From: Sediminibacterium sp. Gen4
GTDB lineage: Bacteria; Bacteroidota; Bacteroidia; Chitinophagales; Chitinophagaceae
Length of the DNA stretch: 64,000 nucleotides
Direction of reading: 5' to 3'
Assembly: GCA_013391385.1 (NCBI GenBank)
Contig: JACBFI010000002.1
Coordinates: 153,484-217,483, forward strand
Part shown: in pieces, positions 1 to 64,000 of the stretch
Layout: the number at the start of each line of letters is the position of its first letter
Numbering within the stretch: position 1 is the first letter of the stretch
Translations under genes and position numbers: made by a program
The notes under the pieces: model-generated
Told to the model about the DNA's origin: nothing
Databases searched by the model: none
Seen by the model: the letters and a program-made list of their open reading frames with translations, nothing else

Positions 1-977
1 TTAACGGATCCTATATTGACAGAAGAAACTTTTATAAAGTGAACTCATTTACAGCCAGTATTGGCTATGAATGGAGAAGCAGAAAAAGAAATGGAGATCA
101 TTTGTGGTTGTACAAACCCCTGAATCTGGAATTGTATGGTATCACGAGGTTAGCAGGACTTGATGATTTGATTCAGAAAAACCCTTTCCTACAAGCTTCT
201 TTCAATGAGGGCAATATCGTGAGTCAAAGTTTATCATTCATCAGCACCAGTACCGGTAGATTGAATAGAAATAGAAGCCACTACTACAGAGTAGGTATTG
301 AAGAAGCGGGTGGATTATTTGGGTTGTTACCCGGATTGAGAAATAATATTTACCGGTATATCAAAACCGAAACAGAATATCGTCAGGTAACACGTTATGA
401 TCAATCAGAATTGGCTTATCGTGCATTTGCAGGCGTAGGATATAATTATGGTAATGACCCGCGTATCGGCAGAACCTTACCTTTCTTTAAACAATTTATC
501 GCAGGTGGCCCATACAGTATGCGTGCATGGGGACTCAGACAATTGGGCTTGGGCAGTTCTGTTTTTAGTGATACTGTTAATAGTACTTATCGTGATCGTT
601 TTGGAGATGTTCAGTTAGAGGGTAATATCGAATATCGTTTTACGCTATTATCATTAGGATCATTCAAAGTAGGTAGTGCTTTTTTTGCTGACATTGGTAA
701 TATCTGGAATATCAAAAGAAATGATCAGGATCCAGACTCAAAATTTTCTTTCAGCAATCTGGCTCGCGATTTAGCCATAGGTGTAGGTACCGGATTAAGA
801 TTCGATTTTTCTTATTTCCTGATTCGATTTGATTTTGCTTACCGTGTAAAAGACCCTGCCAGAAATAGGAACGGAGGATGGATGAGTATCAAAGATTTTG
901 TATGGTCTGAAACAAGGGCTTCCGGACTCAAGATCAATAATATGGCTTTACAATTTGGTATTGGTCTACCCTTCTGA
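1..977 (+). CDS. BamA/TamA-family outer membrane protein, C-terminal part
   Basis: The reading frame is open from base 3, so the gene begins upstream of the window; a GTG at 39 is only an internal codon. What remains (about 325 residues) is the C-terminal beta-barrel of an Omp85-type protein: alternating aromatic/polar strands, a GGPYSMRAWGLRQLG segment (near base 510) matching the family's conserved GG..S.R.(F/W) barrel motif, and a final strand ending in an aromatic (GIGLPF), the usual outer-membrane sorting end. Members insert barrel proteins (BamA) or help export (TamA/TamL). In Bacteroidota the TamL lipoprotein has this ending, so TamL is the best guess, but the N-terminal POTRA part is not visible. 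It converges with truB and overlaps it by 12 bases. Confidence 0.85.
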   Translation, partial: NGSYIDRRNFYKVNSFTASIGYEWRSRKRNGDHLWLYKPLNLELYGITRLAGLDDLIQKNPFLQASFNEGNIVSQSLSFISTSTGRLNRNRSHYYRVGIEEAGGLFGLLPGLRNNIYRYIKTETEYRQVTRYDQSELAYRAFAGVGYNYGNDPRIGRTLPFFKQFIAGGPYSMRAWGLRQLGLGSSVFSDTVNSTYRDRFGDVQLEGNIEYRFTLLSLGSFKVGSAFFADIGNIWNIKRNDQDPDSKFSFSNLARDLAIGVGTGLRFDFSYFLIRFDFAYRVKDPARNRNGGWMSIKDFVWSETRASGLKINNMALQFGIGLPF

Positions 978-1679
978 GTTCTCTTTAAGCTTTGTTATTT
1001 CCTGCTCAAAGGATTCGATACTGTGTGCATCTTCCACAGAGAAAATACCTATTCTGGTTCTGCGCAAACTACTCATATAACCTCCAACACCTAATGCTGC
1101 ACCATAATCGTTGGCCAGACTTCTGATATAAGTACCTGTGGAACAAACAACCCTAAAATGAACAACCGGCAATTCAATTTTTTCAATCGTAAACTGATGG
1201 ATCGTAACAGGACGGGGCTCTAATACAACATGCTCCCCCTTTCTTGCCGCCAGATAAACCGGTTTCCCATCTTTTTTTATGGCTGAATGGGCAGGAGGAA
1301 CTTGCATGATAGGTCCTGTAAATGATTTTGTAGCGTTGTGTATTTGTTCTTCTGTAAGGTGAGTGATGTCTTTAATGTTTTCGGGCGGCGATTCTAAATC
1401 ATAAGTTGGGGTTGTGGCACCTAAGGTAAAAGTGCCCGTGTACTCTTTCTCCATTCCCATATACTCATTGATCTTCTTCGTAAACTTCCCGGTACAGATA
1501 ATCAATAAACCTGTAGCCAAAGGATCAAGCGTGCCAGCATGTCCAACTTTTGAAATACGTGTGAGTATACGTACTTTCTTAACAGCATCGAAGGAAGTCC
1601 ACTCCAATGGTTTATCCAGCAAAATGACTTTGCCATCAAGGTAAGGTTGTAATGCAGGATGTATTTCTTTTTGTCGCAT
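966..1679 (-). CDS. truB: tRNA pseudouridine(55) synthase TruB
   Basis: Makes pseudouridine at position 55 in the T-loop of tRNAs. The 237-residue protein starts at an ATG and carries the TruB catalytic motif GHAGTLDPLATG at residues 46-57, with catalytic Asp52, preceded by the LLDKPLEWTSFDAV motif (20-33) and followed by a conserved PPAHSAIKKDGKPVY segment (about 128-142) and CSTGTYIRSLANDYG (near 180). Length is that of the short bacterial form without a PUA tail. It lies 35 bases behind proS on the same strand and probably shares its transcript. Its 3' end overlaps the converging outer-membrane gene by 12 bases. Confidence 0.97.
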   Translation of the reverse strand: MRQKEIHPALQPYLDGKVILLDKPLEWTSFDAVKKVRILTRISKVGHAGTLDPLATGLLIICTGKFTKKINEYMGMEKEYTGTFTLGATTPTYDLESPPENIKDITHLTEEQIHNATKSFTGPIMQVPPAHSAIKKDGKPVYLAARKGEHVVLEPRPVTIHQFTIEKIELPVVHFRVVCSTGTYIRSLANDYGAALGVGGYMSSLRRTRIGIFSVEDAHSIESFEQEITKLKENSEG

Positions 1680-1714
1680 TGGAAGGATGATGTATTTGCA
1701 CGGATGCAGGGGTA

Positions 1715-3193
1715 CTAGTAAGCTCTCGCAAATAAAACCCTTTGAGCAGAAGGCTTTCCGCTAAGGATACAAACACCTTCTTCCGCTGAATTATCCAGTG
1801 GTATACAACGTATCGTAGCCTTGGTCAATTCTTTAATCTTGTCTTCTGTTTCACCGGTACCATCCCAATGAGCAGCAATAAATCCGCCTTTGGTATCCAG
1901 AAGCTGAACAAATTCATCCCAACTATTCGCCGGAGTAATATGCTCATCGCGATACTGTTTGGCTTTGTTGAAAATATTTTGCTGAATCTCCTCTAATAGG
2001 TTTTGGATATAGTTGGAAAGTCCATTCAACGAAACAGTATTCTTTTCCTTGGTATCTCTTCTGGCTATTTCTGCTACATTGTTTTCAAGATCACGTGCGC
2101 CGATGGCCACACGAACAGGAACACCTTTCAATTCATATTCTGCAAATTTCCATCCCGGTCTGGCATTATCACTGTCGTCGTACTTCACAGATATACCCAA
2201 GGTCTTGAGTTCTTTCATTAACTGATGTACCCGTTCATCGATCTGTGCTTTCTGCTCCTCTCCTTTAAAAATAGGAACGATCACCACTTGTAATGGTGCA
2301 ATACGTGGAGGTAATACCAATCCACTATCATCACTATGAGCCATCACCAATGCACCAATCAAACGGGTACTTACGCCCCAGCTTGTAGCCCAAACATATT
2401 CCAGTTGATTGTTTTTATCACTGAATTTTACATCAAATGCTTTTGCAAAGTTCTGGCCCAGAAAATGGGAAGTACCTGCCTGTAATGCTTTTCCATCCTG
2501 CATCATCGCTTCAATACAATAAGTGTCTTCAGCACCTGCAAAACGTTCATTAGGTGTTTTCACACCCTTGATTACCGGAACAGCCATCCAATTTTCTACA
2601 AAATCGGCATATACATTCAGCATTTTGACGGTTTCTTCAACCGCTTCATCTTTGGTAGCATGTGCTGTATGACCTTCCTGCCAGAGAAACTCTGCAGTAC
2701 GAAGAAATAATCGAGTTCTCATTTCCCACCTCACCACATTTGCCCATTGGTTCACCAAAATCGGAAGATCACGGTAAGATTGGATCCATGTTTTATAAGT
2801 ATTCCAAATAATAGCCTCACTGGTTGGACGCACTACGAGCTCTTCTTCCAGTTTCGCTTCAGGGTCTACAATGAGTTTTCCTTTATTGGAAGGATCTGTT
2901 TTCAAGCGATAATGGGTTACAACCGCACATTCCTTAGCGAAACCTTCTGCATTCTTTTCCTCTGCTTCAAATAAACTTTTGGGAATAAAGAGCGGGAAAT
3001 AAGCATTCTGATGACCTGTTTCTTTGAACATCCGATCCAATACATCACGCATATTCTCCCAAAGTGCAAAACCATAAGGCTTGATGACCATACAGCCTCT
3101 CACGGCACTATAATCTGCCAAACCACCTTTAATAATAAGGTCATTGTACCACTGAGAATAATCTTGCGCTCTGGAAGTGATTTCCTTACTCAT
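1715..3193 (-). CDS. proS: Prolyl-tRNA synthetase, archaeal/eukaryote-like short type
   Basis: Charges tRNA-Pro with proline. The 492-residue protein has class II synthetase motifs: a VVRPTSE segment (about residue 120), motif 2 ([20 protein letters not shown], near 153-172), and motif 3 ([20 protein letters not shown], near 273-292). There is no editing-domain insertion and the chain ends in the LFARAY tail with a terminal Tyr, as in the archaeal/eukaryotic-type enzymes that many Bacteroidota use. Start is an ATG at 3193. It is followed by truB. A possible -7 box on its strand (TACATTTG, 3286-3293) would give a leader of about 90 bases. Confidence 0.97.
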
Positions 3194-3332
3194 AATAATA
3201 TTATAATTCTCTTAACAAAATAGATTGCTTACAGTTGTTAGTTGGCAAACAAATTGCCGCTATTTACAGGAAGTCTATAACAGCGCAAATGTATGTAACT
3301 TCACATTATATAACCTTCTCAATCCTGATGTT

Positions 3333-4121
3333 ATGAAAAGAATGCTACTTGGATCATTGCTCACCATCGGACTCCTTTCAGGATGTTCAACGGCATACCA
3401 GAGCGGACAAACACCTGATGATGTTTATTATTCACCCGGCAGAGATGGCGGCAGTAAGCGTGAAGAAGAGAAGGTTAGAGAACAGCAGGAACGCTATGAA
3501 GAATATATCAGCAGTCAGGATGATCGTTATTTACGTATGAAAGTAGCGAACAGAAACCGTTGGGCTGGTATTGATGATTTTGATTATTGGTACGACAGTC
3601 GCTATGACTTTGGCAGATTTAATCATTTCAGTAATTGGAATAGTTTCTATACTTGGAATAATCCCTGGAACAATCCATGGAACCCTTCTTTCAGCTATGG
3701 ATTGTGGAGAATGCAGCCCGGACTTGGGTTTGGATGGGGATGGAATAATCCGATGTATACGGTGATTGCTTATGCTTCCCCTAAATTCTATAGTGGTGGA
3801 CGCACTTCCGGAAGTAATCTTTCCGCCTATCGCAATACAAAAGGCTTCAGTAACATGAATAGCGGCTTTTACAACCCGAAAACAGGATCATTCATGAATT
3901 CCAATAATGCGTCATCCAGCAGTTTTGGAAGTTTATTGAAGCGTGTGTTTACTACCAGTCCCGGCAATTCCAGCTCAAGTTTTGATAGACCTGTAAGAAG
4001 TTTTTCAAACAGTAGCAGCGGATCTTCTGCAACCCCAAGCAGTTCTGCGGGTGGTAATAGTGGCGGTGTAAAAAGCTCTGGTAGTAGTGCCGGCTCTGGT
4101 CGCGGAGGCAGGGGTAATTAA
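3333..4121 (+). CDS. Predicted lipoprotein rich in Asn, Trp, Gly and Ser
   Basis: The ATG at 3333 is preferred over earlier in-frame codons because it gives a lipoprotein signal: MKRMLLGSLLTIGLLSGCS with a lipobox LSGC, so Cys18 would be lipidated. After the signal there is a charged stretch (KREEEKVREQQERYEEYISS), a middle part packed with W, N, Y and F (several NPWN and NSFY repeats), and a Ser/Gly-rich low-complexity tail ending GRGGRGN. I do not recognise a domain. Similar secreted, low-complexity lipoproteins are common in this phylum. It is followed after 75 bases by an outer membrane protein gene on the same strand. Confidence 0.8.
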   Translation: MKRMLLGSLLTIGLLSGCSTAYQSGQTPDDVYYSPGRDGGSKREEEKVREQQERYEEYISSQDDRYLRMKVANRNRWAGIDDFDYWYDSRYDFGRFNHFSNWNSFYTWNNPWNNPWNPSFSYGLWRMQPGLGFGWGWNNPMYTVIAYASPKFYSGGRTSGSNLSAYRNTKGFSNMNSGFYNPKTGSFMNSNNASSSSFGSLLKRVFTTSPGNSSSSFDRPVRSFSNSSSGSSATPSSSAGGNSGGVKSSGSSAGSGRGGRGN

Positions 4122-4196
4122 TTTTTACACTTCAGGCAATAATTGATTCAGGTGTTGTACACCTTATACTAAACCTATATCCAAACAGATTGTAAC

Positions 4197-5726
4197 ATGA
4201 AAATATATTTACTATCCCTGACATTGATGCTTACCTTACTAGCATCCGCACAAAACCCGGATTATTCATTACGAACTGCCTGGTTCACCCAAAATGGCTC
4301 TGCGAGAAATATTGCAACCGGTGGTGTGATGGGATCTTTAGGAGGCGAAATCACAGCCAACCACGTGAACCCTGCAGGTATTGGATTATTCAAAACCAAT
4401 GAATTTGTTTTATCACCCGGATTCTTATTGAACAATAACAAATTCAAATATCGCGGTTCTGACACCCTTAATAATAAGAATAGTTTTGGGTATGGTGCTT
4501 CCGGCGTTATTTTGAGCACGGGCGTTAACAGAAAAAGTAAATGGACCAGTAGTGCGTTTGCCCTTTCCGTAAACCAATTAGCCAGCTATAATAATCGGAT
4601 TCAATTCAAAGGATTCAATAACATGAGTTCATTCTCAGAACAGTATCTGGAAGAATTGACTCGTGACCTTGCAGATACCAATGCTGCATTAAGCAATTAT
4701 ATCTTTGGGTCTTCTCTCGCTTTTAGAACCTTTTTGGTGGATACTGCGAATAATGCCAGTGGTAACTTTATTGGTTATCAGAGTTTGGTGCCGATTTCAA
4801 CCGGTGTGAATCAATCTTATGATGCCACTACAAGAGGTGGATACCATGAAATAGCACTTGGAGTAGCAGGCAATATGGAAGATAAAATGTATGTGGGCGG
4901 TAGCCTTACCATTCCTGTTATTAGCTATTCTCGTGATCTGGTATATCGTGAAACAGATGCTACCAATGACCCGAATAATCAATTTAGTAGTTTTGAATTC
5001 CGCGAAACATTCACTTCTCAAGGATTAGGTATTGGTGCAAAAATTGGTACCATTTATAAACCGAAAGAACATTGGAGAATTGGCTTTGCATTTCATACAC
5101 CACAATTCATCACATTTAAAGACAGAGTACGTGCTTCTATGACTGCTAATACTGAGAGTTATGCAGGTATCCGTTCTGAAAACAGCGACAACCTCAATAG
5201 CGGTAACCCAGGCAATAGCAACTACAATTTAGTTACCCCTTGGAGAGCTATAGTAAGTGCCAGTTATGTTTTTAGAGAAATTAAGGACACACGCCGACAA
5301 AGAGCATTCATCAGTGCAGACCTTGAATATGTGAATTATCGCGGCTCAAGATTTTCTGCTGAAGACAAGAATGACCAAGCACTCGTAAATTATTACAACC
5401 TATTAAATGATGTCATTAAAGACACATACAAAGGAAATATCAATTTCCGTTTAGGTGGTGAACTAAAGCTTCATACGATTATGTTTCGTCTAGGTGGAGC
5501 CTATTATGGTAGTCCATACGCAGAAGAAGAACTAAAAGCCAATCGTATTTTGGCAACCGGAGGTGTGGGTTATCGCGATAAAGGTATTTTCATTGATCTT
5601 AGCTATGCACATGCTTTCAATCGTGATGTTCAGTTTGCATATCGACTCAATGATAAACCCAACACATTTGCCGAACAAACCGGATCAAGAGGTTCTGTAA
5701 TGCTTACACTTGGATTTAAGTTTTAA
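4197..5726 (+). CDS. Outer membrane protein, FadL/OmpP1/TodX-like
   Basis: A 509-residue barrel protein with a clean signal peptide (MKIYLLSLTLMLTLLASAQ, cleavage after Ala18-Gln19). The N-terminal part reads SARNIATGGVMGSLGGEIT followed by an HVNPAGIGLF segment; the NPAG motif after a glycine-rich stretch is the mark of the FadL/OmpP1 family, whose members let hydrophobic compounds across the outer membrane. Many alternating strands follow and the last residues (MLTLGFKF) end in an aromatic. Bacteroidota relatives are often named hemin receptor without proof, so the substrate is unknown. Its last four bases overlap the end of the converging miaA gene. Confidence 0.85.
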   Translation: MKIYLLSLTLMLTLLASAQNPDYSLRTAWFTQNGSARNIATGGVMGSLGGEITANHVNPAGIGLFKTNEFVLSPGFLLNNNKFKYRGSDTLNNKNSFGYGASGVILSTGVNRKSKWTSSAFALSVNQLASYNNRIQFKGFNNMSSFSEQYLEELTRDLADTNAALSNYIFGSSLAFRTFLVDTANNASGNFIGYQSLVPISTGVNQSYDATTRGGYHEIALGVAGNMEDKMYVGGSLTIPVISYSRDLVYRETDATNDPNNQFSSFEFRETFTSQGLGIGAKIGTIYKPKEHWRIGFAFHTPQFITFKDRVRASMTANTESYAGIRSENSDNLNSGNPGNSNYNLVTPWRAIVSASYVFREIKDTRRQRAFISADLEYVNYRGSRFSAEDKNDQALVNYYNLLNDVIKDTYKGNINFRLGGELKLHTIMFRLGGAYYGSPYAEEELKANRILATGGVGYRDKGIFIDLSYAHAFNRDVQFAYRLNDKPNTFAEQTGSRGSVMLTLGFKF

Positions 5727-6646
5727 ATAACCGCATCAATACCCTGTTCCAGCAGTATTTTTTGAATCTGCAATACAGGATCTGCAGCAGCATTTACCCA
5801 GTGAATGCTGCTGTCTTTTTTAAACCAAGTCATTTGTCTTTTTGCATATTGTCGGGTATGCTGTTGAATCAATTCAATAGCTCTATCATAAGAAATACTC
5901 CCATCTAAATGATCAAATAACTCCTGATAACCTACAGTTTGTAAAGCATTCAAATGCTTAAAGGGATACAATGCTTTGACTTCATCAAATAACCCTTGCT
6001 GCATCATTTGTTCAACGCGTAGATGAATGCGTGTATTCAATTCAGCTCTTTCCATTTCAAGTCCGATCTTCACCATTCGAAATGGTCTTTCAACTTTTTT
6101 ACCGATTCTAAAGCTGGTAATCGATTTACCCGTTCCTTCTAGTATCTCAAGTGCACGTAATAATCTATGTGGATTTTGTTGTTCAGCGATTTGCCAGAAA
6201 AGTGGATCACGCTTGGCCACTTCCTGTTGCAACCATGCCAACCCATTTGTAGCATAACTCTGATTGAGTGCTTGTCGGATGGAGGGATCTATTTCGGGCA
6301 TATCATCGATACCCTCACAAAATGCTTTGATATATAAACCCGTACCTCCGGTTACAATTAATTTTGAGTGCTGTTTAAAAATAAAGGCTGCTTTTTCGAG
6401 CGCATAGGTTTCATAGATACCCGCATTCACTTCTTCATGAATAGAATGTGATGCAATAAAATGATGAGGCACTGTTGAAAGTTCTTCAGCAGAAGGACGA
6501 GCCACCCCAATATTCATTTCACGATAGCATTGTCTGGAATCTGCAGATAATATTTCTGTTTGGAATAACTGTGCCAATGCAATGGCAGCAGCAGTTTTAC
6601 CTACAGCCGTTGGACCAACAATCAATATAGCTGTATGTGAAGACAA
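5723..6646 (-). CDS. miaA: tRNA dimethylallyltransferase MiaA
   Basis: Adds a dimethylallyl group to A37 of tRNAs that read codons starting with U. The 307-residue protein has the P-loop GPTAVGKT (residues 11-18), the LSADSRQCYREMNIG motif (34-48), an LIVTGGTGLYIKA segment (near 98) and the ARRQ..WFKK-like C-terminal motif (YAKRQMTWFKKD). The start is TTG: the frame upstream closes with a stop two codons earlier and no ATG precedes the P-loop. It lies 43 bases behind the PRiA4b-like gene on the same strand. Confidence 0.96.
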   Translation of the reverse strand: MSSHTAILIVGPTAVGKTAAAIALAQLFQTEILSADSRQCYREMNIGVARPSAEELSTVPHHFIASHSIHEEVNAGIYETYALEKAAFIFKQHSKLIVTGGTGLYIKAFCEGIDDMPEIDPSIRQALNQSYATNGLAWLQQEVAKRDPLFWQIAEQQNPHRLLRALEILEGTGKSITSFRIGKKVERPFRMVKIGLEMERAELNTRIHLRVEQMMQQGLFDEVKALYPFKHLNALQTVGYQELFDHLDGSISYDRAIELIQQHTRQYAKRQMTWFKKDSSIHWVNAAADPVLQIQKILLEQGIDAVI

Positions 6647-6689
6647 TGATTAGGTATATATCTTGATAACTGCTTAAAAGATGGAATGA

Positions 6690-7253
6690 TTAAAAATCTT
6701 CTTCAGTACTTTCTTCAGCTCCAAAATCATCCCCATCAGACTCACCATCCTCTCCTTCTTCACCAAAGCCATCTGATGCTTCTGCAAGGTCATATTTCTC
6801 TTCTATATCAGCGAATTTATCGCCTAAAAGACTTTTTGTTCCATACTGTTGTGGACCAATCCCTTCAACCCTGGATATAGCCGGGTAGCTGAGTTTAGCA
6901 TTCTCTTCTTTACTCACATTGATCAACTCTACTAAAAAAGCCCAGTTTTTTGTAAAATCGTAGAGATAAATAAATTTTTGATTGGTATCACGAATCTCAC
7001 TACCAATGGTGGTATCACTCATGAGCAAGGGCTCTGCAACATAAGATTTATCATATCGTTCAAAACTGATCTCACGACCACGTTGCCAATTATCATTACT
7101 CCTAAAGAAAGTAGCCTGATGCTTCTGATCAAATTCATAAGCTTTCAGGATCGCAAAATGCAAATCGATAAAGTATTGTGTATGCTTGATCACAATATCG
7201 CGGTATACCGCATCATCTTCCTCTAAATAAACCCTGAATTTCAGAATTGCCAT
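6690..7253 (-). CDS. PRiA4b ORF-3-like domain protein with acidic tail
   Basis: A 187-residue protein. Residues 1-110 resemble the plasmid pRiA4b ORF-3 fold (IS1096 TnpR-like): FRVYLEEDDAVYRDIVIKH at the start, an LHFAILKAYEFDQKHQATFF segment, and a YDFTKNWAFLVELI segment that matches the family's YDFGD.W.H.I signature. The last 30 residues are almost all Asp, Glu, Gly and Ser. The domain's biochemical role is not known to me; despite the family name, nothing here suggests mobility. It sits upstream of miaA on the same strand. Confidence 0.7.
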   Translation of the reverse strand: MAILKFRVYLEEDDAVYRDIVIKHTQYFIDLHFAILKAYEFDQKHQATFFRSNDNWQRGREISFERYDKSYVAEPLLMSDTTIGSEIRDTNQKFIYLYDFTKNWAFLVELINVSKEENAKLSYPAISRVEGIGPQQYGTKSLLGDKFADIEEKYDLAEASDGFGEEGEDGESDGDDFGAEESTEEDF

Positions 7254-7324
7254 TCTAAATGCTTAAGTCTTTTATAATATGTACAACAACACTTCAGTTG
7301 TCATCAGAAACGCTAAAATACAAT

Positions 7325-8743
7325 TTATTCAACGGCCTCCAAGTTCAGTTCTTTCCCCTTTTCTAACATAAATTTTTTTGCCGCTTCATATTCATTAGGA
7401 ATAACCCCATCCAATATGGCTTCACGTATGGCATCTTTGATGATGCCTACTTGTCTGCCCGGAGTTAACCCAAATGTTGTCATGATCATTTCCCCGGTGA
7501 TAGGTGGTTGCCAGTTTCGAATACGATCCGCATCCTCCACTTCCAACAACCGCTCTTTTACCAGTTCAAAATTTTGGAGATACCTTTTTACCTTATGCTT
7601 GTTTTTACTGGTGATATCAGCAGAACACAGCATCATTAAAGCATCAATATCTTCACCCGCATCAAACAACAATCTTCTTATCGCACTATCGGTGATATTT
7701 TCTTTTGTAAGACTGATAGGTCGCAAATGCAGCAATACCAATTGCTGTACCTGTTTCATCTTTTCATTCAACGGCAGCTTCAATTTCGTGAAGATTTTAG
7801 GAACCATTCTAGCGCCTACTACTTCATGTCCATGAAAAGTGAAACCATGACCTTCTTCAAATCTTTTAGTAGCAGGCTTTCCAATATCATGCAAAAGCGC
7901 TGCCCATCTCAACCATAGATCATCAGTTGATGCTGCCATATTATCCAACACCTGCAGGGTATGATAGAAATTATCTTTATGACCCAACCCATCAATATAC
8001 TCAGCTCCATGAAGATCTACCATTTGAGGAAAAATCTTGTGTAACAACCCTGTTTTGAATAAAAGATCCCATCCAACCGAAGGCTTTTCGCAGAGCATGA
8101 TCTTATTCAACTCATCGGTAATCCGTTCTTGGGAAACAATACTGATGCGATGTACATTGGCAGTGATAGCAGCCAATGTTTCTGGTACAATGGTATAGTT
8201 GAGTTGTGCCGCAAATCGAATCGCCCTCATCATGCGCAAAGGATCATCACTGAATGTTTGTGAAGGTTCCAATGGCGTTACAATGATCTTATCCTGAATG
8301 GCCTTAATGCCGTTAAATGGATCGATGAGTGAACCATAATCCACTGCATTCAAACTGATAGCCATTGCATTGATGGTAAAATCACGTCTATTTTGATCAT
8401 CTTCAATGGTTCCCGGAGCTACTTCAGGTTTGCGACTATTTTGCGCATAACTTTCTTTGCGTGCACCCACAAACTCAATTTCCAAATCATCGATTTTGAT
8501 CTGCGCTGTTCCGAAATTTTTGAAAAAGGAAACATAAGGTTTGGGATGAAATGCCTCAGCAACTTTATGAGCGAGGCTGATACCATCCCCAATACAAACA
8601 ATATCAATATCCTTGGTAGCACGCCCAATGATTTTATCACGCACAAAACCGCCTATCAGGTAACAGGGCATATTAAGCGATGCCGCTGCTTTTCCTATCT
8701 GCTGAAAAATAAGTGCTTCTTTATCGGTACAAACAATATCCAT
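7325..8743 (-). CDS. cca: CCA tRNA nucleotidyltransferase, class II with HD domain
   Basis: Adds or repairs the CCA end of tRNAs. The N-terminal head has the nucleotidyltransferase motif [19 protein letters not shown] (near residues 31-49; the two Asp bind metal), then the RRDFTINAM motif and an [12 protein letters not shown] motif typical of the class II polymerase head. The middle has an HD-type motif (ALLHDIGKP) as in bacterial Cca/PcnB relatives. I use the ATG at 8743 (472 residues); a TTG three codons earlier would also be possible. No CCA is encoded in the two tRNAs of this window, which fits a need for this enzyme. A poly(A) polymerase role cannot be excluded from sequence alone. Confidence 0.92.
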
Positions 8744-8774
8744 GCGGGGCAAAGGTAACTTGTTTCCTTGTTTA

Positions 8775-9770
8775 TCAGGAACTGAGACTATTCAATAACT
8801 GTTCAGTTTGGATCGAACGGGCACACTTGAAATGTTTTTCCGGACAAGTTTGATGTCCATGTAATCCGCAAGGTCTACAGGAAAGACTTTCTATCGTCTC
8901 AATAATATGGCTATCATCAGAAAGTGGACCATAACCAAACCCCGGTATTGTTGAGCAATATACCGCCGTTACAGGTGCATTCATGGCAGAAGCGAAATGC
9001 ATGGGTGCTGAATCATTGACATAACTCATGACTGCATTTTTCATCAAAGCAGCTGATTCTAGAAAAGACAATTGTCCACTAAGATCGGTTGCTTTATTTC
9101 CAGATTGTATCCGTATTTGGTCACAAAGGTTTTTATCACCGGGTGCTCCGAGTAAATAAATGGTATAGCTCTCCGGGAGTTGCCGAATCAAGTCCACCCA
9201 CTGATCTGCAGGATATTGTTTCGTGAACCACACAGATGCCGGTGCAATACAGATATAAGGTCTGGTCTGATACATCTTTACTTTTTCAAAAGCTTTAGCT
9301 GTGGGATACAAAACAGGTTTAGCAGGATGCTCATCTGTAAATGAAAGGATCAATGCATGATTTCTTTGGATTTCATGATGGTCATCAGCTCGCCCAGAGA
9401 AATGATGAGGAATGATATCCGTGAAGAAAAAACGAAAGGGATTTTTATCAAACCCTATTTTCCTGGAAGCACCGGAAAAAGCAGTCAGGAAACCGGTAGC
9501 GAAATAACGTTGAACATTGATGACGATGTCATATCTATTTTGTCTGATCGTTTTCAATAATTGAAAAAGATGCCGATACTTAGCAGACTTTTTATTCCAG
9601 ATCAATACCTCGTGTAAAAAAGGATGTCCATCAAATAGTGATTCATTCCCTTTTCTTACCAAAATATCCAATGCTGCATCAGGATAATGTTGATGAAGCT
9701 TTTCCAATAAACCGGTGGCCAGTACCACATCGCCAATAAAAGCAGTTTGAATAACCAGAATACGCTGCAT
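8775..9770 (-). CDS. Glycosyltransferase family 9 (heptosyltransferase-like)
   Basis: A 331-residue GT-B enzyme of the ADP-heptose:LPS heptosyltransferase type. It starts [20 protein letters not shown], the usual GT9 opening (I.(Q/R)...IGD...T), and the C-terminal half holds the donor-site pattern [14 protein letters not shown], a [18 protein letters not shown] segment and [21 protein letters not shown]. Such enzymes add heptose or related sugars to lipopolysaccharide core on the cytoplasmic face of the inner membrane. The acceptor is unknown. A cysteine cluster near the end ([21 protein letters not shown]) is common in GT9 proteins of this phylum. It is 31 bases upstream of cca on the same strand. 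Confidence 0.9.
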
Positions 9771-9807
9771 GACACAAAGCTAATACAAAGGAACTTGCGT
9801 AGATAGT

Positions 9808-10023
9808 TTACTCGTATTCGAGTTCATTGCTGAAGAATTCCCAGTCGAACAATAAGTAGGTAGAAATAAGTTGTCTAAGCCCCCTTCTTTTTCTTCTTTC
9901 TGAAACCTTGGTCTGATCGAATTTAGCAGAGCTAATGGCATGACGCTCTAGCCCCAGATTGAGGATGGCCTGTAGAAAGGGCTGCATTTTCTCATTAGGA
10001 ACATCTAGTATTACGCGTGCCAT
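9808..10023 (-). CDS. Small conserved-looking hypothetical protein (71 aa)
   Basis: A 71-residue ORF with an ATG start, beginning MARVILDVPNEKMQPFLQAI and containing a basic stretch SERRKRRGLRQ. The opening resembles short alpha/beta proteins in this phylum of unknown function; I recognise no named domain. It lies 37 bases upstream of the GT9 gene on the same strand and is preceded by about 150 bases of AT-rich sequence that could hold its promoter. Codon use looks like that of its neighbours, which supports it being real. Confidence 0.65.
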   Translation of the reverse strand: MARVILDVPNEKMQPFLQAILNLGLERHAISSAKFDQTKVSERRKRRGLRQLISTYLLFDWEFFSNELEYE

Positions 10024-10174
10024 AGTTTTTGCTTACTTTAAGTTTGCATTTTATTACAAGAAAAGCAATTAAAAGTTCAACAAACTTTTTGCCAAAAACA
10101 CTCAAAAACAAGCTAAAATGCTCAATTACAGCTAATTAACAAATTTTGTGATTTTCACACAGGTTTATGCACAA

Positions 10175-10753
10175 TTAGGAGCGAATGATGATCAATTCGC
10201 CATTTTTATCCCATCGTACCACTGAAGAGGGTTTATAATAGTTATCATCTGATTGTCGGTAACGAACCACATAATCCACCCCTTCTTTGATCAAGGGATC
10301 GATATCCTGAAAGGATCTGGGCGCCGGATAACCTGAAAGATTTGCAGAAGTGCTGACAATCGGCTTCCTAAACCGCTTGATCAGGTGTTTACAAAATGAG
10401 TCTGAAGTGATGCGTATGGCAACCGATCTATCATCTGCCAATAATTGATCTGCAAGTCCCACCCCACCTTCATACACCACCGTAATCGGTTTACTCACCC
10501 CTTTGATGTAATCAAATACCTGTAAATCGGGTTGTGTAACATACTGAAGTATTTCTCGCTCATCTGCCATCAAAATCACCATCGGCTTATGATCCGGACG
10601 TTGTTTTAACCGATAGATCTTTTCTACAGCCATTTCATTGGTAGCATCACATCCTATTCCCCAAATGGTATCCGTGGGATAGAGGATGAGTCCACCTGCA
10701 TCCAGTATCTCTAAACAAGCATCAATATCATGTTGAAATGGCAGCATTGTCAT
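10175..10753 (-). CDS. L-threonylcarbamoyladenylate synthase (Sua5/YciO/YrdC family)
   Basis: Makes threonylcarbamoyl-AMP from Thr, bicarbonate and ATP, the first step of t6A37 in tRNAs reading ANN codons. The YrdC core is clear: LYPTDTIWGIGCDATNE (ATP/threonine site), then KIYRLKQRPDHKPM with the KR..K basic motif, and SKPITVVYEGG, VAIRI and PIVSTSANLSG further on. I start at the ATG at 10753 (192 residues); a TTG four codons earlier is less likely. No C-terminal Sua5 domain, so it is a TsaC-type single-domain protein. A YciO-type paralogue cannot be fully excluded. Confidence 0.9.
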   Translation of the reverse strand: MTMLPFQHDIDACLEILDAGGLILYPTDTIWGIGCDATNEMAVEKIYRLKQRPDHKPMVILMADEREILQYVTQPDLQVFDYIKGVSKPITVVYEGGVGLADQLLADDRSVAIRITSDSFCKHLIKRFRKPIVSTSANLSGYPAPRSFQDIDPLIKEGVDYVVRYRQSDDNYYKPSSVVRWDKNGELIIIRS

Positions 10754-10812
10754 TGCAATGTACAAATTGTGCCCAATATGACTTTCAAGCCCTATACTTT
10801 CTCACGAACCTG

Positions 10813-10820
10813 TATGTTTG
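10813..10820 (+). promoter_or_regulatory. -7 box for dapD
   Basis: TATGTTTG matches the Bacteroidota -7 consensus TAnnTTTG exactly and ends 15 bases before the dapD ATG, giving a very short leader. No TTG is seen at the ideal -33 spacing, so the -33 part is weak. Confidence 0.45.
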
Positions 10821-10835
10821 CAAAAATTTTAGGTA

Positions 10836-11648
10836 ATGGAACTGAAAAAACTCATTGAAGAAGCCTGGTCGAACAGGGAGTTATTACAAAACAGCACATA
10901 TAGTGATGCGGTGAGAGCCGTCATTGAAGAGGTAGACAAGGGAAGATTAAGAGTGGCATCACCGGAACAAGAGAAATGGGTGGTGAATGAATGGGTAAAG
11001 CAAGCCATTTTAATGTATTTCGGTATCCAACAAATGCAAACCTGGACACTGCCGCCGTTTGAATTCTATGATAAAATGTTGCTGAAAAGCAATTATAAAG
11101 AATTGGGTGTGAGAGCCGTTCCGCATGCTGTTGCACGATATGGTGCGTATGTGGCTCGTAATGTGGTATTGATGCCCAGTTACGTCAATATTGGAGCTTA
11201 TGTAGATGAAGGTTCAATGGTAGATACTTGGGCAACAGTAGGTAGTTGTGCGCAAATAGGTAAAGGTGTACACTTGAGCGGTGGTGTAGGCATTGGTGGT
11301 GTATTGGAACCATTACAGGCTAGTCCGGTAATCATTGAAGACGGTTGCTTTATCGGCAGTAGATGTATTGTAGTAGAAGGTGTGATTGTTGAGAAAGAAG
11401 CGGTTTTAGGTGCCAATGTGGTACTCACACAATCCACTAAAATCATCGATGTAAGCGGCAATGAACCTATTGAATACAAAGGAAGGGTTCCTGCCAGAAG
11501 TGTGGTTATCCCGGGCAGCTATACCAAGAAATTCAATGCCGGCGAATACCAAGTAAGCTGCGCACTCATCATCGGACAACGCAAAGCCAGCACAGATTTA
11601 AAAACAAGTTTGAATGATGCGTTGAGAGATTTTAATGTGAGTGTTTAG
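10836..11648 (+). CDS. dapD: 2,3,4,5-tetrahydropyridine-2,6-dicarboxylate N-succinyltransferase
   Basis: Lysine/diaminopimelate pathway enzyme: transfers succinyl from succinyl-CoA to tetrahydrodipicolinate in the cytoplasm. The 270-residue protein has the DapD N-terminal helical part (ELKKLIEEAWSNRELL), the PPFEFYDKM linker, and from about residue 100 a left-handed beta-helix of hexapeptide repeats (GAYVDEGSMVDTWATVGSCAQIG, HLSGGVGIGGVLEP) with the substrate-binding DEGSMVD segment. Length is that of the family. The stop is followed directly by an inverted heptad-repeat element. Confidence 0.97.
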   Translation: MELKKLIEEAWSNRELLQNSTYSDAVRAVIEEVDKGRLRVASPEQEKWVVNEWVKQAILMYFGIQQMQTWTLPPFEFYDKMLLKSNYKELGVRAVPHAVARYGAYVARNVVLMPSYVNIGAYVDEGSMVDTWATVGSCAQIGKGVHLSGGVGIGGVLEPLQASPVIIEDGCFIGSRCIVVEGVIVEKEAVLGANVVLTQSTKIIDVSGNEPIEYKGRVPARSVVIPGSYTKKFNAGEYQVSCALIIGQRKASTDLKTSLNDALRDFNVSV

Positions 11649-11658
11649 TCCTTAGCCA

Positions 11659-11728
11659 ATAGCAAATGGGTTATAGCGTATCGAAGTAAAGATTTGCTAT
11701 CAACCATATGCTATAACCCATTTGCAAA
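11659..11728. repeat. Inverted heptad-period element G
   Basis: Perfect 16-base inverted arms (11662-11677 and 11710-11725). The left arm reads as four 7-base units each starting AT (from 11659: ATAGCAA, ATGGGTT, ATAGCGT, ATCGAAG), the right arm as four units ending AT (from 11694: TTGCTAT, CAACCAT, ATGCTAT, AACCCAT). The shorter pair 11659-11667/11692-11700 is also complementary, so two alternative folds exist. No T-run follows, so it is not a normal terminator. Confidence 0.8.
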
Positions 11729-11731
11729 AAA

Positions 11732-12661
11732 GTGAACCCATCATCCTCCAAAATCAACACCCTCGGTTTCCTCATCACCATCGGTGGTGCTATCTTCTTT
11801 TCTACGAAAGCCATTTTTGTTAAGTTGGCTTTTCAGGATACCAAAGTGGATGCGGTGACTTTGTTGTGTTTGCGAATGCTCTTCTCGCTACCCTTTTATA
11901 TCGGTGCCGCATGGATTGCGCATAGAAAAGAGGGTGTGGTTAAACTTACGCGAAAGCAATGGGGATGGGTATTGACCATGGGTATATTCGGCTATTACTT
12001 GAGTAGTCTATTTGATTTCATCGGACTGCAATATGTATCAGCAGGCTTAGAGCGATTGATTCTTTTTCTATATCCCACATTTGCAGTGCTGATCAATACT
12101 TTTTACTTCAAAACAAAACTGAGTCGCATACAGGTATTGGCATTGCTATTAACGTATATAGGTATTGGAACTGCTTATTGGGGTGAGATCAGATCAGCAC
12201 AATATGGACCTCAATTCTTCTATGGATCATTCATGATCTTTTTATGTGCTGTCACTTATTCATTTTATTTGGTGGGTACTGGTAGACTCGTAAACGCAGT
12301 TGGCGCCACCCGATATACGGCTTATGCTATGCTGGCTGCCAGTGCCGGCATTTTCACACACTTCCTGCTCACACATCCTGTTCAGAATGTGGTTATGACT
12401 TCATCATTGGCAGGTTATGGAATCGCACTTGCCATTATTGCCACTGTTTTGCCTTCATTTATGATGAGTGTTGGCATGAAAAAAATAGGTAGTAATAATG
12501 TGGCTATTATTACCAGCATCGGTCCCGTATCCACTATTCTACAAGCCCATTTTTTCTTAGGTGAAACCATCATACCTGAGCAAATATTGGGTACCGCATT
12601 GGTAATTGTAGGTGTTATACTCATTGGATGGCAATCAAAAATTGCTACTGAACCCAGTTGA
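11732..12661 (+). CDS. EamA/DMT-family transporter
   Basis: A 309-residue membrane protein with ten hydrophobic segments arranged as two EamA repeats, e.g. LGFLITIGGAIFFSTKAIFV at the start and VAIITSIGPVSTILQAHFFLGE in the second half. Family members export or import amino acids, nucleosides or other small metabolites at the inner membrane; the substrate cannot be read from sequence. The start is GTG: a stop lies six codons upstream in frame and no ATG falls between. Element G ends 4 bases before this start, so it would form part of the leader if transcribed from dapD. Confidence 0.88.
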   Translation: MNPSSSKINTLGFLITIGGAIFFSTKAIFVKLAFQDTKVDAVTLLCLRMLFSLPFYIGAAWIAHRKEGVVKLTRKQWGWVLTMGIFGYYLSSLFDFIGLQYVSAGLERLILFLYPTFAVLINTFYFKTKLSRIQVLALLLTYIGIGTAYWGEIRSAQYGPQFFYGSFMIFLCAVTYSFYLVGTGRLVNAVGATRYTAYAMLAASAGIFTHFLLTHPVQNVVMTSSLAGYGIALAIIATVLPSFMMSVGMKKIGSNNVAIITSIGPVSTILQAHFFLGETIIPEQILGTALVIVGVILIGWQSKIATEPS

Positions 12662-12732
12662 TCTTCCTTATTTTTTACCGACATTTTCCCGCCACTTACC
12701 GCCCCCTCACCCCTTATTACCTATTTCCACTT

Positions 12733-12761
12733 TTGCAAGGATTATGGCAGCATTAGTTTCG
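12733..12761 (+). promoter_or_regulatory. Promoter for LiaF-like/LytS/LytTR operon
   Basis: TTG at 12733-12735, an 18-base spacer, then TAGTTTCG at 12754-12761, which fits TAnnTTTG at seven of eight positions. The start codon follows 17 bases downstream. Confidence 0.4.
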
Positions 12762-12778
12762 TACTAAATATTCATGGT

Positions 12779-13537
12779 ATGAAAAATAATGGTTACGATA
12801 TCAGAAACTATAACGACAGATTTTTTACCGGTGTGGTTATGATCATAGTAGGTGGTGCTATCCTTTTGAAAAGATTGGGCGTACCATTTCCGGGTTGGCT
12901 CTATGACTGGTCAGCAATTGTAATTTTGATTGGCCTGATCTCAGGTATCAAAGTAAGGTTTAAAGGTGTATCATGGCTCATCTTTATAGCGATCGGTGCA
13001 TTCTTTATGCTCGATGAGGTTGTTAAAGACAAAAATATTCGTCCGTATATCTGGCCTGTCCTCATAATAGGTATCGGACTCATTTTATTATTCAGACCTA
13101 AAAGAAAAACCATCAATATTCAAGATGTAGAAGAGGGTTTAGCTCCCACCATCATAGAAACAAAGCCCTATGATACGGAAGTAAATACTGCAATAGATGA
13201 TTATATTGACTGCACCTCTGTTTTTGGAGAAGTGAAGAAGATGGTTACATCAAAAAGTTTCAAAGGCGGAGAGATCGTATGTTTCATGGGAGGTTCTCAA
13301 ATCAATCTTACACAGGCAGATATACATGGACCCATTTTTTTAGAAGTGACGATTGTATTTGGAGGCACTAAAATAGTGGTACCCCCTAATTGGGAAGTAA
13401 GATCTGAATCTGTAGCTGTGTTTGCGGGTATTGAAGACAAAAGAAATTTACTGCCCGGCAGCAGATTCGACCCTAATAAAGTACTGATCATAAAAGGCAC
13501 TTCCGTATTTGGTGGCATTGAGATCAAAAGTTTTTAA
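12779..13537 (+). CDS. LiaF-like membrane protein
   Basis: A 252-residue protein. Residues 18-105 hold four short hydrophobic segments (RFFTGVVMIIVGGAILLKRLG, WSAIVILIGLISGI, WLIFIAIGAFFML, IWPVLIIGIGLILLF), the LiaF/DUF5668-type four-TM domain. Residues 135-252 form a soluble beta-rich domain (SVFGEVKKMV, GGEIVCFMGGSQINL, VFGGTKIVVPPNWEV, SVFGGIEIKS) like the cell-wall-active antibiotic response domain. LiaF in Firmicutes restrains an envelope-stress kinase. Here the gene leads an operon with DUF4288, a LytS-type kinase and a LytTR regulator, so a sensing or restraining role is a reasonable inference. Confidence 0.8.
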   Translation: MKNNGYDIRNYNDRFFTGVVMIIVGGAILLKRLGVPFPGWLYDWSAIVILIGLISGIKVRFKGVSWLIFIAIGAFFMLDEVVKDKNIRPYIWPVLIIGIGLILLFRPKRKTINIQDVEEGLAPTIIETKPYDTEVNTAIDDYIDCTSVFGEVKKMVTSKSFKGGEIVCFMGGSQINLTQADIHGPIFLEVTIVFGGTKIVVPPNWEVRSESVAVFAGIEDKRNLLPGSRFDPNKVLIIKGTSVFGGIEIKSF

Positions 13538-13555
13538 ACCTAACCTCTTTCAATC

Positions 13556-13915
13556 ATGGAATGGTATCTTGCCAAACTCGTGTATCGCTTTGAGCCAACA
13601 ACAGCCAATGATGCAGTTCATTTTGAAGAACAGATCAGATTGGTGGAGGCTGAAGATGAATTACATGCTTTCCACAGAGCACAGCAAATAGGTAGTCAGG
13701 AAGAATGTCATCTGGAATATGAAAATGGGGTGCCTATTCACTGGTATTTTATGGATGTTACAGAGCTCTTGAAGTTGCATAGCATGATGGATGGTGCTGA
13801 GATATTATCCCAATCACACAAAACAACTGAACCGGAAGCGTTTCAGAAAAATATCAGGTTAAAAGCAGGATATTTGTTAGCCAACTGTACTGATCAATTC
13901 CTTCAATCCAGATAA
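13556..13915 (+). CDS. DUF4288-like protein
   Basis: A 119-residue soluble protein starting MEWYLAKLVYRFEP and containing HFEEQIRLVEAEDELHAFHRAQQIG and WYFMDVTELLKL. The WY.AKL.Y opening, the E..R...A.....A...A..IG middle and the W.F..V.EL end match the DUF4288 pattern. Function unknown. It sits 18 bases behind the LiaF-like gene and 3 bases before the histidine kinase, so it is in the same operon. Confidence 0.75.
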   Translation: MEWYLAKLVYRFEPTTANDAVHFEEQIRLVEAEDELHAFHRAQQIGSQEECHLEYENGVPIHWYFMDVTELLKLHSMMDGAEILSQSHKTTEPEAFQKNIRLKAGYLLANCTDQFLQSR

Positions 13916-13918
13916 CGC

Positions 13919-14980
13919 ATGGTTACATCCATCACAAAAGGGCGAAGTTTCTATCTTGCTTTTACTTCCTGGTGGGTAGTGTGGACTGTCATTCATGTAT
14001 GGGTTTTGGATGAATACCAAATTAAACTATTTTCTGCCTTAACCGATGCGTTTATTTCTAATTTTTTGTTGGCTTCTTTCTGCTTACTTGTCGTTAATAA
14101 CATGCAATACTATCTTCCTCGAAAAGAAAGGTATTGGTATATTCTTATTGTGAGTCTGGTATTGAGCAGTATGTATCTTTTTATCAGCAGATTGATTCTT
14201 CGTTTTATTTTCAAGGAAGATGACATGTACCTGAACTTACTCAAACAATCATTTTACATCAGGTATATCACCGGCTTTTTGATGATTGGTTGTATGTCAA
14301 TGATCAGTTTGTTATGGTATACCCTCAAAGAGCAACAAGAAAATGAACAAAGAAAAGAGGAAGCAGAAAAAATTGCGAAAGATGCTGAGTTATTGAAACT
14401 CAGACAACAATTACAACCGCATTTTTTATTCAATAGTTTGAACTCGATCAGTGCACTTGCAGGTAGCCAGCCCGAGAAAGCAAGACATATGATTCAACAA
14501 TTATCAGATTTTTTACGCGGCACATTAAAAAAAGAAGAGCATCAATTGGTGAGTCTGCGTGAAGAGATACATCATTTACAATTGTACCTTGATATTGAGA
14601 AAGTACGTTTTGGCCATCGCTTACAAACAGTTTTAGAAATTGATGAAAAAGCAGCAGACATGCTAATTCCGGTTCTGTTGTTACAACCTGTTGTAGAGAA
14701 CGCTATTAAATTCGGATTGTACGACACAACGGAAGAAGTATTGATCCGTATTATAGCTACTACAAAAGATGATCAATTATTAGAGATAATGATACAAAAT
14801 CCATTTGATCCTTTAACCTCAGTTCATACACACGGTACCGGTTTCGGACTGGCTTCTATTGCCCGAAGATTGTATCTTATGTATGCACGTCAGGACCTGA
14901 TCAGAACAGAAAAACAGGAACAATTATTTTCAACCTATATTATTATCCCACAGTTGAATCATGAAAGTAATCATCATTGA
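13919..14980 (+). CDS. LytS-type sensor histidine kinase
   Basis: A 353-residue membrane kinase. Four hydrophobic segments lie in residues 12-135 with no large outer domain, then a coiled coil (EQQENEQRKEEAEKIAKDAELLK) and the His_kinase block LRQQLQPHFLFNSLNSISAL with the phospho-accepting His near 165. The ATPase part has the N-box VVENAIKFGL and a G-box GTGFGLASIARRL. Its last 20 bases overlap the LytTR regulator start, so the two are translated together. The lack of a sensor domain fits signalling through the LiaF-like partner. Confidence 0.93.
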   Translation: MVTSITKGRSFYLAFTSWWVVWTVIHVWVLDEYQIKLFSALTDAFISNFLLASFCLLVVNNMQYYLPRKERYWYILIVSLVLSSMYLFISRLILRFIFKEDDMYLNLLKQSFYIRYITGFLMIGCMSMISLLWYTLKEQQENEQRKEEAEKIAKDAELLKLRQQLQPHFLFNSLNSISALAGSQPEKARHMIQQLSDFLRGTLKKEEHQLVSLREEIHHLQLYLDIEKVRFGHRLQTVLEIDEKAADMLIPVLLLQPVVENAIKFGLYDTTEEVLIRIIATTKDDQLLEIMIQNPFDPLTSVHTHGTGFGLASIARRLYLMYARQDLIRTEKQEQLFSTYIIIPQLNHESNHH

Positions 14981-15698
14981 TGACGAGCCCCTCGCCAGAG
15001 GTATCGTAAAAGAATATTTACAATCCTACCCTGATCTTCAGGTAGTACAGGAATGTGGTGACGGATTTGAAGGGGTAAAAGCCATTCAACAATACCAACC
15101 CGACCTGGTAATCCTTGATATTCAAATGCCTAAAATCAATGGTTTTGAGATGCTGGAGCTGATTGAAAATCCGCCGGCTATTATTTTCGCAACCGCATTC
15201 GAAGAATTTGCGATCAAAGCATTTGAAACGCATGCTATTGATTATCTCTTGAAGCCATTTAGTAAAGAGAGATTCCAAAAAGCAATAGAAAAATGGAAAC
15301 AGACTGAAAGTGGAACGCAGCAACATATAACCCATGAATTGATGGATGCTGCTGCTATATCACCTCAACAACAGCATCGAATTGTTTTGAAGGATAATGG
15401 AAAAATAAAAATCATTCCAACACAACAGGTACAATATTTTGAAGCGGCAGATGATTATGTGAAAATCCATACAGCAGATGGTGTTTTTCTAAAAAACAAG
15501 ACCATGCAATTCTTCGAGCAGAAAATGGATACCGGTAATTTTGTGAGAATACATCGCTCTTACTTAGTCAATATACACCTGATTAGTAGAATAGAGCCCT
15601 ATGAAAAAGATAGTCATCTCGCCATTCTTAGTATTGGCGTTAGATTGCCGGTAAGTAAGACCGGATATGTAAAATTGAAAAATGTACTGGGGATTTAA
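14961..15698 (+). CDS. LytTR-family response regulator
   Basis: A 245-residue cytoplasmic regulator. Receiver domain 1-120: IIDDEPLARGIV acidic pocket, phospho-Asp in LVILDIQMPKINGFEML (about residue 54), and the KPF motif LLKPFSKERF. LytTR DNA-binding domain about 140-245: IVLKDNGKIKIIPTQQVQYF, ADDYVKIHT and RIHRSYLVNIHLI, the usual motifs. It pairs with the kinase it overlaps and may control the operon itself. It ends 8 bases before a converging receiver gene. Confidence 0.94.
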   Translation: MKVIIIDDEPLARGIVKEYLQSYPDLQVVQECGDGFEGVKAIQQYQPDLVILDIQMPKINGFEMLELIENPPAIIFATAFEEFAIKAFETHAIDYLLKPFSKERFQKAIEKWKQTESGTQQHITHELMDAAAISPQQQHRIVLKDNGKIKIIPTQQVQYFEAADDYVKIHTADGVFLKNKTMQFFEQKMDTGNFVRIHRSYLVNIHLISRIEPYEKDSHLAILSIGVRLPVSKTGYVKLKNVLGI

Positions 15699-15706
15699 TC
15701 CAATGC

Positions 15707-16126
15707 TTAATTAGACCTGTCTTTGAAAGAAAATTTCTCGGCTGTTTCAACAATGATATCAGGAATACTGGAAAAGTCTTTGGCTTTATCTAAAAAATAA
15801 TCAGCTCCTGCCTGCATACATTCATTTCTATAGCCGGATAGTGTATTGTTCGTGAGTATAACCACAATTGGGTCAATAGACTTATTAGCACGGATGTCTT
15901 TCAACATCTGCAAACCGTTTTTACCGGGTAGATTAATATCCAGAAAAATTAATGAGGGATTGTATGCTTCGATCCATTGATTCGCTTCTTCTGCACTGGT
16001 GGCTGTTCTTACTTCTTGTATCTGTTCCATGCCAGCCAATAAATGCTGAACACGTTGCAGAATAAATTCTGAATCGTCCACCAATAATATTTTCAGCATC
16101 TTCCCTATCATAACAGATACAGACAT
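15707..16126 (-). CDS. Single-domain response regulator
   Basis: A 139-residue CheY-like protein with only a receiver domain: LLVDDSEFILQRV (acidic pocket), phospho-Asp in LIFLDINLPGKNGLQML, Thr in VVILTNNT and Lys in FLDKAKDFSS. I keep the first ATG at 16126; ATGs at 16111 and 16099 also precede the domain and 16099 (MLKILLVDD) gives the more usual length. No kinase is next to it. A strong hairpin lies 18 bases upstream of the first ATG. Confidence 0.88.
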   Translation of the reverse strand: MSVSVMIGKMLKILLVDDSEFILQRVQHLLAGMEQIQEVRTATSAEEANQWIEAYNPSLIFLDINLPGKNGLQMLKDIRANKSIDPIVVILTNNTLSGYRNECMQAGADYFLDKAKDFSSIPDIIVETAEKFSFKDRSN

Positions 16127-16143
16127 GGTTCAAAAGTTTTAAA

Positions 16144-16173
16144 GAGCTTTGCAGGAAGATACCTGCAAAGCTC
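16144..16173 (-). other. Strong hairpin upstream of the receiver gene
   Basis: Perfect 12-base stem (16144-16155 with 16162-16173) around a 6-base loop. A second small hairpin (6-base stem) lies at 16175-16191. On the minus strand the large stem is followed by CTTTAAAACTTTT, so it may end transcription coming from the LuxR-type regulator or act in the leader of the receiver gene. Confidence 0.6.
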
Positions 16174-16400
16174 ATACAGCTTGTGGCTGTAAGGTTTTTC
16201 CAGGACAATAAGTTAATGTCAACCACAATAGGCGACAGTTTTGGATTTAGATAGGGATAGAGGAATTTTAAAAAGATAATCGGCTACTGGTGGGGGAAAG
16301 CTCGATCATACAAAGGACAATCAATACATCTGTTCTTCCAATACCATGAACTGTGAAATCAATGTAGTGATTATACTACACAAAATCTGTTATTTCACGC

Positions 16401-17027
16401 TTATACGATATTATTCTGAATGGCATATTTCACCAACTCAGCATTGTTATGCAGTTTCATTTTATCCATGATCCTGGCTCTGTAAGTACTGATGGTATTC
16501 ACATTCAGGGATAGTATTTCTCCAATTTCAGAGATACTTTTTCCCATTACAATCATTTTAAATACTTCAAATTCACGATCTGATAATTGTTCGTGTGGTG
16601 CACGCTGGTCTTTTTGTTCCAGAGAACCTGCCAGTACTTCTGCAACTTCGCTGGTAATGTATTTGCGACCGCTGAGAATTTGTTGTACCGCTTTTACCAA
16701 TTCATAGGGTGCACTTTCTTTTGTGAGATAACCGGAAGCTCCTGCTTTGATGGCTCTTACTGCATATTGCTCGGGGGTATGCATGCTTAACATCAGAACG
16801 GGGGTATTGGGAGCGTGTTCTTTGATTTGTTTGAGAATTTCAATACCAGAGTAACCCGGCATGCTGATATCAGAAATAATGATATCCCATTTTTCACTGA
16901 TTGCTTTTTTGAATAGATCAGCAGAATCAGCTACGTCTTGTACTTCAGCCAATGGCATGGCTTCCATCAAAATCTTTCGCAAACCTTCTCTGATTAAGCT
17001 GTGATCATCTGCAATCAAAATTCTCAT
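16401..17027 (-). CDS. NarL/FixJ-type response regulator
   Basis: A 208-residue transcription factor. Receiver 1-120: LIADDHSLIREGLR, phospho-Asp in IIISDISMPGYSGIEIL, and the Lys in YLTKESAPYEL. LuxR-type helix-turn-helix about 143-200: LSDREFEVFKMIVMGKSIS, then SLNVNTISTYRARIMDKMKL. No kinase lies next to it, so its partner is elsewhere or is the THI5-like kinase 3 kb away. A palindrome overlapping a -7 box sits about 40 bases before the start. Confidence 0.93.
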   Translation of the reverse strand: MRILIADDHSLIREGLRKILMEAMPLAEVQDVADSADLFKKAISEKWDIIISDISMPGYSGIEILKQIKEHAPNTPVLMLSMHTPEQYAVRAIKAGASGYLTKESAPYELVKAVQQILSGRKYITSEVAEVLAGSLEQKDQRAPHEQLSDREFEVFKMIVMGKSISEIGEILSLNVNTISTYRARIMDKMKLHNNAELVKYAIQNNIV

Positions 17028-17059
17028 GGATATCTCCTTTTCAGTAAGTAATGGTTGTC

Positions 17060-17077
17060 TGTATTTTCAAAAATACA
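17060..17077 (-). promoter_or_regulatory. Palindrome over -7 box before LuxR-type regulator
   Basis: TGTATTTT and AAAATACA around two bases, an 18-base perfect dyad. On the minus strand it contains TATTTTTG (17068-17075), which fits TAnnTTTG. The overlap suggests an operator, perhaps for the regulator itself. No clear TTG is seen at -33. Confidence 0.4.
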
Positions 17078-17265
17078 CATCTATTCGTTCTATACACGGA
17101 TTATTAAATGAGATTATTGTTTTGACAGACATAAATATTTTGATAAACATCCGATAACATCTTATCAAAAACAATGGTTGAAGTATCCTCCATTGTAAAA
17201 AACGGTTGACGCTACTAGAAAAATACTTCTTTTTTAAGAAGAAAAGAAATTTGTACGCAATGAAA

Positions 17266-17304
17266 CAAAAAAAGAGAGTGGGGCAACTGGTTGCCCCACT
17301 CTCT
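17266..17304 (-). terminator. Rho-independent terminator of the kinase/receiver operon
   Basis: A 15-base GC-rich perfect stem (17273-17287 with 17290-17304; arms contain GGGGCAAC/GTTGCCCC). On the minus strand it is followed by a run of seven T. It lies about 320 bases after the stop of the receiver gene at 17626, with only AT-rich sequence between. Between the stem and 17027 the remaining 240 bases hold only the regulator's upstream region. Confidence 0.85.
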
Positions 17305-17625
17305 GGTCTTTACTACAAGGTATAGGATTAATATGCTAAAGGAGATTGGATCGAAAGAAAAATGTAATAAGAGATTATTACATTTTTTTGGTTTTTTGGA
17401 TATCGGCGAAATAACCCTTTCGAGTCATTTACTATATGCAAGATACGTTCGTGTATGGCGAAGTGGGGAGTTTATTTCACTGATTTATGCCGTTTAAAAC
17501 ACGGAATTTTAGTTATAATTTTGAGCGGCAATATTCTATAAAATATTTTAAAATATTCATTATCAATATTTTATAGAGGCAAATACATTAATATTCAATA
17601 AATTATACATTCAAACTACAGAGGA

Positions 17626-18030
17626 TCAACTACAACGTGCCACAATATCTTTGATTTTACCCTCATCCAAAGGCTTGGAGAATATATCGGTTACAATAGC
17701 GTACGTTTTCGCCTTATCAATATCTTCATAGTATACCGAAGATGTAAACATAATAATGTGGATCTTTTCAAATCCCGGTCTTTTGAGCTTCTCAAATTCA
17801 GCCAAAAACTCCCATCCATCCATTACGGGCATATTGATATCCAACAAAATGATATCTGGCAAGAGTTCCGGCTGATCGGCTCTTGCATGTAGAAAATCAA
17901 TAGCTTCCTGTCCATTCAACGCCGTATCAATTTGGGGAGAAGGCAAGTATATCTTCAACATTTCCCTACTCAGAAAGTTGGTTACATCATCATCATCAAC
18001 CAGCAAAATATGATGAGCAGGTTTACTCAT
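17626..18030 (-). CDS. Single-domain response regulator, partner of THI5-like kinase
   Basis: A 134-residue receiver: LLVDDDDVTNFLSRE at the start, phospho-Asp in IILLDINMPVMDGWEFL, FTSSVYYEDIDKA after beta-4, and Lys in DIFSKPLDEGKI. This CheY-like type (with NFLSR and IDKA) is common in Bacteroidota beside hybrid-like sensor kinases. Its ATG lies inside the end of the kinase gene (8-base overlap), so the two are co-translated. No output domain. Confidence 0.93.
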   Translation of the reverse strand: MSKPAHHILLVDDDDVTNFLSREMLKIYLPSPQIDTALNGQEAIDFLHARADQPELLPDIILLDINMPVMDGWEFLAEFEKLKRPGFEKIHIIMFTSSVYYEDIDKAKTYAIVTDIFSKPLDEGKIKDIVARCS

Positions 18031-20266
18031 AGGATAATTTTTTTTTCTTCAGGAACACATGAAACATGCTACCCTTATTCACAATACTTTCAACAGCTAT
18101 TTTTCCTTCCAATGCTTCTATTTGGTTCTTAATAATATACAATCCCAAGCCTTTTCCGTCTTTATTGTCATGAAAACGCTGATATAGGCCAAATATTTTG
18201 TTCCCATATTTTTCTAAATCAATACCCATGCCATTGTCTTTCACATACAGGATCACAAATTCTCCGTCTTCTTCAGTGCTGACAGTAATTTCAGGGGCTT
18301 GGTCGGGCTTTCGATACTTGATGGCATTGGTTAATAAATTTAATAAAATACTATGTAAAACTTTTCTGGAAAAAAAGATAGAAGGGGCTCTTGAAAAGTC
18401 GGCATGAATCACAGCTTCTTTTAAACGTATTTCCTCTGAAATTAATTCCAATACTTTTTTTAATTCCTGATCAAAATACAAGACCTCATCTTTTTCTGCC
18501 ATATTTGCCCGGGACGATAAAATTTCATTAAGGTCATTCAATGTGGCATGCAATCTTTCTACACTCATTTCCATTTTTTCTAGAAAGACATGGTTTCGTT
18601 CTGATAAATGTTCTTTGTCAAACAGACTCAGTAAGCTGATCAGATTCGCAACTGGGGCGCGTAAATTATGAGATGTGATATAAGCAAATTGCTGTAACTC
18701 TCGATTGCTATGCATTAACTCCTGCGACAATTGCCTCAACTCAATTTCTTTTTGTTTTATATCATCAATGTCTAAATGTATTCCTGATAATCGAATAGCC
18801 CTACCCGTTTCATCACGTTTACTGGCTTTACTCATGGTGAGTATCCACTTCCACCTACGATCCTTTGTACGCATGCGGATCATGGCCTGATATATTTCAC
18901 TTTTCCCTTCCAGATGATCATTCAGCAATTGCATGAGCCCCGACTTTTCATTGGGGTGTAATAGCTGTTCGAAAGTGGTAAAACTATTCTCTAGTTCATC
19001 AGGTTCATACCCAAGCATCATTTTCCATTGATCATTAAAGTAGACATCATTGCTTATAATATCCCAATCCCATATACCCAATCCAGCTGCTACAGTAGCC
19101 ATTTCGAGTCTTTGTTCGCTAATGCTCAGCAATTGTTGTGCATGGGCTCTTTCAATAATTTCTGCTTCTAATTCTTCTGTTCTTTTTTTAACCGCTTTAC
19201 GAAGCGAAAACCCATACAATACCGATATCAGCAGTAAAGAAAGAACGATGATGGAGATATAAACCGCATTTTTAAAAAACTTAGAACTTACTTTCTGCGT
19301 ACCATCATATAAAAATCCGGTGAGGTCTGGTGAATTCTGAATTAAACCTAGTCGACTATGAATTTCTATGATATGTCTCCATCGACCTTCATTCATATGA
19401 CCGATCTCAACAAGATCCGGTAATATCAATTTACGCATGGCTTCTGCCTCTACCAATAAATCATCTTTGGTAACACCTCGCTCTTTTACCCCCGGCAAAC
19501 TGAGAATATAATCTGCCATCTCACTGGTATGACTCATAGCATACGCCCAACCTTTAAAACTGGCTTCGGTAAATTTTTGAACCAATTGCGGTTCTGATTC
19601 CGCTATTTTTTTTTGGGTAAATAATACATCTCCATAAAAATCAATCCCATAATTGATCGGGAGTATATATGAAGGGTCTACACCCAGTTTTCGAAGCTGA
19701 TTTACCTCTACTGAAATATAAGCAGTGATAGCATCTGCTTTATCCTCTATCAGGTCAGTATTTTTCCAACTGTGTGATAATAATTTCAATGAATCAGGCG
19801 CTATTCCTTCGCGAAGAAATACGGCTTTCAATTCTGTCCACCCCTGATCCGGCGATGCCATCAAACGCTTACCAATTAAATCGGAAGGAACATGTATATT
19901 TTTCTCTTTGAGTGATAAGATAGTATAAGGGGAATGTTGAAAGATGGCACCCAAAGCTACCAGCGGTTTTCCATTGGCATACTCAACCACCAGATCGGAA
20001 CCCGTAATACCAAAATCTGCTTCATTATTCAAAACCTGAGGTACGGGTGCATGCATGGGATCTCCGGGTATCAGCTTTACTTTGAGCCCTTGTTCCCGAT
20101 AATATCCTTTTTTTTCTGCTGCATAATACCCTGCAAACTGAAATTGATGCCACCATTTCAATTGAACACGAACGGAATCATCTGCTGCGAATAATTGGGA
20201 GAGACTGATGAGAATCAGCAAAAAAATAATGCTATGTCTACAATAGGTGGGGCGTCCTTCAAACAC
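18023..20266 (-). CDS. Sensor kinase with N-terminal THI5/NMT1-like binding domain and PAS domain
   Basis: A 747-residue protein built as: signal peptide (SIIFLLILISLSQLFA, about 12-27); periplasmic solute-binding domain of the NMT1/THI5 family (about 30-290, with VQLKWWHQFQFAGYYAAEKK and NNEADFGITGSDLVVEYANG); one membrane segment (about 333-355); a coiled coil; a PAS domain (about 385-500, WDWDIISNDVYFNDQWKMML); a HisKA-like helix with the phospho-His in YITSHNLRAPVANL; and an ATPase domain (NLLTNAIKYR, VKDNGMGID, GKGLGLYI). The start is GTG since the frame closes upstream and no ATG precedes the signal peptide. THI5-like domains in transport bind thiamine pyrimidine precursors; the ligand here is unknown. 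It lacks a CCCFC motif, so it is not the HMP synthase. Confidence 0.92.
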   Translation of the reverse strand: MFEGRPTYCRHSIIFLLILISLSQLFAADDSVRVQLKWWHQFQFAGYYAAEKKGYYREQGLKVKLIPGDPMHAPVPQVLNNEADFGITGSDLVVEYANGKPLVALGAIFQHSPYTILSLKEKNIHVPSDLIGKRLMASPDQGWTELKAVFLREGIAPDSLKLLSHSWKNTDLIEDKADAITAYISVEVNQLRKLGVDPSYILPINYGIDFYGDVLFTQKKIAESEPQLVQKFTEASFKGWAYAMSHTSEMADYILSLPGVKERGVTKDDLLVEAEAMRKLILPDLVEIGHMNEGRWRHIIEIHSRLGLIQNSPDLTGFLYDGTQKVSSKFFKNAVYISIIVLSLLLISVLYGFSLRKAVKKRTEELEAEIIERAHAQQLLSISEQRLEMATVAAGLGIWDWDIISNDVYFNDQWKMMLGYEPDELENSFTTFEQLLHPNEKSGLMQLLNDHLEGKSEIYQAMIRMRTKDRRWKWILTMSKASKRDETGRAIRLSGIHLDIDDIKQKEIELRQLSQELMHSNRELQQFAYITSHNLRAPVANLISLLSLFDKEHLSERNHVFLEKMEMSVERLHATLNDLNEILSSRANMAEKDEVLYFDQELKKVLELISEEIRLKEAVIHADFSRAPSIFFSRKVLHSILLNLLTNAIKYRKPDQAPEITVSTEEDGEFVILYVKDNGMGIDLEKYGNKIFGLYQRFHDNKDGKGLGLYIIKNQIEALEGKIAVESIVNKGSMFHVFLKKKKLSYE

Positions 20267-20340
20267 TTTGATCGTATTACTTACTCAATATACTTTTTTT
20301 TTAGTTCTGCGTATGATTGAACAAAAAATTTGGTGCACAG

Positions 20341-20373
20341 ATAATAAAAAAGAGACAATGGTAATTGTCTCTT
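20341..20373 (-). terminator. Terminator of tRNA-Leu
   Basis: A 10-base perfect stem (20350-20359 with 20364-20373) around a GGTA loop, followed on the minus strand by a T-run, starting 3 bases after the tRNA 3' end. Confidence 0.85.
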
Positions 20374-20376
20374 AAG

Positions 20377-20460
20377 TGCCCAGGACTGGATTCGAACCAG
20401 CACACCCGTGAAGGCGCTGCGACCTGAACACAGTGCGTCTACCAATTTCGCCACCTGGGC
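20377..20460 (-). tRNA. tRNA-Leu(CAG)
   Basis: An 84-base class II tRNA. Read on the minus strand the acceptor pairs GCCCAGG with CCTGGGC, followed by discriminator A; the D-arm is GCGAAATTGGTAGACGC; the anticodon loop TTCAGGT gives CAG; there is a long variable arm, as in leucine tRNAs; the T-arm contains GGTTCGAATCC. CCA is not encoded. Confidence 0.96.
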
Positions 20461-20561
20461 AGGTGTTTATGAACGATCAAGCCGCTGTTTCAGGGCTGCA
20501 AATATAATGGCAAAGCATGCTTTTGGCAAAGTAAATTTTAGAAATGCACCATCGGAGGAAA

Positions 20562-21545
20562 CTAAAGCACCATTAAACTACAGCCTCTGATATCACTATG
20601 GTCTAATCGTCCCCAAACTTCAAACCTGCCATCTTCATATACCCGACCTACATCTTCTGTGGTAATAAAAGAGCAACTGTACACATTAGCCAAATCAATC
20701 AATTGTAGCACTCCTTTACCTGTTTGCCCTTTTCCCAAAGGATCTTCCTCATCTCTTGCCATGACTTTCAACCAGGGCGGACATTCAAAAATGCCATCAG
20801 CTTTTGAATAGGCCTGACTTAATAATTCAGTCATACCATATTCAGAATGGATATAAGACAGCCCTAGTTGTTGTGCTAAAAAGCCATGTACCTCTGCTCT
20901 GGTCATTTCTTTTCTTCTTCCCTTCATACCTCCAGTCTCCATTACAATGGTATGTTTTAATTGCTGGGGAAATGCAGTAGCAAAATCCAATAAACCAAAA
21001 GTGACTCCAAGTAAAAGCGTTTTCTGTCCGAATGCCTCCAATTCTTTCAGCGTATGGTCTAATTCCTGATGATTATACAGATAAAAGCCGCTGTGAGGGT
21101 GTTGGGTCATTTGTATCAATTCTTCCGCCATCATCACCAAGGAAGAATGTTGTCTTTCAAGATATGCGGGTAAAAGAGCCAGTATACACCACTCATCAAT
21201 CTTACCATAGAACCTTTCAAAACCGTTGATAAAACTTTGTCGGTACAGATGCATATCCCTTACCCAATGCCGGCTGTTTTGTGTTTGCGTGGTACCACTA
21301 CTTTCAAAGAAATGAGCAGCATCCTCACCTGTTAACACCTTTTTTTGCTTAAAAAAAGATACAGGCAACGAGGGAATTTGTTCCGGTGTCTTTACTGTAT
21401 GCGGATCGATACCCAGTAATGCACACCATTGATGATATACCGGATTATACTGGTACTGAAACCGGAAAATATCCATGCACACTTCATCGAAATGGTCAAC
21501 AGAAAGAGAGAAAATATTGTTAACATCGAAGGGTAAACCGGTCAT
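20562..21545 (-). CDS. LuxE-like acyl-protein synthetase
   Basis: A 327-residue member of the LuxE/ANL adenylating family. Visible motifs are LPVSFFKQKKVLTG, FFESSGTTQTQNSRHW (the Ser/Thr-rich ATP loop), ALLPAYLERQHSSLVMM, TGGMKGRRKEM and HSEYGMTELLSQAYS (the adenylate-binding YGMTE motif). In light-producing bacteria LuxE activates fatty acids, but no luxAB or luxC is near. In Bacteroidota such stand-alone proteins probably activate some carboxylic acid for transfer to a protein or carrier; the substrate is unknown. It starts 43 bases from a divergent lipoprotein gene. Confidence 0.87.
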   Translation of the reverse strand: MTGLPFDVNNIFSLSVDHFDEVCMDIFRFQYQYNPVYHQWCALLGIDPHTVKTPEQIPSLPVSFFKQKKVLTGEDAAHFFESSGTTQTQNSRHWVRDMHLYRQSFINGFERFYGKIDEWCILALLPAYLERQHSSLVMMAEELIQMTQHPHSGFYLYNHQELDHTLKELEAFGQKTLLLGVTFGLLDFATAFPQQLKHTIVMETGGMKGRRKEMTRAEVHGFLAQQLGLSYIHSEYGMTELLSQAYSKADGIFECPPWLKVMARDEEDPLGKGQTGKGVLQLIDLANVYSCSFITTEDVGRVYEDGRFEVWGRLDHSDIRGCSLMVL

Positions 21546-21563
21546 CTATTGTGATGTTTTAAC

Positions 21564-21571
21564 TAAATTTG
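21564..21571 (+). promoter_or_regulatory. -7 box before the divergent lipoprotein
   Basis: TAAATTTG matches TAnnTTTG exactly and ends 17 bases before the ATG at 21589 (but only two bases before the ATG at 21574). This favours 21589 as the start of the lipoprotein gene. Confidence 0.4.
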
Positions 21572-21588
21572 ATATGAAAGCAGTACGA

Positions 21589-22032
21589 ATGAAGGCAAAA
21601 TTATTGATAATAAGCACAATTCTGCTGGCAGTTGCTGCCTGTAAGAAAGATACCTATACCACAAAGCCTCAGTTGACGTTTAAAAGTGTCAATGGTACCA
21701 GTTTTGGCCTCAATTCAGCCATTATCTTTTCTATTGAATTTACAGATAAAGAAGGTGATATTCAGGATAGCATTTGGGTACAAAAAGTGACTAAGACAAA
21801 TGGATGTACCAATTTCAGTGATCGTGTGAAAATACCTTCCTTCACAGCTACCAATAACCTGAAAGGTACTTTTGAGATTGGTTACAGCACCGGTAATATC
21901 CCCAATAGTAATTATACTGTAATTCCTATTTGTAGCAGAACCGATACTTGTTTTTTCCGCTTTTGGGCCAGTGATCTTGCAAAAAACAAAAGTGATACCG
22001 TCGTATCACCTGATATTATCATCAGAAGATGA
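21589..22032 (+). CDS. Predicted lipoprotein (147 aa)
   Basis: From the ATG at 21589 the protein has a lipoprotein signal MKAKLLIISTILLAVAACKK (lipobox AVAAC, lipidated Cys18). An ATG at 21574 adds five residues and is the alternative. The mature part looks like an all-beta domain (QLTFKSVNGTSFGL, IIFSIEFTDKEGDIQDSIWV) with a cysteine pair, reminiscent of small Ig-like domains that follow the signal in many Bacteroidota lipoproteins. I know no function. Its stop overlaps the start of the next gene by four bases (ATGA), so the pair is probably co-translated. Confidence 0.8.
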   Translation: MKAKLLIISTILLAVAACKKDTYTTKPQLTFKSVNGTSFGLNSAIIFSIEFTDKEGDIQDSIWVQKVTKTNGCTNFSDRVKIPSFTATNNLKGTFEIGYSTGNIPNSNYTVIPICSRTDTCFFRFWASDLAKNKSDTVVSPDIIIRR

Positions 22033-22988
22033 TCTTGCAGTCATCAGCTGCATGGGTTGTACATACTATGGTGAAAACACTTGAAAGATTATTCCATACT
22101 TTTTTCTTCGGTAATTATTTTTATGGCATTTGTGCCGTAGCATTATCGATAGAAGCTTCTTTACAACAAGGTTATTCACTCAATCATCCATTTTGGTATA
22201 TCCTACTTTTTGTAGGTACTGTTATCTATTATACCATTGCCTACCTACAGGAAAAAAATAGCACCAGTATCAATCCGAGAACCATTTGGTACAAAGAACA
22301 TCAGGCTTGGATCAGAAAATCGCAATGGATGCTCCTATTCATAGCTGTGATTACCGGGTCTTATTTACTTTTTCTATATGGTTCAGGTATTCAGTTTGTC
22401 AAAACCTGGCAATGGATCATTATACTAGCATTTCCTACACTCGCAGTTTGGTATTATGGCGACGCGATTCCTTGGTTTCGTAAAACAAGCTTACGATCTA
22501 AAGGGTGGATCAAACCCTTTGTCATCGGTTTTATATGGGCCGGAGTGGTAAATGTCTATCCCGCCATTCTTTCCGCTATAGAAAACAAGAGTAGTTATGA
22601 ACCTGACGCCTTTCACTTCTTGCTATTTCTCAAAAATGGTATGTTTATCGCCATGTTATGCATCCTTTTTGATATCAAAGATTATGCTACTGACTATAAC
22701 GAAGAGCTGAAAACATTTGTAGTGAGATTCGGGCTGCGGAAAACCCTTTTTTACATCATTATACCACTGACAGCCATTGGTTTGGGTACTTTTTTGACTT
22801 ATGGCATAGTACATCATTTTCCACTCTTTCGAATGCTCATCAACACTATCCCCTTTATTTTGTTGATAATTGTCACCTATCACATGCACCGTCGTAAAAG
22901 CATTCTCTATTATCTTGCAATCATTGACGGGTTAATGCTGGTGAAAGCAATTTGTGGTATTGGCGGAAGTTTGATACAGCACACTTAA
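22029..22988 (+). CDS. UbiA-like integral membrane protein
   Basis: A 319-residue protein with about eight hydrophobic segments. The second half contains FDIKDYATDYNEELKTFVV, matching the second Asp-rich motif of UbiA prenyltransferases (D..DY..D) followed by the usual R.G pattern (VRFGLRKT). The first Asp motif (NDxxDxxxD) is absent; the corresponding loop reads YLQEKNSTSINPRT. It is therefore a divergent UbiA relative whose activity is uncertain. The first ATG overlaps the preceding stop (ATGA); an ATG at 22068 (MVKTLERLF) is also possible. Confidence 0.7.
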   Translation: MILQSSAAWVVHTMVKTLERLFHTFFFGNYFYGICAVALSIEASLQQGYSLNHPFWYILLFVGTVIYYTIAYLQEKNSTSINPRTIWYKEHQAWIRKSQWMLLFIAVITGSYLLFLYGSGIQFVKTWQWIIILAFPTLAVWYYGDAIPWFRKTSLRSKGWIKPFVIGFIWAGVVNVYPAILSAIENKSSYEPDAFHFLLFLKNGMFIAMLCILFDIKDYATDYNEELKTFVVRFGLRKTLFYIIIPLTAIGLGTFLTYGIVHHFPLFRMLINTIPFILLIIVTYHMHRRKSILYYLAIIDGLMLVKAICGIGGSLIQHT

Positions 22989-23017
22989 ACAGCAATCCTC
23001 ATTTTAATTGAAGCACT

Positions 23018-24139
23018 ATGGCAAAAGTAAAAAGCGTTGCAAAGACAAAATCAAAATCAATCCTGACAGACAAATCCATTGATTTTCTAAAAAAATACAT
23101 CAACACCCCCTCTCCCGTTGGCTTTGAAAGCAGTGGTCAAAAAGTTTGGTTGGATTATGTGAAACCTTACACAGATAGTTTCTTTACAGATCCTTATGGA
23201 ACAGCGGTGGGTGTCATTAATCCGACAGCACCTTTCAAAGTAGTGATTGAAGCCCATGCTGATGAAATCAGTTGGTTCGTGAATTATATCAATGACCAAG
23301 GATTGATCTATTTAAAGAGAAATGGTGGTGTAGATCATCAGATTGCACCTGCGATGCGAGTTTTTATACATGGTAAAAAAGGACCGGTGAAAGCAGTCTT
23401 TGGTTGGCCTGCTATTCATACCCGCCTCAGTAATCCCGATACAAAAGAACCACAACCCAAAGTAGATAACCTTTGTTTGGATTGTGGTGCACGCAATAAA
23501 AAAGAAGTAGAGGCTTTGGGTATACATATCGGCGCAGTAGTTACCTATCAAGAAGGTTTTGATGAATTGGCCAATGACTTTTATATCGGTCGTGCTTTTG
23601 ATAACCGTATCGGTGGATTCATGATTGCTGAAGTTGCGCGACTGCTACATGAAAACAAAAAGAAACTGCCCTTTGGTTTATATGTGGTGAATGCTGTTCA
23701 AGAAGAGATTGGATTAAGAGGTGCTGAGATGATCGCTAGAAGAATTAAACCTGATATTGCCATTGTAACTGATGTTACACACGATACCAGCACTCCCATG
23801 ATCAGCAAGATCATTGAGGGTGATATCCAATGTGGCAAAGGTCCTTCACTGGCTTACGCTCCTGCTATTCATAACAAATTGTTGAAAATAGTGGAAGATG
23901 CAGCAGAGAAAAACAAAATCCCTGTTCAATTCAGAACATTGAGTAGAAGTACCGGAACAGATACGGATAGTTTTGCTTATGCCAATGATGGATGTCCGTC
24001 AGTATTGATTTCAATACCATTAAGATACATGCACACCACTGTGGAGATGTTGCATAAAAATGATATTGAAGAAACCATCAAACTGATGTACCATACGCTT
24101 TTAACATTAACACCTAAAACAAACCTGAGTTATCTTTGA
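23018..24139 (+). CDS. M42-family metallopeptidase (FrvX/PepA-like)
   Basis: A 373-residue cytoplasmic aminopeptidase or deblocking peptidase. The family pattern is plain: INTPSPVGFESSGQKVW at the start of the fold, EAHADEISWFV (first metal His), YIGRAFDNRIGG (bridging Asp), VVNAVQEEIGLRGAEM (catalytic Glu pair), VTDVTHDTSTP and, near the end, PLRYMHTTVEML with the last metal His. The first 15 residues are lysine-rich and extend beyond the usual family start. A heptad-type inverted element follows the stop. Confidence 0.93.
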   Translation: MAKVKSVAKTKSKSILTDKSIDFLKKYINTPSPVGFESSGQKVWLDYVKPYTDSFFTDPYGTAVGVINPTAPFKVVIEAHADEISWFVNYINDQGLIYLKRNGGVDHQIAPAMRVFIHGKKGPVKAVFGWPAIHTRLSNPDTKEPQPKVDNLCLDCGARNKKEVEALGIHIGAVVTYQEGFDELANDFYIGRAFDNRIGGFMIAEVARLLHENKKKLPFGLYVVNAVQEEIGLRGAEMIARRIKPDIAIVTDVTHDTSTPMISKIIEGDIQCGKGPSLAYAPAIHNKLLKIVEDAAEKNKIPVQFRTLSRSTGTDTDSFAYANDGCPSVLISIPLRYMHTTVEMLHKNDIEETIKLMYHTLLTLTPKTNLSYL

Positions 24140-24216
24140 TCTATGATTTCTTGATCTGTGATTTCTTGATTTTTTTATTCTTCAGAAAATCAAGAAATCA
24201 CAGATCAAAGATCAAA
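24136..24216. repeat. Inverted element A after the M42 gene
   Basis: Two 15-base tandem units (24136-24150 and 24151-24165, one mismatch) plus a partial third, then perfect 21-base inverted arms 24153-24173 and 24186-24206 around a 12-base loop. Subunits of 7-8 bases all start TGAT. The + strand stem is followed by AAAAAAT, not by T. Confidence 0.85.
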
Positions 24217-24227
24217 AAATCCCCCCC

Positions 24228-25073
24228 ATGTGGTCTGAGAAAAAACAAATAAGAGTAGCCGTACTGGATCTGTATGAAGGTCAGGCCAACCAGGGTATGC
24301 GTTGTATTAAAGAGATTGTTCACAATTGGGCTTCTGATAAAGGTTTTGATCTTGTTTACGAGGAATTCGATGTTAGACAAAAGCTGTCCGTCCCCGATAC
24401 TTCATTTGATATCTATATCTCTAGTGGGGGTCCGGGCTCACCTTTAGAAACAGAAGGCTCTGCATGGGAAGCCGCTTATTTTGGTTGGCTGGAAAGCATT
24501 GAAGCTTTCAACAAAACCGCAGTTGATTCCGATAAAAAAAATGTATTCTTTATCTGTCATAGTTTTCAATTGGTGTGCAGGCATTATGGAATTGGCAATG
24601 TATGTAAAAGGCGATCCACTGCTTTCGGTGTATTTCCTATTCATATGTTGGATTCGGGTACCGAAGAGCCGGTATTTGATGGACTGAGAGATCCTTTTTA
24701 TTCTGTGGATAGTCGAGACTATCAAGTTATTGAACCGGATATCCGTAAGCTTACGGCGATGGGGGCATCGATATTGGCGATTGAAAAAAACAGACCACAT
24801 GTACCTTATGAACGTGCAGTGATGGCCATCCGTTTCAATGATCATTTTATTGGCACCCAGTTTCATCCGGAAGCTGATGCCGTGGGCATGCACATGTATT
24901 TAATGAGAGAGGATAAAAAGAAAACGGTGATTGATAACCATGGAGAAGCCAAATGGCAAAGCATGGTGGAGCAATTACAGGATCCTGAAAAAATACTCTT
25001 CACTTACCATACCATTCTACCTAATTTTTTGAATCAATCTGTTCAGGAAGCAATCTTTTCACAACAAGGTTAA
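24228..25073 (+). CDS. Class I glutamine amidotransferase-like protein
   Basis: A 281-residue protein with a GATase1 fold. It has the oxyanion segment YISSGGPGSPLE (64-75), a nucleophile elbow FFICHSFQLV with Cys110, and the second half of the triad in GTQFHPEAD (His213, Glu215). The ICHSFQ elbow replaces the common G.C.G.Q. These enzymes release ammonia from glutamine, or hydrolyse gamma-glutamyl bonds, for a partner. The next gene, 75 bases downstream, encodes an ATP-grasp-like ligase, a natural partner. The N-terminus starts right after a run of seven C. Confidence 0.87.
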   Translation: MWSEKKQIRVAVLDLYEGQANQGMRCIKEIVHNWASDKGFDLVYEEFDVRQKLSVPDTSFDIYISSGGPGSPLETEGSAWEAAYFGWLESIEAFNKTAVDSDKKNVFFICHSFQLVCRHYGIGNVCKRRSTAFGVFPIHMLDSGTEEPVFDGLRDPFYSVDSRDYQVIEPDIRKLTAMGASILAIEKNRPHVPYERAVMAIRFNDHFIGTQFHPEADAVGMHMYLMREDKKKTVIDNHGEAKWQSMVEQLQDPEKILFTYHTILPNFLNQSVQEAIFSQQG

Positions 25074-25148
25074 ATTAAAGTTTATCTCACTGATTCCCTT
25101 TCAGGTATCAAAAGGTTTTTTTACTTTCAAAGACCTAATTTCATTTGT

Positions 25149-26348
25149 ATGGTACCTTCAATCAGACAGGCTTTCAACCAACAGTTTACTACAGAGCAAT
25201 ACAAAGCATATTTGGAAGAATTGAATAGTAAGTTTCCAGGTGCGATTGAGTTTCGGGTGGCTGAAACGCCGGTATTTGTTGACCGAAGTTTCAAAGAAAA
25301 AATATTATCTGCCTGCGAGCATATTGTGGATGTGATCACTCAATTCAATTTTAAAACATTGAGTTCACATGCCATTCCTGCTGATCTAAGAGTACCCAAT
25401 GAAAACGATCATACCCATTTTATTGCTTTTGATTTCGGTGTTTGCGTCAATGAAGACGGAGAATATGAACCCCAGTTGATTGAAATGCAAGGCTTCCCCA
25501 CTTTATTTGGATACCAGGTATGGCAAGACGAAGTCACCAGAAATCATTTTCAGGTACCCAAAGGTTACAGCACTTATCTGAATGGATTTGACCGTGATCG
25601 TTATTTATCCTTATTGAAAGAGATCATTCTGGGAAAACACCAACCGGAAAATGTGATATTGTTGGAACTGTTACCCCATCAACAAAAAACGAAAATAGAT
25701 TTTTATTGTACCAGTGAATATACCGGCATCCCCATTGTATGTCTCACTGAATTACAAAAAGAAGGCAATCAATTGTTCTATCGCAATACAGCAGGTGAAA
25801 AAATCAGGGTTCACCGAATTTATAACCGCATCATTTTTGATGACCTGCAGCAACAAAGCGAAGATATCCGTGAAAAAGGGAAATTAATGCTGGAAGAACT
25901 GGATGTAGAGTGGGTACCGCATCCCAATTGGTTCTATCGGATCAGTAAATATACCCTTCCGTTTATTGATCATCCTTATGTTCCTAAAACCGTCTTTTTG
26001 AGTGAACTTGAAGAAATACCTAAGCACTTGGATCAATATGTTTTAAAACCTTTATTCTCTTTTGCAGGTCAGGGTGTGGTAATTGATGTTACACAAGCAG
26101 ACATCGATAAAATAACTGATCCGGAAAACTGGATACTTCAGAAAAAAGTGCAGTATGCAGATGTCATTGACACACCTGATACTCCTGCCAAAGTAGAGCT
26201 CCGTATTTTTTATTTTTGGAAAGAAGGTGAGAGCAGACCTATTGCTACCAATAACCTGGCTCGTTTAAGTAAAGGAAAAATGATTGGTGTTCGTTATAAC
26301 AAGGATAAAGAATGGGTGGGTGGAAGTTTAGCTTATTTTGAAGAGTAA
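25149..26348 (+). CDS. ATP-grasp-like protein, possibly a circularly permuted amide ligase
   Basis: A 399-residue soluble protein I cannot name with certainty. The C-terminal third reads like an ATP-grasp domain: YVLKPLFSFAGQGVVID (Lys300, Gly307, Gly309), WILQKKVQYADVI (Gln331) and VELRIFYFW (Arg352). The N-terminal half has AFDFGVCVNEDGEYEPQLIE followed by MQGFPT, similar to the substrate-side acidic motif that comes first in circularly permuted ATP-grasp enzymes such as glutathionylspermidine synthase, and HRIYNRIIFDD near 222-232. With the GATase-like gene upstream it suggests ATP-dependent amide-bond formation. Substrate unknown. It ends 2 bases before a converging gene. Confidence 0.65.
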   Translation: MVPSIRQAFNQQFTTEQYKAYLEELNSKFPGAIEFRVAETPVFVDRSFKEKILSACEHIVDVITQFNFKTLSSHAIPADLRVPNENDHTHFIAFDFGVCVNEDGEYEPQLIEMQGFPTLFGYQVWQDEVTRNHFQVPKGYSTYLNGFDRDRYLSLLKEIILGKHQPENVILLELLPHQQKTKIDFYCTSEYTGIPIVCLTELQKEGNQLFYRNTAGEKIRVHRIYNRIIFDDLQQQSEDIREKGKLMLEELDVEWVPHPNWFYRISKYTLPFIDHPYVPKTVFLSELEEIPKHLDQYVLKPLFSFAGQGVVIDVTQADIDKITDPENWILQKKVQYADVIDTPDTPAKVELRIFYFWKEGESRPIATNNLARLSKGKMIGVRYNKDKEWVGGSLAYFEE

Positions 26349-26350
26349 AA

Positions 26351-27919
26351 CTACTTGTGTTTACTCAACAGGTATTTATCGTGTATTACCTGGCTCATGG
26401 TTTTCCCATATACTTTACTCTCTACCCATGAGATCACATCCAGATAAGCAAAGGATCGGGTTTCAAAGCGACTTTTTTCATACTTCTTGATCTTTTCTAA
26501 AAATGAGCGCAATTCTGTTTTAACCTGTTTGGCGGGTATTTGAAATGAATGTCTCAGAAAACGAAACATCTCTTCCTCTACAATCGTAAGATTATCCATC
26601 TTAGCCATAAAACGGTAAACTGATTTGATCAAAGAACTTTCGATCAAATCAGCATTTCCTAATTCATAATGAGCCATCAAATGTAACAGACGAGCATAAC
26701 ATTGCAGATCATTACGTAAGTCAACATGATCATTGATGATTCTCCGTAAATAATCAATGCAGGTATTATAATCACCATTTCCGAAATACAAGGATGCTAT
26801 CTTATAATTGAATACCAATACCCGATGCTGATCAATATACAATGCATTATCAGACAACTGCTGTTCTAAATCTGCTACCAATGTCAATCCATCTCGAAAA
26901 GTGCCCTGCATCAAATGTTGATTCAGTTTAGCACTATGGATATAAATAAAACTATGTACCCGGAAAATGTCATGTTTATTCGCAGCTTCACTTTCAGCAA
27001 ATTGTTCAAACTTTTTGAGTGTGTGGCTAAAAGCTTTAAAATTTCTTAAATCGAAATGCGCATTGAGTAGGTTATGTAAACCTTTGATATAATGCCCGGT
27101 TTCTACCTCAACCATAAAAGGTTCTTTTTCAAAAAGGCCTAACCATTTTTGACTGTAACGGTAATACATCAGAAAATCCTGACGAATAAAAGCATACCAG
27201 CAATAGCTTTGGTACAGATACAATCGCTCATAAAACCCATTCATGATATCTGAATTGGGTGGTAGCTGCTGTTTGAAAAAATCTTTGATATCTTTTTCAT
27301 CCGCTTCATTTCTGGCATGACCATTTTTCACATACCAACTATATAACTGCAATGCTAAATTGGATAATTGAGTAATCACCCTTCTTTTTTCATTAACAAC
27401 ATTCGCTTCAGCTGTCAATTGCTCAGCCCTGTCTTGCATGCTTCTGGTAATATGCAAGGTCTCAATCTTTTTTTCCAGTGAAATGATCTGAATCAAAAAA
27501 CTATCCTGATGATACTCATGTGCCAATTCTTTTGCCCTATCCAAAATTTTAAGACTCTGATGATACAAACCTTTATTATATAGAATACGTGCATAGTCAA
27601 TCTGTTCATGCAATTGCATATCGATACTGTCATTACTTTTCAATAATCGTAAACTGGAAAGCAATTGACGGTACAAATGGTTTTTGAGATTGGCTAGTTG
27701 AGGTTTCGCTATGCCGGGTATTTTTTTAAGCAGGTTTTTTTCATCAAAATCAGAGAGCTTTTCCAATGCATCAAACAACTGAATGACTTTCAGATCATCT
27801 TTGGCTGAATTACGTTTGATATACAGTTTAAAATGCCTTTTTTCCGCTTTTTGAAGCGATTTGATCAATTGAAATAAGGGGTCTTGCGAACGGTTGGGCA
27901 TCATATCATTTTTAACCAA
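26351..27919 (-). CDS. Large alpha-helical TPR-like hypothetical protein
   Basis: A 522-residue, almost wholly helical cytoplasmic protein with no signal or membrane segment. It begins with LFQLIKSLQKAEKRHFKLYI and continues with repeats of about 35-40 residues, such as ILYNKGLYHQSLKILDRAKELA and IASLYFGNGDYNTCIDYLRRI, that look like degenerate TPR hairpins. Proteins with this start occur widely in Bacteroidota without assigned function; a protein-protein scaffold is the only safe inference. First ATG at 27919; ATGs at 27904 and 27901 are alternatives. Confidence 0.7.
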   Translation of the reverse strand: MVKNDMMPNRSQDPLFQLIKSLQKAEKRHFKLYIKRNSAKDDLKVIQLFDALEKLSDFDEKNLLKKIPGIAKPQLANLKNHLYRQLLSSLRLLKSNDSIDMQLHEQIDYARILYNKGLYHQSLKILDRAKELAHEYHQDSFLIQIISLEKKIETLHITRSMQDRAEQLTAEANVVNEKRRVITQLSNLALQLYSWYVKNGHARNEADEKDIKDFFKQQLPPNSDIMNGFYERLYLYQSYCWYAFIRQDFLMYYRYSQKWLGLFEKEPFMVEVETGHYIKGLHNLLNAHFDLRNFKAFSHTLKKFEQFAESEAANKHDIFRVHSFIYIHSAKLNQHLMQGTFRDGLTLVADLEQQLSDNALYIDQHRVLVFNYKIASLYFGNGDYNTCIDYLRRIINDHVDLRNDLQCYARLLHLMAHYELGNADLIESSLIKSVYRFMAKMDNLTIVEEEMFRFLRHSFQIPAKQVKTELRSFLEKIKKYEKSRFETRSFAYLDVISWVESKVYGKTMSQVIHDKYLLSKHK

Positions 27920-27961
27920 AAAACCAATAAAATCAAGTGTTTCAGACAGCCTATTTCATCT

Positions 27962-28237
27962 TTAAGATAAAAAAGGAAGTGAAAACTTGTCTTTATACCA
28001 CCAAAATGGTGCACTATCTTCGAATGGAAGATATATTTCATATAGCAAGACAATCGAAGTATAACAAACAATCGTAATTAACGCAAAAGCGTTCAAAATA
28101 TCGGGATATTTCTCCCAAAAAATTTTTCGTATGGCAAGCAATCGTAGAGGTCGTTCCGTTTCCACGGAGGGACCCTTTTTTTGCAATATACTGAAATATG
28201 GAAATATTACTTCCCGCCAATTTTTTCTTTCGCCCAA
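27962..28237 (-). CDS. Doubtful small membrane ORF after cmk
   Basis: A 91-residue frame starting at a TTG within the end of cmk. It has a hydrophobic stretch (ILNAFALITIVCYTSIVLLYEIYL) between basic and acidic parts and is rich in W, F and Y, as real small membrane proteins can be. There is no ATG and no recognisable family. The stretch 27920-28206 holds nothing else that I can see. Treat as possible only. Confidence 0.25.
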   Translation of the reverse strand: MGERKNWREVIFPYFSILQKKGPSVETERPLRLLAIRKIFWEKYPDILNAFALITIVCYTSIVLLYEIYLPFEDSAPFWWYKDKFSLPFLS

Positions 28238-28890
28238 TTCAGGGCTACCTGTAATTGCTCTTCTCGGGTCAGATCACTATTATCTAAAACAACAGCATCC
28301 GCAGCTTGTCTGAGTGGACTAAATTCTCTATTACTATCCATATAATCCCTCATTTCCAAATTACGCTTTACTTCTTCAATGGTGATTGCAGGATTTTTTT
28401 CAAACAACTCTTTGAATCTTCTTTCCACTCTTACGGCCGGATCGGCTGTTACAAATATTTTAAGCTCGGCATCCGGAAACACAGTAGTGCCTATATCCCT
28501 TCCATCCATGACAATCCCTTTTTTCTTTCCCATCAATTGTTGTTGTGCAACACCGAACTCACGTACTTCTTTTAAAGCTGCTACTTCACTCACATGCTCA
28601 CTCACCACCATCTCACGAATCAATAATTCAACATTTTCATCATTCAGGTACATATCACTCTGACCTGTTAGCGGATTGTATTCAAAGGATAATGAGATTT
28701 CAGAAAGTGCTTCTATGACTTTTCGGGTATCTGCATAATCAATATGCTTCCTGAGAAAATAGAGTGTAATAGCACGATACATAGCACCACTATCAATAAA
28801 AACATAATTCAACTCCTTAGCCAATTGTCGAGCCAAAGTACTTTTGCCACAAGATGAGTAACCGTCTAATGTGATAATAATCTTCTTCAT
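28207..28890 (-). CDS. cmk: (d)CMP kinase
   Basis: Phosphorylates CMP and dCMP. From the ATG at 28890 (227 residues) the protein starts MKKIIITLDGYSSCGKSTLA with the P-loop GYSSCGKS, then IDSGAMYRAITLYFL (CMP-binding), MDGRDIGTTVFPDAELKIFV and the lid RFKELFEKNP. An ATG five codons earlier is in frame but extends past the usual start. The MDGRDIGT motif separates it from other nucleotide kinases. Confidence 0.95.
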   Translation of the reverse strand: MKKIIITLDGYSSCGKSTLARQLAKELNYVFIDSGAMYRAITLYFLRKHIDYADTRKVIEALSEISLSFEYNPLTGQSDMYLNDENVELLIREMVVSEHVSEVAALKEVREFGVAQQQLMGKKKGIVMDGRDIGTTVFPDAELKIFVTADPAVRVERRFKELFEKNPAITIEEVKRNLEMRDYMDSNREFSPLRQAADAVVLDNSDLTREEQLQVALNWAKEKIGGK

Positions 28891-28940
28891 GCATGCTGAT
28901 ATCATGCAAAATTGCGGTAAAAAAACCGATTATTCCATAC

Positions 28941-28972
28941 AAAAAAGGTCGGTAATCATACCGACCTTTTTT
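28941..28972 (-). terminator. Terminator after fasciclin gene 1
   Basis: A 14-base perfect stem (28941-28954 with 28959-28972) that includes A6/T6 ends, loop ATCA. It reads as a terminator on both strands; it lies just after the stop of the fasciclin gene at 28991. Confidence 0.9.
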
Positions 28973-28990
28973 ACCAATTGACTGACATTC

Positions 28991-29536
28991 TTATCCAGGA
29001 AGAACAACGCTGTCAATTACATGTATTACCCCGTTACTTTGATATACATTACTGATAGTTACTTCAGCTGTCGACCCTTTTTCATCTGTTAAGATCAATT
29101 TTTTACCCTTCATAGAAGCTTTTAATGACCCACCGGCAACTGTTTTCAATACGGCTGTACCTTTTCCTTCTTTGATCAACTGAGCAATGGCTGCGGCATC
29201 ATATTTTCCGGCTACCACATGATAGGTTAGAATTTTGGTAAGGGTTGTTTTATTCTCCGGTTTCACCAAAGTTTCTACAGTTCCTGCAGGCAACTTTCCA
29301 AAAGCAGCATTGGTAGGTGCAAATACGGTAAATGGACCTGCACTTTGCAATGTTTCAACTAAACCTGCAGCTTTTACAGCAGCCACCAATGTGGTATGCT
29401 CTTTTGAATTCACAGCATTTTCAACAATATTTTTGGAAGGATACATGGGTGCTCCACCTACTTCTACTGTTTTTTCCTGAGCCATTGCAAATTGTGTACC
29501 TAGAATGGCGCAAAGAATAAAAAGAATCTTTTTCAT
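28991..29536 (-). CDS. Secreted fasciclin-domain protein 1
   Basis: From the ATG at 29536 (181 residues) there is a signal peptide MKKILFILCAILGTQFAMAQ, then one FAS1 domain: NSKEHTTLVAAVKAAGLVETL, the H1 motif GPFTVFAPTNAAFGKLP, then LTYHVVAGKY and the H2-like end NGVIHVIDSVVLPG. FAS1 domains mediate adhesion. The next gene upstream encodes a second FAS1 protein with its own terminator, so the pair are separate transcripts from a duplication. An extension to 29584 is unlikely. Confidence 0.93.
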   Translation of the reverse strand: MKKILFILCAILGTQFAMAQEKTVEVGGAPMYPSKNIVENAVNSKEHTTLVAAVKAAGLVETLQSAGPFTVFAPTNAAFGKLPAGTVETLVKPENKTTLTKILTYHVVAGKYDAAAIAQLIKEGKGTAVLKTVAGGSLKASMKGKKLILTDEKGSTAEVTISNVYQSNGVIHVIDSVVLPG

Positions 29537-29608
29537 AATCTGTTGATTTAATTTTTTGTTTGTTGTACAGACCATATACGACACATGTTATCAATTGGTT
29601 TTTATGAA

Positions 29609-29633
29609 TAAAAAAAGCCTCATAGAATGAGGC
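29609..29633 (-). terminator. Terminator after fasciclin gene 2
   Basis: GCCTCAT/ATGAGGC stem (29617-29623 with 29627-29633), followed on the minus strand by seven T. It lies 26 bases after the stop of the second fasciclin gene. Confidence 0.8.
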
Positions 29634-29658
29634 CTTATCATTGAATATGTAAGTTTAT

Positions 29659-30225
29659 TTATTGCGTAAGTACTTTATCTATGATATGTATCAGTCCATT
29701 GCTTTGTTCATTATCCGGCAAAAGAATGATCGATTGTTTTCCTTGTGGATCGGTCAAAAAAATTTTCTTTCCTTTTTTGGTTACTTGTAAAACGTCTCCC
29801 GATAATGTTGTTAGTGATGCCTTGCCATCTGCTTCTTTGATCATTTTTATCAATGCATTCGCATCTAGTCTTCCAGAAACGATATGACTTTTGATCAAAC
29901 GGTTCAGTTTTTTCTTGTCTTCATCTGTTGAACTGATGTTTCCCTGCATCAGTTTGGTAAAAGATTCATTGGAAGGCGCGAAAAACGTATAGGGTCCTTG
30001 CTTTTGTAACAATTCAATTAAATCTGCTGATTGGATGGCCATAACAAGACTGGTATGTTCTCCTGATGAACCTAAATTTTCAACGATATTTTTTTGAGGC
30101 GACATTCTTGAAGCAGCTGAATTAACATTGCCACTTCCTCTAGACTCTATCCCAAATGCCACCAATTGTGCTTGTACTACTAATGTGCTAAAAACAAATA
30201 AAAGAGGAAATACTAATTTTTTCAT
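29659..30225 (-). CDS. Secreted fasciclin-domain protein 2
   Basis: A 188-residue protein with signal peptide MKKLVFPLLFVFSTLVVQAQ and one FAS1 domain: SSGEHTSLVMAIQSADLIELL, GPYTFFAPSNESFTKL, IKSHIVSGRLD and NGLIHIIDKVL. Both FAS1 proteins share the MSPQKNIVEN/MYPSKNIVEN lead-in before the domain, showing they are paralogues. Lysines are more common here than in paralogue 1. Probably a surface or periplasmic adhesion protein. Confidence 0.92.
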   Translation of the reverse strand: MKKLVFPLLFVFSTLVVQAQLVAFGIESRGSGNVNSAASRMSPQKNIVENLGSSGEHTSLVMAIQSADLIELLQKQGPYTFFAPSNESFTKLMQGNISSTDEDKKKLNRLIKSHIVSGRLDANALIKMIKEADGKASLTTLSGDVLQVTKKGKKIFLTDPQGKQSIILLPDNEQSNGLIHIIDKVLTQ

Positions 30226-30280
30226 GGTGCATTATTTCCATCTAACTTAATAAGAATTTTACAAAGAGCATGCACTCAGC

Positions 30281-31162
30281 CTAAAAAAGGTCAGGAAAAT
30301 CTGTAATGATCCCATCAACCCCCAATGTACGCAGTTCCTGGATCTTGGTTCGATCATTCACAGTCCATGGGATCAGCTTAACACCCAAATCCCTGCATTG
30401 CTTTACCAACAAAGGTGTCACTAACGAAAAATAAGGGCTATAAATAGTCGGAACAAAACCTAGTTCCTTTAATTGAAGCGCAAATGTTTGGGGATGATTT
30501 CCTTCAATCAACAATGCTGTTGGAATGGATGGATATTTTTGATGGAGGTATTGAAGCGTGCGAATATCAAAAGACTGAATAGTAGTTTTCTCTTGTATTT
30601 GTTTGCGATGAATCACTTCCATGATCAGGTCAACAAATAAGGCCGGAGCAGGATGATATATACCATCGGTAGCAGGCTGAGATTTGGTTTCGATATTAAA
30701 AGCAGGTACCGGTTTTCCCATTTTTGTACAATAAGCCAGAACAGAATCAATCATATCTGATAATAAAGGCTTATAGGTAGCAATCTTTTGTTGTTTAGGA
30801 AAACGAGAGAAAGGCTTTGATCCAACATCATACTTGCGAACAGTGGCATAATCCATCTGAAAAATATTCAGCTTTTTTTCCTCTTCTGCAGTCACATAGC
30901 TACCATCAGGTTTGGTGGTGATATCATGACTAAAAAAAGGTTCATGGCTCAATATCACTTGTTGGTCTGCTGTAATGACTACATCTGTTTCCAAGGTTGT
31001 AACACCCAAGTCAATTGCTTTGAGCATGGCAGGAATGGTATTTTCCGGCATGAGCCCTCTACATCCGCGATGCCCCTGTTTATCGAATGATGATAATTTC
31101 GTTTGATTATTTTTTGCGGAAAAGCAAGAGAGTAAAAGAATCAGCATCCAAGCTTTATTCAT
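30281..31162 (-). CDS. Glycerophosphodiester phosphodiesterase, likely lipoprotein
   Basis: Hydrolyses glycerophosphodiesters. The 293-residue protein has QGHRGCRGLMPENTIPAM (catalytic His and the R..PENT motif), LETDVVITADQQVILSHEPF (metal Glu-Asp and second catalytic His), PAFNIETKSQP and, at the end, IPWTVNDRTKIQELRTLGVDGIITDFPDL. The N-terminus WMLILLLSCFSA has a lipobox with Cys13, so it is probably anchored in the envelope. Its ATG overlaps the stop of the PaiB-like gene (ATGA). Confidence 0.93.
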   Translation of the reverse strand: MNKAWMLILLLSCFSAKNNQTKLSSFDKQGHRGCRGLMPENTIPAMLKAIDLGVTTLETDVVITADQQVILSHEPFFSHDITTKPDGSYVTAEEEKKLNIFQMDYATVRKYDVGSKPFSRFPKQQKIATYKPLLSDMIDSVLAYCTKMGKPVPAFNIETKSQPATDGIYHPAPALFVDLIMEVIHRKQIQEKTTIQSFDIRTLQYLHQKYPSIPTALLIEGNHPQTFALQLKELGFVPTIYSPYFSLVTPLLVKQCRDLGVKLIPWTVNDRTKIQELRTLGVDGIITDFPDLF

Positions 31163-31791
31163 GATCTAAAGAATTGTTGTTTGCGTTTACTCATTTCTTC
31201 TGCTACTGCTTTCTCTTCCCAATTACCGGAACTGAGTTTTGATACAATATTATCGAAACTTTGTTCATCCCTGTTTTGACTCAACTTAAAAACAGCATCT
31301 GTTTGCAATAATTTAATCTCAAATGCTACAATGGCTTTTGATAAACGACTAATATAATCTTCAGGAAGTTCTTTGTACTGTGAGGGAGAAGAAGGGTTTT
31401 GTTCAAAATGAGCCGTTAACTCTTCCAACATTGCCGGTAATGCTTCGTCGCTGAGTAAATGCATTTTCCCGCGAGCATGAACAGTCATATAATTCCAGGT
31501 AGATGCCTGCTTTTTATTTTCATACCAGCTTGCGCTAACATATGCATGTGGACCTGAAAATAACACCAGTACATGGTCATTTTGTAAAAAAGCTTGATGA
31601 TGATCCGTCTGCTTCATAAAATGACCTTGTAGATATAGATCACCCTCTCTTTCCTTCACTAAGATGGGAATTTGTGTAGCTACAGGCTCGTTTGAAGCCG
31701 ATACTCCAATTAGAGTTGCAAAAGGATGAGCTTTGACGAATGCAATGATTTCATCTTGATTCTTTTCCTGATAACTGGGCAGATGATACAT
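31159..31791 (-). CDS. PaiB-like FMN-binding protein
   Basis: A 210-residue flavin-reductase-fold protein of the PaiB type: MYHLPSYQEKNQDEI at the start, LIGVSASNEPVATQIPIL, GHFMKQTDHHQAF, VLVLFSGPHAYVSASWYENK and WNYMTVHARGKMHLL. These W.Y..V...G motifs bind FMN. PaiB was named as a negative regulator of sporulation genes in Bacillus; here a regulator or an FMN enzyme are both possible. It is translationally coupled to the GDPD gene by a four-base overlap. Confidence 0.9.
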   Translation of the reverse strand: MYHLPSYQEKNQDEIIAFVKAHPFATLIGVSASNEPVATQIPILVKEREGDLYLQGHFMKQTDHHQAFLQNDHVLVLFSGPHAYVSASWYENKKQASTWNYMTVHARGKMHLLSDEALPAMLEELTAHFEQNPSSPSQYKELPEDYISRLSKAIVAFEIKLLQTDAVFKLSQNRDEQSFDNIVSKLSSGNWEEKAVAEEMSKRKQQFFRS

Positions 31792-31878
31792 ACGACGGAT
31801 CTGATTTAGGTTTCAAACAAAATTATTGCACCTCATCCGTTCAGATGTACCATTCATACCATTATGAACGAATCAGCA

Positions 31879-32976
31879 TCATTCAGTTACCTGAACAGTT
31901 TGTGTTTTAGGTGCACTGGCATTCCTGATCGCGATATTACGAACTGCATTGCCCGCAAATTGACGAAGTGCATTTTTACTTACCTCTTCATTTCCGGCCA
32001 TAGCAGGTGTTCCCAAATCGCCACCTTCTCTTATTTCCTGTACCAAAGGAATTTGTCCGAGGAAAGGCAAATCATATTCTTCTGCTAAATTCTTACCACC
32101 ATCTTTTCCAAACAGGTAATATTTGTTTTGAGGCAATTCTGCGGGAGTGAAATAAGCCATATTCTCTACCAACCCAATGATAGGAACATTGATTTGTGCT
32201 TGTCCAAACATAGCGATACCCTTTTTCGCATCTGCCAATGCTACATTTTGTGGGGTTGTTACAATGATCACACCTGTCACAGGTACGGTTTGCATCAGTG
32301 TAAGATGAATGTCTCCGGTTCCGGGTGGCATATCAATAACTAGGTAATCCAATTCTCCCCAATCTACATCTGTCACAAACTGACGAATTGCACTACTCGC
32401 CATGGGTCCACGCCAAACCACTGCATTTTTTTCATCTACCAATAATCCAATACTCATCAGTTTGATACCATATTTTTCCAAAGGAATGATCATCCCTTTT
32501 CCATTCACCTCTTTCATCATCGGACGCTCACCACGAACGCCAAACATAATCGGTACACTAGGTCCATAAATATCTGCATCCATCAAACCTACAGATGCAC
32601 CACCTTCTGCCAATGCAAGTGCAAGATTGGCTGATACCGTACTTTTTCCAACACCACCTTTACCACTTACGACTGCAATAATATTTTTGACACCCGATAG
32701 CACTTGTTGATTATCCTTACGGGTAGAGGAAGTATTGGATGTGAAATTCACCGTCACTTTTGCTTCTTTGTCTACCAACAATTTAACAGCGTTTTCACTG
32801 GCTGTACGCATCATATCTTTCATCGGACAAGCAGGTGTTGTCAGTACAATCGTAAAGCTCACTTCTTTATCCTTGATCTGAATATCTTTCACCATATTCA
32901 AGGTCACCAAATCTTTTCCCAGATCAGGTTCTTGTACATTACTCAGTGCACTCAGTATAGCCGCTTCTGTCATCAC
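31879..32976 (-). CDS. mrp: Mrp/NBP35-type P-loop protein (iron-sulfur carrier)
   Basis: A 365-residue cytoplasmic ATPase. Residues 1-90 form a MIP18/DUF59 domain (ILSALSNVQEPDLGKDLVTL; VLTTPACPMKDMM). The P-loop domain follows with AVVSGKGGVGKSTVSANLAL (deviant Walker A), DADIYGPSVPIMFG and VIDMPPGTGDIHLTL. Typical for carriers that deliver Fe-S clusters. The CxxC metal-binding pair usual in the C-terminal part of NBP35/Mrp is not evident (it reads LPQNKYYLFG here), an oddity also seen in other members. Upstream on the minus strand, TAACTTTG (33008-33015) fits a -7 box. Confidence 0.95.
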   Translation of the reverse strand: MMTEAAILSALSNVQEPDLGKDLVTLNMVKDIQIKDKEVSFTIVLTTPACPMKDMMRTASENAVKLLVDKEAKVTVNFTSNTSSTRKDNQQVLSGVKNIIAVVSGKGGVGKSTVSANLALALAEGGASVGLMDADIYGPSVPIMFGVRGERPMMKEVNGKGMIIPLEKYGIKLMSIGLLVDEKNAVVWRGPMASSAIRQFVTDVDWGELDYLVIDMPPGTGDIHLTLMQTVPVTGVIIVTTPQNVALADAKKGIAMFGQAQINVPIIGLVENMAYFTPAELPQNKYYLFGKDGGKNLAEEYDLPFLGQIPLVQEIREGGDLGTPAMAGNEEVSKNALRQFAGNAVRNIAIRNASAPKTQTVQVTE

Positions 32977-33007
32977 GCAAGTTTTTGTTAAAAAATCAAT
33001 TTGGCTG

Positions 33008-33015
33008 CAAAGTTA
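33008..33015 (-). promoter_or_regulatory. -7 box for mrp
   Basis: TAACTTTG on the minus strand fits TAnnTTTG exactly and lies 31 bases before the mrp ATG. No TTG is found at the expected -33 spacing. Confidence 0.4.
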
Positions 33016-33116
33016 ACCGCTCGCAACCTTACTTTGTCAGAATTAAGGTGAGTTTTCAACAATCTGCATGGCCGGTTGTTGTCGATTTTGGGAAAACCAT
33101 TTGTATTTTTACCGTG

Positions 33117-33764
33117 ATGAAAATATTTCTACGATTATTTGTTGTTACTGCCTTCTTTTTGCTGACCATCGAAAAAGCGATGTCACAGCGAAATGAATAC
33201 CGAGATTCAGTGGTACAACTGTATGGCGTGGTAATGACAGCTGATAGTTTAATGGCGATTCCATCCGCTAGCATTATTGTAGAAGGAAAAGGAAGAGGTA
33301 CCATTACCAATCCGGATGGGGTTTTCTCTATTGCCGTACTCAAAGGCGATCGTATTACATTTTCCTGTGTTGGATTCAAGAATAGAAGCATTGAGATTCC
33401 CCGTGATCTGCCCGATAATCAGTACAGTGTGATCCAATTATTGGTGAGTGATACGGCTTATTTACCTGCAACCATCCTAAAACCCCGCCCTACCAGAGAG
33501 CAATTTGAGCGTGATTTTGTAAACATAAAGATCGCTGATGATGCTTATGAGATCGCCAGAAAGAATACGGATGAGGCTCAACGCCGAATTCTGATCAATA
33601 GTTTGCCTGCCGATGGAAGAGAAGCCATCAATTACCAATTGAGACAACAGGCGAATAAATACTACTATTCCGGACAATTACCTCCGATGAATATCCTAAA
33701 TCCTGCGGCTTGGGCTGATTTCATCAAAGCCTGGAAAAGAGGGGATTTTAAACGCAAAGACTAA
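33117..33764 (+). CDS. Secreted carboxypeptidase-regulatory-like domain protein
   Basis: From the ATG at 33117 (215 residues) the protein has a signal peptide MKIFLRLFVVTAFFLLTIEKAMSQ followed by a CarboxypepD_reg-like beta domain: VQLYGVVMTADSLMAIPSAS, IIVEGKGRGTITNPDGVFSI and DRITFSCVGFKNRSIEIP, the pattern at the N-terminus of TonB-dependent transporters. Here the domain stands alone with a charged helical tail. Earlier in-frame codons would bury the signal peptide, so I reject them. Probably periplasmic; function unknown. Confidence 0.85.
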   Translation: MKIFLRLFVVTAFFLLTIEKAMSQRNEYRDSVVQLYGVVMTADSLMAIPSASIIVEGKGRGTITNPDGVFSIAVLKGDRITFSCVGFKNRSIEIPRDLPDNQYSVIQLLVSDTAYLPATILKPRPTREQFERDFVNIKIADDAYEIARKNTDEAQRRILINSLPADGREAINYQLRQQANKYYYSGQLPPMNILNPAAWADFIKAWKRGDFKRKD

Positions 33765-33823
33765 TATTTCGGCTTTATTGCCTGTTTTTTCAACAGATTT
33801 TCTTCCATTACAGATAGCGGCTT

Positions 33824-33831
33824 TACTTTTG
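33824..33831 (+). promoter_or_regulatory. -7 box for the hydroxyacyl-CoA dehydrogenase
   Basis: TACTTTTG fits TAnnTTTG exactly; a TTC lies 18 bases further up in place of the -33 TTG. The leader to the ATG at 33854 is short. Confidence 0.4.
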
Positions 33832-33853
33832 CGCATACTTAAAACGATTGTAT

Positions 33854-34750
33854 ATGCCAGTTACGAATGTTAGTGTAATCGGTGCCGGAACCATGGGTAA
33901 TGGAATAGCGCACGTATTTGCTCAAAATGGATTTTCTGTTCAGCTCATCGATGTGAGTGCAGCTCAATTGGAAAAAGCGGTACAAACCATTTCAAAAAAT
34001 CTAGACCGTCAAATTGCTAAGGGCGCTTTAACGGAAGAACAAAAGACAGCAACACTGGCAAGACTTCAAACAGAAACAGATTTGGAAAAAGGAGTTTCAC
34101 AAGCTGATCTGGTAGTAGAAGCAGCTACTGAAAATGTGGAATTGAAACTGAATATTTTCAAAATGATCGATGAAGCAGCTCCTGCAAATGCCATTCTTGC
34201 ATCCAATACTTCTTCTATCTCTATTACTAAAATTGCTTCTGTTACTAAGAGACCCGAAAAGGTAATCGGAATGCATTTTATGAATCCTGTTCCTGTGATG
34301 AAATTGATAGAGATCATCAACGGCTATGCTACTACAACAGACATCACAGAGACTATTGTAACACTTAGCAAAACATTGGGTAAAGTTCCATGTGTTGTAA
34401 ATGATTACCCGGGGTTCATTGCAAACAAGATATTAATGCCCATGATCAATGAAGCGATCAGCAGTTTGTATGAAGGCATTGCGGATGTAGAAGCCATTGA
34501 TACCATTATGAAATTGGGTATGGCACATCCGATGGGACCTCTGCAACTAGCGGACTTTATTGGTTTGGATGTTTGCTTAAGCATTTTGCAGGTGCTGCAT
34601 GAAGGATTTGGCAATCCGAAATATGCACCTTGTCCACTTTTAGTGAATATGGTCACCGCGGGTAAATTGGGTGTTAAATCAGGAGAAGGATTTTACAAAT
34701 ACACGCCAGGAACGAAGGAATTGATCGTCAGCGATCGTTTTAAAAAATAA
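33854..34750 (+). CDS. 3-hydroxyacyl-CoA (3-hydroxybutyryl-CoA) dehydrogenase
   Basis: NAD-dependent oxidation of 3-hydroxyacyl-CoA, in fatty acid, butyrate or phenylacetate pathways. From the ATG at 33854 (298 residues) it has the Rossmann motif VIGAGTMGNGIAHVFAQ, ASNTSSISI, the catalytic His in IGMHFMNPVPVMKLIEII, DYPGFIANKILMPMINEAI and MGPLQLADFIGLDV. Length matches the stand-alone bacterial enzyme (Hbd/PaaH). A TTG two codons upstream is less likely. No other beta-oxidation gene is nearby. A strong terminator follows. Confidence 0.95.
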   Translation: MPVTNVSVIGAGTMGNGIAHVFAQNGFSVQLIDVSAAQLEKAVQTISKNLDRQIAKGALTEEQKTATLARLQTETDLEKGVSQADLVVEAATENVELKLNIFKMIDEAAPANAILASNTSSISITKIASVTKRPEKVIGMHFMNPVPVMKLIEIINGYATTTDITETIVTLSKTLGKVPCVVNDYPGFIANKILMPMINEAISSLYEGIADVEAIDTIMKLGMAHPMGPLQLADFIGLDVCLSILQVLHEGFGNPKYAPCPLLVNMVTAGKLGVKSGEGFYKYTPGTKELIVSDRFKK

Positions 34751-34757
34751 ACCAACC

Positions 34758-34791
34758 AAAGACCGATTGAAGAATATCAATCGGTCTTTTT
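34758..34791 (+). terminator. Terminator after the dehydrogenase gene
   Basis: A 13-base perfect stem (34758-34770 with 34777-34789) with a 6-base loop, ending in a T-run. It lies 8 bases after the stop and 11 bases before the next start. Confidence 0.9.
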
Positions 34792-34801
34792 AATATTGCC
34801 C

Positions 34802-35560
34802 ATGTTTTTCATCCTCTCGAAACTGCTTTATTTTCTTTTAATACCCTTCAATTGGATCATCATCTTATTGATTAGTATTTATTTTGTGAAATCAGCAAGA
34901 CTTAAGCGTAGATTAATCTTGATTACTGTTTTTATTACTTTGATCTTTAGCAATCCATGGTTGTATAAAAAAGCCAACAAATGCTGGCAAGCAGACTCCA
35001 AAGCGTTATCACAAATGAAAAATTATGAATTGGGTATTCTGCTGACCGGTATGGTTAATTTTGATACTAGAGATCAAGGTTTCTTTGGATCAGCAGCAGA
35101 TCGATTCATACAAACTGCAACTCTTTATCATACCGGAAAGATTAAAAAAATTCTTGTAACAGGAGGTAGTGGATCATTGTTACATACTTATAAACCCGAA
35201 GCGGTATTCTTAAAAGAAATGCTAGTCAATAATAACATTCCTGAAAAGGATATCATTGTAGAACCTGATTCCAGAAATACTTATGAGAATGCGATATTCA
35301 GTAAACGAATATTAGACTCCTTAAACATAAGCTCTCCTTCATTACTTATCACATCTGCCTTACACATGAGAAGATCTGAGGCTGTATTTAAAAAAGCGGG
35401 GATCCGGTTTGATAGTTACGCTGCCGACTTTAAAGTGGTAAATGAGTATTTTTCAATTGACGATACATTGATTCCTGATGCTAAACTTTTAAAAGATTGG
35501 ACTCACTTAATCAAAGAAGTAATAGGGCTTTGGGTCTATCAATTAACAGGAAAAGCCTGA
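34802..35560 (+). CDS. YdcF/SanA/ElyC-like DUF218 membrane protein
   Basis: A 252-residue protein with two N-terminal membrane segments (FFILSKLLYFLLIPFNWIIILL and LILITVFITLIFS) and a DUF218 domain: ELGILLTGMVNFD, ADRFIQTATLYHTGKIKKIL followed by VTGGSGS, EPDSRNTYENAIFS and SLLITSALHMRRSEAVF. ElyC and SanA relatives act in envelope biogenesis under stress. The ATG at 34802 follows two codons after a TTG. It begins right after the terminator, so it needs its own promoter, which I do not see. It ends next to a converging gene with no gap. Confidence 0.88.
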   Translation: MFFILSKLLYFLLIPFNWIIILLISIYFVKSARLKRRLILITVFITLIFSNPWLYKKANKCWQADSKALSQMKNYELGILLTGMVNFDTRDQGFFGSAADRFIQTATLYHTGKIKKILVTGGSGSLLHTYKPEAVFLKEMLVNNNIPEKDIIVEPDSRNTYENAIFSKRILDSLNISSPSLLITSALHMRRSEAVFKKAGIRFDSYAADFKVVNEYFSIDDTLIPDAKLLKDWTHLIKEVIGLWVYQLTGKA

Positions 35561-36175
35561 TTATTTTGATCGCTGTATCGTTACCGTATGCAAGTCTTTA
35601 AATCTATACAACACTTCTTCTAATCGACTTTTTGGCACTCCGATTTTAAGTAAACAAAACAGCTGCATTTCTTGATGAATCACAGTACAATTGAATTGTT
35701 TGACAACCATCATGACTTCATTCATGGTCGTGTAATCAAAATTCACATCATAGATGATTTCAATGGACTTTTGTATCACCGGAATCATCTGCAAAGCCAT
35801 GGAAGCCGACGATTTGTAAGCATTGATGAGTCCGGGTACACCCAATAAAGTACCTCCGAAATATCTCACCACAATAACACCCGTATCCGTTAATTCTTTA
35901 CTATCGATTTGACCTAAAATAGGTTTTCCAGCAGAACCGGAAGGTTCACCATCATCACTTACCCTGAACTGATTGCCATCCAGTCCCAATCGATAAGCAA
36001 AACAATGATGTACGGCTTTGGGATGTTCTTTTTTCAGTAACTGCAATTGTTGTTTAAAATCATCCGGTGTACGCATGGGAAAAGCATAAGCCAGAAAACG
36101 ACTGCCACGGTCCTTGAACTCAGCGAATCCTTGTCTATCAATGGTTTGATAATATTCGTTTTCCATCATCGTCAT
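35561..36175 (-). CDS. YigZ/IMPACT-family protein
   Basis: A 204-residue protein with the UPF0029 N-terminal domain: FAEFKDRGSRFLAYAFPM, AVHHCFAYRLG, FRVSDDGEPSGSAGKPILGQ and TGVIVVRYFGGTLLGVPGLI, then a ferredoxin-like second domain. The ATG at 36175 is chosen because it overlaps the stop of the upstream EamA gene (ATGA) and gives the family's usual length; the longer frame starts with TTG inside that gene. IMPACT relatives bind translation factors; the bacterial role is not settled. Confidence 0.9.
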   Translation of the reverse strand: MTMMENEYYQTIDRQGFAEFKDRGSRFLAYAFPMRTPDDFKQQLQLLKKEHPKAVHHCFAYRLGLDGNQFRVSDDGEPSGSAGKPILGQIDSKELTDTGVIVVRYFGGTLLGVPGLINAYKSSASMALQMIPVIQKSIEIIYDVNFDYTTMNEVMMVVKQFNCTVIHQEMQLFCLLKIGVPKSRLEEVLYRFKDLHTVTIQRSK

Positions 36176-37056
36176 AACTGATCTCCAAATGCAATTAAGT
36201 AAATAGCCACTAATGATAATAATATCCCCAACCAATTGATCTTTGTCAATCGTTCTTTAAATAAAATCCAAGCTACTACAGCGCTAAACAATACAATTCC
36301 CATGTTGTTGACTGGAATACTGGCACTGGTTTGCCAAGGACTTTCTTGTAAAAAATGAACCAAACACCAGATAGAAAAATAATTGGGAATACCAATCAAA
36401 ACTCCCGCTAGCAGATTTTTCCAAACAAATACTTGTTTTTTTCGAATCAACTGAATCAGTAAAAGTAATGAGCCTATCGTAGCTGCTGAGAAGAAAGAAC
36501 TGACCAGATAATCATTATTATTTTCTGTAGTCACATAAGTCAATTGAACATGATTGATCAATGCATCTAATAAACCACTACTAATGAATAGTACCAATGG
36601 AAGCAAGTATACCCATTTATTTTTTTGATCGGTATGTCCCTTTTCAGTTTTTGTATAACAAGTCAACACTACTGCTACTAATGCAAGCCCCACTCCCACT
36701 GCTTTCCAGCCTGCTACAGTTTCCTTGTACAGATACACGGATAAGATTACGGGGATAATAAGCGACAGTTTATTGGCTACTGAAGCCACCGCCACTCCAT
36801 TTTTTTGTGCTGTGATGGCTACAATATTAAAAATACTCACAAACATCACTCCCATGATCATGGCCCAGCCGAACCATGGCGTTTGTATATTTTCTGTATG
36901 TACAGGAAAAGCGCCATTCACAAAACTTCCTGTAATTACACAAGTGATGTAATTGAATACAATGGCTTGAAAAACATTCACCCCATATTTCTCACAAGCT
37001 TTAAAGGAAAGCGTGAGATAACTTGTTAATACTATACTACCGATCAGAAAGATCAT
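36172..37056 (-). CDS. EamA-like transporter in the ribD operon
   Basis: A 294-residue membrane protein of ten hydrophobic helices with two EamA halves (FQAIVFNYITCVITGSFVN; VNNMGIVLFSAVVAWILFKE near the C-terminus). It overlaps ribD by four bases upstream and yigZ by four bases downstream, so the three form a tightly coupled operon. The company of ribD makes a flavin or pyrimidine-type cargo possible, but nothing in the sequence shows it. Confidence 0.85.
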   Translation of the reverse strand: MIFLIGSIVLTSYLTLSFKACEKYGVNVFQAIVFNYITCVITGSFVNGAFPVHTENIQTPWFGWAMIMGVMFVSIFNIVAITAQKNGVAVASVANKLSLIIPVILSVYLYKETVAGWKAVGVGLALVAVVLTCYTKTEKGHTDQKNKWVYLLPLVLFISSGLLDALINHVQLTYVTTENNNDYLVSSFFSAATIGSLLLLIQLIRKKQVFVWKNLLAGVLIGIPNYFSIWCLVHFLQESPWQTSASIPVNNMGIVLFSAVVAWILFKERLTKINWLGILLSLVAIYLIAFGDQL

Positions 37057-38114
37057 ATTCTTTGCTTAGTTTTTGGATGGATATACATGTTAATCTGATC
37101 TGTCATACTGGTAAAAGAGTGAACCATAGGAGTGCTCTTGATCATTGGAGCTGGCAGTCCGGAACCTACTTGTAAAGTTGTATTTGTAATGATACGAGCT
37201 TCATCCCATTGATCTGCATCTATAAATGATTGTAACAACTTTGCTCCACCTTCAACTAAAATACTTTGAACACCGTTTTGATAACAGTAAACAAATAGTT
37301 GATCAATAAAAGACTGATCAGTATTGATTTTCACAAACCTAAGCTCCCCTTGTTGATCATTCTTTTGCTCATTGAAAATAATCACCGGATTACCATCACG
37401 AAACATGACTAAATTTTCAGGTAGTCGTAATTGTCTGTCAACAACCAATCTCAATGGTGATTTACCCAACCAATACCTGTTGGTGAGTGAAGGGTTATCC
37501 TTGATCGCTGTTTCTGTACCAATTAAAATAGCAGCTTCTTCGCTTCTCCATCGATGAACAAGACGATTGGTTTGTTCATGGGTTATCAATAATCGATCCT
37601 CGGAAATACCTGCGATAAAACCATCACTGCTTTGCGCCCACTTCAGAATGATATAAGGACGGTTTTGTTGATGGAAACAAAAGAATCGATTGTTCAAATC
37701 CATTGCTTCTTTTTCCAATACACCGGTCATCACTTCAATACCGGCTTGTTCTAATAACTGAATTCCTTTTCCATTTACCGCTTCAAAAGGATCACTACAA
37801 GCCACCACTACTCTATGGATCTTTTTTTCAATGATCAGGTGGCTACAGGGTGGTGTTTTACCAAAATGAGCGCAGGGTTCTAAAGACACATAGAGCGTTG
37901 AGTTGGGTATGAGGTGTTCATCTGCTTGGCTCACCGAACGAATACAATTGACCTCGGCATGTGGACCTCCATACATTTGATGCCAGCCTTCACCTATGAT
38001 CCTGTTCTGGTACACGAGTACGGCCCCAACCATTGGATTCGGCGATACAAAGCCGGCACCATGGCGAGCCAACTCCAGACAACGAAACATGTACTCTTGA
38101 TGAAGATCAGACAT
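37053..38114 (-). CDS. ribD: Riboflavin biosynthesis deaminase/reductase RibD
   Basis: Two-step enzyme of riboflavin synthesis. The N-terminal deaminase (1-145) has GPHAEVNCI (zinc His and catalytic Glu) and SLEPCAHFGKTPPCSHLII (two zinc Cys), with the SPNPMVGAVLV opening. The reductase domain (150-353) has PYIILKWAQSSDGFIAG and ILVEGGAKLLQSFID. The 353-residue length is normal. Only about 40 bases separate it from divergent prmC, so there is no room for an FMN riboswitch, and none is seen. Confidence 0.96.
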   Translation of the reverse strand: MSDLHQEYMFRCLELARHGAGFVSPNPMVGAVLVYQNRIIGEGWHQMYGGPHAEVNCIRSVSQADEHLIPNSTLYVSLEPCAHFGKTPPCSHLIIEKKIHRVVVACSDPFEAVNGKGIQLLEQAGIEVMTGVLEKEAMDLNNRFFCFHQQNRPYIILKWAQSSDGFIAGISEDRLLITHEQTNRLVHRWRSEEAAILIGTETAIKDNPSLTNRYWLGKSPLRLVVDRQLRLPENLVMFRDGNPVIIFNEQKNDQQGELRFVKINTDQSFIDQLFVYCYQNGVQSILVEGGAKLLQSFIDADQWDEARIITNTTLQVGSGLPAPMIKSTPMVHSFTSMTDQINMYIHPKTKQRI

Positions 38115-38157
38115 AAGGAATAGACAAAAATAGCCAAATGGTGCTTAACATTGCAGC

Positions 38158-39009
38158 ATGACCATTGAATCGGCCAAAGATCAACTTATTCAGCAATTGG
38201 CTGGGCTGTATGAGCCAAGGGAAGCTGCAGGCATCACGCATCTGGTGTTAGAGCATCTTACGGGGATGAATAAGACAGATAGGATGATTCATAAGCATCA
38301 AGAACTTTCTGTTGAGCAAGAAGATCGTCTTTTGAGCATGGTCACTGCATTACTGAATAATAGACCTATTCAATATGTATTAGGAGAAGCCTGGTTTGGA
38401 GGAATGAAATTTATCGTGAATGAATACACCCTCATACCCCGGCCGGAAACTGAAGAACTTATTGAATGGATCAAAGCTACTGCCAACCCCGAGCCTCAAA
38501 AAGTCTTAGATATTGGAACAGGTAGTGGTTGCATTCCCATCACTTTGAAAAAAGAGTTTCCACTTTGGCATATAACTGCGATTGATGTAAGTGATGATAC
38601 CTTACAAGTAGCTAAACAAAATGCTACGCTGAATGATGTAGCTATTGAGTTCATGGACATGAATTTTTTGAATGAATCGTTATGGTCGAATCTGCCGAAT
38701 TATAATATCATTATTAGCAATCCACCTTATATCAAAAAATCAGAAAAGGACAGCATGTCGGCGAACGTAGTAGATCACGAACCACATGTTGCTTTATTTG
38801 TTCCGGATGAAGATGCATTAATTTTTTATAGGAAGATTGGTTCTTTTGGCCTTTCACATCTGAAAAAGAACGGACAACTGTTCTTTGAGATCAATCAACT
38901 ACTCGGAAAAGAAGTATGTACCCTGTTGGAAGAAATGGGATACGATCCTATTTTAAGAAAGGATCTACACGGCAATGATCGTATGATCATGGCAACTTTG
39001 GTACAGTAG
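38158..39009 (+). CDS. prmC: Release factor glutamine methyltransferase PrmC
   Basis: Methylates the GGQ glutamine of release factors. The 283-residue protein has the helical PrmC N-terminal domain with NNRPIQYVLGEAWFGG, then the methyltransferase core: LIPRPETEELIEWI, VLDIGTGSGCIPITL (SAM-binding) and the NPPY motif in IIISNPPYIKKSEKDSM followed by VVDHEPHVALFVPDEDAL. It stands divergently from ribD and ends one base before the converging exbD gene. Confidence 0.96.
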   Translation: MTIESAKDQLIQQLAGLYEPREAAGITHLVLEHLTGMNKTDRMIHKHQELSVEQEDRLLSMVTALLNNRPIQYVLGEAWFGGMKFIVNEYTLIPRPETEELIEWIKATANPEPQKVLDIGTGSGCIPITLKKEFPLWHITAIDVSDDTLQVAKQNATLNDVAIEFMDMNFLNESLWSNLPNYNIIISNPPYIKKSEKDSMSANVVDHEPHVALFVPDEDALIFYRKIGSFGLSHLKKNGQLFFEINQLLGKEVCTLLEEMGYDPILRKDLHGNDRMIMATLVQ

Positions 39010-39010
39010 A

Positions 39011-39412
39011 TTATTGTCCGGAATTATCCACGGCCATTACCGGCGTTGCACCCAATTTTTTGATCACTTGCATGACTTTGATAGCTGTACCCAAATGCGA
39101 AGTGCTATCGCCATTGATGACTACAGAAGGTTTTTCTGTCTCCTTAGATAAAAAGGCTTTCAACTCAGGCTCCAGTTGTTCCAAAGTTGTTCTTTGAGAA
39201 CCGATATATAGGTTTTGATCTTTATCAACGGTGATGACTACTGTTTGCTTAGACTTCGTATCGCTTTTGGCTTTAGGATTAGAAACTTTGATCACATTCG
39301 GATTGGCAAGTGTGGAAACGATCAGAAAGAACAATAACAGAATGAACAGGATATCATTCAGTGCACCTGTATGCATTTCGGGATGTGTTCTTAATCTTTT
39401 TCTGATGTTCAT
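39011..39412 (-). CDS. ExbD/TolR-family protein
   Basis: A 133-residue inner-membrane protein: one membrane helix near residues 18-40 (LNDILFILLLFFLIVSTLA with the conserved Asp at its start) and a periplasmic domain (VVITVDKDQNLYIG; VVINGDSTSHLGTAIKVMQ). Together with the ExbB/TolQ gene 24 bases upstream it forms a proton-driven motor that energises TonB-type uptake or Tol-like envelope processes. No tonB follows, so the exact system is open. Confidence 0.92.
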   Translation of the reverse strand: MNIRKRLRTHPEMHTGALNDILFILLLFFLIVSTLANPNVIKVSNPKAKSDTKSKQTVVITVDKDQNLYIGSQRTTLEQLEPELKAFLSKETEKPSVVINGDSTSHLGTAIKVMQVIKKLGATPVMAVDNSGQ

Positions 39413-39436
39413 ATACTGACTTTACCGATGTTCAAA

Positions 39437-40120
39437 TTAACGTGTAGGCTCCTGAAGAATGTCAATGAATTCTGCACTGGCAGCTTCCATTTTATTGGCT
39501 GTTTTATCGATCTGTGTACTCAGGAAATTATGTCCCACATAAGCAATCAATCCAATGATCAAACCGGTGGCTGAAGTAATCATCTTGGTATAGATACCAC
39601 CGGCGATAGTATTCAGGGTATATTCTCCGGTAGATGCAATACCATAAAACAATTGAACCATCCCTACAATGGTTCCCAAGAAACCAAACATGGGTGCAAT
39701 ACCGGCAATCAAAGACAAGATATTCAGGTTGCGCTCCATGCTATACATTTCGAGCTTACCTACGTTTTCCATGCTCTTTTCGATAGCATCCAACGGTTTG
39801 CCAATACGCTGAATTCCTTTATCGATCATTCTAGCAACCGGATTATTGGTATTCTTCGCAAGATTTCTGGCAGCCTGCACATTACCCGACATGATATTGT
39901 CACGTATAATATTCATGAAATTGGGTTCAATACGTGAAGCTTTGCGAATAGCCATGAGTCTTTCTACAAATACAAAAATGGCTACTACCAGCAAGCCATA
40001 CAGTGGATACATGATCCAACCGCCTTTCTGTAATAAACTCCACATGGATATTTTTTCCGCTGCTGCTGCTACCGTACCTGCTGCCTGTTGTAAACTATCA
40101 ATCTGCAGAAAATAGAACAT
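39437..40120 (-). CDS. MotA/TolQ/ExbB proton channel protein
   Basis: A 227-residue protein with three membrane helices: about 34-55 (WIMYPLYGLLVVAIFVFVERL), about 135-160 (LSLIAGIAPMFGFLGTIVGM) and about 180-200 (ITSATGLIIGLIAYVGHNFL). The GIAPMFGFLGTIVGMVQLF motif and the TSATGL motif are those of the channel family. Partner of the ExbD-like protein downstream. Confidence 0.94.
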   Translation of the reverse strand: MFYFLQIDSLQQAAGTVAAAAEKISMWSLLQKGGWIMYPLYGLLVVAIFVFVERLMAIRKASRIEPNFMNIIRDNIMSGNVQAARNLAKNTNNPVARMIDKGIQRIGKPLDAIEKSMENVGKLEMYSMERNLNILSLIAGIAPMFGFLGTIVGMVQLFYGIASTGEYTLNTIAGGIYTKMITSATGLIIGLIAYVGHNFLSTQIDKTANKMEAASAEFIDILQEPTR

Positions 40121-40258
40121 ACCTGATGATTTGGGTTAGGCTAAAATTAGACCCTAACACAAAAGAAAGGTGTGCATGTGAATAAAATTAATTCTCTCGT
40201 GCTTTTTAGGAAAGCTTTTGCACATCAGTGAGGGAGAAGCGGTTGATTTCACGAGGCG

Positions 40259-40335
40259 TTAACAGTTGAGAGTTGACAGTTGACTGTAAAAAATACCCTC
40301 CTGTCAACTGTCAACTATCATCTGTCAACTATTAT
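40259..40335. repeat. Inverted heptad-period element B
   Basis: Left arm from 40259 reads TTAACAG, TTGAGAG, TTGACAG, TTGACTG; right arm from 40301 reads CTGTCAA, CTGTCAA, CTATCAT, CTGTCAA, CTATTAT: strict 7-base period. Perfect inverted core 40271-40284 with 40303-40316, 18-base loop. The right arm supplies the TGA stop of the SPFH gene (40325-40327). Twenty bases (40301-40320) recur exactly inside gcvP at 54160-54179. The rest of 40121-40258 holds no feature I can see. Confidence 0.9.
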
Positions 40336-41257
40336 TCCCCTCCTTCATCTTCATCATCGCCATGATCTGTTGCATGGTTCTGTCCATACCGTTGGCGCTG
40401 CCATCGAGGAAGATGACGTTTCCTTTGCCATATTCAGCAAAGTTTTTAACGGCTTCTGTCCACATGCTGAAGAGAATGACATTGGTATCCAGATTGGCTT
40501 GTTTCATTTGTTCTGCGGCCTGACTCATACCTCTGGCTACTTCTTGTCTGAACAATGCCACACCCTGACCACGGAGACGAGCCGCTTCTCTTTCGGCTTC
40601 AGCCGCAATTTTAATAGCATTACCTTCTGCCTCGGCAGCTTTGGTTTTGGTGATCAATAAAGCCTGACCTTCATTTTCAGCTGCAGCTTTGAGGTTATTA
40701 CTCGCAACCACTTTACTCATACTCTCCATGATACGCGCATCAAAAGTGATATCATTGATTTGAAGATCCTGTAAATGATAACCCCAATCTTCGAGTGAAA
40801 TATCAATCTGTTCTTTTACGAATTCTACGATTTCTCTGCGGAGTAATAATATTTCAGCCTGACGTTTGGTAGCTACATAAGAACGAATACTACCTTCTAC
40901 AGTTCTAATTAAAGCCTGCATCAGGTCTTTATCACTGATGAATTTGAAAGCCACATTTTTGATGGTTTCTTCATCCTGGTTCAATACAGAATACAGTAAC
41001 ATGCTTTTGAAATTCACATTGGCTTGGTCGATCGTTACTGCCTGAAACTCCAGTTCAACAGAACGGTTCTGGATACTTACTGTTTTGAATACCTGTTCAA
41101 GAATCGGTATTTTGATATTTAAACCGGGTCTGAGTATTCTTCTGTATTTACCAAACATGGTAAGAACAGCGATGGTACCCTGATTAACAGTTACCAGCGA
41201 TAAAAATCCTAAAAGGATCAATACAATGATCCATCCGTAATTGGTAAGAAATTCCAT
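40325..41257 (-). CDS. SPFH/band-7 (stomatin/HflK-like) membrane protein
   Basis: A 310-residue protein with one N-terminal membrane helix (WIIVLILLGFLSLVTV), then a band-7 domain (NQGTIAVLTMFGKYRRILRPGLN; IQNRSVELEFQAVTIDQANV; DISLEDWGYHLQDLQINDI) and an Ala/Glu-rich coiled coil (AAENEGQALLITKTKAAEAE) that forms large membrane rings in this family. Such proteins organise lipid domains or control proteases. No NfeD gene is beside it. The stop codon is contributed by a heptad repeat element. Confidence 0.92.
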   Translation of the reverse strand: MEFLTNYGWIIVLILLGFLSLVTVNQGTIAVLTMFGKYRRILRPGLNIKIPILEQVFKTVSIQNRSVELEFQAVTIDQANVNFKSMLLYSVLNQDEETIKNVAFKFISDKDLMQALIRTVEGSIRSYVATKRQAEILLLRREIVEFVKEQIDISLEDWGYHLQDLQINDITFDARIMESMSKVVASNNLKAAAENEGQALLITKTKAAEAEGNAIKIAAEAEREAARLRGQGVALFRQEVARGMSQAAEQMKQANLDTNVILFSMWTEAVKNFAEYGKGNVIFLDGSANGMDRTMQQIMAMMKMKEGNNS

Positions 41258-41337
41258 GATCCAGCAGTTTTGATTTCACAACTAATGTAATCAATTAGTA
41301 GTGCGTTTGGACGCTTTATTACATGGATAAGGTTGAT

Positions 41338-42177
41338 TTATTTTTTCCAGTGTAATTCGGTCAGTATGGGAAAATGATCCGAAGGAAACTTACCGGAATA
41401 AGAATCCGTCAATACACCCCATCGTTTAGTATTGAAATGAGAGGAGATGAAAATATGATCGATGATATCATTGGTATTAAAATTTCGACCGAAATTCTGA
41501 AAACTACCATTATTCACATATGGATATTGCACCTCACGAAAACTATCTCTTATGATTCCCGAGTTGGCAAGGGTTTGATACCATTCAGTGGTATGATCAC
41601 CATTAAAGTCGCCGGTTATAATGACAGGTTCTTTACCACTGATTGATTGCATCTTTGACAATAATAATTTACTACTCTCCTTTCTTGCTACCACACCCTG
41701 ATGATCAAAATGAACATTGAAGCAGAAAAAAGATTGTCCGCTTGCTTTGTCTTTCAGCTGCACCCATGAGCAAATACGATTGATGCGTGCATCCCATCCA
41801 AAGCCGGGTTTATCGGGTGTTTCAGATAACCAGAAATCACCGCTTTTGATCAGTTGATATTTATCTTTCTTATAAAAAATAGCTGAATACTCTCCCTGGG
41901 TTGCTCCATCATCTCTCCCAATACCATATCGTTCATACTGGGGCAACTGTTGTTGTATGTCATCCAGTTGGTGTTTCAATCCTTCCTGTGTACCGAAAAC
42001 ATCAAAATCATGAAAACGAATGAGAGAGGCAACATAGGCTTTTCTGTCCACCCATAAATTGCCGGAATCACGTGGATTATCGTAGCGGATATTAAAGGTT
42101 CCGACGATGATAGATTGTGCATATAAATTGAAACAACTCGACAATGATAGCGCAGCAAACATTAAATATTTCTTCAT
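41338..42177 (-). CDS. Secreted endonuclease/exonuclease/phosphatase-family protein
   Basis: A 279-residue protein with a signal peptide (MKKYLMFAALSLSSCFNLYAQ) and the EEP fold: IIVGTFNIRYDNPRDSGN (Asn and metal site), DVFGTQEGLKHQLDDIQQ (catalytic Glu), VIITGDFNGDH (Asp-Asn pair) and FPSDHFPILTEL (final Asp-His). Members cleave nucleic acids, phosphoinositides or other phosphodiesters. A Cys at residue 15 in SSC could make it a lipoprotein, but the LYAQ end fits normal cleavage better. Confidence 0.92.
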   Translation of the reverse strand: MKKYLMFAALSLSSCFNLYAQSIIVGTFNIRYDNPRDSGNLWVDRKAYVASLIRFHDFDVFGTQEGLKHQLDDIQQQLPQYERYGIGRDDGATQGEYSAIFYKKDKYQLIKSGDFWLSETPDKPGFGWDARINRICSWVQLKDKASGQSFFCFNVHFDHQGVVARKESSKLLLSKMQSISGKEPVIITGDFNGDHTTEWYQTLANSGIIRDSFREVQYPYVNNGSFQNFGRNFNTNDIIDHIFISSHFNTKRWGVLTDSYSGKFPSDHFPILTELHWKK

Positions 42178-42317
42178 AGAATGAAGTTACATCAAACTCA
42201 ATGTTATCATAAGCCTGAAAAAAAACAAAAACTTAGTAGTTAGGTGAAGAATATCAGATTTTCATTGGTGGCTTACAGATTACCGCCGAAACGCCCTAGA
42301 CAACAAAAGTTTAATAC

Positions 42318-42345
42318 AAAAAAAGGTTTCAGATTTGCAACCTTT
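42318..42345 (-). terminator. Terminator-like stem after the tRNA remnant
   Basis: A 7-base stem AAAGGTT/AACCTTT (42322-42328 with 42339-42345) with a T-run on the minus strand. It resembles the stronger terminator after tRNA-Ala and looks like a decayed copy of it. Confidence 0.5.
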
Positions 42346-42349
42346 ACTG

Positions 42350-42423
42350 TGGAGAATACCGGATTCGAACCGGTGGCCTTCCCGATAGCATCGGGACGCT
42401 CAAGCCAACTAAACAAGTAATTG
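42350..42423 (-). pseudogene. tRNA pseudogene, GCT-like anticodon loop, broken acceptor
   Basis: Read on the minus strand this 74-base stretch has an intact T-arm (ACCGG TTCGAAT CCGGT), an intact anticodon arm (TCCCG, loop ATGCTAT, CGGGA; anticodon GCT), a D-arm kept only by G-T pairs (GTTT/GAGC) and the same acceptor 3' strand as the neighbouring tRNA-Ala (ATTCTCC, A). The 5' acceptor strand CAATTAC pairs with it at only two of seven positions. The variable loop is short, unlike a serine tRNA. It lies 38 bases after tRNA-Ala and looks like a duplicate that has decayed. Confidence 0.7.
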
Positions 42424-42429
42424 TAGGAA

Positions 42430-42458
42430 TAAAAAAGGTTGCAGAATGTGCAACCTTT
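42430..42458 (-). terminator. Terminator of tRNA-Ala
   Basis: A 10-base perfect stem (42434-42443 with 42449-42458) with loop GAATG and a T-run on the minus strand, three bases after the tRNA 3' end. Confidence 0.85.
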
Positions 42459-42461
42459 CTG

Positions 42462-42535
<74 letters not shown>

Positions 42536-42603
42536 TTATTTTTCTCACTTAATGATGAGGATTGCAAATGTAGGCGCTGAGCTGCTTCCAACAAAATTTT
42601 AAT

Positions 42604-43116
42604 CTATATCCATCCCCTCTCCTTAAACATATCATACCCAATTTTCAAAGACTCTTTGATCTGACCCATGATCACCGGATCTTGTTTTTTGATATGAAAA
42701 CAACTTTTCCCTTTCAAACATTTCAGCAATTCCGGCTTGAAGACTTTTTTCATATCGGGGGCTGCATAAACGGGCATAAAATAAAATCCTACGTATCCTT
42801 TCTGTACCAATATTCCGGCAAACCATACTTCCTCTTTTTTTCTGCCTTGTATCTCTACTGTTTTCTGACTGATCAGACATAACATACCTCCATATCCTCC
42901 AATCATTTTCAGTTTCTTTTTCTCATAAGGCAACATCATCTTTTTGATGGCTTCAAAAATGGATACCATTTCCGGTTGCCCGGCAGACTTATCCGAATAT
43001 TTGATGGTAGGTTCTTTCTTTGCTTTTTCAGGCTTTGTTTTCGTTACAGCTTTCACTTTTTTTGTTGCCGGTTTTACAGCTTTCTTAACTGCCTTTTTTG
43101 CTACTGCTTTCGCCAT
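42604..43116 (-). CDS. Lysine-rich-tailed protein, DUF1801-like domain
   Basis: A 170-residue cytoplasmic protein. Residues 1-36 are nearly all Lys, Ala, Val and Thr/Pro (AKKAVKKAVKPATKKVKAV), like histone H1 tails. The rest is a compact alpha/beta domain (MVSIFEAIKKMMLPYEKKKL; VWFAGILVQKGYVGFYFMP; LKCLKGKSCFHIKKQDPVIM followed by GQIKESLKIGYDMF) that resembles DUF1801/YdhG proteins. The tail suggests nucleic acid binding; function unknown. Confidence 0.7.
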   Translation of the reverse strand: MAKAVAKKAVKKAVKPATKKVKAVTKTKPEKAKKEPTIKYSDKSAGQPEMVSIFEAIKKMMLPYEKKKLKMIGGYGGMLCLISQKTVEIQGRKKEEVWFAGILVQKGYVGFYFMPVYAAPDMKKVFKPELLKCLKGKSCFHIKKQDPVIMGQIKESLKIGYDMFKERGWI

Positions 43117-43174
43117 GATAAATAGTTATGCTTACAAATTAACTCGCCCTCTTTGCATTTGCAACACCCCCCAT

Positions 43175-43207
43175 AAAAAAAGTCCGGAAAGAAATTCCGA
43201 ACTTTTT
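43175..43207 (-). terminator. Terminator after gltA
   Basis: Stem AAAAAGTCCGGAA with TTCCGAACTTTTT (one mismatch) around a short loop, with an A-run at 43175-43180 that reads as a T-run on the minus strand. It follows the gltA stop by about 30 bases, with a heptad run between. Confidence 0.7.
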
Positions 43208-43231
43208 GACTTTTGACTTTTCACTTTTGAC
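43204..43231. repeat. Heptad tandem repeat E
   Basis: Four consecutive 7-base units: TTTTGAC, TTTTGAC, TTTTCAC, TTTTGAC. No inverted arm is present. It lies between the gltA stop and its terminator stem, sharing its first Ts with the stem. Confidence 0.8.
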
Positions 43232-43237
43232 TTATTC

Positions 43238-44560
43238 TTACTCCCAAATCTCACCTTTCCCCTCCAGCCACTCTTTCACCGCTTCAGTGGTCACAGATTT
43301 TGGACGTTCAATCGGCAAACCGAGTGCTCTGTCCCAACATAAGCTGGCGAGTACACCCAACGCTCTGCTGACAGCAAAGAGAACAGTGTAGAATTCGTAT
43401 TCTACCAGCCCATAATGTACCAACAACGCACCACTATGTGCGTCTACATTCGGCCATGGATTTTTCACTTTACCTAATGATTCAAGAATGGGAGGAACGG
43501 TTTCATATACTTTCCAAACTGTATTCACCAGTTTATCATCCGGCATGTGTTTTTTACCAAATTCCATTTGTGCAGTGAAGCGAGGATCGGTTTTACGCAA
43601 TACTGCGTGACCATAACCCGGCACTACTTTACCACCTGCCAATGTTTTCTGTACGTAATCAGCGATCTGTTCTTTGGTAGGATCATCTGTTCCCAGTTGT
43701 TCCTGCATTTCAAAAATCCATTTGATCACTTCCTGATTGGCCAATCCGTGTAAGGGACCTGCCAAACCATTCATACCTGCTGCATAACTCAAATAGGGAT
43801 CACTCAGCGCTGATCCTACGAGGTGTGTAGTATGCGCAGATACATTACCACCCTCATGATCGGCATGAATGGTCATGTATAAACGCATCAGTTCTTTGAA
43901 GCTTTCATTTTCATAACCCATCATGTGCGCCAGGTTACCTGCCCAATCCAACAGACCATTGGGTTGAATATGTTCGTTATTCTTGTATTTACGACGATAG
44001 ATATAGGCCGCGATACGTGGCAAACGGGCAATCAGATCCATGGCATCATCGTAAACCGGATTCCAATATTCTTTTTTATTGATACCCTTTGCGTATTCTT
44101 TTGCAAAATTACTTTCAGTCTGCAATGCCATCACACCCGTAACAAACATGGTCATAGGATGGGTATTGATAGGCAATGCATCAATCGTATGAAACACATG
44201 ATTCGGCACATGGCTTCTTCTCTGCCATACACTGGTAATGTGATTGGCATCTTCTTCTGTTGGCAATTCACCCACCAACATCAGATAAAATAAACCTTCC
44301 GGCAAGGGTTCTCCACCACCGGGTACTTTGGGAAGTTTCTCCTGTAATTCAGGAATAGAATAGCCTCTGAATCGGATACCTTCCTGAGCATCCAGTAAAC
44401 TTGTTTCCGTTACTAAACCGGTAATACCTCTCATTCCCTGATAAGCTTGTGCAAGAGTTACTTCACCGATCTTTTTATTTCCGTGTGTTTTGAGGATGTC
44501 TTTTATCTCAGCATTCGCAGCATCTGCTTTTGCCTTGAAACGATCTTTAATAATTCCCAT
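43238..44560 (-). CDS. gltA: Citrate synthase, mitochondrial/eukaryote-like type
   Basis: Condenses oxaloacetate and acetyl-CoA in the TCA cycle. The 440-residue protein resembles mitochondrial citrate synthases more than the common bacterial type: it has GMRGITGLVTETSLLDAQEG, IRFRGYSIPE, SNFAKEYAKGINKKEYWNP, IHADHEGGNVSAHTTHLVG (first catalytic His), NGLAGPLHGLANQEV (second His), VVPGYGHAVLRKTDPRF (third His) and NVDAHSGALLVHYGL (catalytic Asp). No mitochondrial targeting sequence precedes it. Such genes are known in Bacteroidota. Confidence 0.96.
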   Translation of the reverse strand: MGIIKDRFKAKADAANAEIKDILKTHGNKKIGEVTLAQAYQGMRGITGLVTETSLLDAQEGIRFRGYSIPELQEKLPKVPGGGEPLPEGLFYLMLVGELPTEEDANHITSVWQRRSHVPNHVFHTIDALPINTHPMTMFVTGVMALQTESNFAKEYAKGINKKEYWNPVYDDAMDLIARLPRIAAYIYRRKYKNNEHIQPNGLLDWAGNLAHMMGYENESFKELMRLYMTIHADHEGGNVSAHTTHLVGSALSDPYLSYAAGMNGLAGPLHGLANQEVIKWIFEMQEQLGTDDPTKEQIADYVQKTLAGGKVVPGYGHAVLRKTDPRFTAQMEFGKKHMPDDKLVNTVWKVYETVPPILESLGKVKNPWPNVDAHSGALLVHYGLVEYEFYTVLFAVSRALGVLASLCWDRALGLPIERPKSVTTEAVKEWLEGKGEIWE

Positions 44561-44700
44561 TTCGTAAAATTTTAGCTATGGCAAACGTTAAAAAAATGAT
44601 TAAATGTCTTGTTAGATTGCGTCTGGGAGCGCTAAAGGTAAAACAAGTTGCCATGCTCAACAAAACTTATGCCATGAAGGTTGTGTAAACTCCGTTAAAA

Positions 44701-45792
44701 TCACTTTGGCGCCTTGCGGTATAGAAATATCACTACAAAAATAAATATCAAATTGGGAATCCATGCCGCCAATAAGGGCGGAAGATCACCTTTGGTGGAG
44801 AAAATGGTAGAGAATCTGTCTGTCAGGATGAATAAAGCTGCCGTTACAAAACCCACCGCAAGGTGCACCCCACTTCCACCCCTCACTTTTCTTCCCGCAA
44901 CAATGGCACCGATAAGGGTTAGTAGTAAAACCGTAATACAGGTGGCATCTCTTCTATAACGTTCCACTTTTAATCCATTCAGCCCCTCAGATCCACGCAA
45001 TTCTTCCAGTTCAATGAATCGATCGAGTTCGGGTGTGGTTAATTTATCTTTTGTGTATTTATCCCTGCTCAGATCCAATGGTTTGAAATTGAAATCCATG
45101 ACTTTATCTTGAATCATCGTAATATCCTCTTTCAAATCATACACTTTTCGAAACAAAACACCTTCCAATTTCCATTTTCGGGTTGCGGTATCCCAAATGA
45201 TTTGATCGGCCCTAGTATTTTCCGTTACCTTATTATTCTTCATCCGAAAAGAAAAAAATGGACCGCCCCTTTTTGTTAGTGTATCATAAGCATAAATACC
45301 GGCATAGGTAAAAGAATCAATACGTAAATAGATATGACTACTGGTACTGACCAATGCATTGTAGGTATTATTCTTATCGATATAATTGGCTTCAAAACTT
45401 CCTCTGATTTGATTGGCTTTTGGCACTACATACTGATTCGCAAACCAAAGAACACCGGCCAGTAAAATACCTCCCATCCAATAAGGTCTTAGCCATCTGC
45501 TGTAACTGGTACCGCTTGCCAGAATGGCAATGATCTCACTTCTGTTGGCCATTTTAGAAGTAAAAAAGATCACAGCAATAAACACAAATAGTGGTAACAA
45601 CAGAGCTACGATATGCGGAATGAATCCATAATAATATTCGGTGATGATCTGTTGTACACTTAAACCCGAGCGGACGAAATCATCCGTCTTTTCACTCACA
45701 TCTACAACGATGGCAATCACCGCAAAAAGAAAGATGGAAAAAAAGAAAGTGGTCAGAAATTTCCGCAATATGTACCAGTCGAGTTTCTTCAT
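44701..45792 (-). CDS. LptF/LptG-family permease
   Basis: Inner-membrane part of the lipopolysaccharide transport bridge. From the ATG at 45792 (363 residues) it starts MKKLDWYILRKFLTTFFFSI, has further helices (GFIPHIVALLLPLFVFIAVIFF; WMGGILLAGVLWFANQYVV), a periplasmic domain in the middle, and two to three helices at the end (VLLLTLIGAIVAGRKVRGGSG). The MANRSEIIAILASG segment, the coupling-helix region, is typical. It follows tgt on the same strand by 74 bases, a common Bacteroidota pairing. An extension to 45831 adds residues before the usual start. Confidence 0.92.
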   Translation of the reverse strand: MKKLDWYILRKFLTTFFFSIFLFAVIAIVVDVSEKTDDFVRSGLSVQQIITEYYYGFIPHIVALLLPLFVFIAVIFFTSKMANRSEIIAILASGTSYSRWLRPYWMGGILLAGVLWFANQYVVPKANQIRGSFEANYIDKNNTYNALVSTSSHIYLRIDSFTYAGIYAYDTLTKRGGPFFSFRMKNNKVTENTRADQIIWDTATRKWKLEGVLFRKVYDLKEDITMIQDKVMDFNFKPLDLSRDKYTKDKLTTPELDRFIELEELRGSEGLNGLKVERYRRDATCITVLLLTLIGAIVAGRKVRGGSGVHLAVGFVTAALFILTDRFSTIFSTKGDLPPLLAAWIPNLIFIFVVIFLYRKAPK

Positions 45793-45866
45793 ATCAATAA
45801 ACCAAAGATAACGACTCGTTAGAAGCTGCAAGCATTACATGGATGTACAGGCATATTTCTGTCTGA

Positions 45867-47006
45867 TTAGAGTCTTTTTTTAACTTTTTCCAGCATTTCT
45901 CTTTTCCATGAACTGAAATCGCCTGCCAGAATATGTTGTCTGGCTTCTCCTACCAACCAGAGGTAAAAAGACAAGTTCTGAATACTCGCCAATTGCATTC
46001 CCAGAATTTCTTCTGCCACAAATAAATGTCGCAGATAGGCCTTGCTATAAAACTGACTCATTTCATTCGGCAGTCCGGGATCAATGGGTGAAAAATCACT
46101 GGCCCATTTTTTATTTCGGATATTGATCACTCCTTCCGTGGTGAAGATCATCCCATTTCTACCATTACGCGTCGGCATCACACAATCAAACATATCAATA
46201 CCTCTATCTATTCCTTCCAGAATATTCCATGGCGTTCCTACACCCATTAAATAACGAGGTTTATCAATAGGTAAATACTCGGTACACAACTCGGTAAACT
46301 CATACATCATTTCTTCAGGCTCACCCACACTGAGTCCACCTATGGCATTACCCACTGCATTTTTGGAAGCAACGTATTCGCAAGAAGCTTTTCGCAGATC
46401 TTTGTAAGTACTACCCTGTACAATAGGAAATAAATTCTGCGTGTATCCATATTTATCGGGTGTTTCAGCTAATCTGGCAAAACATCGATCTAACCAACGA
46501 TGGGTGAGTTCCATACTTTTTAGTGCATAACCATACTCACTGGGATAAGGCGGACATTCATCAAAAGCCATAATGATATCAGCACCGATGCTGCGTTGGA
46601 TATCCATCACGGATTCAGGTGTGAACAAATGTCTGCTCCCATCAATGTGGGATTGAAACATCACACCTTCTTCTTTGATTTTACGATTCGCAGCCAAAGA
46701 GAACACCTGATAACCGCCACTATCGGTGAGGATGGGACGATCCCATCCATTGAAACGGTGCAATCCACCCGCTGTTTCCAATACTGCGGTACCCGGACGC
46801 AAGTATAAATGATAGGTATTCCCCAGAATAATCTGTGCAGACACATCTTGTTTCAGCTGTTGTTGTGTAACAGCTTTTACGGTACCCACGGTGCCTACCG
46901 GCATAAAAATGGGCGTCATGATCTCCCCATGATCAGTGGTGATTTTACCTGCTCTAGCCCTACTATTCTCTGCTGTTCCCTGAAGATCAAATGTCAATAC
47001 CGCCAT
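45867..47006 (-). CDS. tgt: tRNA-guanine transglycosylase, lacking the zinc site
   Basis: Swaps the wobble guanine of GUN-anticodon tRNAs for a queuine precursor. The 379-residue protein has TDSGGYQVFSLA (catalytic Asp), IGADIIMAFDECPPYP, IGGLSVGEPEEMMYEF and YLMGVGTPWNILEGIDRGID (nucleophilic Asp in the DMFDCVMPTRNGRNG segment). Where most bacterial enzymes have a CxCxxC zinc motif and a distal His in a (T)IHN motif, this one reads DPGLPNEMSQFYSKAYLRHL and ASIQNLSFY: all three Cys and the His are gone. The fold still looks complete. Confidence 0.95.
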   Translation of the reverse strand: MAVLTFDLQGTAENSRARAGKITTDHGEIMTPIFMPVGTVGTVKAVTQQQLKQDVSAQIILGNTYHLYLRPGTAVLETAGGLHRFNGWDRPILTDSGGYQVFSLAANRKIKEEGVMFQSHIDGSRHLFTPESVMDIQRSIGADIIMAFDECPPYPSEYGYALKSMELTHRWLDRCFARLAETPDKYGYTQNLFPIVQGSTYKDLRKASCEYVASKNAVGNAIGGLSVGEPEEMMYEFTELCTEYLPIDKPRYLMGVGTPWNILEGIDRGIDMFDCVMPTRNGRNGMIFTTEGVINIRNKKWASDFSPIDPGLPNEMSQFYSKAYLRHLFVAEEILGMQLASIQNLSFYLWLVGEARQHILAGDFSSWKREMLEKVKKRL

Positions 47007-47025
47007 TTGGCAAAAATAGGTAACT

Positions 47026-47137
47026 ATGTCTGATCTCTGATTTCAGATGTCTGATTTAGGATATAGGGCATGGGGAACACTTATTCACTTTGTGTTTTAT
47101 TTGAGATATCTGAAATCAGACATCCGACATCAGACAT
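47026..47137. repeat. Inverted heptad-period element C
   Basis: Left arm from 47026 has six 7-base units that all start with AT (ATGTCTG, ATCTCTG, ATTTCAG, ATGTCTG, ATTTAGG, ATATAGG). Right arm from 47103 has five units that all end in AT (GAGATAT, CTGAAAT, CAGACAT, CCGACAT, CAGACAT). Perfect inverted pairs are 47023-47034/47129-47140 and 47036-47048/47108-47120. It fills the space between divergent tgt and the GT2 gene. Confidence 0.9.
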
Positions 47138-47207
47138 AGTCCGACTTTGTTTTCCACATCTTCACAAGCCACTCAAACATAGACTGTTGAAGCACTATTT
47201 TTGCGGG

Positions 47208-48332
47208 ATGACGATACCAACTCTGCTCTGGGACATTTGTTTCTATGCATTCTGTGGCATAATTGCCATTCAGTTGTTTTATTATCTCTATTTTTTTCAG
47301 CGACTTGCTTTTTTCAAAGTACCCGATAGAACTGCCAATATGGAGCATCCGGTATCGGTGGTGATCTGTGCCAGAGATGAAGCACATAATCTGGTGAAAA
47401 CGTTACCGGGTGTTTTGGTACAGCAATACAGAACCACACATGAAGTGGTGTTGGTGAATGATAATTCTACAGATGATACCAAATATCTTGTGGATGAATT
47501 CAAAAAGATGTTTAAAAATATCAACTACATTGAACTCACACAGGAAGCCAAGATGATCAGTGGTAAGAAATTTCCATTGTCGATGGGTATCAAAAGTGCG
47601 AAACACGAAATTCTTTTATTGACCGATGCAGATTGTGTTCCGGCTTCTGAATATTGGATCCAACGGATGCAGGAATGTTATAATGAAGGAACCGAAATTG
47701 TTTTAGGATATGGGGCTTATCATAAGAAGCCGGGGCTTCTAAACAAACTGATTCGCTTTGAAACTTTTCATACTGCTATACAATACCTCTCTTATGCACT
47801 AGCAGGGATCCCTTACATGGGTGTTGGTAGAAACCTTAGCTACAAAAAAGATGTGTTTCTAAGAAACAAAGGATTCTCTTCCATTAATCAGATACCAAGT
47901 GGAGACGATGATTTGTTTATTAATCAAGTCGCAAGAAAAGACAATACCACTATTTGTATTGATCAGGAAGCGCATACACTTAGTGAACCCAAAACTCGTT
48001 GGAGTGATTGGATGACACAGAAATACCGTCATTATACCACCAGCAATTATTATAAATCCAATCACAAAGTTTTGTTGGGATTGTATTCATTTTCTTTATT
48101 CTGGCTGTACCCTTTATTGGCAGTATCCATCATTTTTTACAATTGGTGGATGGCATTGGCGGTATTTGGTGTTCGTTTTTTGATACAGGCTGTTGTTTTG
48201 TATAAGTCCATGAAAAAACTGAACGAAAAAGACCTATGGCCTTGGTTTTTATTTTTTGATATTTGGATGTTCTTTTATTTCATCTTTACCGTTCCCGCTA
48301 TATGGAAAGCACCCCGCAAAAACTGGGATTGA
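47208..48332 (+). CDS. Family 2 glycosyltransferase with membrane helices
   Basis: From the ATG at 47208 (374 residues): an N-terminal membrane helix (LWDICFYAFCGIIAIQLFYY), a GT2 catalytic domain (PVSVVICARDEAHNLVKTLP; VLVNDNSTDDTKYLVDEFK; LLTDADCVPASEYW with the DxD-type Asp pair; SGDDDLFINQVA; and WMTQKYRHYTT, the (Q/R)xxRW-like position) and two or three helices at the end. Such processive-type enzymes build surface polysaccharides. Earlier in-frame codons would translate the repeat element C, so I reject them. Its 3' end overlaps rsmG by 31 bases. Confidence 0.92.
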   Translation: MTIPTLLWDICFYAFCGIIAIQLFYYLYFFQRLAFFKVPDRTANMEHPVSVVICARDEAHNLVKTLPGVLVQQYRTTHEVVLVNDNSTDDTKYLVDEFKKMFKNINYIELTQEAKMISGKKFPLSMGIKSAKHEILLLTDADCVPASEYWIQRMQECYNEGTEIVLGYGAYHKKPGLLNKLIRFETFHTAIQYLSYALAGIPYMGVGRNLSYKKDVFLRNKGFSSINQIPSGDDDLFINQVARKDNTTICIDQEAHTLSEPKTRWSDWMTQKYRHYTTSNYYKSNHKVLLGLYSFSLFWLYPLLAVSIIFYNWWMALAVFGVRFLIQAVVLYKSMKKLNEKDLWPWFLFFDIWMFFYFIFTVPAIWKAPRKNWD

Positions 48333-48946
48333 TCCTGAAATACTTCGATGATTTCACCCCGCATCAAATCAAACAGTTTGAAGCACTGGAAGAATTGTAT
48401 AAAGAATGGAATGCCAAGATCAACGTGATCTCACGCAAAGACATCGACAGTATCTATTTGCATCATGTATTACACTCATTGAGTATTGCTGCCATTGCTG
48501 ATTTTCAGCCGGGTACTGAAGTAATCGATATTGGCTGTGGTGGCGGATTTCCCGGTGTGCCATTAGCTATCTTTTTTCCTGAAGTCAAGTTTCATTTGGT
48601 AGATAGTATTGCTAAAAAATTGAAAGTAGTAGAAGCCGTTGCTGAAGGTGCAGGCATCAAAAATATTACTACACAACATACACGTGCAGAAGACATCAAA
48701 AACAGAAAATTTGATTTCGCTGTTTCGCGTGCGGTGGCTCCTTTGAAAGAGCTCTGGCAGTGGGCCGGACCTTTACTGAAGAAAGGACACAAGCAGGAGA
48801 TGGCTAACGGATTAATTTGTTTAAAAGGTGGTGATCTGGCGCAGGAAATATTTGAAAGCGGATTGAGACCTAAAATGATGCCGGTAGATAAGATCTTTCC
48901 CGAATCATATTTTGATGAGAAGTATATTTTGCATGTAACCAAATAA
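48302..48946 (+). CDS. rsmG: 16S rRNA (guanine527-N7)-methyltransferase RsmG
   Basis: Methylates G527 of 16S rRNA. The ATG at 48302 gives 214 residues starting MESTPQKLGLILKYFDDFTP; the longer frame would begin deep inside the GT2 gene. Motifs: EWNAKINVISRKDIDSIYLHH, EVIDIGCGGGFPGVPLAIFF (SAM site), HLVDSIAKKLKVVE, TRAEDI and FAVSRAVAPL. Loss of this enzyme gives low-level streptomycin resistance in other bacteria. Translation is probably coupled to the GT2 gene. Confidence 0.96.
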   Translation: MESTPQKLGLILKYFDDFTPHQIKQFEALEELYKEWNAKINVISRKDIDSIYLHHVLHSLSIAAIADFQPGTEVIDIGCGGGFPGVPLAIFFPEVKFHLVDSIAKKLKVVEAVAEGAGIKNITTQHTRAEDIKNRKFDFAVSRAVAPLKELWQWAGPLLKKGHKQEMANGLICLKGGDLAQEIFESGLRPKMMPVDKIFPESYFDEKYILHVTK

Positions 48947-48950
48947 ATCC

Positions 48951-49037
48951 CTCTGCTCAACTCTGTGCCTTACTCTGTGTATCTCTGTGGTTAACCGCAG
49001 AGGTAAAAGAGTTTGGCACAGAGTTGCTCGGAGCGAT
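48951..49037. repeat. Inverted element D with CTCTGTG repeats
   Basis: CTCTGTG occurs at 48961, 48973 and 48983. Inverted pairs: 48959-48969 with 49015-49025 (11 bases), and a central near-palindrome 48983-49002 (CTCTGTGGTT/AACCGCAGAG, one mismatch). It lies between the convergent rsmG and antiporter genes. The spacing is 10-12 bases, not 7. Confidence 0.8.
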
Positions 49038-49040
49038 TTT

Positions 49041-51266
49041 TTAAGGATGATACAATTGTTGGATCTTCTTTCTGTTTCCTACGATCCATACAATATCATC
49101 CCACTCCAATTGTGTGAAAGAAGATGGATTGAGGATACGTTCTCCTTTTCTTTCAATACCTACTACCAATCCATTTGTTTTCTCACGGATGCCGGATTCA
49201 CGAATGGTCAATCCTTTCAAACGGGTATGTTCATCTACTACGATCTTTTCCAATTCCACCAACTCTTTTTCACTATCCGCATCTTCCACATAAGGCACCA
49301 TGATTTTTCCGAACTCCAGCATTTGCTGATCGGTTCCAATGACGCCAATATTATCAAAGGGGAATATTTTTTCTGTTCGGGCAGGCGCGAACATCACATG
49401 ATTACCTCTTTCGATGAAAGCGATATTAATACCATACGTCTCTCGCCATTGTAATTCTTCCAATGTTTTTCCAATAAAACCGGCATGTGGACTGATTTTA
49501 TAATGGGTCAAGTGCGCATCCCAAGGCGAAAGATGACTTTGTGTTTTGTTTTGTTCTAGCAACTCACGCTCATGCAGGTTTTGCAAGAAGCGATCTTCCA
49601 GTCGCTGATAAAATTTTTGTAAACGCTGACGAAAAACCACACCAATCACAATCATGGCTACCAGCGTTCCTCCTACCGTTATCCAAAAACTAAATAACTG
49701 GCGAAGCATAAAGCCCACCAGTAAAACTGCAATCGCATTTCGGGCAATCTCTAGCATCACAAGCGGACCATGGCTATATTTTCTGTCGAGCCATAATGCA
49801 GCATAGGCACTTTTGCTCATTTTCTTTACCGTTAATGCCCAGATAAATGGCGCCATCACAATCAGTCCGATCAATGCTGCAATGATTTTAGCAGTTAATG
49901 GATCTGCTATTGACTTTTGTAAGAAAGGCTCTAAGAAATATGCTACCAATAAACTCAATGCAATCATAATAACGCCATTGAGAATAATGATCTGGATATA
50001 AAAATTCAATAATCGTTTCCAATTGCTTTCACTTTCGATGATCTGAGAACTACTACTATATTTTTCAAGTCCACGGATCCATTTCTCCGGGAGTACTTTT
50101 AGTAAGAACTGATACAATGGTTCTGCCAGCTTGATCATATAAGGGGTAGTAAAAGTGGTAATTACCGAAACCCCTACTGCAATGGGATATAAATAAGAAC
50201 TGGTAACATTTAAAGACACTCCTAAAGTGGCTATGATAAAAGAAAACTCCCCGATCTGCGACATACTTGTTCCAGCTTGCACTGCTTGCTTCAAGGGTCT
50301 ACCTGCTAATAATGCGCCACTGGCCACAAAAATGGTTTTTCCCAATATCACAGAAAGGGTAAGTATCAAAACAGGAACCGCATAGTCAACCAATATCTGC
50401 GGATCGATCAACATCCCTACAGATACAAAGAAGATTGCACCAAAAAGATCTTTTACAGAAGTAATGAGGTGTTCAATTTTATGTGCCTGTGTTGTTTCTG
50501 CCAGAATAGAACCCATGATAAAAGCACCCAGTGCAGCAGAGAAACCTACTTGATCAGCCAAAACCACCATCCCCAAACACAAGGCAAGGGATAATACCAA
50601 TAAGGTTTCACTATTTAAAAAGCGACTTACTTTCTTGAAAAAAGTGGGTAGTAAAAAGATTCCCATCAGAAACCATAGACATAAGAAGAAAAGAAGTTTA
50701 CCGATAGATAGGAACATTTGTGTGCCTTCAAATTGTTGACTGACTGCTACGGTTGATAATAAAACCATCAAGAGAATCGCTACCAAATCTTCGATAACAA
50801 GTACTCCAATAACCAGACTGCTAAATTGTTTTGTTTTCAGACCCAATTCATCAAATGCACGAAAGATGATCGTAGTAGAAGATATGGCTATGATACCACC
50901 TAAAAACATACTATCCATGTTCGACCAGCCCAATACCTGACCCATACCATAACCCAACATCATCATGAATGATAATTCTGTAATACCGGTAATGGCAGCA
51001 GAACCTCCTACTTTCACCAGCTTCTTAAAACTAAATTCAAGACCTAATGCAAACAACAAAAACACAACCCCAATCTCCGCCCATATTTTTATACCTTCCA
51101 CATCACCAATAGTGGGAAATAATTTGAAATTGGGGCCAACAAGTAACCCCGCAATAATATATCCCAGTACTACAGGCTGTTTGAGTTTCTTGAAGAAAAT
51201 GGTAATAATTCCAGCCGCACCTAATATCAGTGCCAGGTCTTTGATCAATAAAGGTAAATGCGCCAT
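49041..51266 (-). CDS. CPA2-type cation:proton antiporter with TrkA-C domain
   Basis: A 741-residue protein. Residues 1-390 form the Na+/H+ exchanger domain with about 12 helices (IIAGLLVGPNFKL; LFALGLEFSFKKL; GFSAALGAFIMGSILAET). Then a further membrane region (FYIQIIILNGVIMIALSLLVAY, and ALIGLIVMAPFIWALTV), and at the end a TrkA-C-like regulatory domain (HAGFIGKTLEELQWRETYGI; ERILNPSSFTQLEWDDIVWI). KefB/GerN-like transporters of this type move K+ or Na+ against protons. Confidence 0.93.
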   Translation of the reverse strand: MAHLPLLIKDLALILGAAGIITIFFKKLKQPVVLGYIIAGLLVGPNFKLFPTIGDVEGIKIWAEIGVVFLLFALGLEFSFKKLVKVGGSAAITGITELSFMMMLGYGMGQVLGWSNMDSMFLGGIIAISSTTIIFRAFDELGLKTKQFSSLVIGVLVIEDLVAILLMVLLSTVAVSQQFEGTQMFLSIGKLLFFLCLWFLMGIFLLPTFFKKVSRFLNSETLLVLSLALCLGMVVLADQVGFSAALGAFIMGSILAETTQAHKIEHLITSVKDLFGAIFFVSVGMLIDPQILVDYAVPVLILTLSVILGKTIFVASGALLAGRPLKQAVQAGTSMSQIGEFSFIIATLGVSLNVTSSYLYPIAVGVSVITTFTTPYMIKLAEPLYQFLLKVLPEKWIRGLEKYSSSSQIIESESNWKRLLNFYIQIIILNGVIMIALSLLVAYFLEPFLQKSIADPLTAKIIAALIGLIVMAPFIWALTVKKMSKSAYAALWLDRKYSHGPLVMLEIARNAIAVLLVGFMLRQLFSFWITVGGTLVAMIVIGVVFRQRLQKFYQRLEDRFLQNLHERELLEQNKTQSHLSPWDAHLTHYKISPHAGFIGKTLEELQWRETYGINIAFIERGNHVMFAPARTEKIFPFDNIGVIGTDQQMLEFGKIMVPYVEDADSEKELVELEKIVVDEHTRLKGLTIRESGIREKTNGLVVGIERKGERILNPSSFTQLEWDDIVWIVGNRKKIQQLYHP

Positions 51267-51336
51267 AATCCATTCTTTTTGTTTACAATTTTGCTGCTAT
51301 CGAACGGCGATAATATACAAAAAAAATGGCAACCCT

Positions 51337-51801
51337 TTATGAATTGAGTAAACATTCTAAAACATGGTGTACAGCCGGACAAAAAGTAGAGTTCTTCAAT
51401 GTAATGGCAGGGCGTTTGATCAGTACATCTTCATCGGTATAAGGAAATCTTTTGCAGTCAGAAGGTCTGTCTTCATAGATGCTGCAATAGTTATCAGCAC
51501 CTAAGAACGGACAAGGTTTTGTTTTGGCGACATAATCACCATCCGTATCAAGATCTAAATAAGTATCAATGAATGCACTTTCCTTTAATCGAAGTGATTT
51601 ACTGATGCGTTTGATATCGGGTGTTTTGAAACGCGGAGAATAATTTTTACAGCAATTGCCACAGGTGAGACAATCAATTTTTTGAAAGGCTTCTTCGTGT
51701 AAGTCTGGGAGTACTTTCAATACTTTATTCTTATCTGCACGTTGCAGAAATTGTTTGTATTGTTTCTGATGATCAGCGCTTAATTTCTCCCACGGCTCCA
51801 T
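51337..51801 (-). CDS. YkgJ-family cysteine cluster protein
   Basis: A 154-residue cytoplasmic protein with the Cys pattern of the YkgJ/UPF0153 family: DCLTCGNCCKNYSPRF in the first half and TKPCPFLGADNYCSIYEDRP followed by SDCKRFPYT in the second, likely binding a metal or Fe-S centre. The start region (WEKLSADHQKQYKQFLQRADK) is helical. Function unknown. It lies 36 bases downstream of the DUF3667 gene on the same strand. Confidence 0.9.
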   Translation of the reverse strand: MEPWEKLSADHQKQYKQFLQRADKNKVLKVLPDLHEEAFQKIDCLTCGNCCKNYSPRFKTPDIKRISKSLRLKESAFIDTYLDLDTDGDYVAKTKPCPFLGADNYCSIYEDRPSDCKRFPYTDEDVLIKRPAITLKNSTFCPAVHHVLECLLNS

Positions 51802-51837
51802 GTGATAATTTGATCAAAGTTAAATAGTTCCTTGGGT

Positions 51838-52632
51838 TTACAAGAATATGAGGTAAACCAACATGAAGATCATTAAAACGGCTAACCAGAAAATAGTTCC
51901 CAATATATTCGCTATCACTACCATGAAAAGATCTCCAAAACCATTGAGTATCAAAAATCCTTTATACGCGTAACAGATATATATGATTTGAAGTAACAGA
52001 TTCGCCAATCCAATCCACAATTTACTTTCCGGGGGTAAAATACCTAAAAGCGGTAGAAATAACAGACTACTTGCCAACGATAAAAAACAGGTAAGTAAGA
52101 GGTACGCCACTAAATGCTCCGCATAGTTGTAGCCTTTGCCTTTGAATACCAACCAAAAGCCCAAAGCCATCAGTGGCGCTGTAATAAAAACCATGAGGTT
52201 CATTTTCTTTTCGAGCCACTCATTCAACTTCGCTTGTTTATCCGCCATCGTGGTCATAAATGCTTTTTTCTTTTCGGATTTAGCCAAGGCAATTTGTTCT
52301 TTATAGACAGATTCAGACCCCTGCATCGGATGAAAAATAGAACTCATGAAGACGGTGATACCTAATACCAATAATAAGAGTGTAAAAGGATTGAAATATT
52401 TTTTACGCTTTCCTTCTACAATATATTCTCTAAGTACTGTAGACGGTCTTACTACCAAATCTCTTAATAAGATCAATGCACCCTTGTCTGTATGCGTAAA
52501 AGCATGCAAAAACTCGTGTACCAGATGTTTGATATTGAACCGATGTATCGCTGTTGATTGACCACAATCAGGACAATGTTTAAAAGCCGGATCTAATGGC
52601 GTTGCACAGTTGGAACAATTCAGGGCAGTCAT
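51838..52632 (-). CDS. DUF3667-like protein with zinc ribbon
   Basis: A 264-residue protein that starts with a zinc ribbon (CSNCATPLDPAFKHCPDCGQ, four Cys), then a DUF3667 segment (HEFLHAFTHTDKGALILLRD and VRPSTVLREYIVEGKRKKYFNPF), and four or more membrane helices (LVAYLLLTCFLSLASSLLFL; VVIANILGTIFWLAVLMIFM). Very typical for Bacteroidota. Role unknown; the ribbon sits in the cytoplasm next to the membrane. Confidence 0.9.
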   Translation of the reverse strand: MTALNCSNCATPLDPAFKHCPDCGQSTAIHRFNIKHLVHEFLHAFTHTDKGALILLRDLVVRPSTVLREYIVEGKRKKYFNPFTLLLLVLGITVFMSSIFHPMQGSESVYKEQIALAKSEKKKAFMTTMADKQAKLNEWLEKKMNLMVFITAPLMALGFWLVFKGKGYNYAEHLVAYLLLTCFLSLASSLLFLPLLGILPPESKLWIGLANLLLQIIYICYAYKGFLILNGFGDLFMVVIANILGTIFWLAVLMIFMLVYLIFL

Positions 52633-52763
52633 GTGTTATATTATAGAATTAAAAATATTTAAACTATTGGATTCACAGCTTATCAACCGGGTAAACAAAA
52701 GATGAATTTTCACGTTCGGTAGACTTACCTTTGCCGCGTTTAAAATTCTGCCTTCCCGGCGGT

Positions 52764-52771
52764 TATTTTTG
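52764..52771 (+). promoter_or_regulatory. -7 box for gcvP
   Basis: TATTTTTG fits TAnnTTTG exactly, 26 bases before the ATG. No TTG is found at the ideal distance. I see no glycine riboswitch in the 165-base leader region. Confidence 0.45.
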
Positions 52772-52797
52772 TCTAACTATTTAAGTCTATCAATATT

Positions 52798-55668
52798 ATG
52801 AATCTTTTTGAACAGCAGTCAGCCGAATTTCAAACAAGACATATCGGACCCAATCAAGCCGATACTGAGTCCATGCTCAAAACCATCGGTCTATCTTCGA
52901 TGGAGGAATTGATCAGCAAGACCATTCCGGACAGCATCCGCATCAAAAAACCTTTGGGCATTCCTGCTGCTGTTAGTGAGTTCACGTATTTGACAGAATT
53001 GAAAAAGGTTGCTTCCAAAAATAAGCTTTACAAGAATTTTATTGGACAAGGATATTATGGCACGATTACACCCAGTGTGATCCTGCGTAATATTTTCGAA
53101 AATCCGGGATGGTATACCCAATACACACCCTACCAAGCTGAAATATCGCAGGGGCGTTTGGAAAGTTTATTGAACTATCAGACCATGGTAGCTGATCTGA
53201 CCGGATTACCGATCTCGAATGCTTCTTTATTGGATGAAGCCACAGCTGCTGCTGAAGCCATGGCCATGATTTTTCACCACATCAATAAAACAGATGTGAT
53301 CAGCAGACCTAAATTGTTTGTTGACCAACATACTTTCCAGCAAACCATTGATGTATTGATTACGCGTGCTGAGCCGATTGGTATTGAGGTAGTGGTGGGC
53401 GATTACCAAACCGCAACTATAGACAATTCCTATTTCGGTGCCCTGATCCAATACCCTAACAGCAAAGGTTCTGTAAATGATTACAAAGCATTCATTGATC
53501 AGGTTCATGCGGTTGAAGGATTGGTGATCATGGCTACTGATTTGTTAGCACTCACGGTATTAACTACACCGGGTGAGTTGGGAGCAGATGTTGCAGTAGG
53601 TAGTGCTCAACGCTTTGGTGTTCCGATGGGATTTGGTGGACCACATGCTGCTTTCTTTGCTACCAAAGATGATTTCAAAAGAGGCATCCCCGGTCGATTG
53701 ATTGGCGTGAGCATTGATGCACAAGGCAATCGTGCTTTACGTATGGCGCTGCAAACAAGAGAGCAACACATTAAAAGAGAAAAAGCTACTTCCAATATTT
53801 GTACCGCACAAGCATTGTTAGCCAATATGGCTGCGATGTATGCGGTATATCATGGTGCAAGTGGATTGAAAAATATTGCTACACGTGTTCACCAGTTAAC
53901 ACAAGCATTGGCCGGCGAATTGAAAGCTTTGGGAGTAACCCTGCACAATGAAAGCTATTTTGACACTTTGCATGTATCAGGAATCAATATTGACACTTTG
54001 AAGAAAAATGCGGAAGCCGCAGAAACAAATTTCTTCTATACTGCAGATGCAGTTGTGATCAGTTTGGATGAAACCACATCTGTTGATGATGTGAATCATA
54101 TTCTGAACATCTTCGCACAAACAACAGGCAAACAAGCAGCAACAGTCAACACACAAAATCTGTCAACTGTCAACTATCAACTCCCCACAACTCTCCAGCG
54201 TACATCCGCATACCTCACCCACCCTGTATTCAACACACACAGAAGTGAGAGCCAGATGATGCGTTATATCAAACAACTGGAGAATAAAGATCTTTCCCTG
54301 AATACCAGCATGATCAGTTTGGGTAGTTGTACCATGAAGCTGAATGCTGCTTCTGAAATGATTCCTGTTACCTGGCCGGAGTTTGGAGGGCTACATCCTT
54401 TTGTGCCTACATCACAAACAGCAGGTTATCAGCAGATCATTGATGAACTAAATGATTATCTCTGTAAAGTAACCGGATTCACCGCTTGTAGTTTGCAGCC
54501 TAATAGCGGCGCACAAGGTGAATATGCAGGATTGTTGACCATCCGCGCTTATCACGCAGCAAGAAATGAATCACACAGAAATATTGTCTTGATCCCGATC
54601 AGTGCACATGGTACCAATCCAGCAAGTGCGGTGATGGCCGGTTTTAAAGTAGTAGTAGTGAAGTGTGATGATGCAGGTAATATTGATGTTGCAGATCTGA
54701 AAGCTAAAGCTGAACAATACAAAGATACATTGGGTGCATTGATGGTGACTTACCCATCCACACATGGTGTATTTGAAGAAACCATCCGAGATATCTGTCA
54801 AACCATTCATGACAATGGTGGACTGGTATACATGGATGGTGCAAATATGAATGCGCAGGTTGGATTGACGAGTCCGGGTATGATTGGTGCAGATGTTTGT
54901 CACCTGAACCTACACAAAACATTTTCTATTCCACATGGTGGTGGTGGACCGGGTATGGGACCTATCTGTGTGAATGATAAATTGGCTCCATACTTACCCG
55001 GACATACTGCTTTAGGTAATGCGAATTTAGCAGTGAGTGCAGCGCAGTATGGTTCTGCAAGTATTTTGTTGATCAGTTATGCGTATATCAAAATGTTGGG
55101 TGAAGAAGGTATTCGTCAGTCTACCGAATATGCGATTCTGAATGCCAACTATATGAAAGCTAGATTGGAGCAGTATTATAAGATATTGTATACCGGAAAG
55201 AATGGTACTTGTGCGCATGAATTCATTGTAGATCTTCGTCCATTCAAACAAAGTGTGGGTATTGAAGCGGAAGACGTGGCCAAGCGATTGATCGATTATG
55301 GCTTCCATGCACCTACCATGAGCTTCCCTGTGCCGGGTACTATTATGATTGAACCCACAGAGAGTGAGGATAAGGGTGAATTGGATCGCTTCTGTGATGC
55401 GTTGATCTCTATTTATAAAGAAATCAAAGCCATTGAAGATGGGAAAGCAGATAAGAATGATAATCCATTAAAGAATGCACCACACACTCAAGCTGTTGTT
55501 TGTGCAGATGAATGGAAGCATGGATATAGCCGTCAGGAAGCAGCATTCCCATTGTATTATGTAACCCAGAATAAATTCTGGCCAAGTGTGGCGAGGGTGA
55601 ACAATACACATGGCGACAGAAACCTGATCTGTACTTGTGAGCCGGTTTCTTCTTACATGTCTGAATAA
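52798..55668 (+). CDS. gcvP: Glycine dehydrogenase (decarboxylating), fused P-protein
   Basis: P-protein of the glycine cleavage system: PLP-dependent decarboxylation of glycine. The 956-residue chain holds both halves in one: N-terminal ([59 protein letters not shown]) and C-terminal ([50 protein letters not shown]; and [19 protein letters not shown] with the PLP lysine). At the joint (about residues 445-468) there is an insertion-like segment that includes LSTVNYQL, coded by a heptad repeat. gcvT and gcvH are not in the window. Confidence 0.97.
54160..54180 (+). repeat. Heptad repeat F inside gcvP
   Basis: Units CTGTCAA, CTGTCAA, CTATCAA in a strict 7-base period. The first 20 bases equal 40301-40320 of element B exactly. 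It reads through the gcvP frame as LSTVNYQ (residues 455-461) without a stop. No inverted arm is found nearby. Confidence 0.85.
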
Positions 55669-55689
55669 CTGAACTGCGAATAGGTTGGC

Positions 55690-55720
55690 AAAAAGCTACG
55701 GTCATTCCGTAGCTTTTTTT
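55690..55720 (+). terminator. Terminator between gcvP and the XRE-like gene
   Basis: A 12-base stem (55690-55701 with 55707-55718) with a five-base loop and T-run. The A-run at its left makes it work for the converging gene too. Confidence 0.9.
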
Positions 55721-56120
55721 ATGCTTCTAAGGCAACGAGTTGTTTTTCTAAAATCTGGATGAGTTTTTGTTTGTCTGATAAAGCAGATTCCATCTGTTCA
55801 ATTTGCTTTTTCAATAAAACGATGATTTCTTGTTGTGCAGAGCCATAAAATGCAGACTCCTCCTCAAGTGTATCAAACATTTGTGCATTTACTTCGCGAT
55901 ACTTTGCATTGAGCATCTCCCCATCACCGGAGAGTAGCCATGTCATATTGAGTTCAGGAAAACGTTGTTCTATTTTACGGAGAATATTTCCGCCGAAAGA
56001 GCCCTTATTCTTTCGCTGTTTTCCTAAATAGCCATTGGATAAGCCGCATTCCATTTCAACAGTTCTGGCTTTTAATTGCTTGAAATGCATGAATACATAG
56101 AATCTTTCAGGTACTGTCAT
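55719..56120 (-). CDS. XRE/phage-repressor-like HTH protein with coiled coil
   Basis: A 133-residue DNA-binding protein. Residues 1-70 read like the helix-turn-helix regulators of this phylum: RFYVFMHFKQLKARTVEMEC, then GLSNGYLGKQRKN, ILRKIEQRFPELNMTWLLSG and GEML. The C-terminal half (FDTLEEESAFYGSAQQEIIV; LLKKQIEQMESALSDKQKLI) is a coiled coil, probably for dimerisation. It is divergent from the next gene by 260 bases that contain the palindrome TTCTATAGAA at 56152-56161, a possible operator, and otherwise nothing clear. Confidence 0.75.
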   Translation of the reverse strand: MTVPERFYVFMHFKQLKARTVEMECGLSNGYLGKQRKNKGSFGGNILRKIEQRFPELNMTWLLSGDGEMLNAKYREVNAQMFDTLEEESAFYGSAQQEIIVLLKKQIEQMESALSDKQKLIQILEKQLVALEA

Positions 56121-56381
56121 TGTGTATAATTGTTTAGAAAAAAAACGATGCTTCTATAGAAATCATAGAAAAGCGTTGATAGCTTTGTTTTGATTTGAAG
56201 CTGAACGAAGAAACCGATAAAATATAAATGCCGCAATAGGTATTTATACCTGATTTACCTTGAGTCATTCCGCAGGAACCCACCCCAATAAGGTAAATAT
56301 GTGAATACTTCCATTTCGTCAGTAAGCACCTGCCGTAATACTTCGCGAGAGAAGTGTTTTCATCATTTTAAATGACAGCTT

Positions 56382-56696
56382 ATGAAACAGTCAGAGTATC
56401 CTGAATGGGAAATGCAATCCAGATTATTGAATAAAGAAGAAGTAGCCAATCCAAACATTGTTTTGGATGAAGTCTTTGATTACGCACATTTACCGGAATG
56501 GAGATCCCTTCTTTGGGAATGGTTGAAAATAACAGTAAGTGGATCATACAATACTGAATCTGCCGAGTATGACAGGTATTCAATTTTGTACACGTATGAA
56601 AAATTACAAAAATTAATAGAAGCCGCTCATCTCATCTATGCGCAAAAAGAAACGTCTAAAGACTTAGAAAAAGAAAAAGAACAACATCTCTTTTGA
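56382..56696 (+). CDS. Hypothetical protein (104 aa)
   Basis: An acidic 104-residue helical protein, MKQSEYPEWEMQSRLLNKEE at the start and a Lys/Glu-rich end (KETSKDLEKEKEQH). ATG start; codon use like its neighbours. I do not recognise it. It stands divergently from the XRE-like gene and may be controlled by it. Confidence 0.6.
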   Translation: MKQSEYPEWEMQSRLLNKEEVANPNIVLDEVFDYAHLPEWRSLLWEWLKITVSGSYNTESAEYDRYSILYTYEKLQKLIEAAHLIYAQKETSKDLEKEKEQHLF

Positions 56697-56844
56697 TGCA
56701 ATATTCTAATCACATATTTATGTGAGTAAAATAATAAGTTGTTGTTTATCAGTACTTATCAAAAATACAATCGGTATCATAACATCATGAATGGCTTGTA
56801 TACAGCTGTATCCACTTGTAGTTTTGCTCTCCGAAAACAACAAC

Positions 56845-57654
56845 ATGAAACATAAAATTTGGTTATGCATTCTGTTGGTCAGTGGATTCACACTACAACA
56901 AGAATTACAAGCGCAAGGATTTCTCAAGAAACTCAAAGACAAGGTTGAGAAAAAAGCAGAAGATATCTTAGATAAAAAAATTGCAGATAAAACAGGTAGT
57001 TCAGTACCGGGTGGCAATAACACACAAACAGGTAATGGCCCTGCAGTAAGTAGTTCTAAAAATGGTAGACCTACCAATACAACCGGAGAAGGTTTAAAAA
57101 ATTCAAGTGTACCTGATGTGCTTCAACAAATACAGGAAGCAGATGCAGCCTATAATAAACAACAGTTTGGCGAGGCAAGATTTTCTGTTCAGCAAGCATT
57201 ATTGGGTGTTGAATTGCAGATCGGTAAATCATTATTGCAGTCATTACCCAATGAGATCAACGGATTACCCAAAGACTCTACCGAAGATCGTGTCATGAGC
57301 ACGCGTTATGGTTGGGCGAATCTTTCCATCCAACGCATCTATCAAAAAGAAAACAAGCAACTCAACTTGCTGATCGGCAATAATGCCATGTACAGTGGTA
57401 TGCTGGATATGTATTTTGGATTTGCAGCCACACAGTCGAATGGTGAAACACAAAACACCAAACAAATTCGTATCAAGGGTAATAAAGCCATCATTCAATT
57501 TGAGGAGAGAGAGGGATATACGGTATTGATGCAACTTGGACAATCAGGCATGATTACCTGGAAAGCCATCAACTTCCAAACAGAAAAAGAAGTGATGGAT
57601 GCCATCAACCTGTTTGATATCGATCATATTAAAAAAACCATGGGCGAAAATTGA
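56845..57654 (+). CDS. Secreted hypothetical protein, paralogue 1 of a tandem pair
   Basis: From the ATG at 56845 (269 residues): signal peptide MKHKIWLCILLVSGFTLQQELQAQ, a charged helix (FLKKLKDKVEKKAEDILDKK), a Gly/Ser/Asn linker, and a conserved-looking domain (QIQEADAAYNKQQFGEARFS; VQQALLGVELQIGKSLLQSL; LPKDSTEDRVMSTRYGWANL). The domain is shared with the next gene (see there). No known function. Earlier in-frame starts would precede the signal peptide and are rejected. Confidence 0.75.
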   Translation: MKHKIWLCILLVSGFTLQQELQAQGFLKKLKDKVEKKAEDILDKKIADKTGSSVPGGNNTQTGNGPAVSSSKNGRPTNTTGEGLKNSSVPDVLQQIQEADAAYNKQQFGEARFSVQQALLGVELQIGKSLLQSLPNEINGLPKDSTEDRVMSTRYGWANLSIQRIYQKENKQLNLLIGNNAMYSGMLDMYFGFAATQSNGETQNTKQIRIKGNKAIIQFEEREGYTVLMQLGQSGMITWKAINFQTEKEVMDAINLFDIDHIKKTMGEN

Positions 57655-57670
57655 TCTAAAAAGAAAAAAA

Positions 57671-58258
57671 ATGAAAAAGATTATTTGTTACATAGCATTA
57701 TCCTGCATCATCACCACATTATCGGCTCAGGATTTCAAAAAGAATATTAGTCAGGCTCAAACTCATTATACTACCGGCAAATTACAAGACGCACATTTTG
57801 CATTACAGCAAATGATGCAAGACCTGGATATCACCATCGGAAAAGAAGTTTTAAAACTGTTTCCACTTCAACTGGATACTTTATCAGCCATTACCAAACA
57901 ACAAGAGGTTTTTGGCAACAGTCAGTTTACAGGCGTAACCATTGAAAAAAATTATGGCATCACCAACAAGAAAGCCACACTAGCTGTGGTGATCAACTCT
58001 CCATTATTAAACAGCCTGAATGCCTACATCACTTCTCCTTTAATGGCGGGTTTTGGAGCTGATCCCAATACACGTATCGTGAAAGTAGGTCAATACAAAG
58101 CTCGTCTTACCAAAGAACCGGAAGAAGATCAGTATAAACTGGAAGTTCCCATGACCAATGCTTTACTTACCCTCACGGTTTCAAAAACCCATGAAGCAGA
58201 GATACTGGCTTGGGCCGGCAGTTTGCCTTTGGGAAAAATGGCTTCTTTGATTCAGTAA
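57671..58258 (+). CDS. Secreted hypothetical protein, paralogue 2
   Basis: From the ATG at 57671 (195 residues): signal peptide MKKIICYIALSCIITTLSAQ and a domain with QAQTHYTTGKLQDAHFALQQ, MMQDLDITIGKEVLKLFP and TGVTIEKNYG. The pattern of a helical hairpin ...ARFSVQQALLGVELQIGKSLLQSLP in the upstream protein matches DAHFALQQMMQDLDITIGKEVLKLFP here, so the two are paralogues. It begins 16 bases after the previous stop and is surely in the same operon. Function unknown. Confidence 0.75.
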   Translation: MKKIICYIALSCIITTLSAQDFKKNISQAQTHYTTGKLQDAHFALQQMMQDLDITIGKEVLKLFPLQLDTLSAITKQQEVFGNSQFTGVTIEKNYGITNKKATLAVVINSPLLNSLNAYITSPLMAGFGADPNTRIVKVGQYKARLTKEPEEDQYKLEVPMTNALLTLTVSKTHEAEILAWAGSLPLGKMASLIQ

Positions 58259-58312
58259 GCGTTAGTCAAGCAACAGAAACGGTAAATAGAGAGAACCCAT
58301 CGGTCAAACCAT

Positions 58313-58343
58313 TTGCGGTAGCTACTGTTTAGTGTTATATTTA
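58313..58343 (+). promoter_or_regulatory. Promoter for the dienelactone hydrolase gene
   Basis: TTG at 58313-58315, 20-base spacer, TATATTTA at 58336-58343, fitting TAnnTTTG at seven of eight positions. The ATG follows 19 bases downstream. Confidence 0.5.
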
Positions 58344-58362
58344 TAGACTAAATATAAACTAC

Positions 58363-59220
58363 ATGGACCAGCAAATCATCAATCTCTACGACGAGTATAC
58401 CCACAAACCACTTCCACGTGAAGTTTTTTTGAAACGCTTGGCAGTATTAGCAGGTAGCACAGCTGCCGCTATGACCATACTTCCCATGCTGGAAAATAAT
58501 TATGCGGTTGCGGCTACTGTACCTGAACAAGACATCGAGCTGCATACTGAGGATATCACTTATCCTGCGGGCGATGTTACCATGAAAGCCTATCTCGCTA
58601 AACCCAAAAAAGACGGTAAGTATGGTGCAGTCATCATCATCCATGAAAATCGTGGTTTGAATGATCATATTCGTGATGTAGCCAGACGTGCTGCCAAAGC
58701 CGGTTATATTGCCATTGCTCCTGATGCACTCTCTGCAGCAGGTGGTACACCCACAGATCAGGATCAGGCCAGACAGTTATTCAGTCAGATCGATGCTAAA
58801 CAAAATCTCATCAACTTCAGCAAAGGTTTCGATTACCTGAAGAGCAGAAAAGATTGTAATGGCTTTACAGGTTGTGTTGGATTTTGTTGGGGTGGCGCTT
58901 TGGTGAATCAACTGGCAGTAAATGTTCCTGATTTGAAAGCAGCTGTTGCTTTTTATGGCAGACAAGCAGATGTTGCCGATGTTCCTAAGATAAAAGCTGC
59001 TTTACAACTTCATTATGCTGGCTTAGATGAGCGCATCAACGCCGGCATACCTGCTTATGAAGAGGCCCTGAAGAAAAACAATGTCAAATATGAACTCTAC
59101 CTCTATGAAGGCGTGAACCATGCTTTCCATAATGATACTTCCGGAGCACGATACAATGAAGCTGCTGCAAAACTGGCTTGGAAAAGAACCCTTGACTTTT
59201 GGGCTGCCCATATGAAGTAA
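58363..59220 (+). CDS. Dienelactone hydrolase-family protein, probably exported
   Basis: A 285-residue alpha/beta hydrolase. Residues 1-50 contain a hydrophobic stretch (LKRLAVLAGSTAAAMTILPML) without twin arginines, so Sec-type export or membrane anchoring is possible. The catalytic domain shows VIIIHENRGLNDHIRDVARR, VGFCWGGAL with the nucleophile Cys, YAGLDERINAGIP with the Asp, and GVNHAFHNDT with the His. The natural substrate is unknown. Confidence 0.92.
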   Translation: MDQQIINLYDEYTHKPLPREVFLKRLAVLAGSTAAAMTILPMLENNYAVAATVPEQDIELHTEDITYPAGDVTMKAYLAKPKKDGKYGAVIIIHENRGLNDHIRDVARRAAKAGYIAIAPDALSAAGGTPTDQDQARQLFSQIDAKQNLINFSKGFDYLKSRKDCNGFTGCVGFCWGGALVNQLAVNVPDLKAAVAFYGRQADVADVPKIKAALQLHYAGLDERINAGIPAYEEALKKNNVKYELYLYEGVNHAFHNDTSGARYNEAAAKLAWKRTLDFWAAHMK

Positions 59221-59241
59221 TTCGTCCTTTATTTTTCCTTG

Positions 59242-59267
59242 AACAAACCCTATTGGGTTTGTTTTGT
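59242..59267 (+). terminator. Terminator after the dienelactone hydrolase gene
   Basis: A 9-base perfect stem (59242-59250 with 59255-59263), loop TATT, followed by TTGTT. Confidence 0.8.
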
Positions 59268-59289
59268 TATTAGATATAAATAAAATAGT

Positions 59290-60336
59290 ATGATCGCAAC
59301 CAAAGCTTATGCAGCACCGGATCCCAAATCACCTTTAGGTCCGTTTTCACTCGAAAGAAGAAATCCCGGTCCAAAAGATGTTCAAATAGAAATCTTATAC
59401 TGTGGCGTATGTCATTCAGATATCCATCAGGTTCGTGATGAATGGGGTGGCTCTATTTTTCCGATGGTACCCGGACATGAGATCGTAGGCAGGGTAACAC
59501 AGGTGGGTAACGAAGTGACTCATTTCAAAGTGGGTGATCTTGCCGGTGTGGGTTGTTTTGTAGACTCTTGTAGAACTTGTGAGAATTGTAAAGCGGGTAT
59601 CGAACAATATTGTGAGGAAGGAATGGTAGGTACTTACAATGGACGTGAAAGAGGAACCAACGCTCCTACCTATGGCGGTTACTCTACTCAAATTGTTGTA
59701 GATGAACAATACACGCTACGCATTTCTGATAAATTACCCTTGGCTGGCGTGGCGCCCTTATTATGTGCGGGTATTACCACTTATTCTCCACTCAGACATG
59801 TAGGTGTTACCAAAGGACATAGAGTAGCGGTATTAGGATTGGGTGGACTAGGACATATGGCCGTAAAATTTGCAGCTTCCTTTGGTGCAGAAGTAACGAT
59901 GCTCAGCTCCTCTCCATCCAAAGAAGCAGATGCTAAAAAATTAGGTGCCCATCATTTTGCATTGACATCCGATGCAGCAACGATGAAGAAACTGCAAAAC
60001 CATTTTGATTTTATCCTGAATACGGTTTCTGCTCCGCATGACTATAGCACTTATCTGAACCTGTTACGCACCAATGGCACCATGATCGTTGTGGGCGTAC
60101 CTCCTAGTCCATCAGAAGTACCGGCATTCAACCTCATCATGAAAAGAAGAAGCATTATTGGATCATTGATCGGAGGCATCAAAGAAACCCAGGAAATGTT
60201 AGATTATTGTGCGGAGCATCATATTGTTTCTGATGTAGAAGTGATTCCGATGGAAAAGATCAATGAAGCTTATGAAAGAATGTTGAAAGCGGATGTACGA
60301 TATAGATTTGTGATTGATCTGGCATCGTTGAAATAA
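59290..60336 (+). CDS. Zinc-dependent NADP alcohol dehydrogenase (YahK/CAD-like)
   Basis: A 348-residue MDR enzyme reducing aldehydes. Catalytic zinc site in YCGVCHSDIHQVRDEWG and FPMVPGHEIVGRV; structural zinc site in GCFVDSCRTCENCKAGIEQY with four Cys; cofactor site GLGGLGHMAVKFA followed by SSSPSKEADAKKLGAHHF, where the Ser after beta-2 favours NADP. Close in layout to cinnamyl-alcohol-dehydrogenase-like YahK. Strong terminator follows. Confidence 0.94.
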   Translation: MIATKAYAAPDPKSPLGPFSLERRNPGPKDVQIEILYCGVCHSDIHQVRDEWGGSIFPMVPGHEIVGRVTQVGNEVTHFKVGDLAGVGCFVDSCRTCENCKAGIEQYCEEGMVGTYNGRERGTNAPTYGGYSTQIVVDEQYTLRISDKLPLAGVAPLLCAGITTYSPLRHVGVTKGHRVAVLGLGGLGHMAVKFAASFGAEVTMLSSSPSKEADAKKLGAHHFALTSDAATMKKLQNHFDFILNTVSAPHDYSTYLNLLRTNGTMIVVGVPPSPSEVPAFNLIMKRRSIIGSLIGGIKETQEMLDYCAEHHIVSDVEVIPMEKINEAYERMLKADVRYRFVIDLASLK

Positions 60337-60356
60337 GTTTCCTACAATTCAAAATA

Positions 60357-60383
60357 AAAAATCCCGATGCATCGGGATTTTTT
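60357..60383 (+). terminator. Terminator after the alcohol dehydrogenase gene
   Basis: A fully symmetric 26-base palindrome (AAAAATCCCGATGCATCGGGATTTTT) with a T-run; works on both strands. The stretch 60384-60526 holds nothing else that I can see. Confidence 0.9.
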
Positions 60384-60526
60384 ATTTTGCTCACTGATTA
60401 TTTACTACTACTTACATCACTGATCCCTTCCGTTTTTGCATAATTGATGTATCAATGTTTATTTTTGAAAGATCTGGCATCGTCGAATTGAATACCAAAC
60501 AGTGTTATGATATAATTGCCATGTAT

Positions 60527-60883
60527 TTAGTAAGGCTGAATCAACACATCTGTTGGGATACGCAACTTATCGTGCAGTTGTCGGATCATTTCAAGTGATA
60601 ATTTCCTCTTTCCATTCAGGATTTCACTTGCACGACTTTTCAGCCCAACTACTTTTGCCAGGTCTACCTGATTATAACCCAATTGTTCCATTCTAAATTT
60701 AATAGCCTCTATTGGATCAGGTAGTCCAATAGGGAAATGTTCATCTTCATATTTTTCAATGAGGATACTCAACACCTCAAGCTCATCACCTTGCGGAGTT
60801 CCTTTTTTGGCATCAAAAATCATTTCAAGCCTTTCCATTGCTTGGTGATAATCTTTTTTTGATTTAATCGGCTTTACTGTCAT
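60527..60883 (-). CDS. higA: HigA-type antitoxin (XRE)
   Basis: A 118-residue antitoxin. The N-terminal part (IKSKKDYHQAMERLEMIFDA; LSILIEKYEDEHFPIG) is the usual HigA start; the C-terminal part is an XRE helix-turn-helix (IKFRMEQLGYNQVDLAKVVG, followed by LKSRASEILNGKRKL). It follows the toxin gene by three bases and would bind the operator upstream of it, repressing both. Confidence 0.93.
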   Translation of the reverse strand: MTVKPIKSKKDYHQAMERLEMIFDAKKGTPQGDELEVLSILIEKYEDEHFPIGLPDPIEAIKFRMEQLGYNQVDLAKVVGLKSRASEILNGKRKLSLEMIRQLHDKLRIPTDVLIQPY

Positions 60884-60886
60884 TAT

Positions 60887-61180
60887 TTAAATTTTTGTTG
60901 CATCAATTTTATCATACTCAGCGTGAGTTCCAATAAACCTTATCCAAACCATTTGGTAGTCATAATTGATTTTCACGATAAGACGGTAATGATTGCCTTT
61001 AATATTAAATACTACACGGTTATCTGCCAAGAAACTTGCAGAAAGATAATCAGTTTTAATCCTTTTGGGATTCGTCCAATCTGCTTTACTTGTTTCCTGA
61101 TACCAAGATTTTAGTTGTTGTTCGCAATCAGGGTGCTTCTCCCAAAAGTCGCGAAGTATTTTCTTAGCAATTACCCTCAA
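60887..61180 (-). CDS. higB: HigB-type mRNA interferase toxin
   Basis: A 97-residue toxin of the HigB family that cuts mRNA on the ribosome. It has MRVIAKKILRDFWEKHPDCE, the W(Y)...S.ADW segment (SWYQETSKADWTNP), a hydrophobic NRVVFNIKGNHYRLIVKINY core and IRFIGTHAEYDKI with the conserved His-Tyr. The start is TTG, fixed by a stop two codons upstream and by the family's MRVI start; a weak start would keep toxin output low. Toxin-first order is normal for HigBA. Confidence 0.93.
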   Translation of the reverse strand: MRVIAKKILRDFWEKHPDCEQQLKSWYQETSKADWTNPKRIKTDYLSASFLADNRVVFNIKGNHYRLIVKINYDYQMVWIRFIGTHAEYDKIDATKI

Positions 61181-61204
61181 TGATTAGATTTCTTCAAAGA
61201 TATG

Positions 61205-61229
61205 AAATGTTCCCATATTGGGAACATTT
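61205..61229 (-). promoter_or_regulatory. HigA operator candidate
   Basis: Near-perfect dyad AAATGTTCCCA/TGGGAACATTT (61205-61215 with 61219-61229) around TAT, 24 bases upstream of the higB TTG. Position and symmetry fit the antitoxin's autoregulatory site. Confidence 0.7.
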
Positions 61230-61256
61230 ATTCGAAGATTTTTTTAAGCTTCAGGA

Positions 61257-61278
61257 TAAAAAGCTCTTGTAAGCTTTT
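61257..61278 (-). terminator. Weak terminator after the DUF6326-like gene
   Basis: A stem AAAAGCT/AGCTTTT (61259-61265 with 61272-61278) with a T-run on the minus strand, lying between the DUF6326-like gene and the higBA promoter. Confidence 0.4.
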
Positions 61279-61338
61279 AGATTAGTATATATACCTCAAA
61301 CAGTATCAGTTTCAGCATATTAAGATATATTATTTAGA

Positions 61339-61767
61339 CTAATCCCACGTTTCACTTTTAGCCCATTTCCAAGCATAGCGAATAATCAACCCAAGCAAAC
61401 CCACTTCTAAAGCTGCACCCAATACCATGTGCATCCAAGCTTCGCCTACCAAATTAAACAGAGAATAAGGAATGTACACGGTAGCCACCATGATATTTGT
61501 ACACCGATTGATTTTTGCCGGTAAGACAACAGAAAGAGCAATCATCAGTGCCGGTAAAGACACTGATGCGAGTGCTGCTAGGAGAAAGCCTTGTGTAATA
61601 TCAAATACAAATACCCGTCCATTTTGAATATCTGCCAGCTTACCCGGCATGAACAAATGAAATACATCAACATAGATATACAAAAACATAAAACTCGTCC
61701 ATAGTGCTGCCAGTTTCAGCTGTGTACTGACTTTATTGTCTTTTAGTTCATTTTGTTGTGTATACAT
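61339..61767 (-). CDS. Four-helix membrane protein (DUF6326-like)
   Basis: From the ATG at 61767 (142 residues): MYTQQNELKDNKVSTQLKLA, then helices about LWTSFMFLYIYVDVFHLFM, GFLLAALASVSLPALMIALS, IMVATVYIPYSLFNLVGEAW and MVLGAALEVGLLGLIIRYAW. Spacing and the D.F.L..PG.L segment fit DUF6326-like proteins. The longer frame (to 61881) runs over the end of the upstream gene and is rejected. Function unknown. Confidence 0.7.
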   Translation of the reverse strand: MYTQQNELKDNKVSTQLKLAALWTSFMFLYIYVDVFHLFMPGKLADIQNGRVFVFDITQGFLLAALASVSLPALMIALSVVLPAKINRCTNIMVATVYIPYSLFNLVGEAWMHMVLGAALEVGLLGLIIRYAWKWAKSETWD

Positions 61768-61777
61768 AACCCATTTA

Positions 61778-62407
61778 TTAGAAATTAAAACCAACATGCA
61801 ATCCCGGCTCTCCAAAAACAAACTTGGACCATTGATCATCCAACTGTTTGAATCCATTGGGTAGTGTGGTGTGATAAGCACGGTGGGTGATGGCGAGTGA
61901 TGGCTGAATAAAAAAACGATCCTTAAACAATTTCACATGATAGCCTACACGATAGGTATTAAAGATCTGAAAACCGTTGTCGATCTTTTTGTCTTGACGA
62001 TCTTTAAAACTTTGCCAGGTAGGCATCACATTCAATTCAGCATACCAGTTATTGGTAAAGAATCGCTGGTAAGATAGAGATACTCCATACTCACGCACAT
62101 AACCGGGAAATTCTTCTTCCTTCTTTCCATATGCTTTGTTCAAAAATGGATGGATACCATTGGGCCAGGCATATTTCCATGTTTTGGGTTCTATCGTAAT
62201 CACATCTTTACCTGTGATACGATAACCGACATTGAGTTGAAAAAAATCGGGGCTGTTGGTGGTCGCCAGATTACCGAATAATACAAACATGGAACTTCCA
62301 ACAAACCATTTTTTATGCGTAGTGTCTGTTTTAGCATACTGCGCTTTGAGTTGGAGGATACTTACCATCATGAAGAGAATACCGATGAATAAAACTTTCT
62401 TTTGCAT
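61778..62407 (-). CDS. Outer-membrane-like protein, paralogue 1
   Basis: A 209-residue protein with signal peptide MQKKVLFIGILFMMVSILQLKAQ and a beta-rich body: WFVGSSMFVLFGNLATTNSP, FFQLNVGYRITGKDVITIE, GYVREYGVSLSYQRFFTNNW and an aromatic end GLHVGFNF. Very similar in layout to the next gene upstream (201 aa). Probably an eight-strand barrel-like outer membrane protein. A 20-base motif 56 bases before its ATG recurs at the same distance before the paralogue. Confidence 0.78.
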   Translation of the reverse strand: MQKKVLFIGILFMMVSILQLKAQYAKTDTTHKKWFVGSSMFVLFGNLATTNSPDFFQLNVGYRITGKDVITIEPKTWKYAWPNGIHPFLNKAYGKKEEEFPGYVREYGVSLSYQRFFTNNWYAELNVMPTWQSFKDRQDKKIDNGFQIFNTYRVGYHVKLFKDRFFIQPSLAITHRAYHTTLPNGFKQLDDQWSKFVFGEPGLHVGFNF

Positions 62408-62462
62408 TTGCTTGCTTTTTATATGAAATGAAAATGTAAAAGTCGACAGACGAAGTATAATG

Positions 62463-62482
62463 ACTCGTTCACTTTAGTTAAG
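62463..62482 (-). promoter_or_regulatory. Shared upstream motif, copy 1
   Basis: Plus strand ACTCGTTCACTTTAGTTAAG. It begins 56 bases upstream of the paralogue 1 ATG and matches 63176-63195 at 19 of 20 positions. Candidate regulator site. Confidence 0.6.
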
Positions 62483-62514
62483 AAATACTTGTCGACTCGT
62501 TTTTAAGACTCTTT

Positions 62515-63120
62515 TTAAAAATTAAATCCGAAATGAAGTCCGGGTTGAAGAAAATAGTTGGGCCATTTTTTTTCTACTGCTTTGAAAGATTCGGGAACAT
62601 TGGTTCTGATAGGCCAATAACTACATCCCAGTGCCGGTTCAAAGAAGAAACGGTTTTTGAAGAATTTGAATTGATAGCCCAAATGAAAATTCAGGTATAG
62701 TGTGTATCCGTTGCCGATCTTCTTTTTATTCGTATCCATGTATTTTTCAAAAGCATTCAATGCATGAACAGACGTGTAAACGCCTTTCCACCAAAAACGC
62801 TGATAGCCTACCGTAGGTACGAGTATGCGTGCATGACCCGGATAGCCTTCTCCCGGCTTATCAAAGTTGGGACCAAAGGGAATCCCAATCGGCCAGGCAT
62901 AAATGGATCTTTTAAATTCAAAAGAAACCACATCTTTTGGTGTGATCCGATAACCCACATTCAATTGTATGTACTCGGGGTTGTTGACTTTGGAGAAATT
63001 ACCCAACATCAGTAATGAACTACCGATGTACCATCTTTTAAACGTGCTATCTTGCGCTTTTACCTGTAAACTGCTGACCCATACGATGCCCAATGTCATC
63101 CATAAAACTTTCTTTTGCAT
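62515..63120 (-). CDS. Outer-membrane-like protein, paralogue 2
   Basis: A 201-residue protein with signal peptide MQKKVLWMTLGIVWVSSLQVKAQ, then RWYIGSSLLMLGNFSKVNNP, YIQLNVGYRITPKDVVSFE and YQFKFFKNRFFFEPALGCSY, ending GLHFGFNF. It shares the opening, the VGYRIT.KDV segment and the FNF end with its neighbour, so they arose by duplication. Function unknown; same class as above. It lies upstream on the same strand. Confidence 0.78.
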   Translation of the reverse strand: MQKKVLWMTLGIVWVSSLQVKAQDSTFKRWYIGSSLLMLGNFSKVNNPEYIQLNVGYRITPKDVVSFEFKRSIYAWPIGIPFGPNFDKPGEGYPGHARILVPTVGYQRFWWKGVYTSVHALNAFEKYMDTNKKKIGNGYTLYLNFHLGYQFKFFKNRFFFEPALGCSYWPIRTNVPESFKAVEKKWPNYFLQPGLHFGFNF

Positions 63121-63175
63121 ATCCTTTTAATTAGCGTTAAATGATATGGCAAAGAAAGAAAGGCGGAAAGCTTCC

Positions 63176-63195
63176 ACTCGTTCACTTAAGTTAAG
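63176..63195 (-). promoter_or_regulatory. Shared upstream motif, copy 2
   Basis: Plus strand ACTCGTTCACTTAAGTTAAG, again 56 bases upstream of the ATG of its gene. It contains the palindrome CTTAAG. It lies between paralogue 2 and the Crp/Fnr regulator gene. Confidence 0.6.
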
Positions 63196-63210
63196 TAATG
63201 AAGGGACTCT

Positions 63211-63786
63211 TTATTTTTTTTCTGAAATTCTTGCCCTTAGTCGGCTTAAGGATTGTGGCTGTATACCCAAATAACTCGCCAACTGGTGTTGTGGTACACG
63301 CTGAATGAGATCGGGTCTTTTTTCTAGTAAATTCAAATAGCGTTGCTCAGGAGAAGAGGTTTTGAACTCGTCAAAATCCATGCGTTCTTTCGCCAAGAGT
63401 TCTTCTGATAACTTCTTACACAGAGACTCAAACTTGGGAAATTTAGCATTGACTTCTGCTTCCATATCAGAATTGGAGATCAACAGGATACAATCTTCTG
63501 TACAACTCACATAATATTCAGATGGTGTTTTACTGATAACACAAGGAGGAGTCAAAGCTTCCATTTCGGTATAGAAAGCGGTGGTTTTTTCCTCGGCGTC
63601 TATTTCATAATAGGTACGAATACAGCCTTTGAGGACAAAGTAGCTTTCTTTTGATTTTTGTCCTTCTTTGAGTAAGATCGTTCCTTTTTTGACGGAATGA
63701 AAAATATCCAAAGAAACGATAGCATTCTTTTCTTCTTCGGTTAGGGTGACGTATTTGGAGAGGAAATTGAAGAGTAGGGTTTGCAT
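63211..63786 (-). CDS. Crp/Fnr-family cyclic-nucleotide-binding-like regulator
   Basis: A 191-residue regulator with a cNMP-binding fold (HSVKKGTILLKEGQKSKESY; FVLKGCIRTYYEIDAEEKTT) and, near the end, a helix-turn-helix part (VPQHQLASYLGIQPQSLSRL). It lacks Fnr-type N-terminal cysteines and the residues that bind cAMP are not obvious, as in many Bacteroidota members. It lies just upstream of the two barrel-like genes and may control them. Promoter and a perfect 15-base palindrome lie in front. Confidence 0.9.
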   Translation of the reverse strand: MQTLLFNFLSKYVTLTEEEKNAIVSLDIFHSVKKGTILLKEGQKSKESYFVLKGCIRTYYEIDAEEKTTAFYTEMEALTPPCVISKTPSEYYVSCTEDCILLISNSDMEAEVNAKFPKFESLCKKLSEELLAKERMDFDEFKTSSPEQRYLNLLEKRPDLIQRVPQHQLASYLGIQPQSLSRLRARISEKK

Positions 63787-63806
63787 GGGTTGTTTAGCTG
63801 ATTTCC

Positions 63807-63821
63807 CTCAACAGTGTTGAG
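63807..63821 (-). promoter_or_regulatory. Palindrome in the regulator leader
   Basis: CTCAACA G TGTTGAG, a perfect 15-base dyad 21 bases before the regulator's ATG and downstream of its promoter; candidate autoregulatory site. Confidence 0.45.
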
Positions 63822-63848
63822 CGCTTTTAAAAGGGATCTTGTTTTTTA

Positions 63849-63877
63849 CAAAACTACTGCATTCTAAACTATGCCAA
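63849..63877 (-). promoter_or_regulatory. Promoter of the Crp/Fnr-like gene
   Basis: On the minus strand TTG (63875-63877), an 18-base spacer, and TAGTTTTG (63849-63856), an exact TAnnTTTG: the best match to the Bacteroidota promoter in the window. Confidence 0.6.
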
Positions 63878-63893
63878 TAAAGGTTTATTTCGT

Positions 63894-63925
63894 CGAAGAG
63901 TCTCCGAGGCACGAGGGACTCTTCG
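63894..63925. other. Hairpin at the right end
   Basis: Stem CGAAGAGTC/GACTCTTCG (63894-63902 with 63917-63925), extendable by two pairs. The loop contains CGAGGCACGAG. No T-run follows. The remaining sequence to 64000 holds no ORF I can support; it may be the edge of another element. Confidence 0.55.
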
Positions 63926-64000
63926 TGTCGCACAGCCAAGATATCTGTCTCGTCCTAAAATAAGTTTACAGTTTTTTGCTTAATCCTGTTCTTGCTTTAC

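What the first reader, a model, noticed from the sequence alone, without database searches (positions are those of the whole stretch)
11659..54180. A class of elements defined by a strict 7-base period and inverted arms, not by sequence
Five separate places (11659, 40259, 43204, 47026, 54160) carry 7-base units in which one dinucleotide keeps its phase. Three are inverted pairs: left arms read AT-N5 (11659, 47026) or TT-N5 (40259), right arms N5-AT or N5-AA. The remaining bases differ fully between most loci. A copied mobile repeat would share sequence; here the shared trait is geometry. That points to a local generation process (slippage plus template switching on a short seed), or to a protein or RNA that reads the 7-base helical step. 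I know of no described family with this definition; similar low-complexity runs do occur between genes in other Bacteroidota.
Basis: partly seen in the sequence, partly recalled or inferred. Interest (0 to 1): 0.8.

Follow-up and report, generated by a model that had tools for sequence, protein, structure and literature searches.

The report
Seven-base hairpins that rewrite themselves
This bacterium carries more than a hundred short DNA arrays built on a strict seven-base beat, many of them hairpins sitting right behind genes, whose letters can change between related species while the beat and the mirror pairing stay, so they look like DNA that copies itself in place rather than ordinary mobile repeats.

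Summary
Real, and far larger than the window. In 859 kb (24%) of the window's genome there are 110 seven-base-period arrays, 102 of them between genes; apart from multiples of seven no other period comes near. 58 of 109 have an inverted partner. Ten degenerate seven-letter words cover 90 of 110, so the window loci differ because they carry different words. Each word has one or two free positions and one polarity (43 of 43 assigned hairpins). Elements prefer convergent to divergent gaps and, in tandem gaps, start a median 5 nt after a stop codon. In the genus, a probe finds them in 36 of 121 genomes. Against G095 (about 83% DNA identity) units differ, both arms usually change together (4 of 6 sites), and at 11659 the whole word is replaced behind the same stop codon. 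Behind citrate synthase 4 of 30 other genomes carry flagged arrays, none with the window's word. Best reading: slippage plus hairpin-templated copying in place. Heptamer repeats with inverted pairs near stop codons are published for Xanthomonas (PMC4692102), so this is a new variant. No responsible gene was found.

The parts
11646..11725 (.). heptad hairpin that begins at the stop codon of the upstream gene (11646-11648); arms 11662-11681 and 11706-11725; a different word stands at the same site in G095
   Evidence: 95% complementary; same site in L332
40258..40329 (.). heptad hairpin, word AGTTGAC / GTCAACT, arms 40258-40284 and 40303-40329; its right arm overlaps the stop codon (40325-40327) of the Band_7/SPFH gene on the - strand
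43204..43233 (-). single heptad array, word AGTCAAA on the - strand, between the citrate synthase stop (43238-43240) and a terminator-like hairpin; G095 keeps a shorter version, below the detection threshold
47023..47140 (.). heptad hairpin, word ATGTCTG / CAGACAT, arms 47023-47055 and 47108-47140, in the divergent gap between tgt and a glycosyltransferase; no array within 330 nt upstream of tgt in 26 of 26 relatives read, mostly genomes poor in arrays; present with changed units in G095
54160..54182 (+). single heptad array CTGTCAACTGTCAACTATCAACT inside gcvP, in frame, in a linker of variable length; kept in G095
24132..24212 (.). further hairpin built of mixed 7- and 8-base units; it starts 8 bases before the end of the + strand ORF 23018-24139 and ends before the + strand ORF 24228-25073; inner arms 24151-24173 / 24186-24208 are 23 of 23 complementary

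Best explanation
The elements are heptad arrays, many of them hairpins: an array of about 3-6 degenerate 7-base units, a loop (median 24 nt) and an inverted copy of the array. They arise and are renewed in place by DNA synthesis errors: slippage in 7-base steps lengthens, shortens and shuffles the units, and the nascent strand folds back and copies one arm from the other (quasi-palindrome template switching). This keeps arms alike within an element while units drift, and now and then whole words are replaced, between species. They persist mostly directly behind stop codons and away from promoters, where an insertion harms least and the array often supplies stop codons in all frames. Shown: period, pairing, polarity, position, patchiness, shared sites with changed units or words, arms that change together at 4 of 6 sites. 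Inferred: the copying mechanism and near-neutrality. Unexplained: why a word recurs at many loci (some copying between loci is needed), why polarity is fixed, and what switches the process on in some lineages.
For: Lag 7 and its multiples alone are in clear excess. 58 of 109 arms have an inverted partner, 4 of 109 a direct one, 16 of 109 for flanks of other arms (95th percentile of 20 draws). Same site, different word: 11659 against G095; behind citrate synthase, 4 of 30 loci from other array-bearing genomes have a flagged array within 160 nt of the stop (G046, G062, G065, G096), none with the window's word. Arms alike within an element (91% pooled) more than orthologous arms between species (82%) over six sites compared with G095, clearly so at 4 of the 6; at L202_2473 each species has identical arms (22/22, 30/30) with different units. 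Gains: in 5 of 5 array-bearing gaps with conserved neighbours the gap is shorter in G017, which has no array in 500 kb; array-free conserved gaps are also longer here, but by a median of only 9.5 bases (18 gaps). Stops in all three frames: 31 of 54 arms next to a stop in sense, 14 of 54 in antisense. Template switching can create and maintain hairpins (PMC8794818, abstract and opening text read).
Against: One word recurs at tens of loci, which purely local generation does not predict. The unit-order test gave no difference between partners of one element and arms of other loci (Mann-Whitney p 0.73), though the own partner was strictly the best match in 9 of 31. In the arm comparison with G095 one site is a tie (40258) and at one the own arms match worse (30 of 41) than the orthologous arms (9 of 10 and 18 of 21); the sites were 6 of 14, picked because both genomes show a hairpin there, and arms were picked by complementarity, which favours the within value. 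The word itself is kept at 5 of those 6 sites. Fixed polarity in all gap types is not predicted by symmetric fold-back. Arms starting 0-12 nt after a stop are not in phase with that stop codon (27 of 90 bases against 23-35 at other phases), so seeding from the stop codon is not supported. Selection for stem pairing would also make arms change together.
Confidence: 0.5

Rival explanations
1. Functional 3'-end hairpins: selection keeps a long RNA stem behind genes (end protection or termination), and period 7 is a by-product of how stems are made.
For: Position right behind stop codons (median 5 nt in 49 tandem gaps; median 1.5 in 12 tandem gaps of other genomes); convergent 17 of 63 against divergent 9 of 112 gaps of at least 60 bases; 43 of 43 hairpins up to 160 nt fold far better than shuffles (median z -7.9; 3 of 46 longer ones left out); in this genome gaps with arrays hold fewer terminator-like hairpins (convergent 3 of 17 against 23 of 46; tandem 7 of 47 against 68 of 246).
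Against: U-tract after only 4 of 92 hairpin ends; the terminator deficit was not seen in other array-bearing genomes (convergent 5 of 8 against 12 of 15, tandem 3 of 12 against 19 of 88); three tandem elements sit where G017 has gaps called as 1, 23 and 61 bases, the last one TAG-c-ATG by eye, so probably inside operons; by eye a terminator-like hairpin follows the array at several citrate synthase sites; 85 of 121 congeners show fewer than 5 hits of the probe.
Confidence: 0.2
2. Mobile palindromes moved by an HUH (Y1/RAYT-like) transposase or similar enzyme.
For: Same word at many unrelated loci; genus genomes with a Y1_Tnp gene more often carry arrays: 25 of 29 with, 11 of 92 without (size at least 2.9 Mb: 21 of 22 against 10 of 23, p 2e-4). 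Two of the 29 rest on weak matches (G048, G061).
Against: 11 of 36 array-bearing genus genomes have no Y1_Tnp match, among them 99-100% complete ones (G132, G042, G095); the window genome's single Y1 gene is flanked by its own, unrelated REP-like palindromes (by eye); among 19 same-word loci similarity is mostly limited to the element, with exceptions such as L002/L023 (134 bases at 96%); words can change in place between species.
Confidence: 0.12
3. Binding arrays for a protein that touches only some bases per 7-base step.
For: Fixed core phases with one or two free phases per word (three in one word), validated on held-out loci (varies within the array in 88% for the named phase against 28% for the others); fixed head-to-head polarity.
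Against: Ten different words; different words at one site; no probe hit in several complete congeners. No candidate protein was searched for.
Confidence: 0.08

Closest known systems
GGGAATC heptamer repeats of Xanthomonas (Rehm et al. 2015, PMC4692102; sections 10, 14, 15 and 16 and passages read)
   Same: Period 7, degenerate units with conserved and free positions, 89-93% intergenic, close to the stop codon of the upstream gene, more convergent than divergent gaps, convergent inverted pairs (70 and 75 cases in two genomes).
   Different: One G-rich word able to form quadruplexes against ten words without GGG here; [quoted passage not shown] here different words can stand at one site. Presence/absence across a genus was not described in the parts I read.
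Heptanucleotide long simple sequence repeats (Mrazek et al. 2007; paper not held; known here only through PMC4679880 and PMC4692102)
   Same: Seven-base units reported as the most abundant class in most genomes; polymerase slippage over a 7-base contact proposed.
   Different: As cited there, these are tandem simple repeats; inverted arms and polarity are not part of the definition.
TAACTGA direct repeats of Beggiatoaceae, Cyanobacteria and five Bacteroidetes (MacGregor 2015, PMC4679880; abstract, introduction and passages read)
   Same: Mostly intergenic heptamer arrays with a patchy distribution, stops in all frames.
   Different: One word; in the main genome 169 direct sets and one indirect, mostly just before start codons.
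REP/REPIN palindromes with RAYT (PMC3733652, PMC3116915: search listing only)
   Same: Small palindromes in high copy, mostly outside genes.
   Different: Here no common word, an internal period of 7, and no strict link to a Y1 gene.

Membership tests
Heptameric intergenic repeats (LSSR / Xanthomonas GGGAATC type) | tandem units of 7 bases in excess over other periods | tested here: met
   35 islands at lag 7, 0-3 at lags 3-13; multiples of 7 follow
Heptameric intergenic repeats (LSSR / Xanthomonas GGGAATC type) | mostly intergenic, next to stop codons, rarer between divergent genes | tested here: met
   102 of 110 intergenic; median 5 nt after the stop in 49 tandem gaps, 9 of 112 divergent gaps
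Heptameric intergenic repeats (LSSR / Xanthomonas GGGAATC type) | convergent inverted pairs | tested here: met
   58 of 109 arms paired; one polarity per word, 43 of 43 assigned
Heptameric intergenic repeats (LSSR / Xanthomonas GGGAATC type) | GGG tracts able to form quadruplexes (Xanthomonas/Nostoc subtype) | tested here: not met
   none of the ten consensus words has GGG; single units with GGG occur
REP/REPIN-RAYT | shared palindrome sequence with a Y1 transposase in the genome | tested here: not met
   11 of 36 array-bearing genus genomes lack a Y1_Tnp match; own Y1 gene flanked by other palindromes
REP/REPIN-RAYT | GTAG or CGTC tag at one end | not tested
   tag known from the title of PMC3733652 only
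MITE | conserved ends and interior with target-site duplication | tested here: inconclusive
   19 same-word loci: similarity mostly limited to the element, some exceptions; duplications not tested
Intrinsic terminator | hairpin followed by a U-tract | tested here: not met
   4 of 92 hairpin ends
TAACTGA repeats | the word TAACTGA, upstream of start codons | tested here: not met
   none of the ten words is a rotation or complement of it and tandem-gap elements sit by the stop, not the start; the word itself was not searched for
Reverse-transcriptase-made repeats | reverse transcriptase in the genome | tested here: not met
   no PF00078 match in the window genome, which is 98% complete

The most novel reading that the evidence does not exclude
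Some bacterial lineages gain and lose a dedicated, still unknown activity that writes polarised hairpins in 7-base steps behind genes, fixes some positions of a word and leaves one or two free, and rewrites both arms together, so that period, polarity and site are inherited while the sequence is not. The Xanthomonas, cyanobacterial and Bacteroidota heptamer repeats would then be outputs of one process.
Probability: 0.15. Interest if true: 0.9.

Novelty: new variant of a known kind. Interest (0 to 1): 0.7.

Why it matters
Heptamer repeats have been noted as an unexplained excess in bacterial genomes for years. Here many words coexist in one genome, a probe shows hundreds of hits in some congeners and none in others, and syntenic species pairs show changed units, sometimes a changed word, at fixed sites with both arms changing together. 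That turns the old guess (slippage over a 7-base polymerase contact) into something testable, suggests why sequence-based repeat searches would miss the class, and warns that paired changes in a stem need not mean a selected RNA.

Tried and rejected
Y1/RAYT transposase as sole machinery: strong correlation but 11 of 36 array-bearing congeners lack it and the own Y1 gene has its own palindromes. Reverse transcriptase: none in the window genome. NHEJ: 5 of the 6 Ku-bearing genus genomes carry arrays, but 31 of the 36 array-bearing ones, the window genome among them, lack Ku. Loss of the hairpin nuclease SbcCD: no SbcD_C match in any of 121 genus genomes, so permissive at most. Intrinsic terminators: no U-tract; a terminator deficit in this genome (in most length classes) was not seen in others. 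Seeding from the stop codon: an in-phase signal (71 of 150 bases against 37-48) was gone for arms starting after the stop. Unit-order conservation: a first test on pairs chosen for complementarity looked positive; without that choice there was no difference. The mirror-read control is useless because the pattern is mirror-symmetric; the control column is itself 7-periodic and was used as a second word probe. The probe covers only part of the words, so low counts do not prove absence. Samples from G132, G100 and G095 held 2, 0 and 0 arms under the threshold although one search counts many hits in those genomes. Gene positions rest on a home-made caller. The ten words and their orientation were set by eye, so the polarity count tests consistency within words only; 3 of 46 hairpins matched no word (1 plus, 2 minus). 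Searches showed several loci from the wrong side; one search repeated both comparisons with the gene located in each locus, and the report uses.
Full report
Observation. The five places exist as described, three as inverted pairs and two as single arrays. A lag scan of the window finds lag 7 at four places and little at other lags. The array at 54160 lies in frame inside gcvP, where linker length varies among 32 relatives and where G095 keeps it. A sixth hairpin, with mixed 7- and 8-base units, lies at 24132-24212.

Scale. Forty stretches of the window genome plus the window (859 kb of 3.52 Mb) hold 110 arrays under one threshold. In the window and the first 20 stretches (464 kb), lag 7 gives 35 islands, lags 3-13 give 0-3, lags 14 and 21 (multiples) 22 and 6, lag 15 gives 3, and one Markov simulation none at lag 7 (28-base window). 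102 of 110 arrays are intergenic although 88% of bases are called coding. Gaps of at least 60 bases with arrays: convergent 17 of 63, tandem 47 of 293, divergent 9 of 112 (convergent against divergent p 0.0015, tandem against divergent p 0.037). In 49 tandem gaps the element begins a median of 5 nt after the upstream stop and ends 64 nt before the next start; other array-bearing genomes give 1.5 and 90 in 12 tandem gaps. The gene caller is home-made.

Words, free positions, polarity. 98 arms of at least 28 bases reduce to 42 distinct heptamers against about 92 for random words of the same composition. Ten words, chosen by eye, cover 90 of 110 arms at 75% match or better; 20 fit none that well. 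In each word one to three positions vary in nearly every array while the rest vary less; the phase named most variable on half of the loci varies within arrays of the other half in 88%, other phases in 28%. In 43 of 43 assigned hairpins the same strand form is the 5' arm, in all gap types including four in divergent gaps; 3 of 46 fit no word. The 5' arm has more G than C in 32 of 46 own hairpins (10 fewer, 4 equal) and in 16 of 19 from other genomes (2 fewer).

Pairing. 58 of 109 arms have an inverted partner within 150 bases, 4 a direct one; flanks of other arms give 16 at the 95th percentile of 20 draws. 46 ungapped hairpins have a median arm of 27 and a median loop of 24 nt. 43 of 43 hairpins folded (3 longer ones left out) are far more stable than shuffles. 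By eye, one hairpin sits in the loop of another of a different word (L205).

Distribution. Same-genus samples of nine other genomes (520 kb) hold four islands; G017 has none in 500 kb. A probe for part of the words, over 200 relatives, gives 200 own hits, up to 284 in G123 and none in several 100% complete congeners; 36 of 121 genus genomes (own included) reach 5 hits counting both probe columns, and 14 of the 85 others are at least 2.9 Mb. Among 80 named gcvP loci (1.29 Mb, mostly Bacteroidota) 23 hold lag-7 islands (36 islands; other lags 4-13 give 0-10). The highest gcvP identity among named records is Sediminibacterium sp. (82%, partial), so the genus is probably Sediminibacterium or near it (inference).

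Same site in other genomes. Upstream of tgt, 26 of 26 relatives whose gene start is held (22 same genus, 4 same order; mostly array-poor genomes) have no array within 330 nt; G095 does have one there. In five conserved gaps against G017 the G017 gap is shorter in every case; the 18 array-free conserved gaps are longer here too, by a median of 9.5 bases. G095 is syntenic, mostly at 82-86% DNA identity, with two shorter matches at 74-76%. Fourteen sites with a flagged array in either genome were found: 7 flagged in both, 4 in G095 only, 3 here only; by eye several of the one-sided ones have a remnant in the other genome. At 11659 the same stop codon is followed by a different hairpin of the same period. 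At L202_14213 G095 has a heptad hairpin where the window genome has another palindrome type. At six sites, picked because both genomes show a hairpin, arms match each other within an element (91% pooled) better than the orthologous arm (82%): clearly at four, a tie at 40258, and at L064_17619 the own arms match worse than the orthologous ones. Arms were picked by complementarity, which favours the within value. At five of the six the word is the same in both genomes. The gcvP and citrate synthase arrays and L202_17540 keep their word. Behind citrate synthase, 30 loci from 30 other array-bearing congeners (35 searched) were read: 4 have a flagged array (G096, G046, G065, G062), each with a word other than the window's; by eye G095 has the window's word, and G107, G078, G089 and G104 have further arrays below threshold; the rest show none.

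Mechanism. Slippage in 7-base steps plus hairpin-templated copying explains changed units, occasional word change at a fixed site and concerted arms. Template switching can create and maintain hairpins and has been proposed to explain base asymmetry in stems (PMC8794818 abstract and opening text); quasipalindrome mutations in E. coli are known (PMC7202029, search listing). Position and orientation bias fit tolerance: behind stops, away from promoters, stops in all frames in 31 of 54 facing arms against 14 of 54 in antisense. Against it: word recurrence across loci, fixed polarity, and a unit-order test without difference.

Candidate genes. Y1_Tnp correlates but is not required. No reverse transcriptase in the window genome. 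Ku is absent from it and from 31 of 36 array-bearing congeners. SbcD_C was not detected in the genus.

Known kinds. Searches for heptamer repeats with inverted, palindromic or intergenic features found PMC4692102 and PMC4679880 as nearest, and PMC6749651, which notes satellites derived from heptamers (passages). The Xanthomonas repeats share period, position, orientation bias and convergent pairs, so the kind is known. In the listings of those searches of an open-licence library, and in the parts of papers I read, I saw no description of many words in one genome, a shared polarity across words, or word replacement at fixed sites.

Noticed in passing
window 48942-49042; L209 about 7610-7925; L074 about 9977-10124; L202 about 14213: A second palindromic repeat type (arms like CAACTCTGTGCC / GGCACAGAGTTGC) lies in similar places, once at a site where G095 has a heptad hairpin.
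   Followed up: partly
L259 about 5900-6300 (G000 C59:89901-90239): The genome's single Y1 transposase-like gene is flanked by REP-like palindromes (CCGGACT..AGTCCGG next to TATTTAAAT); similar ones stand in two other gaps (L070).
   Followed up: partly
L205 1186-1365: A palindrome of one word sits in the loop of a hairpin of another word: a nested element, by eye.
   Followed up: no
window 42319-42535: A 112-base near-repeat (42319-42522) overlaps tRNA-Ala (42461-42535) and may be a duplicated tRNA end.
   Followed up: no
G000 C12:95, C36:62, C17:97: Three contigs of the window genome have a heptad array within about 100 bases of their start.
   Followed up: no
121 genomes of the genus: No match to the SbcD C-terminal domain (PF12320) in any of them, while 11 genomes of other families of the order and a Bacteroides control match.
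   Followed up: partly
G013, G160, G195: High counts in the second probe column (86, 205, 142), meaning that other heptad words probably dominate there.
   Followed up: no
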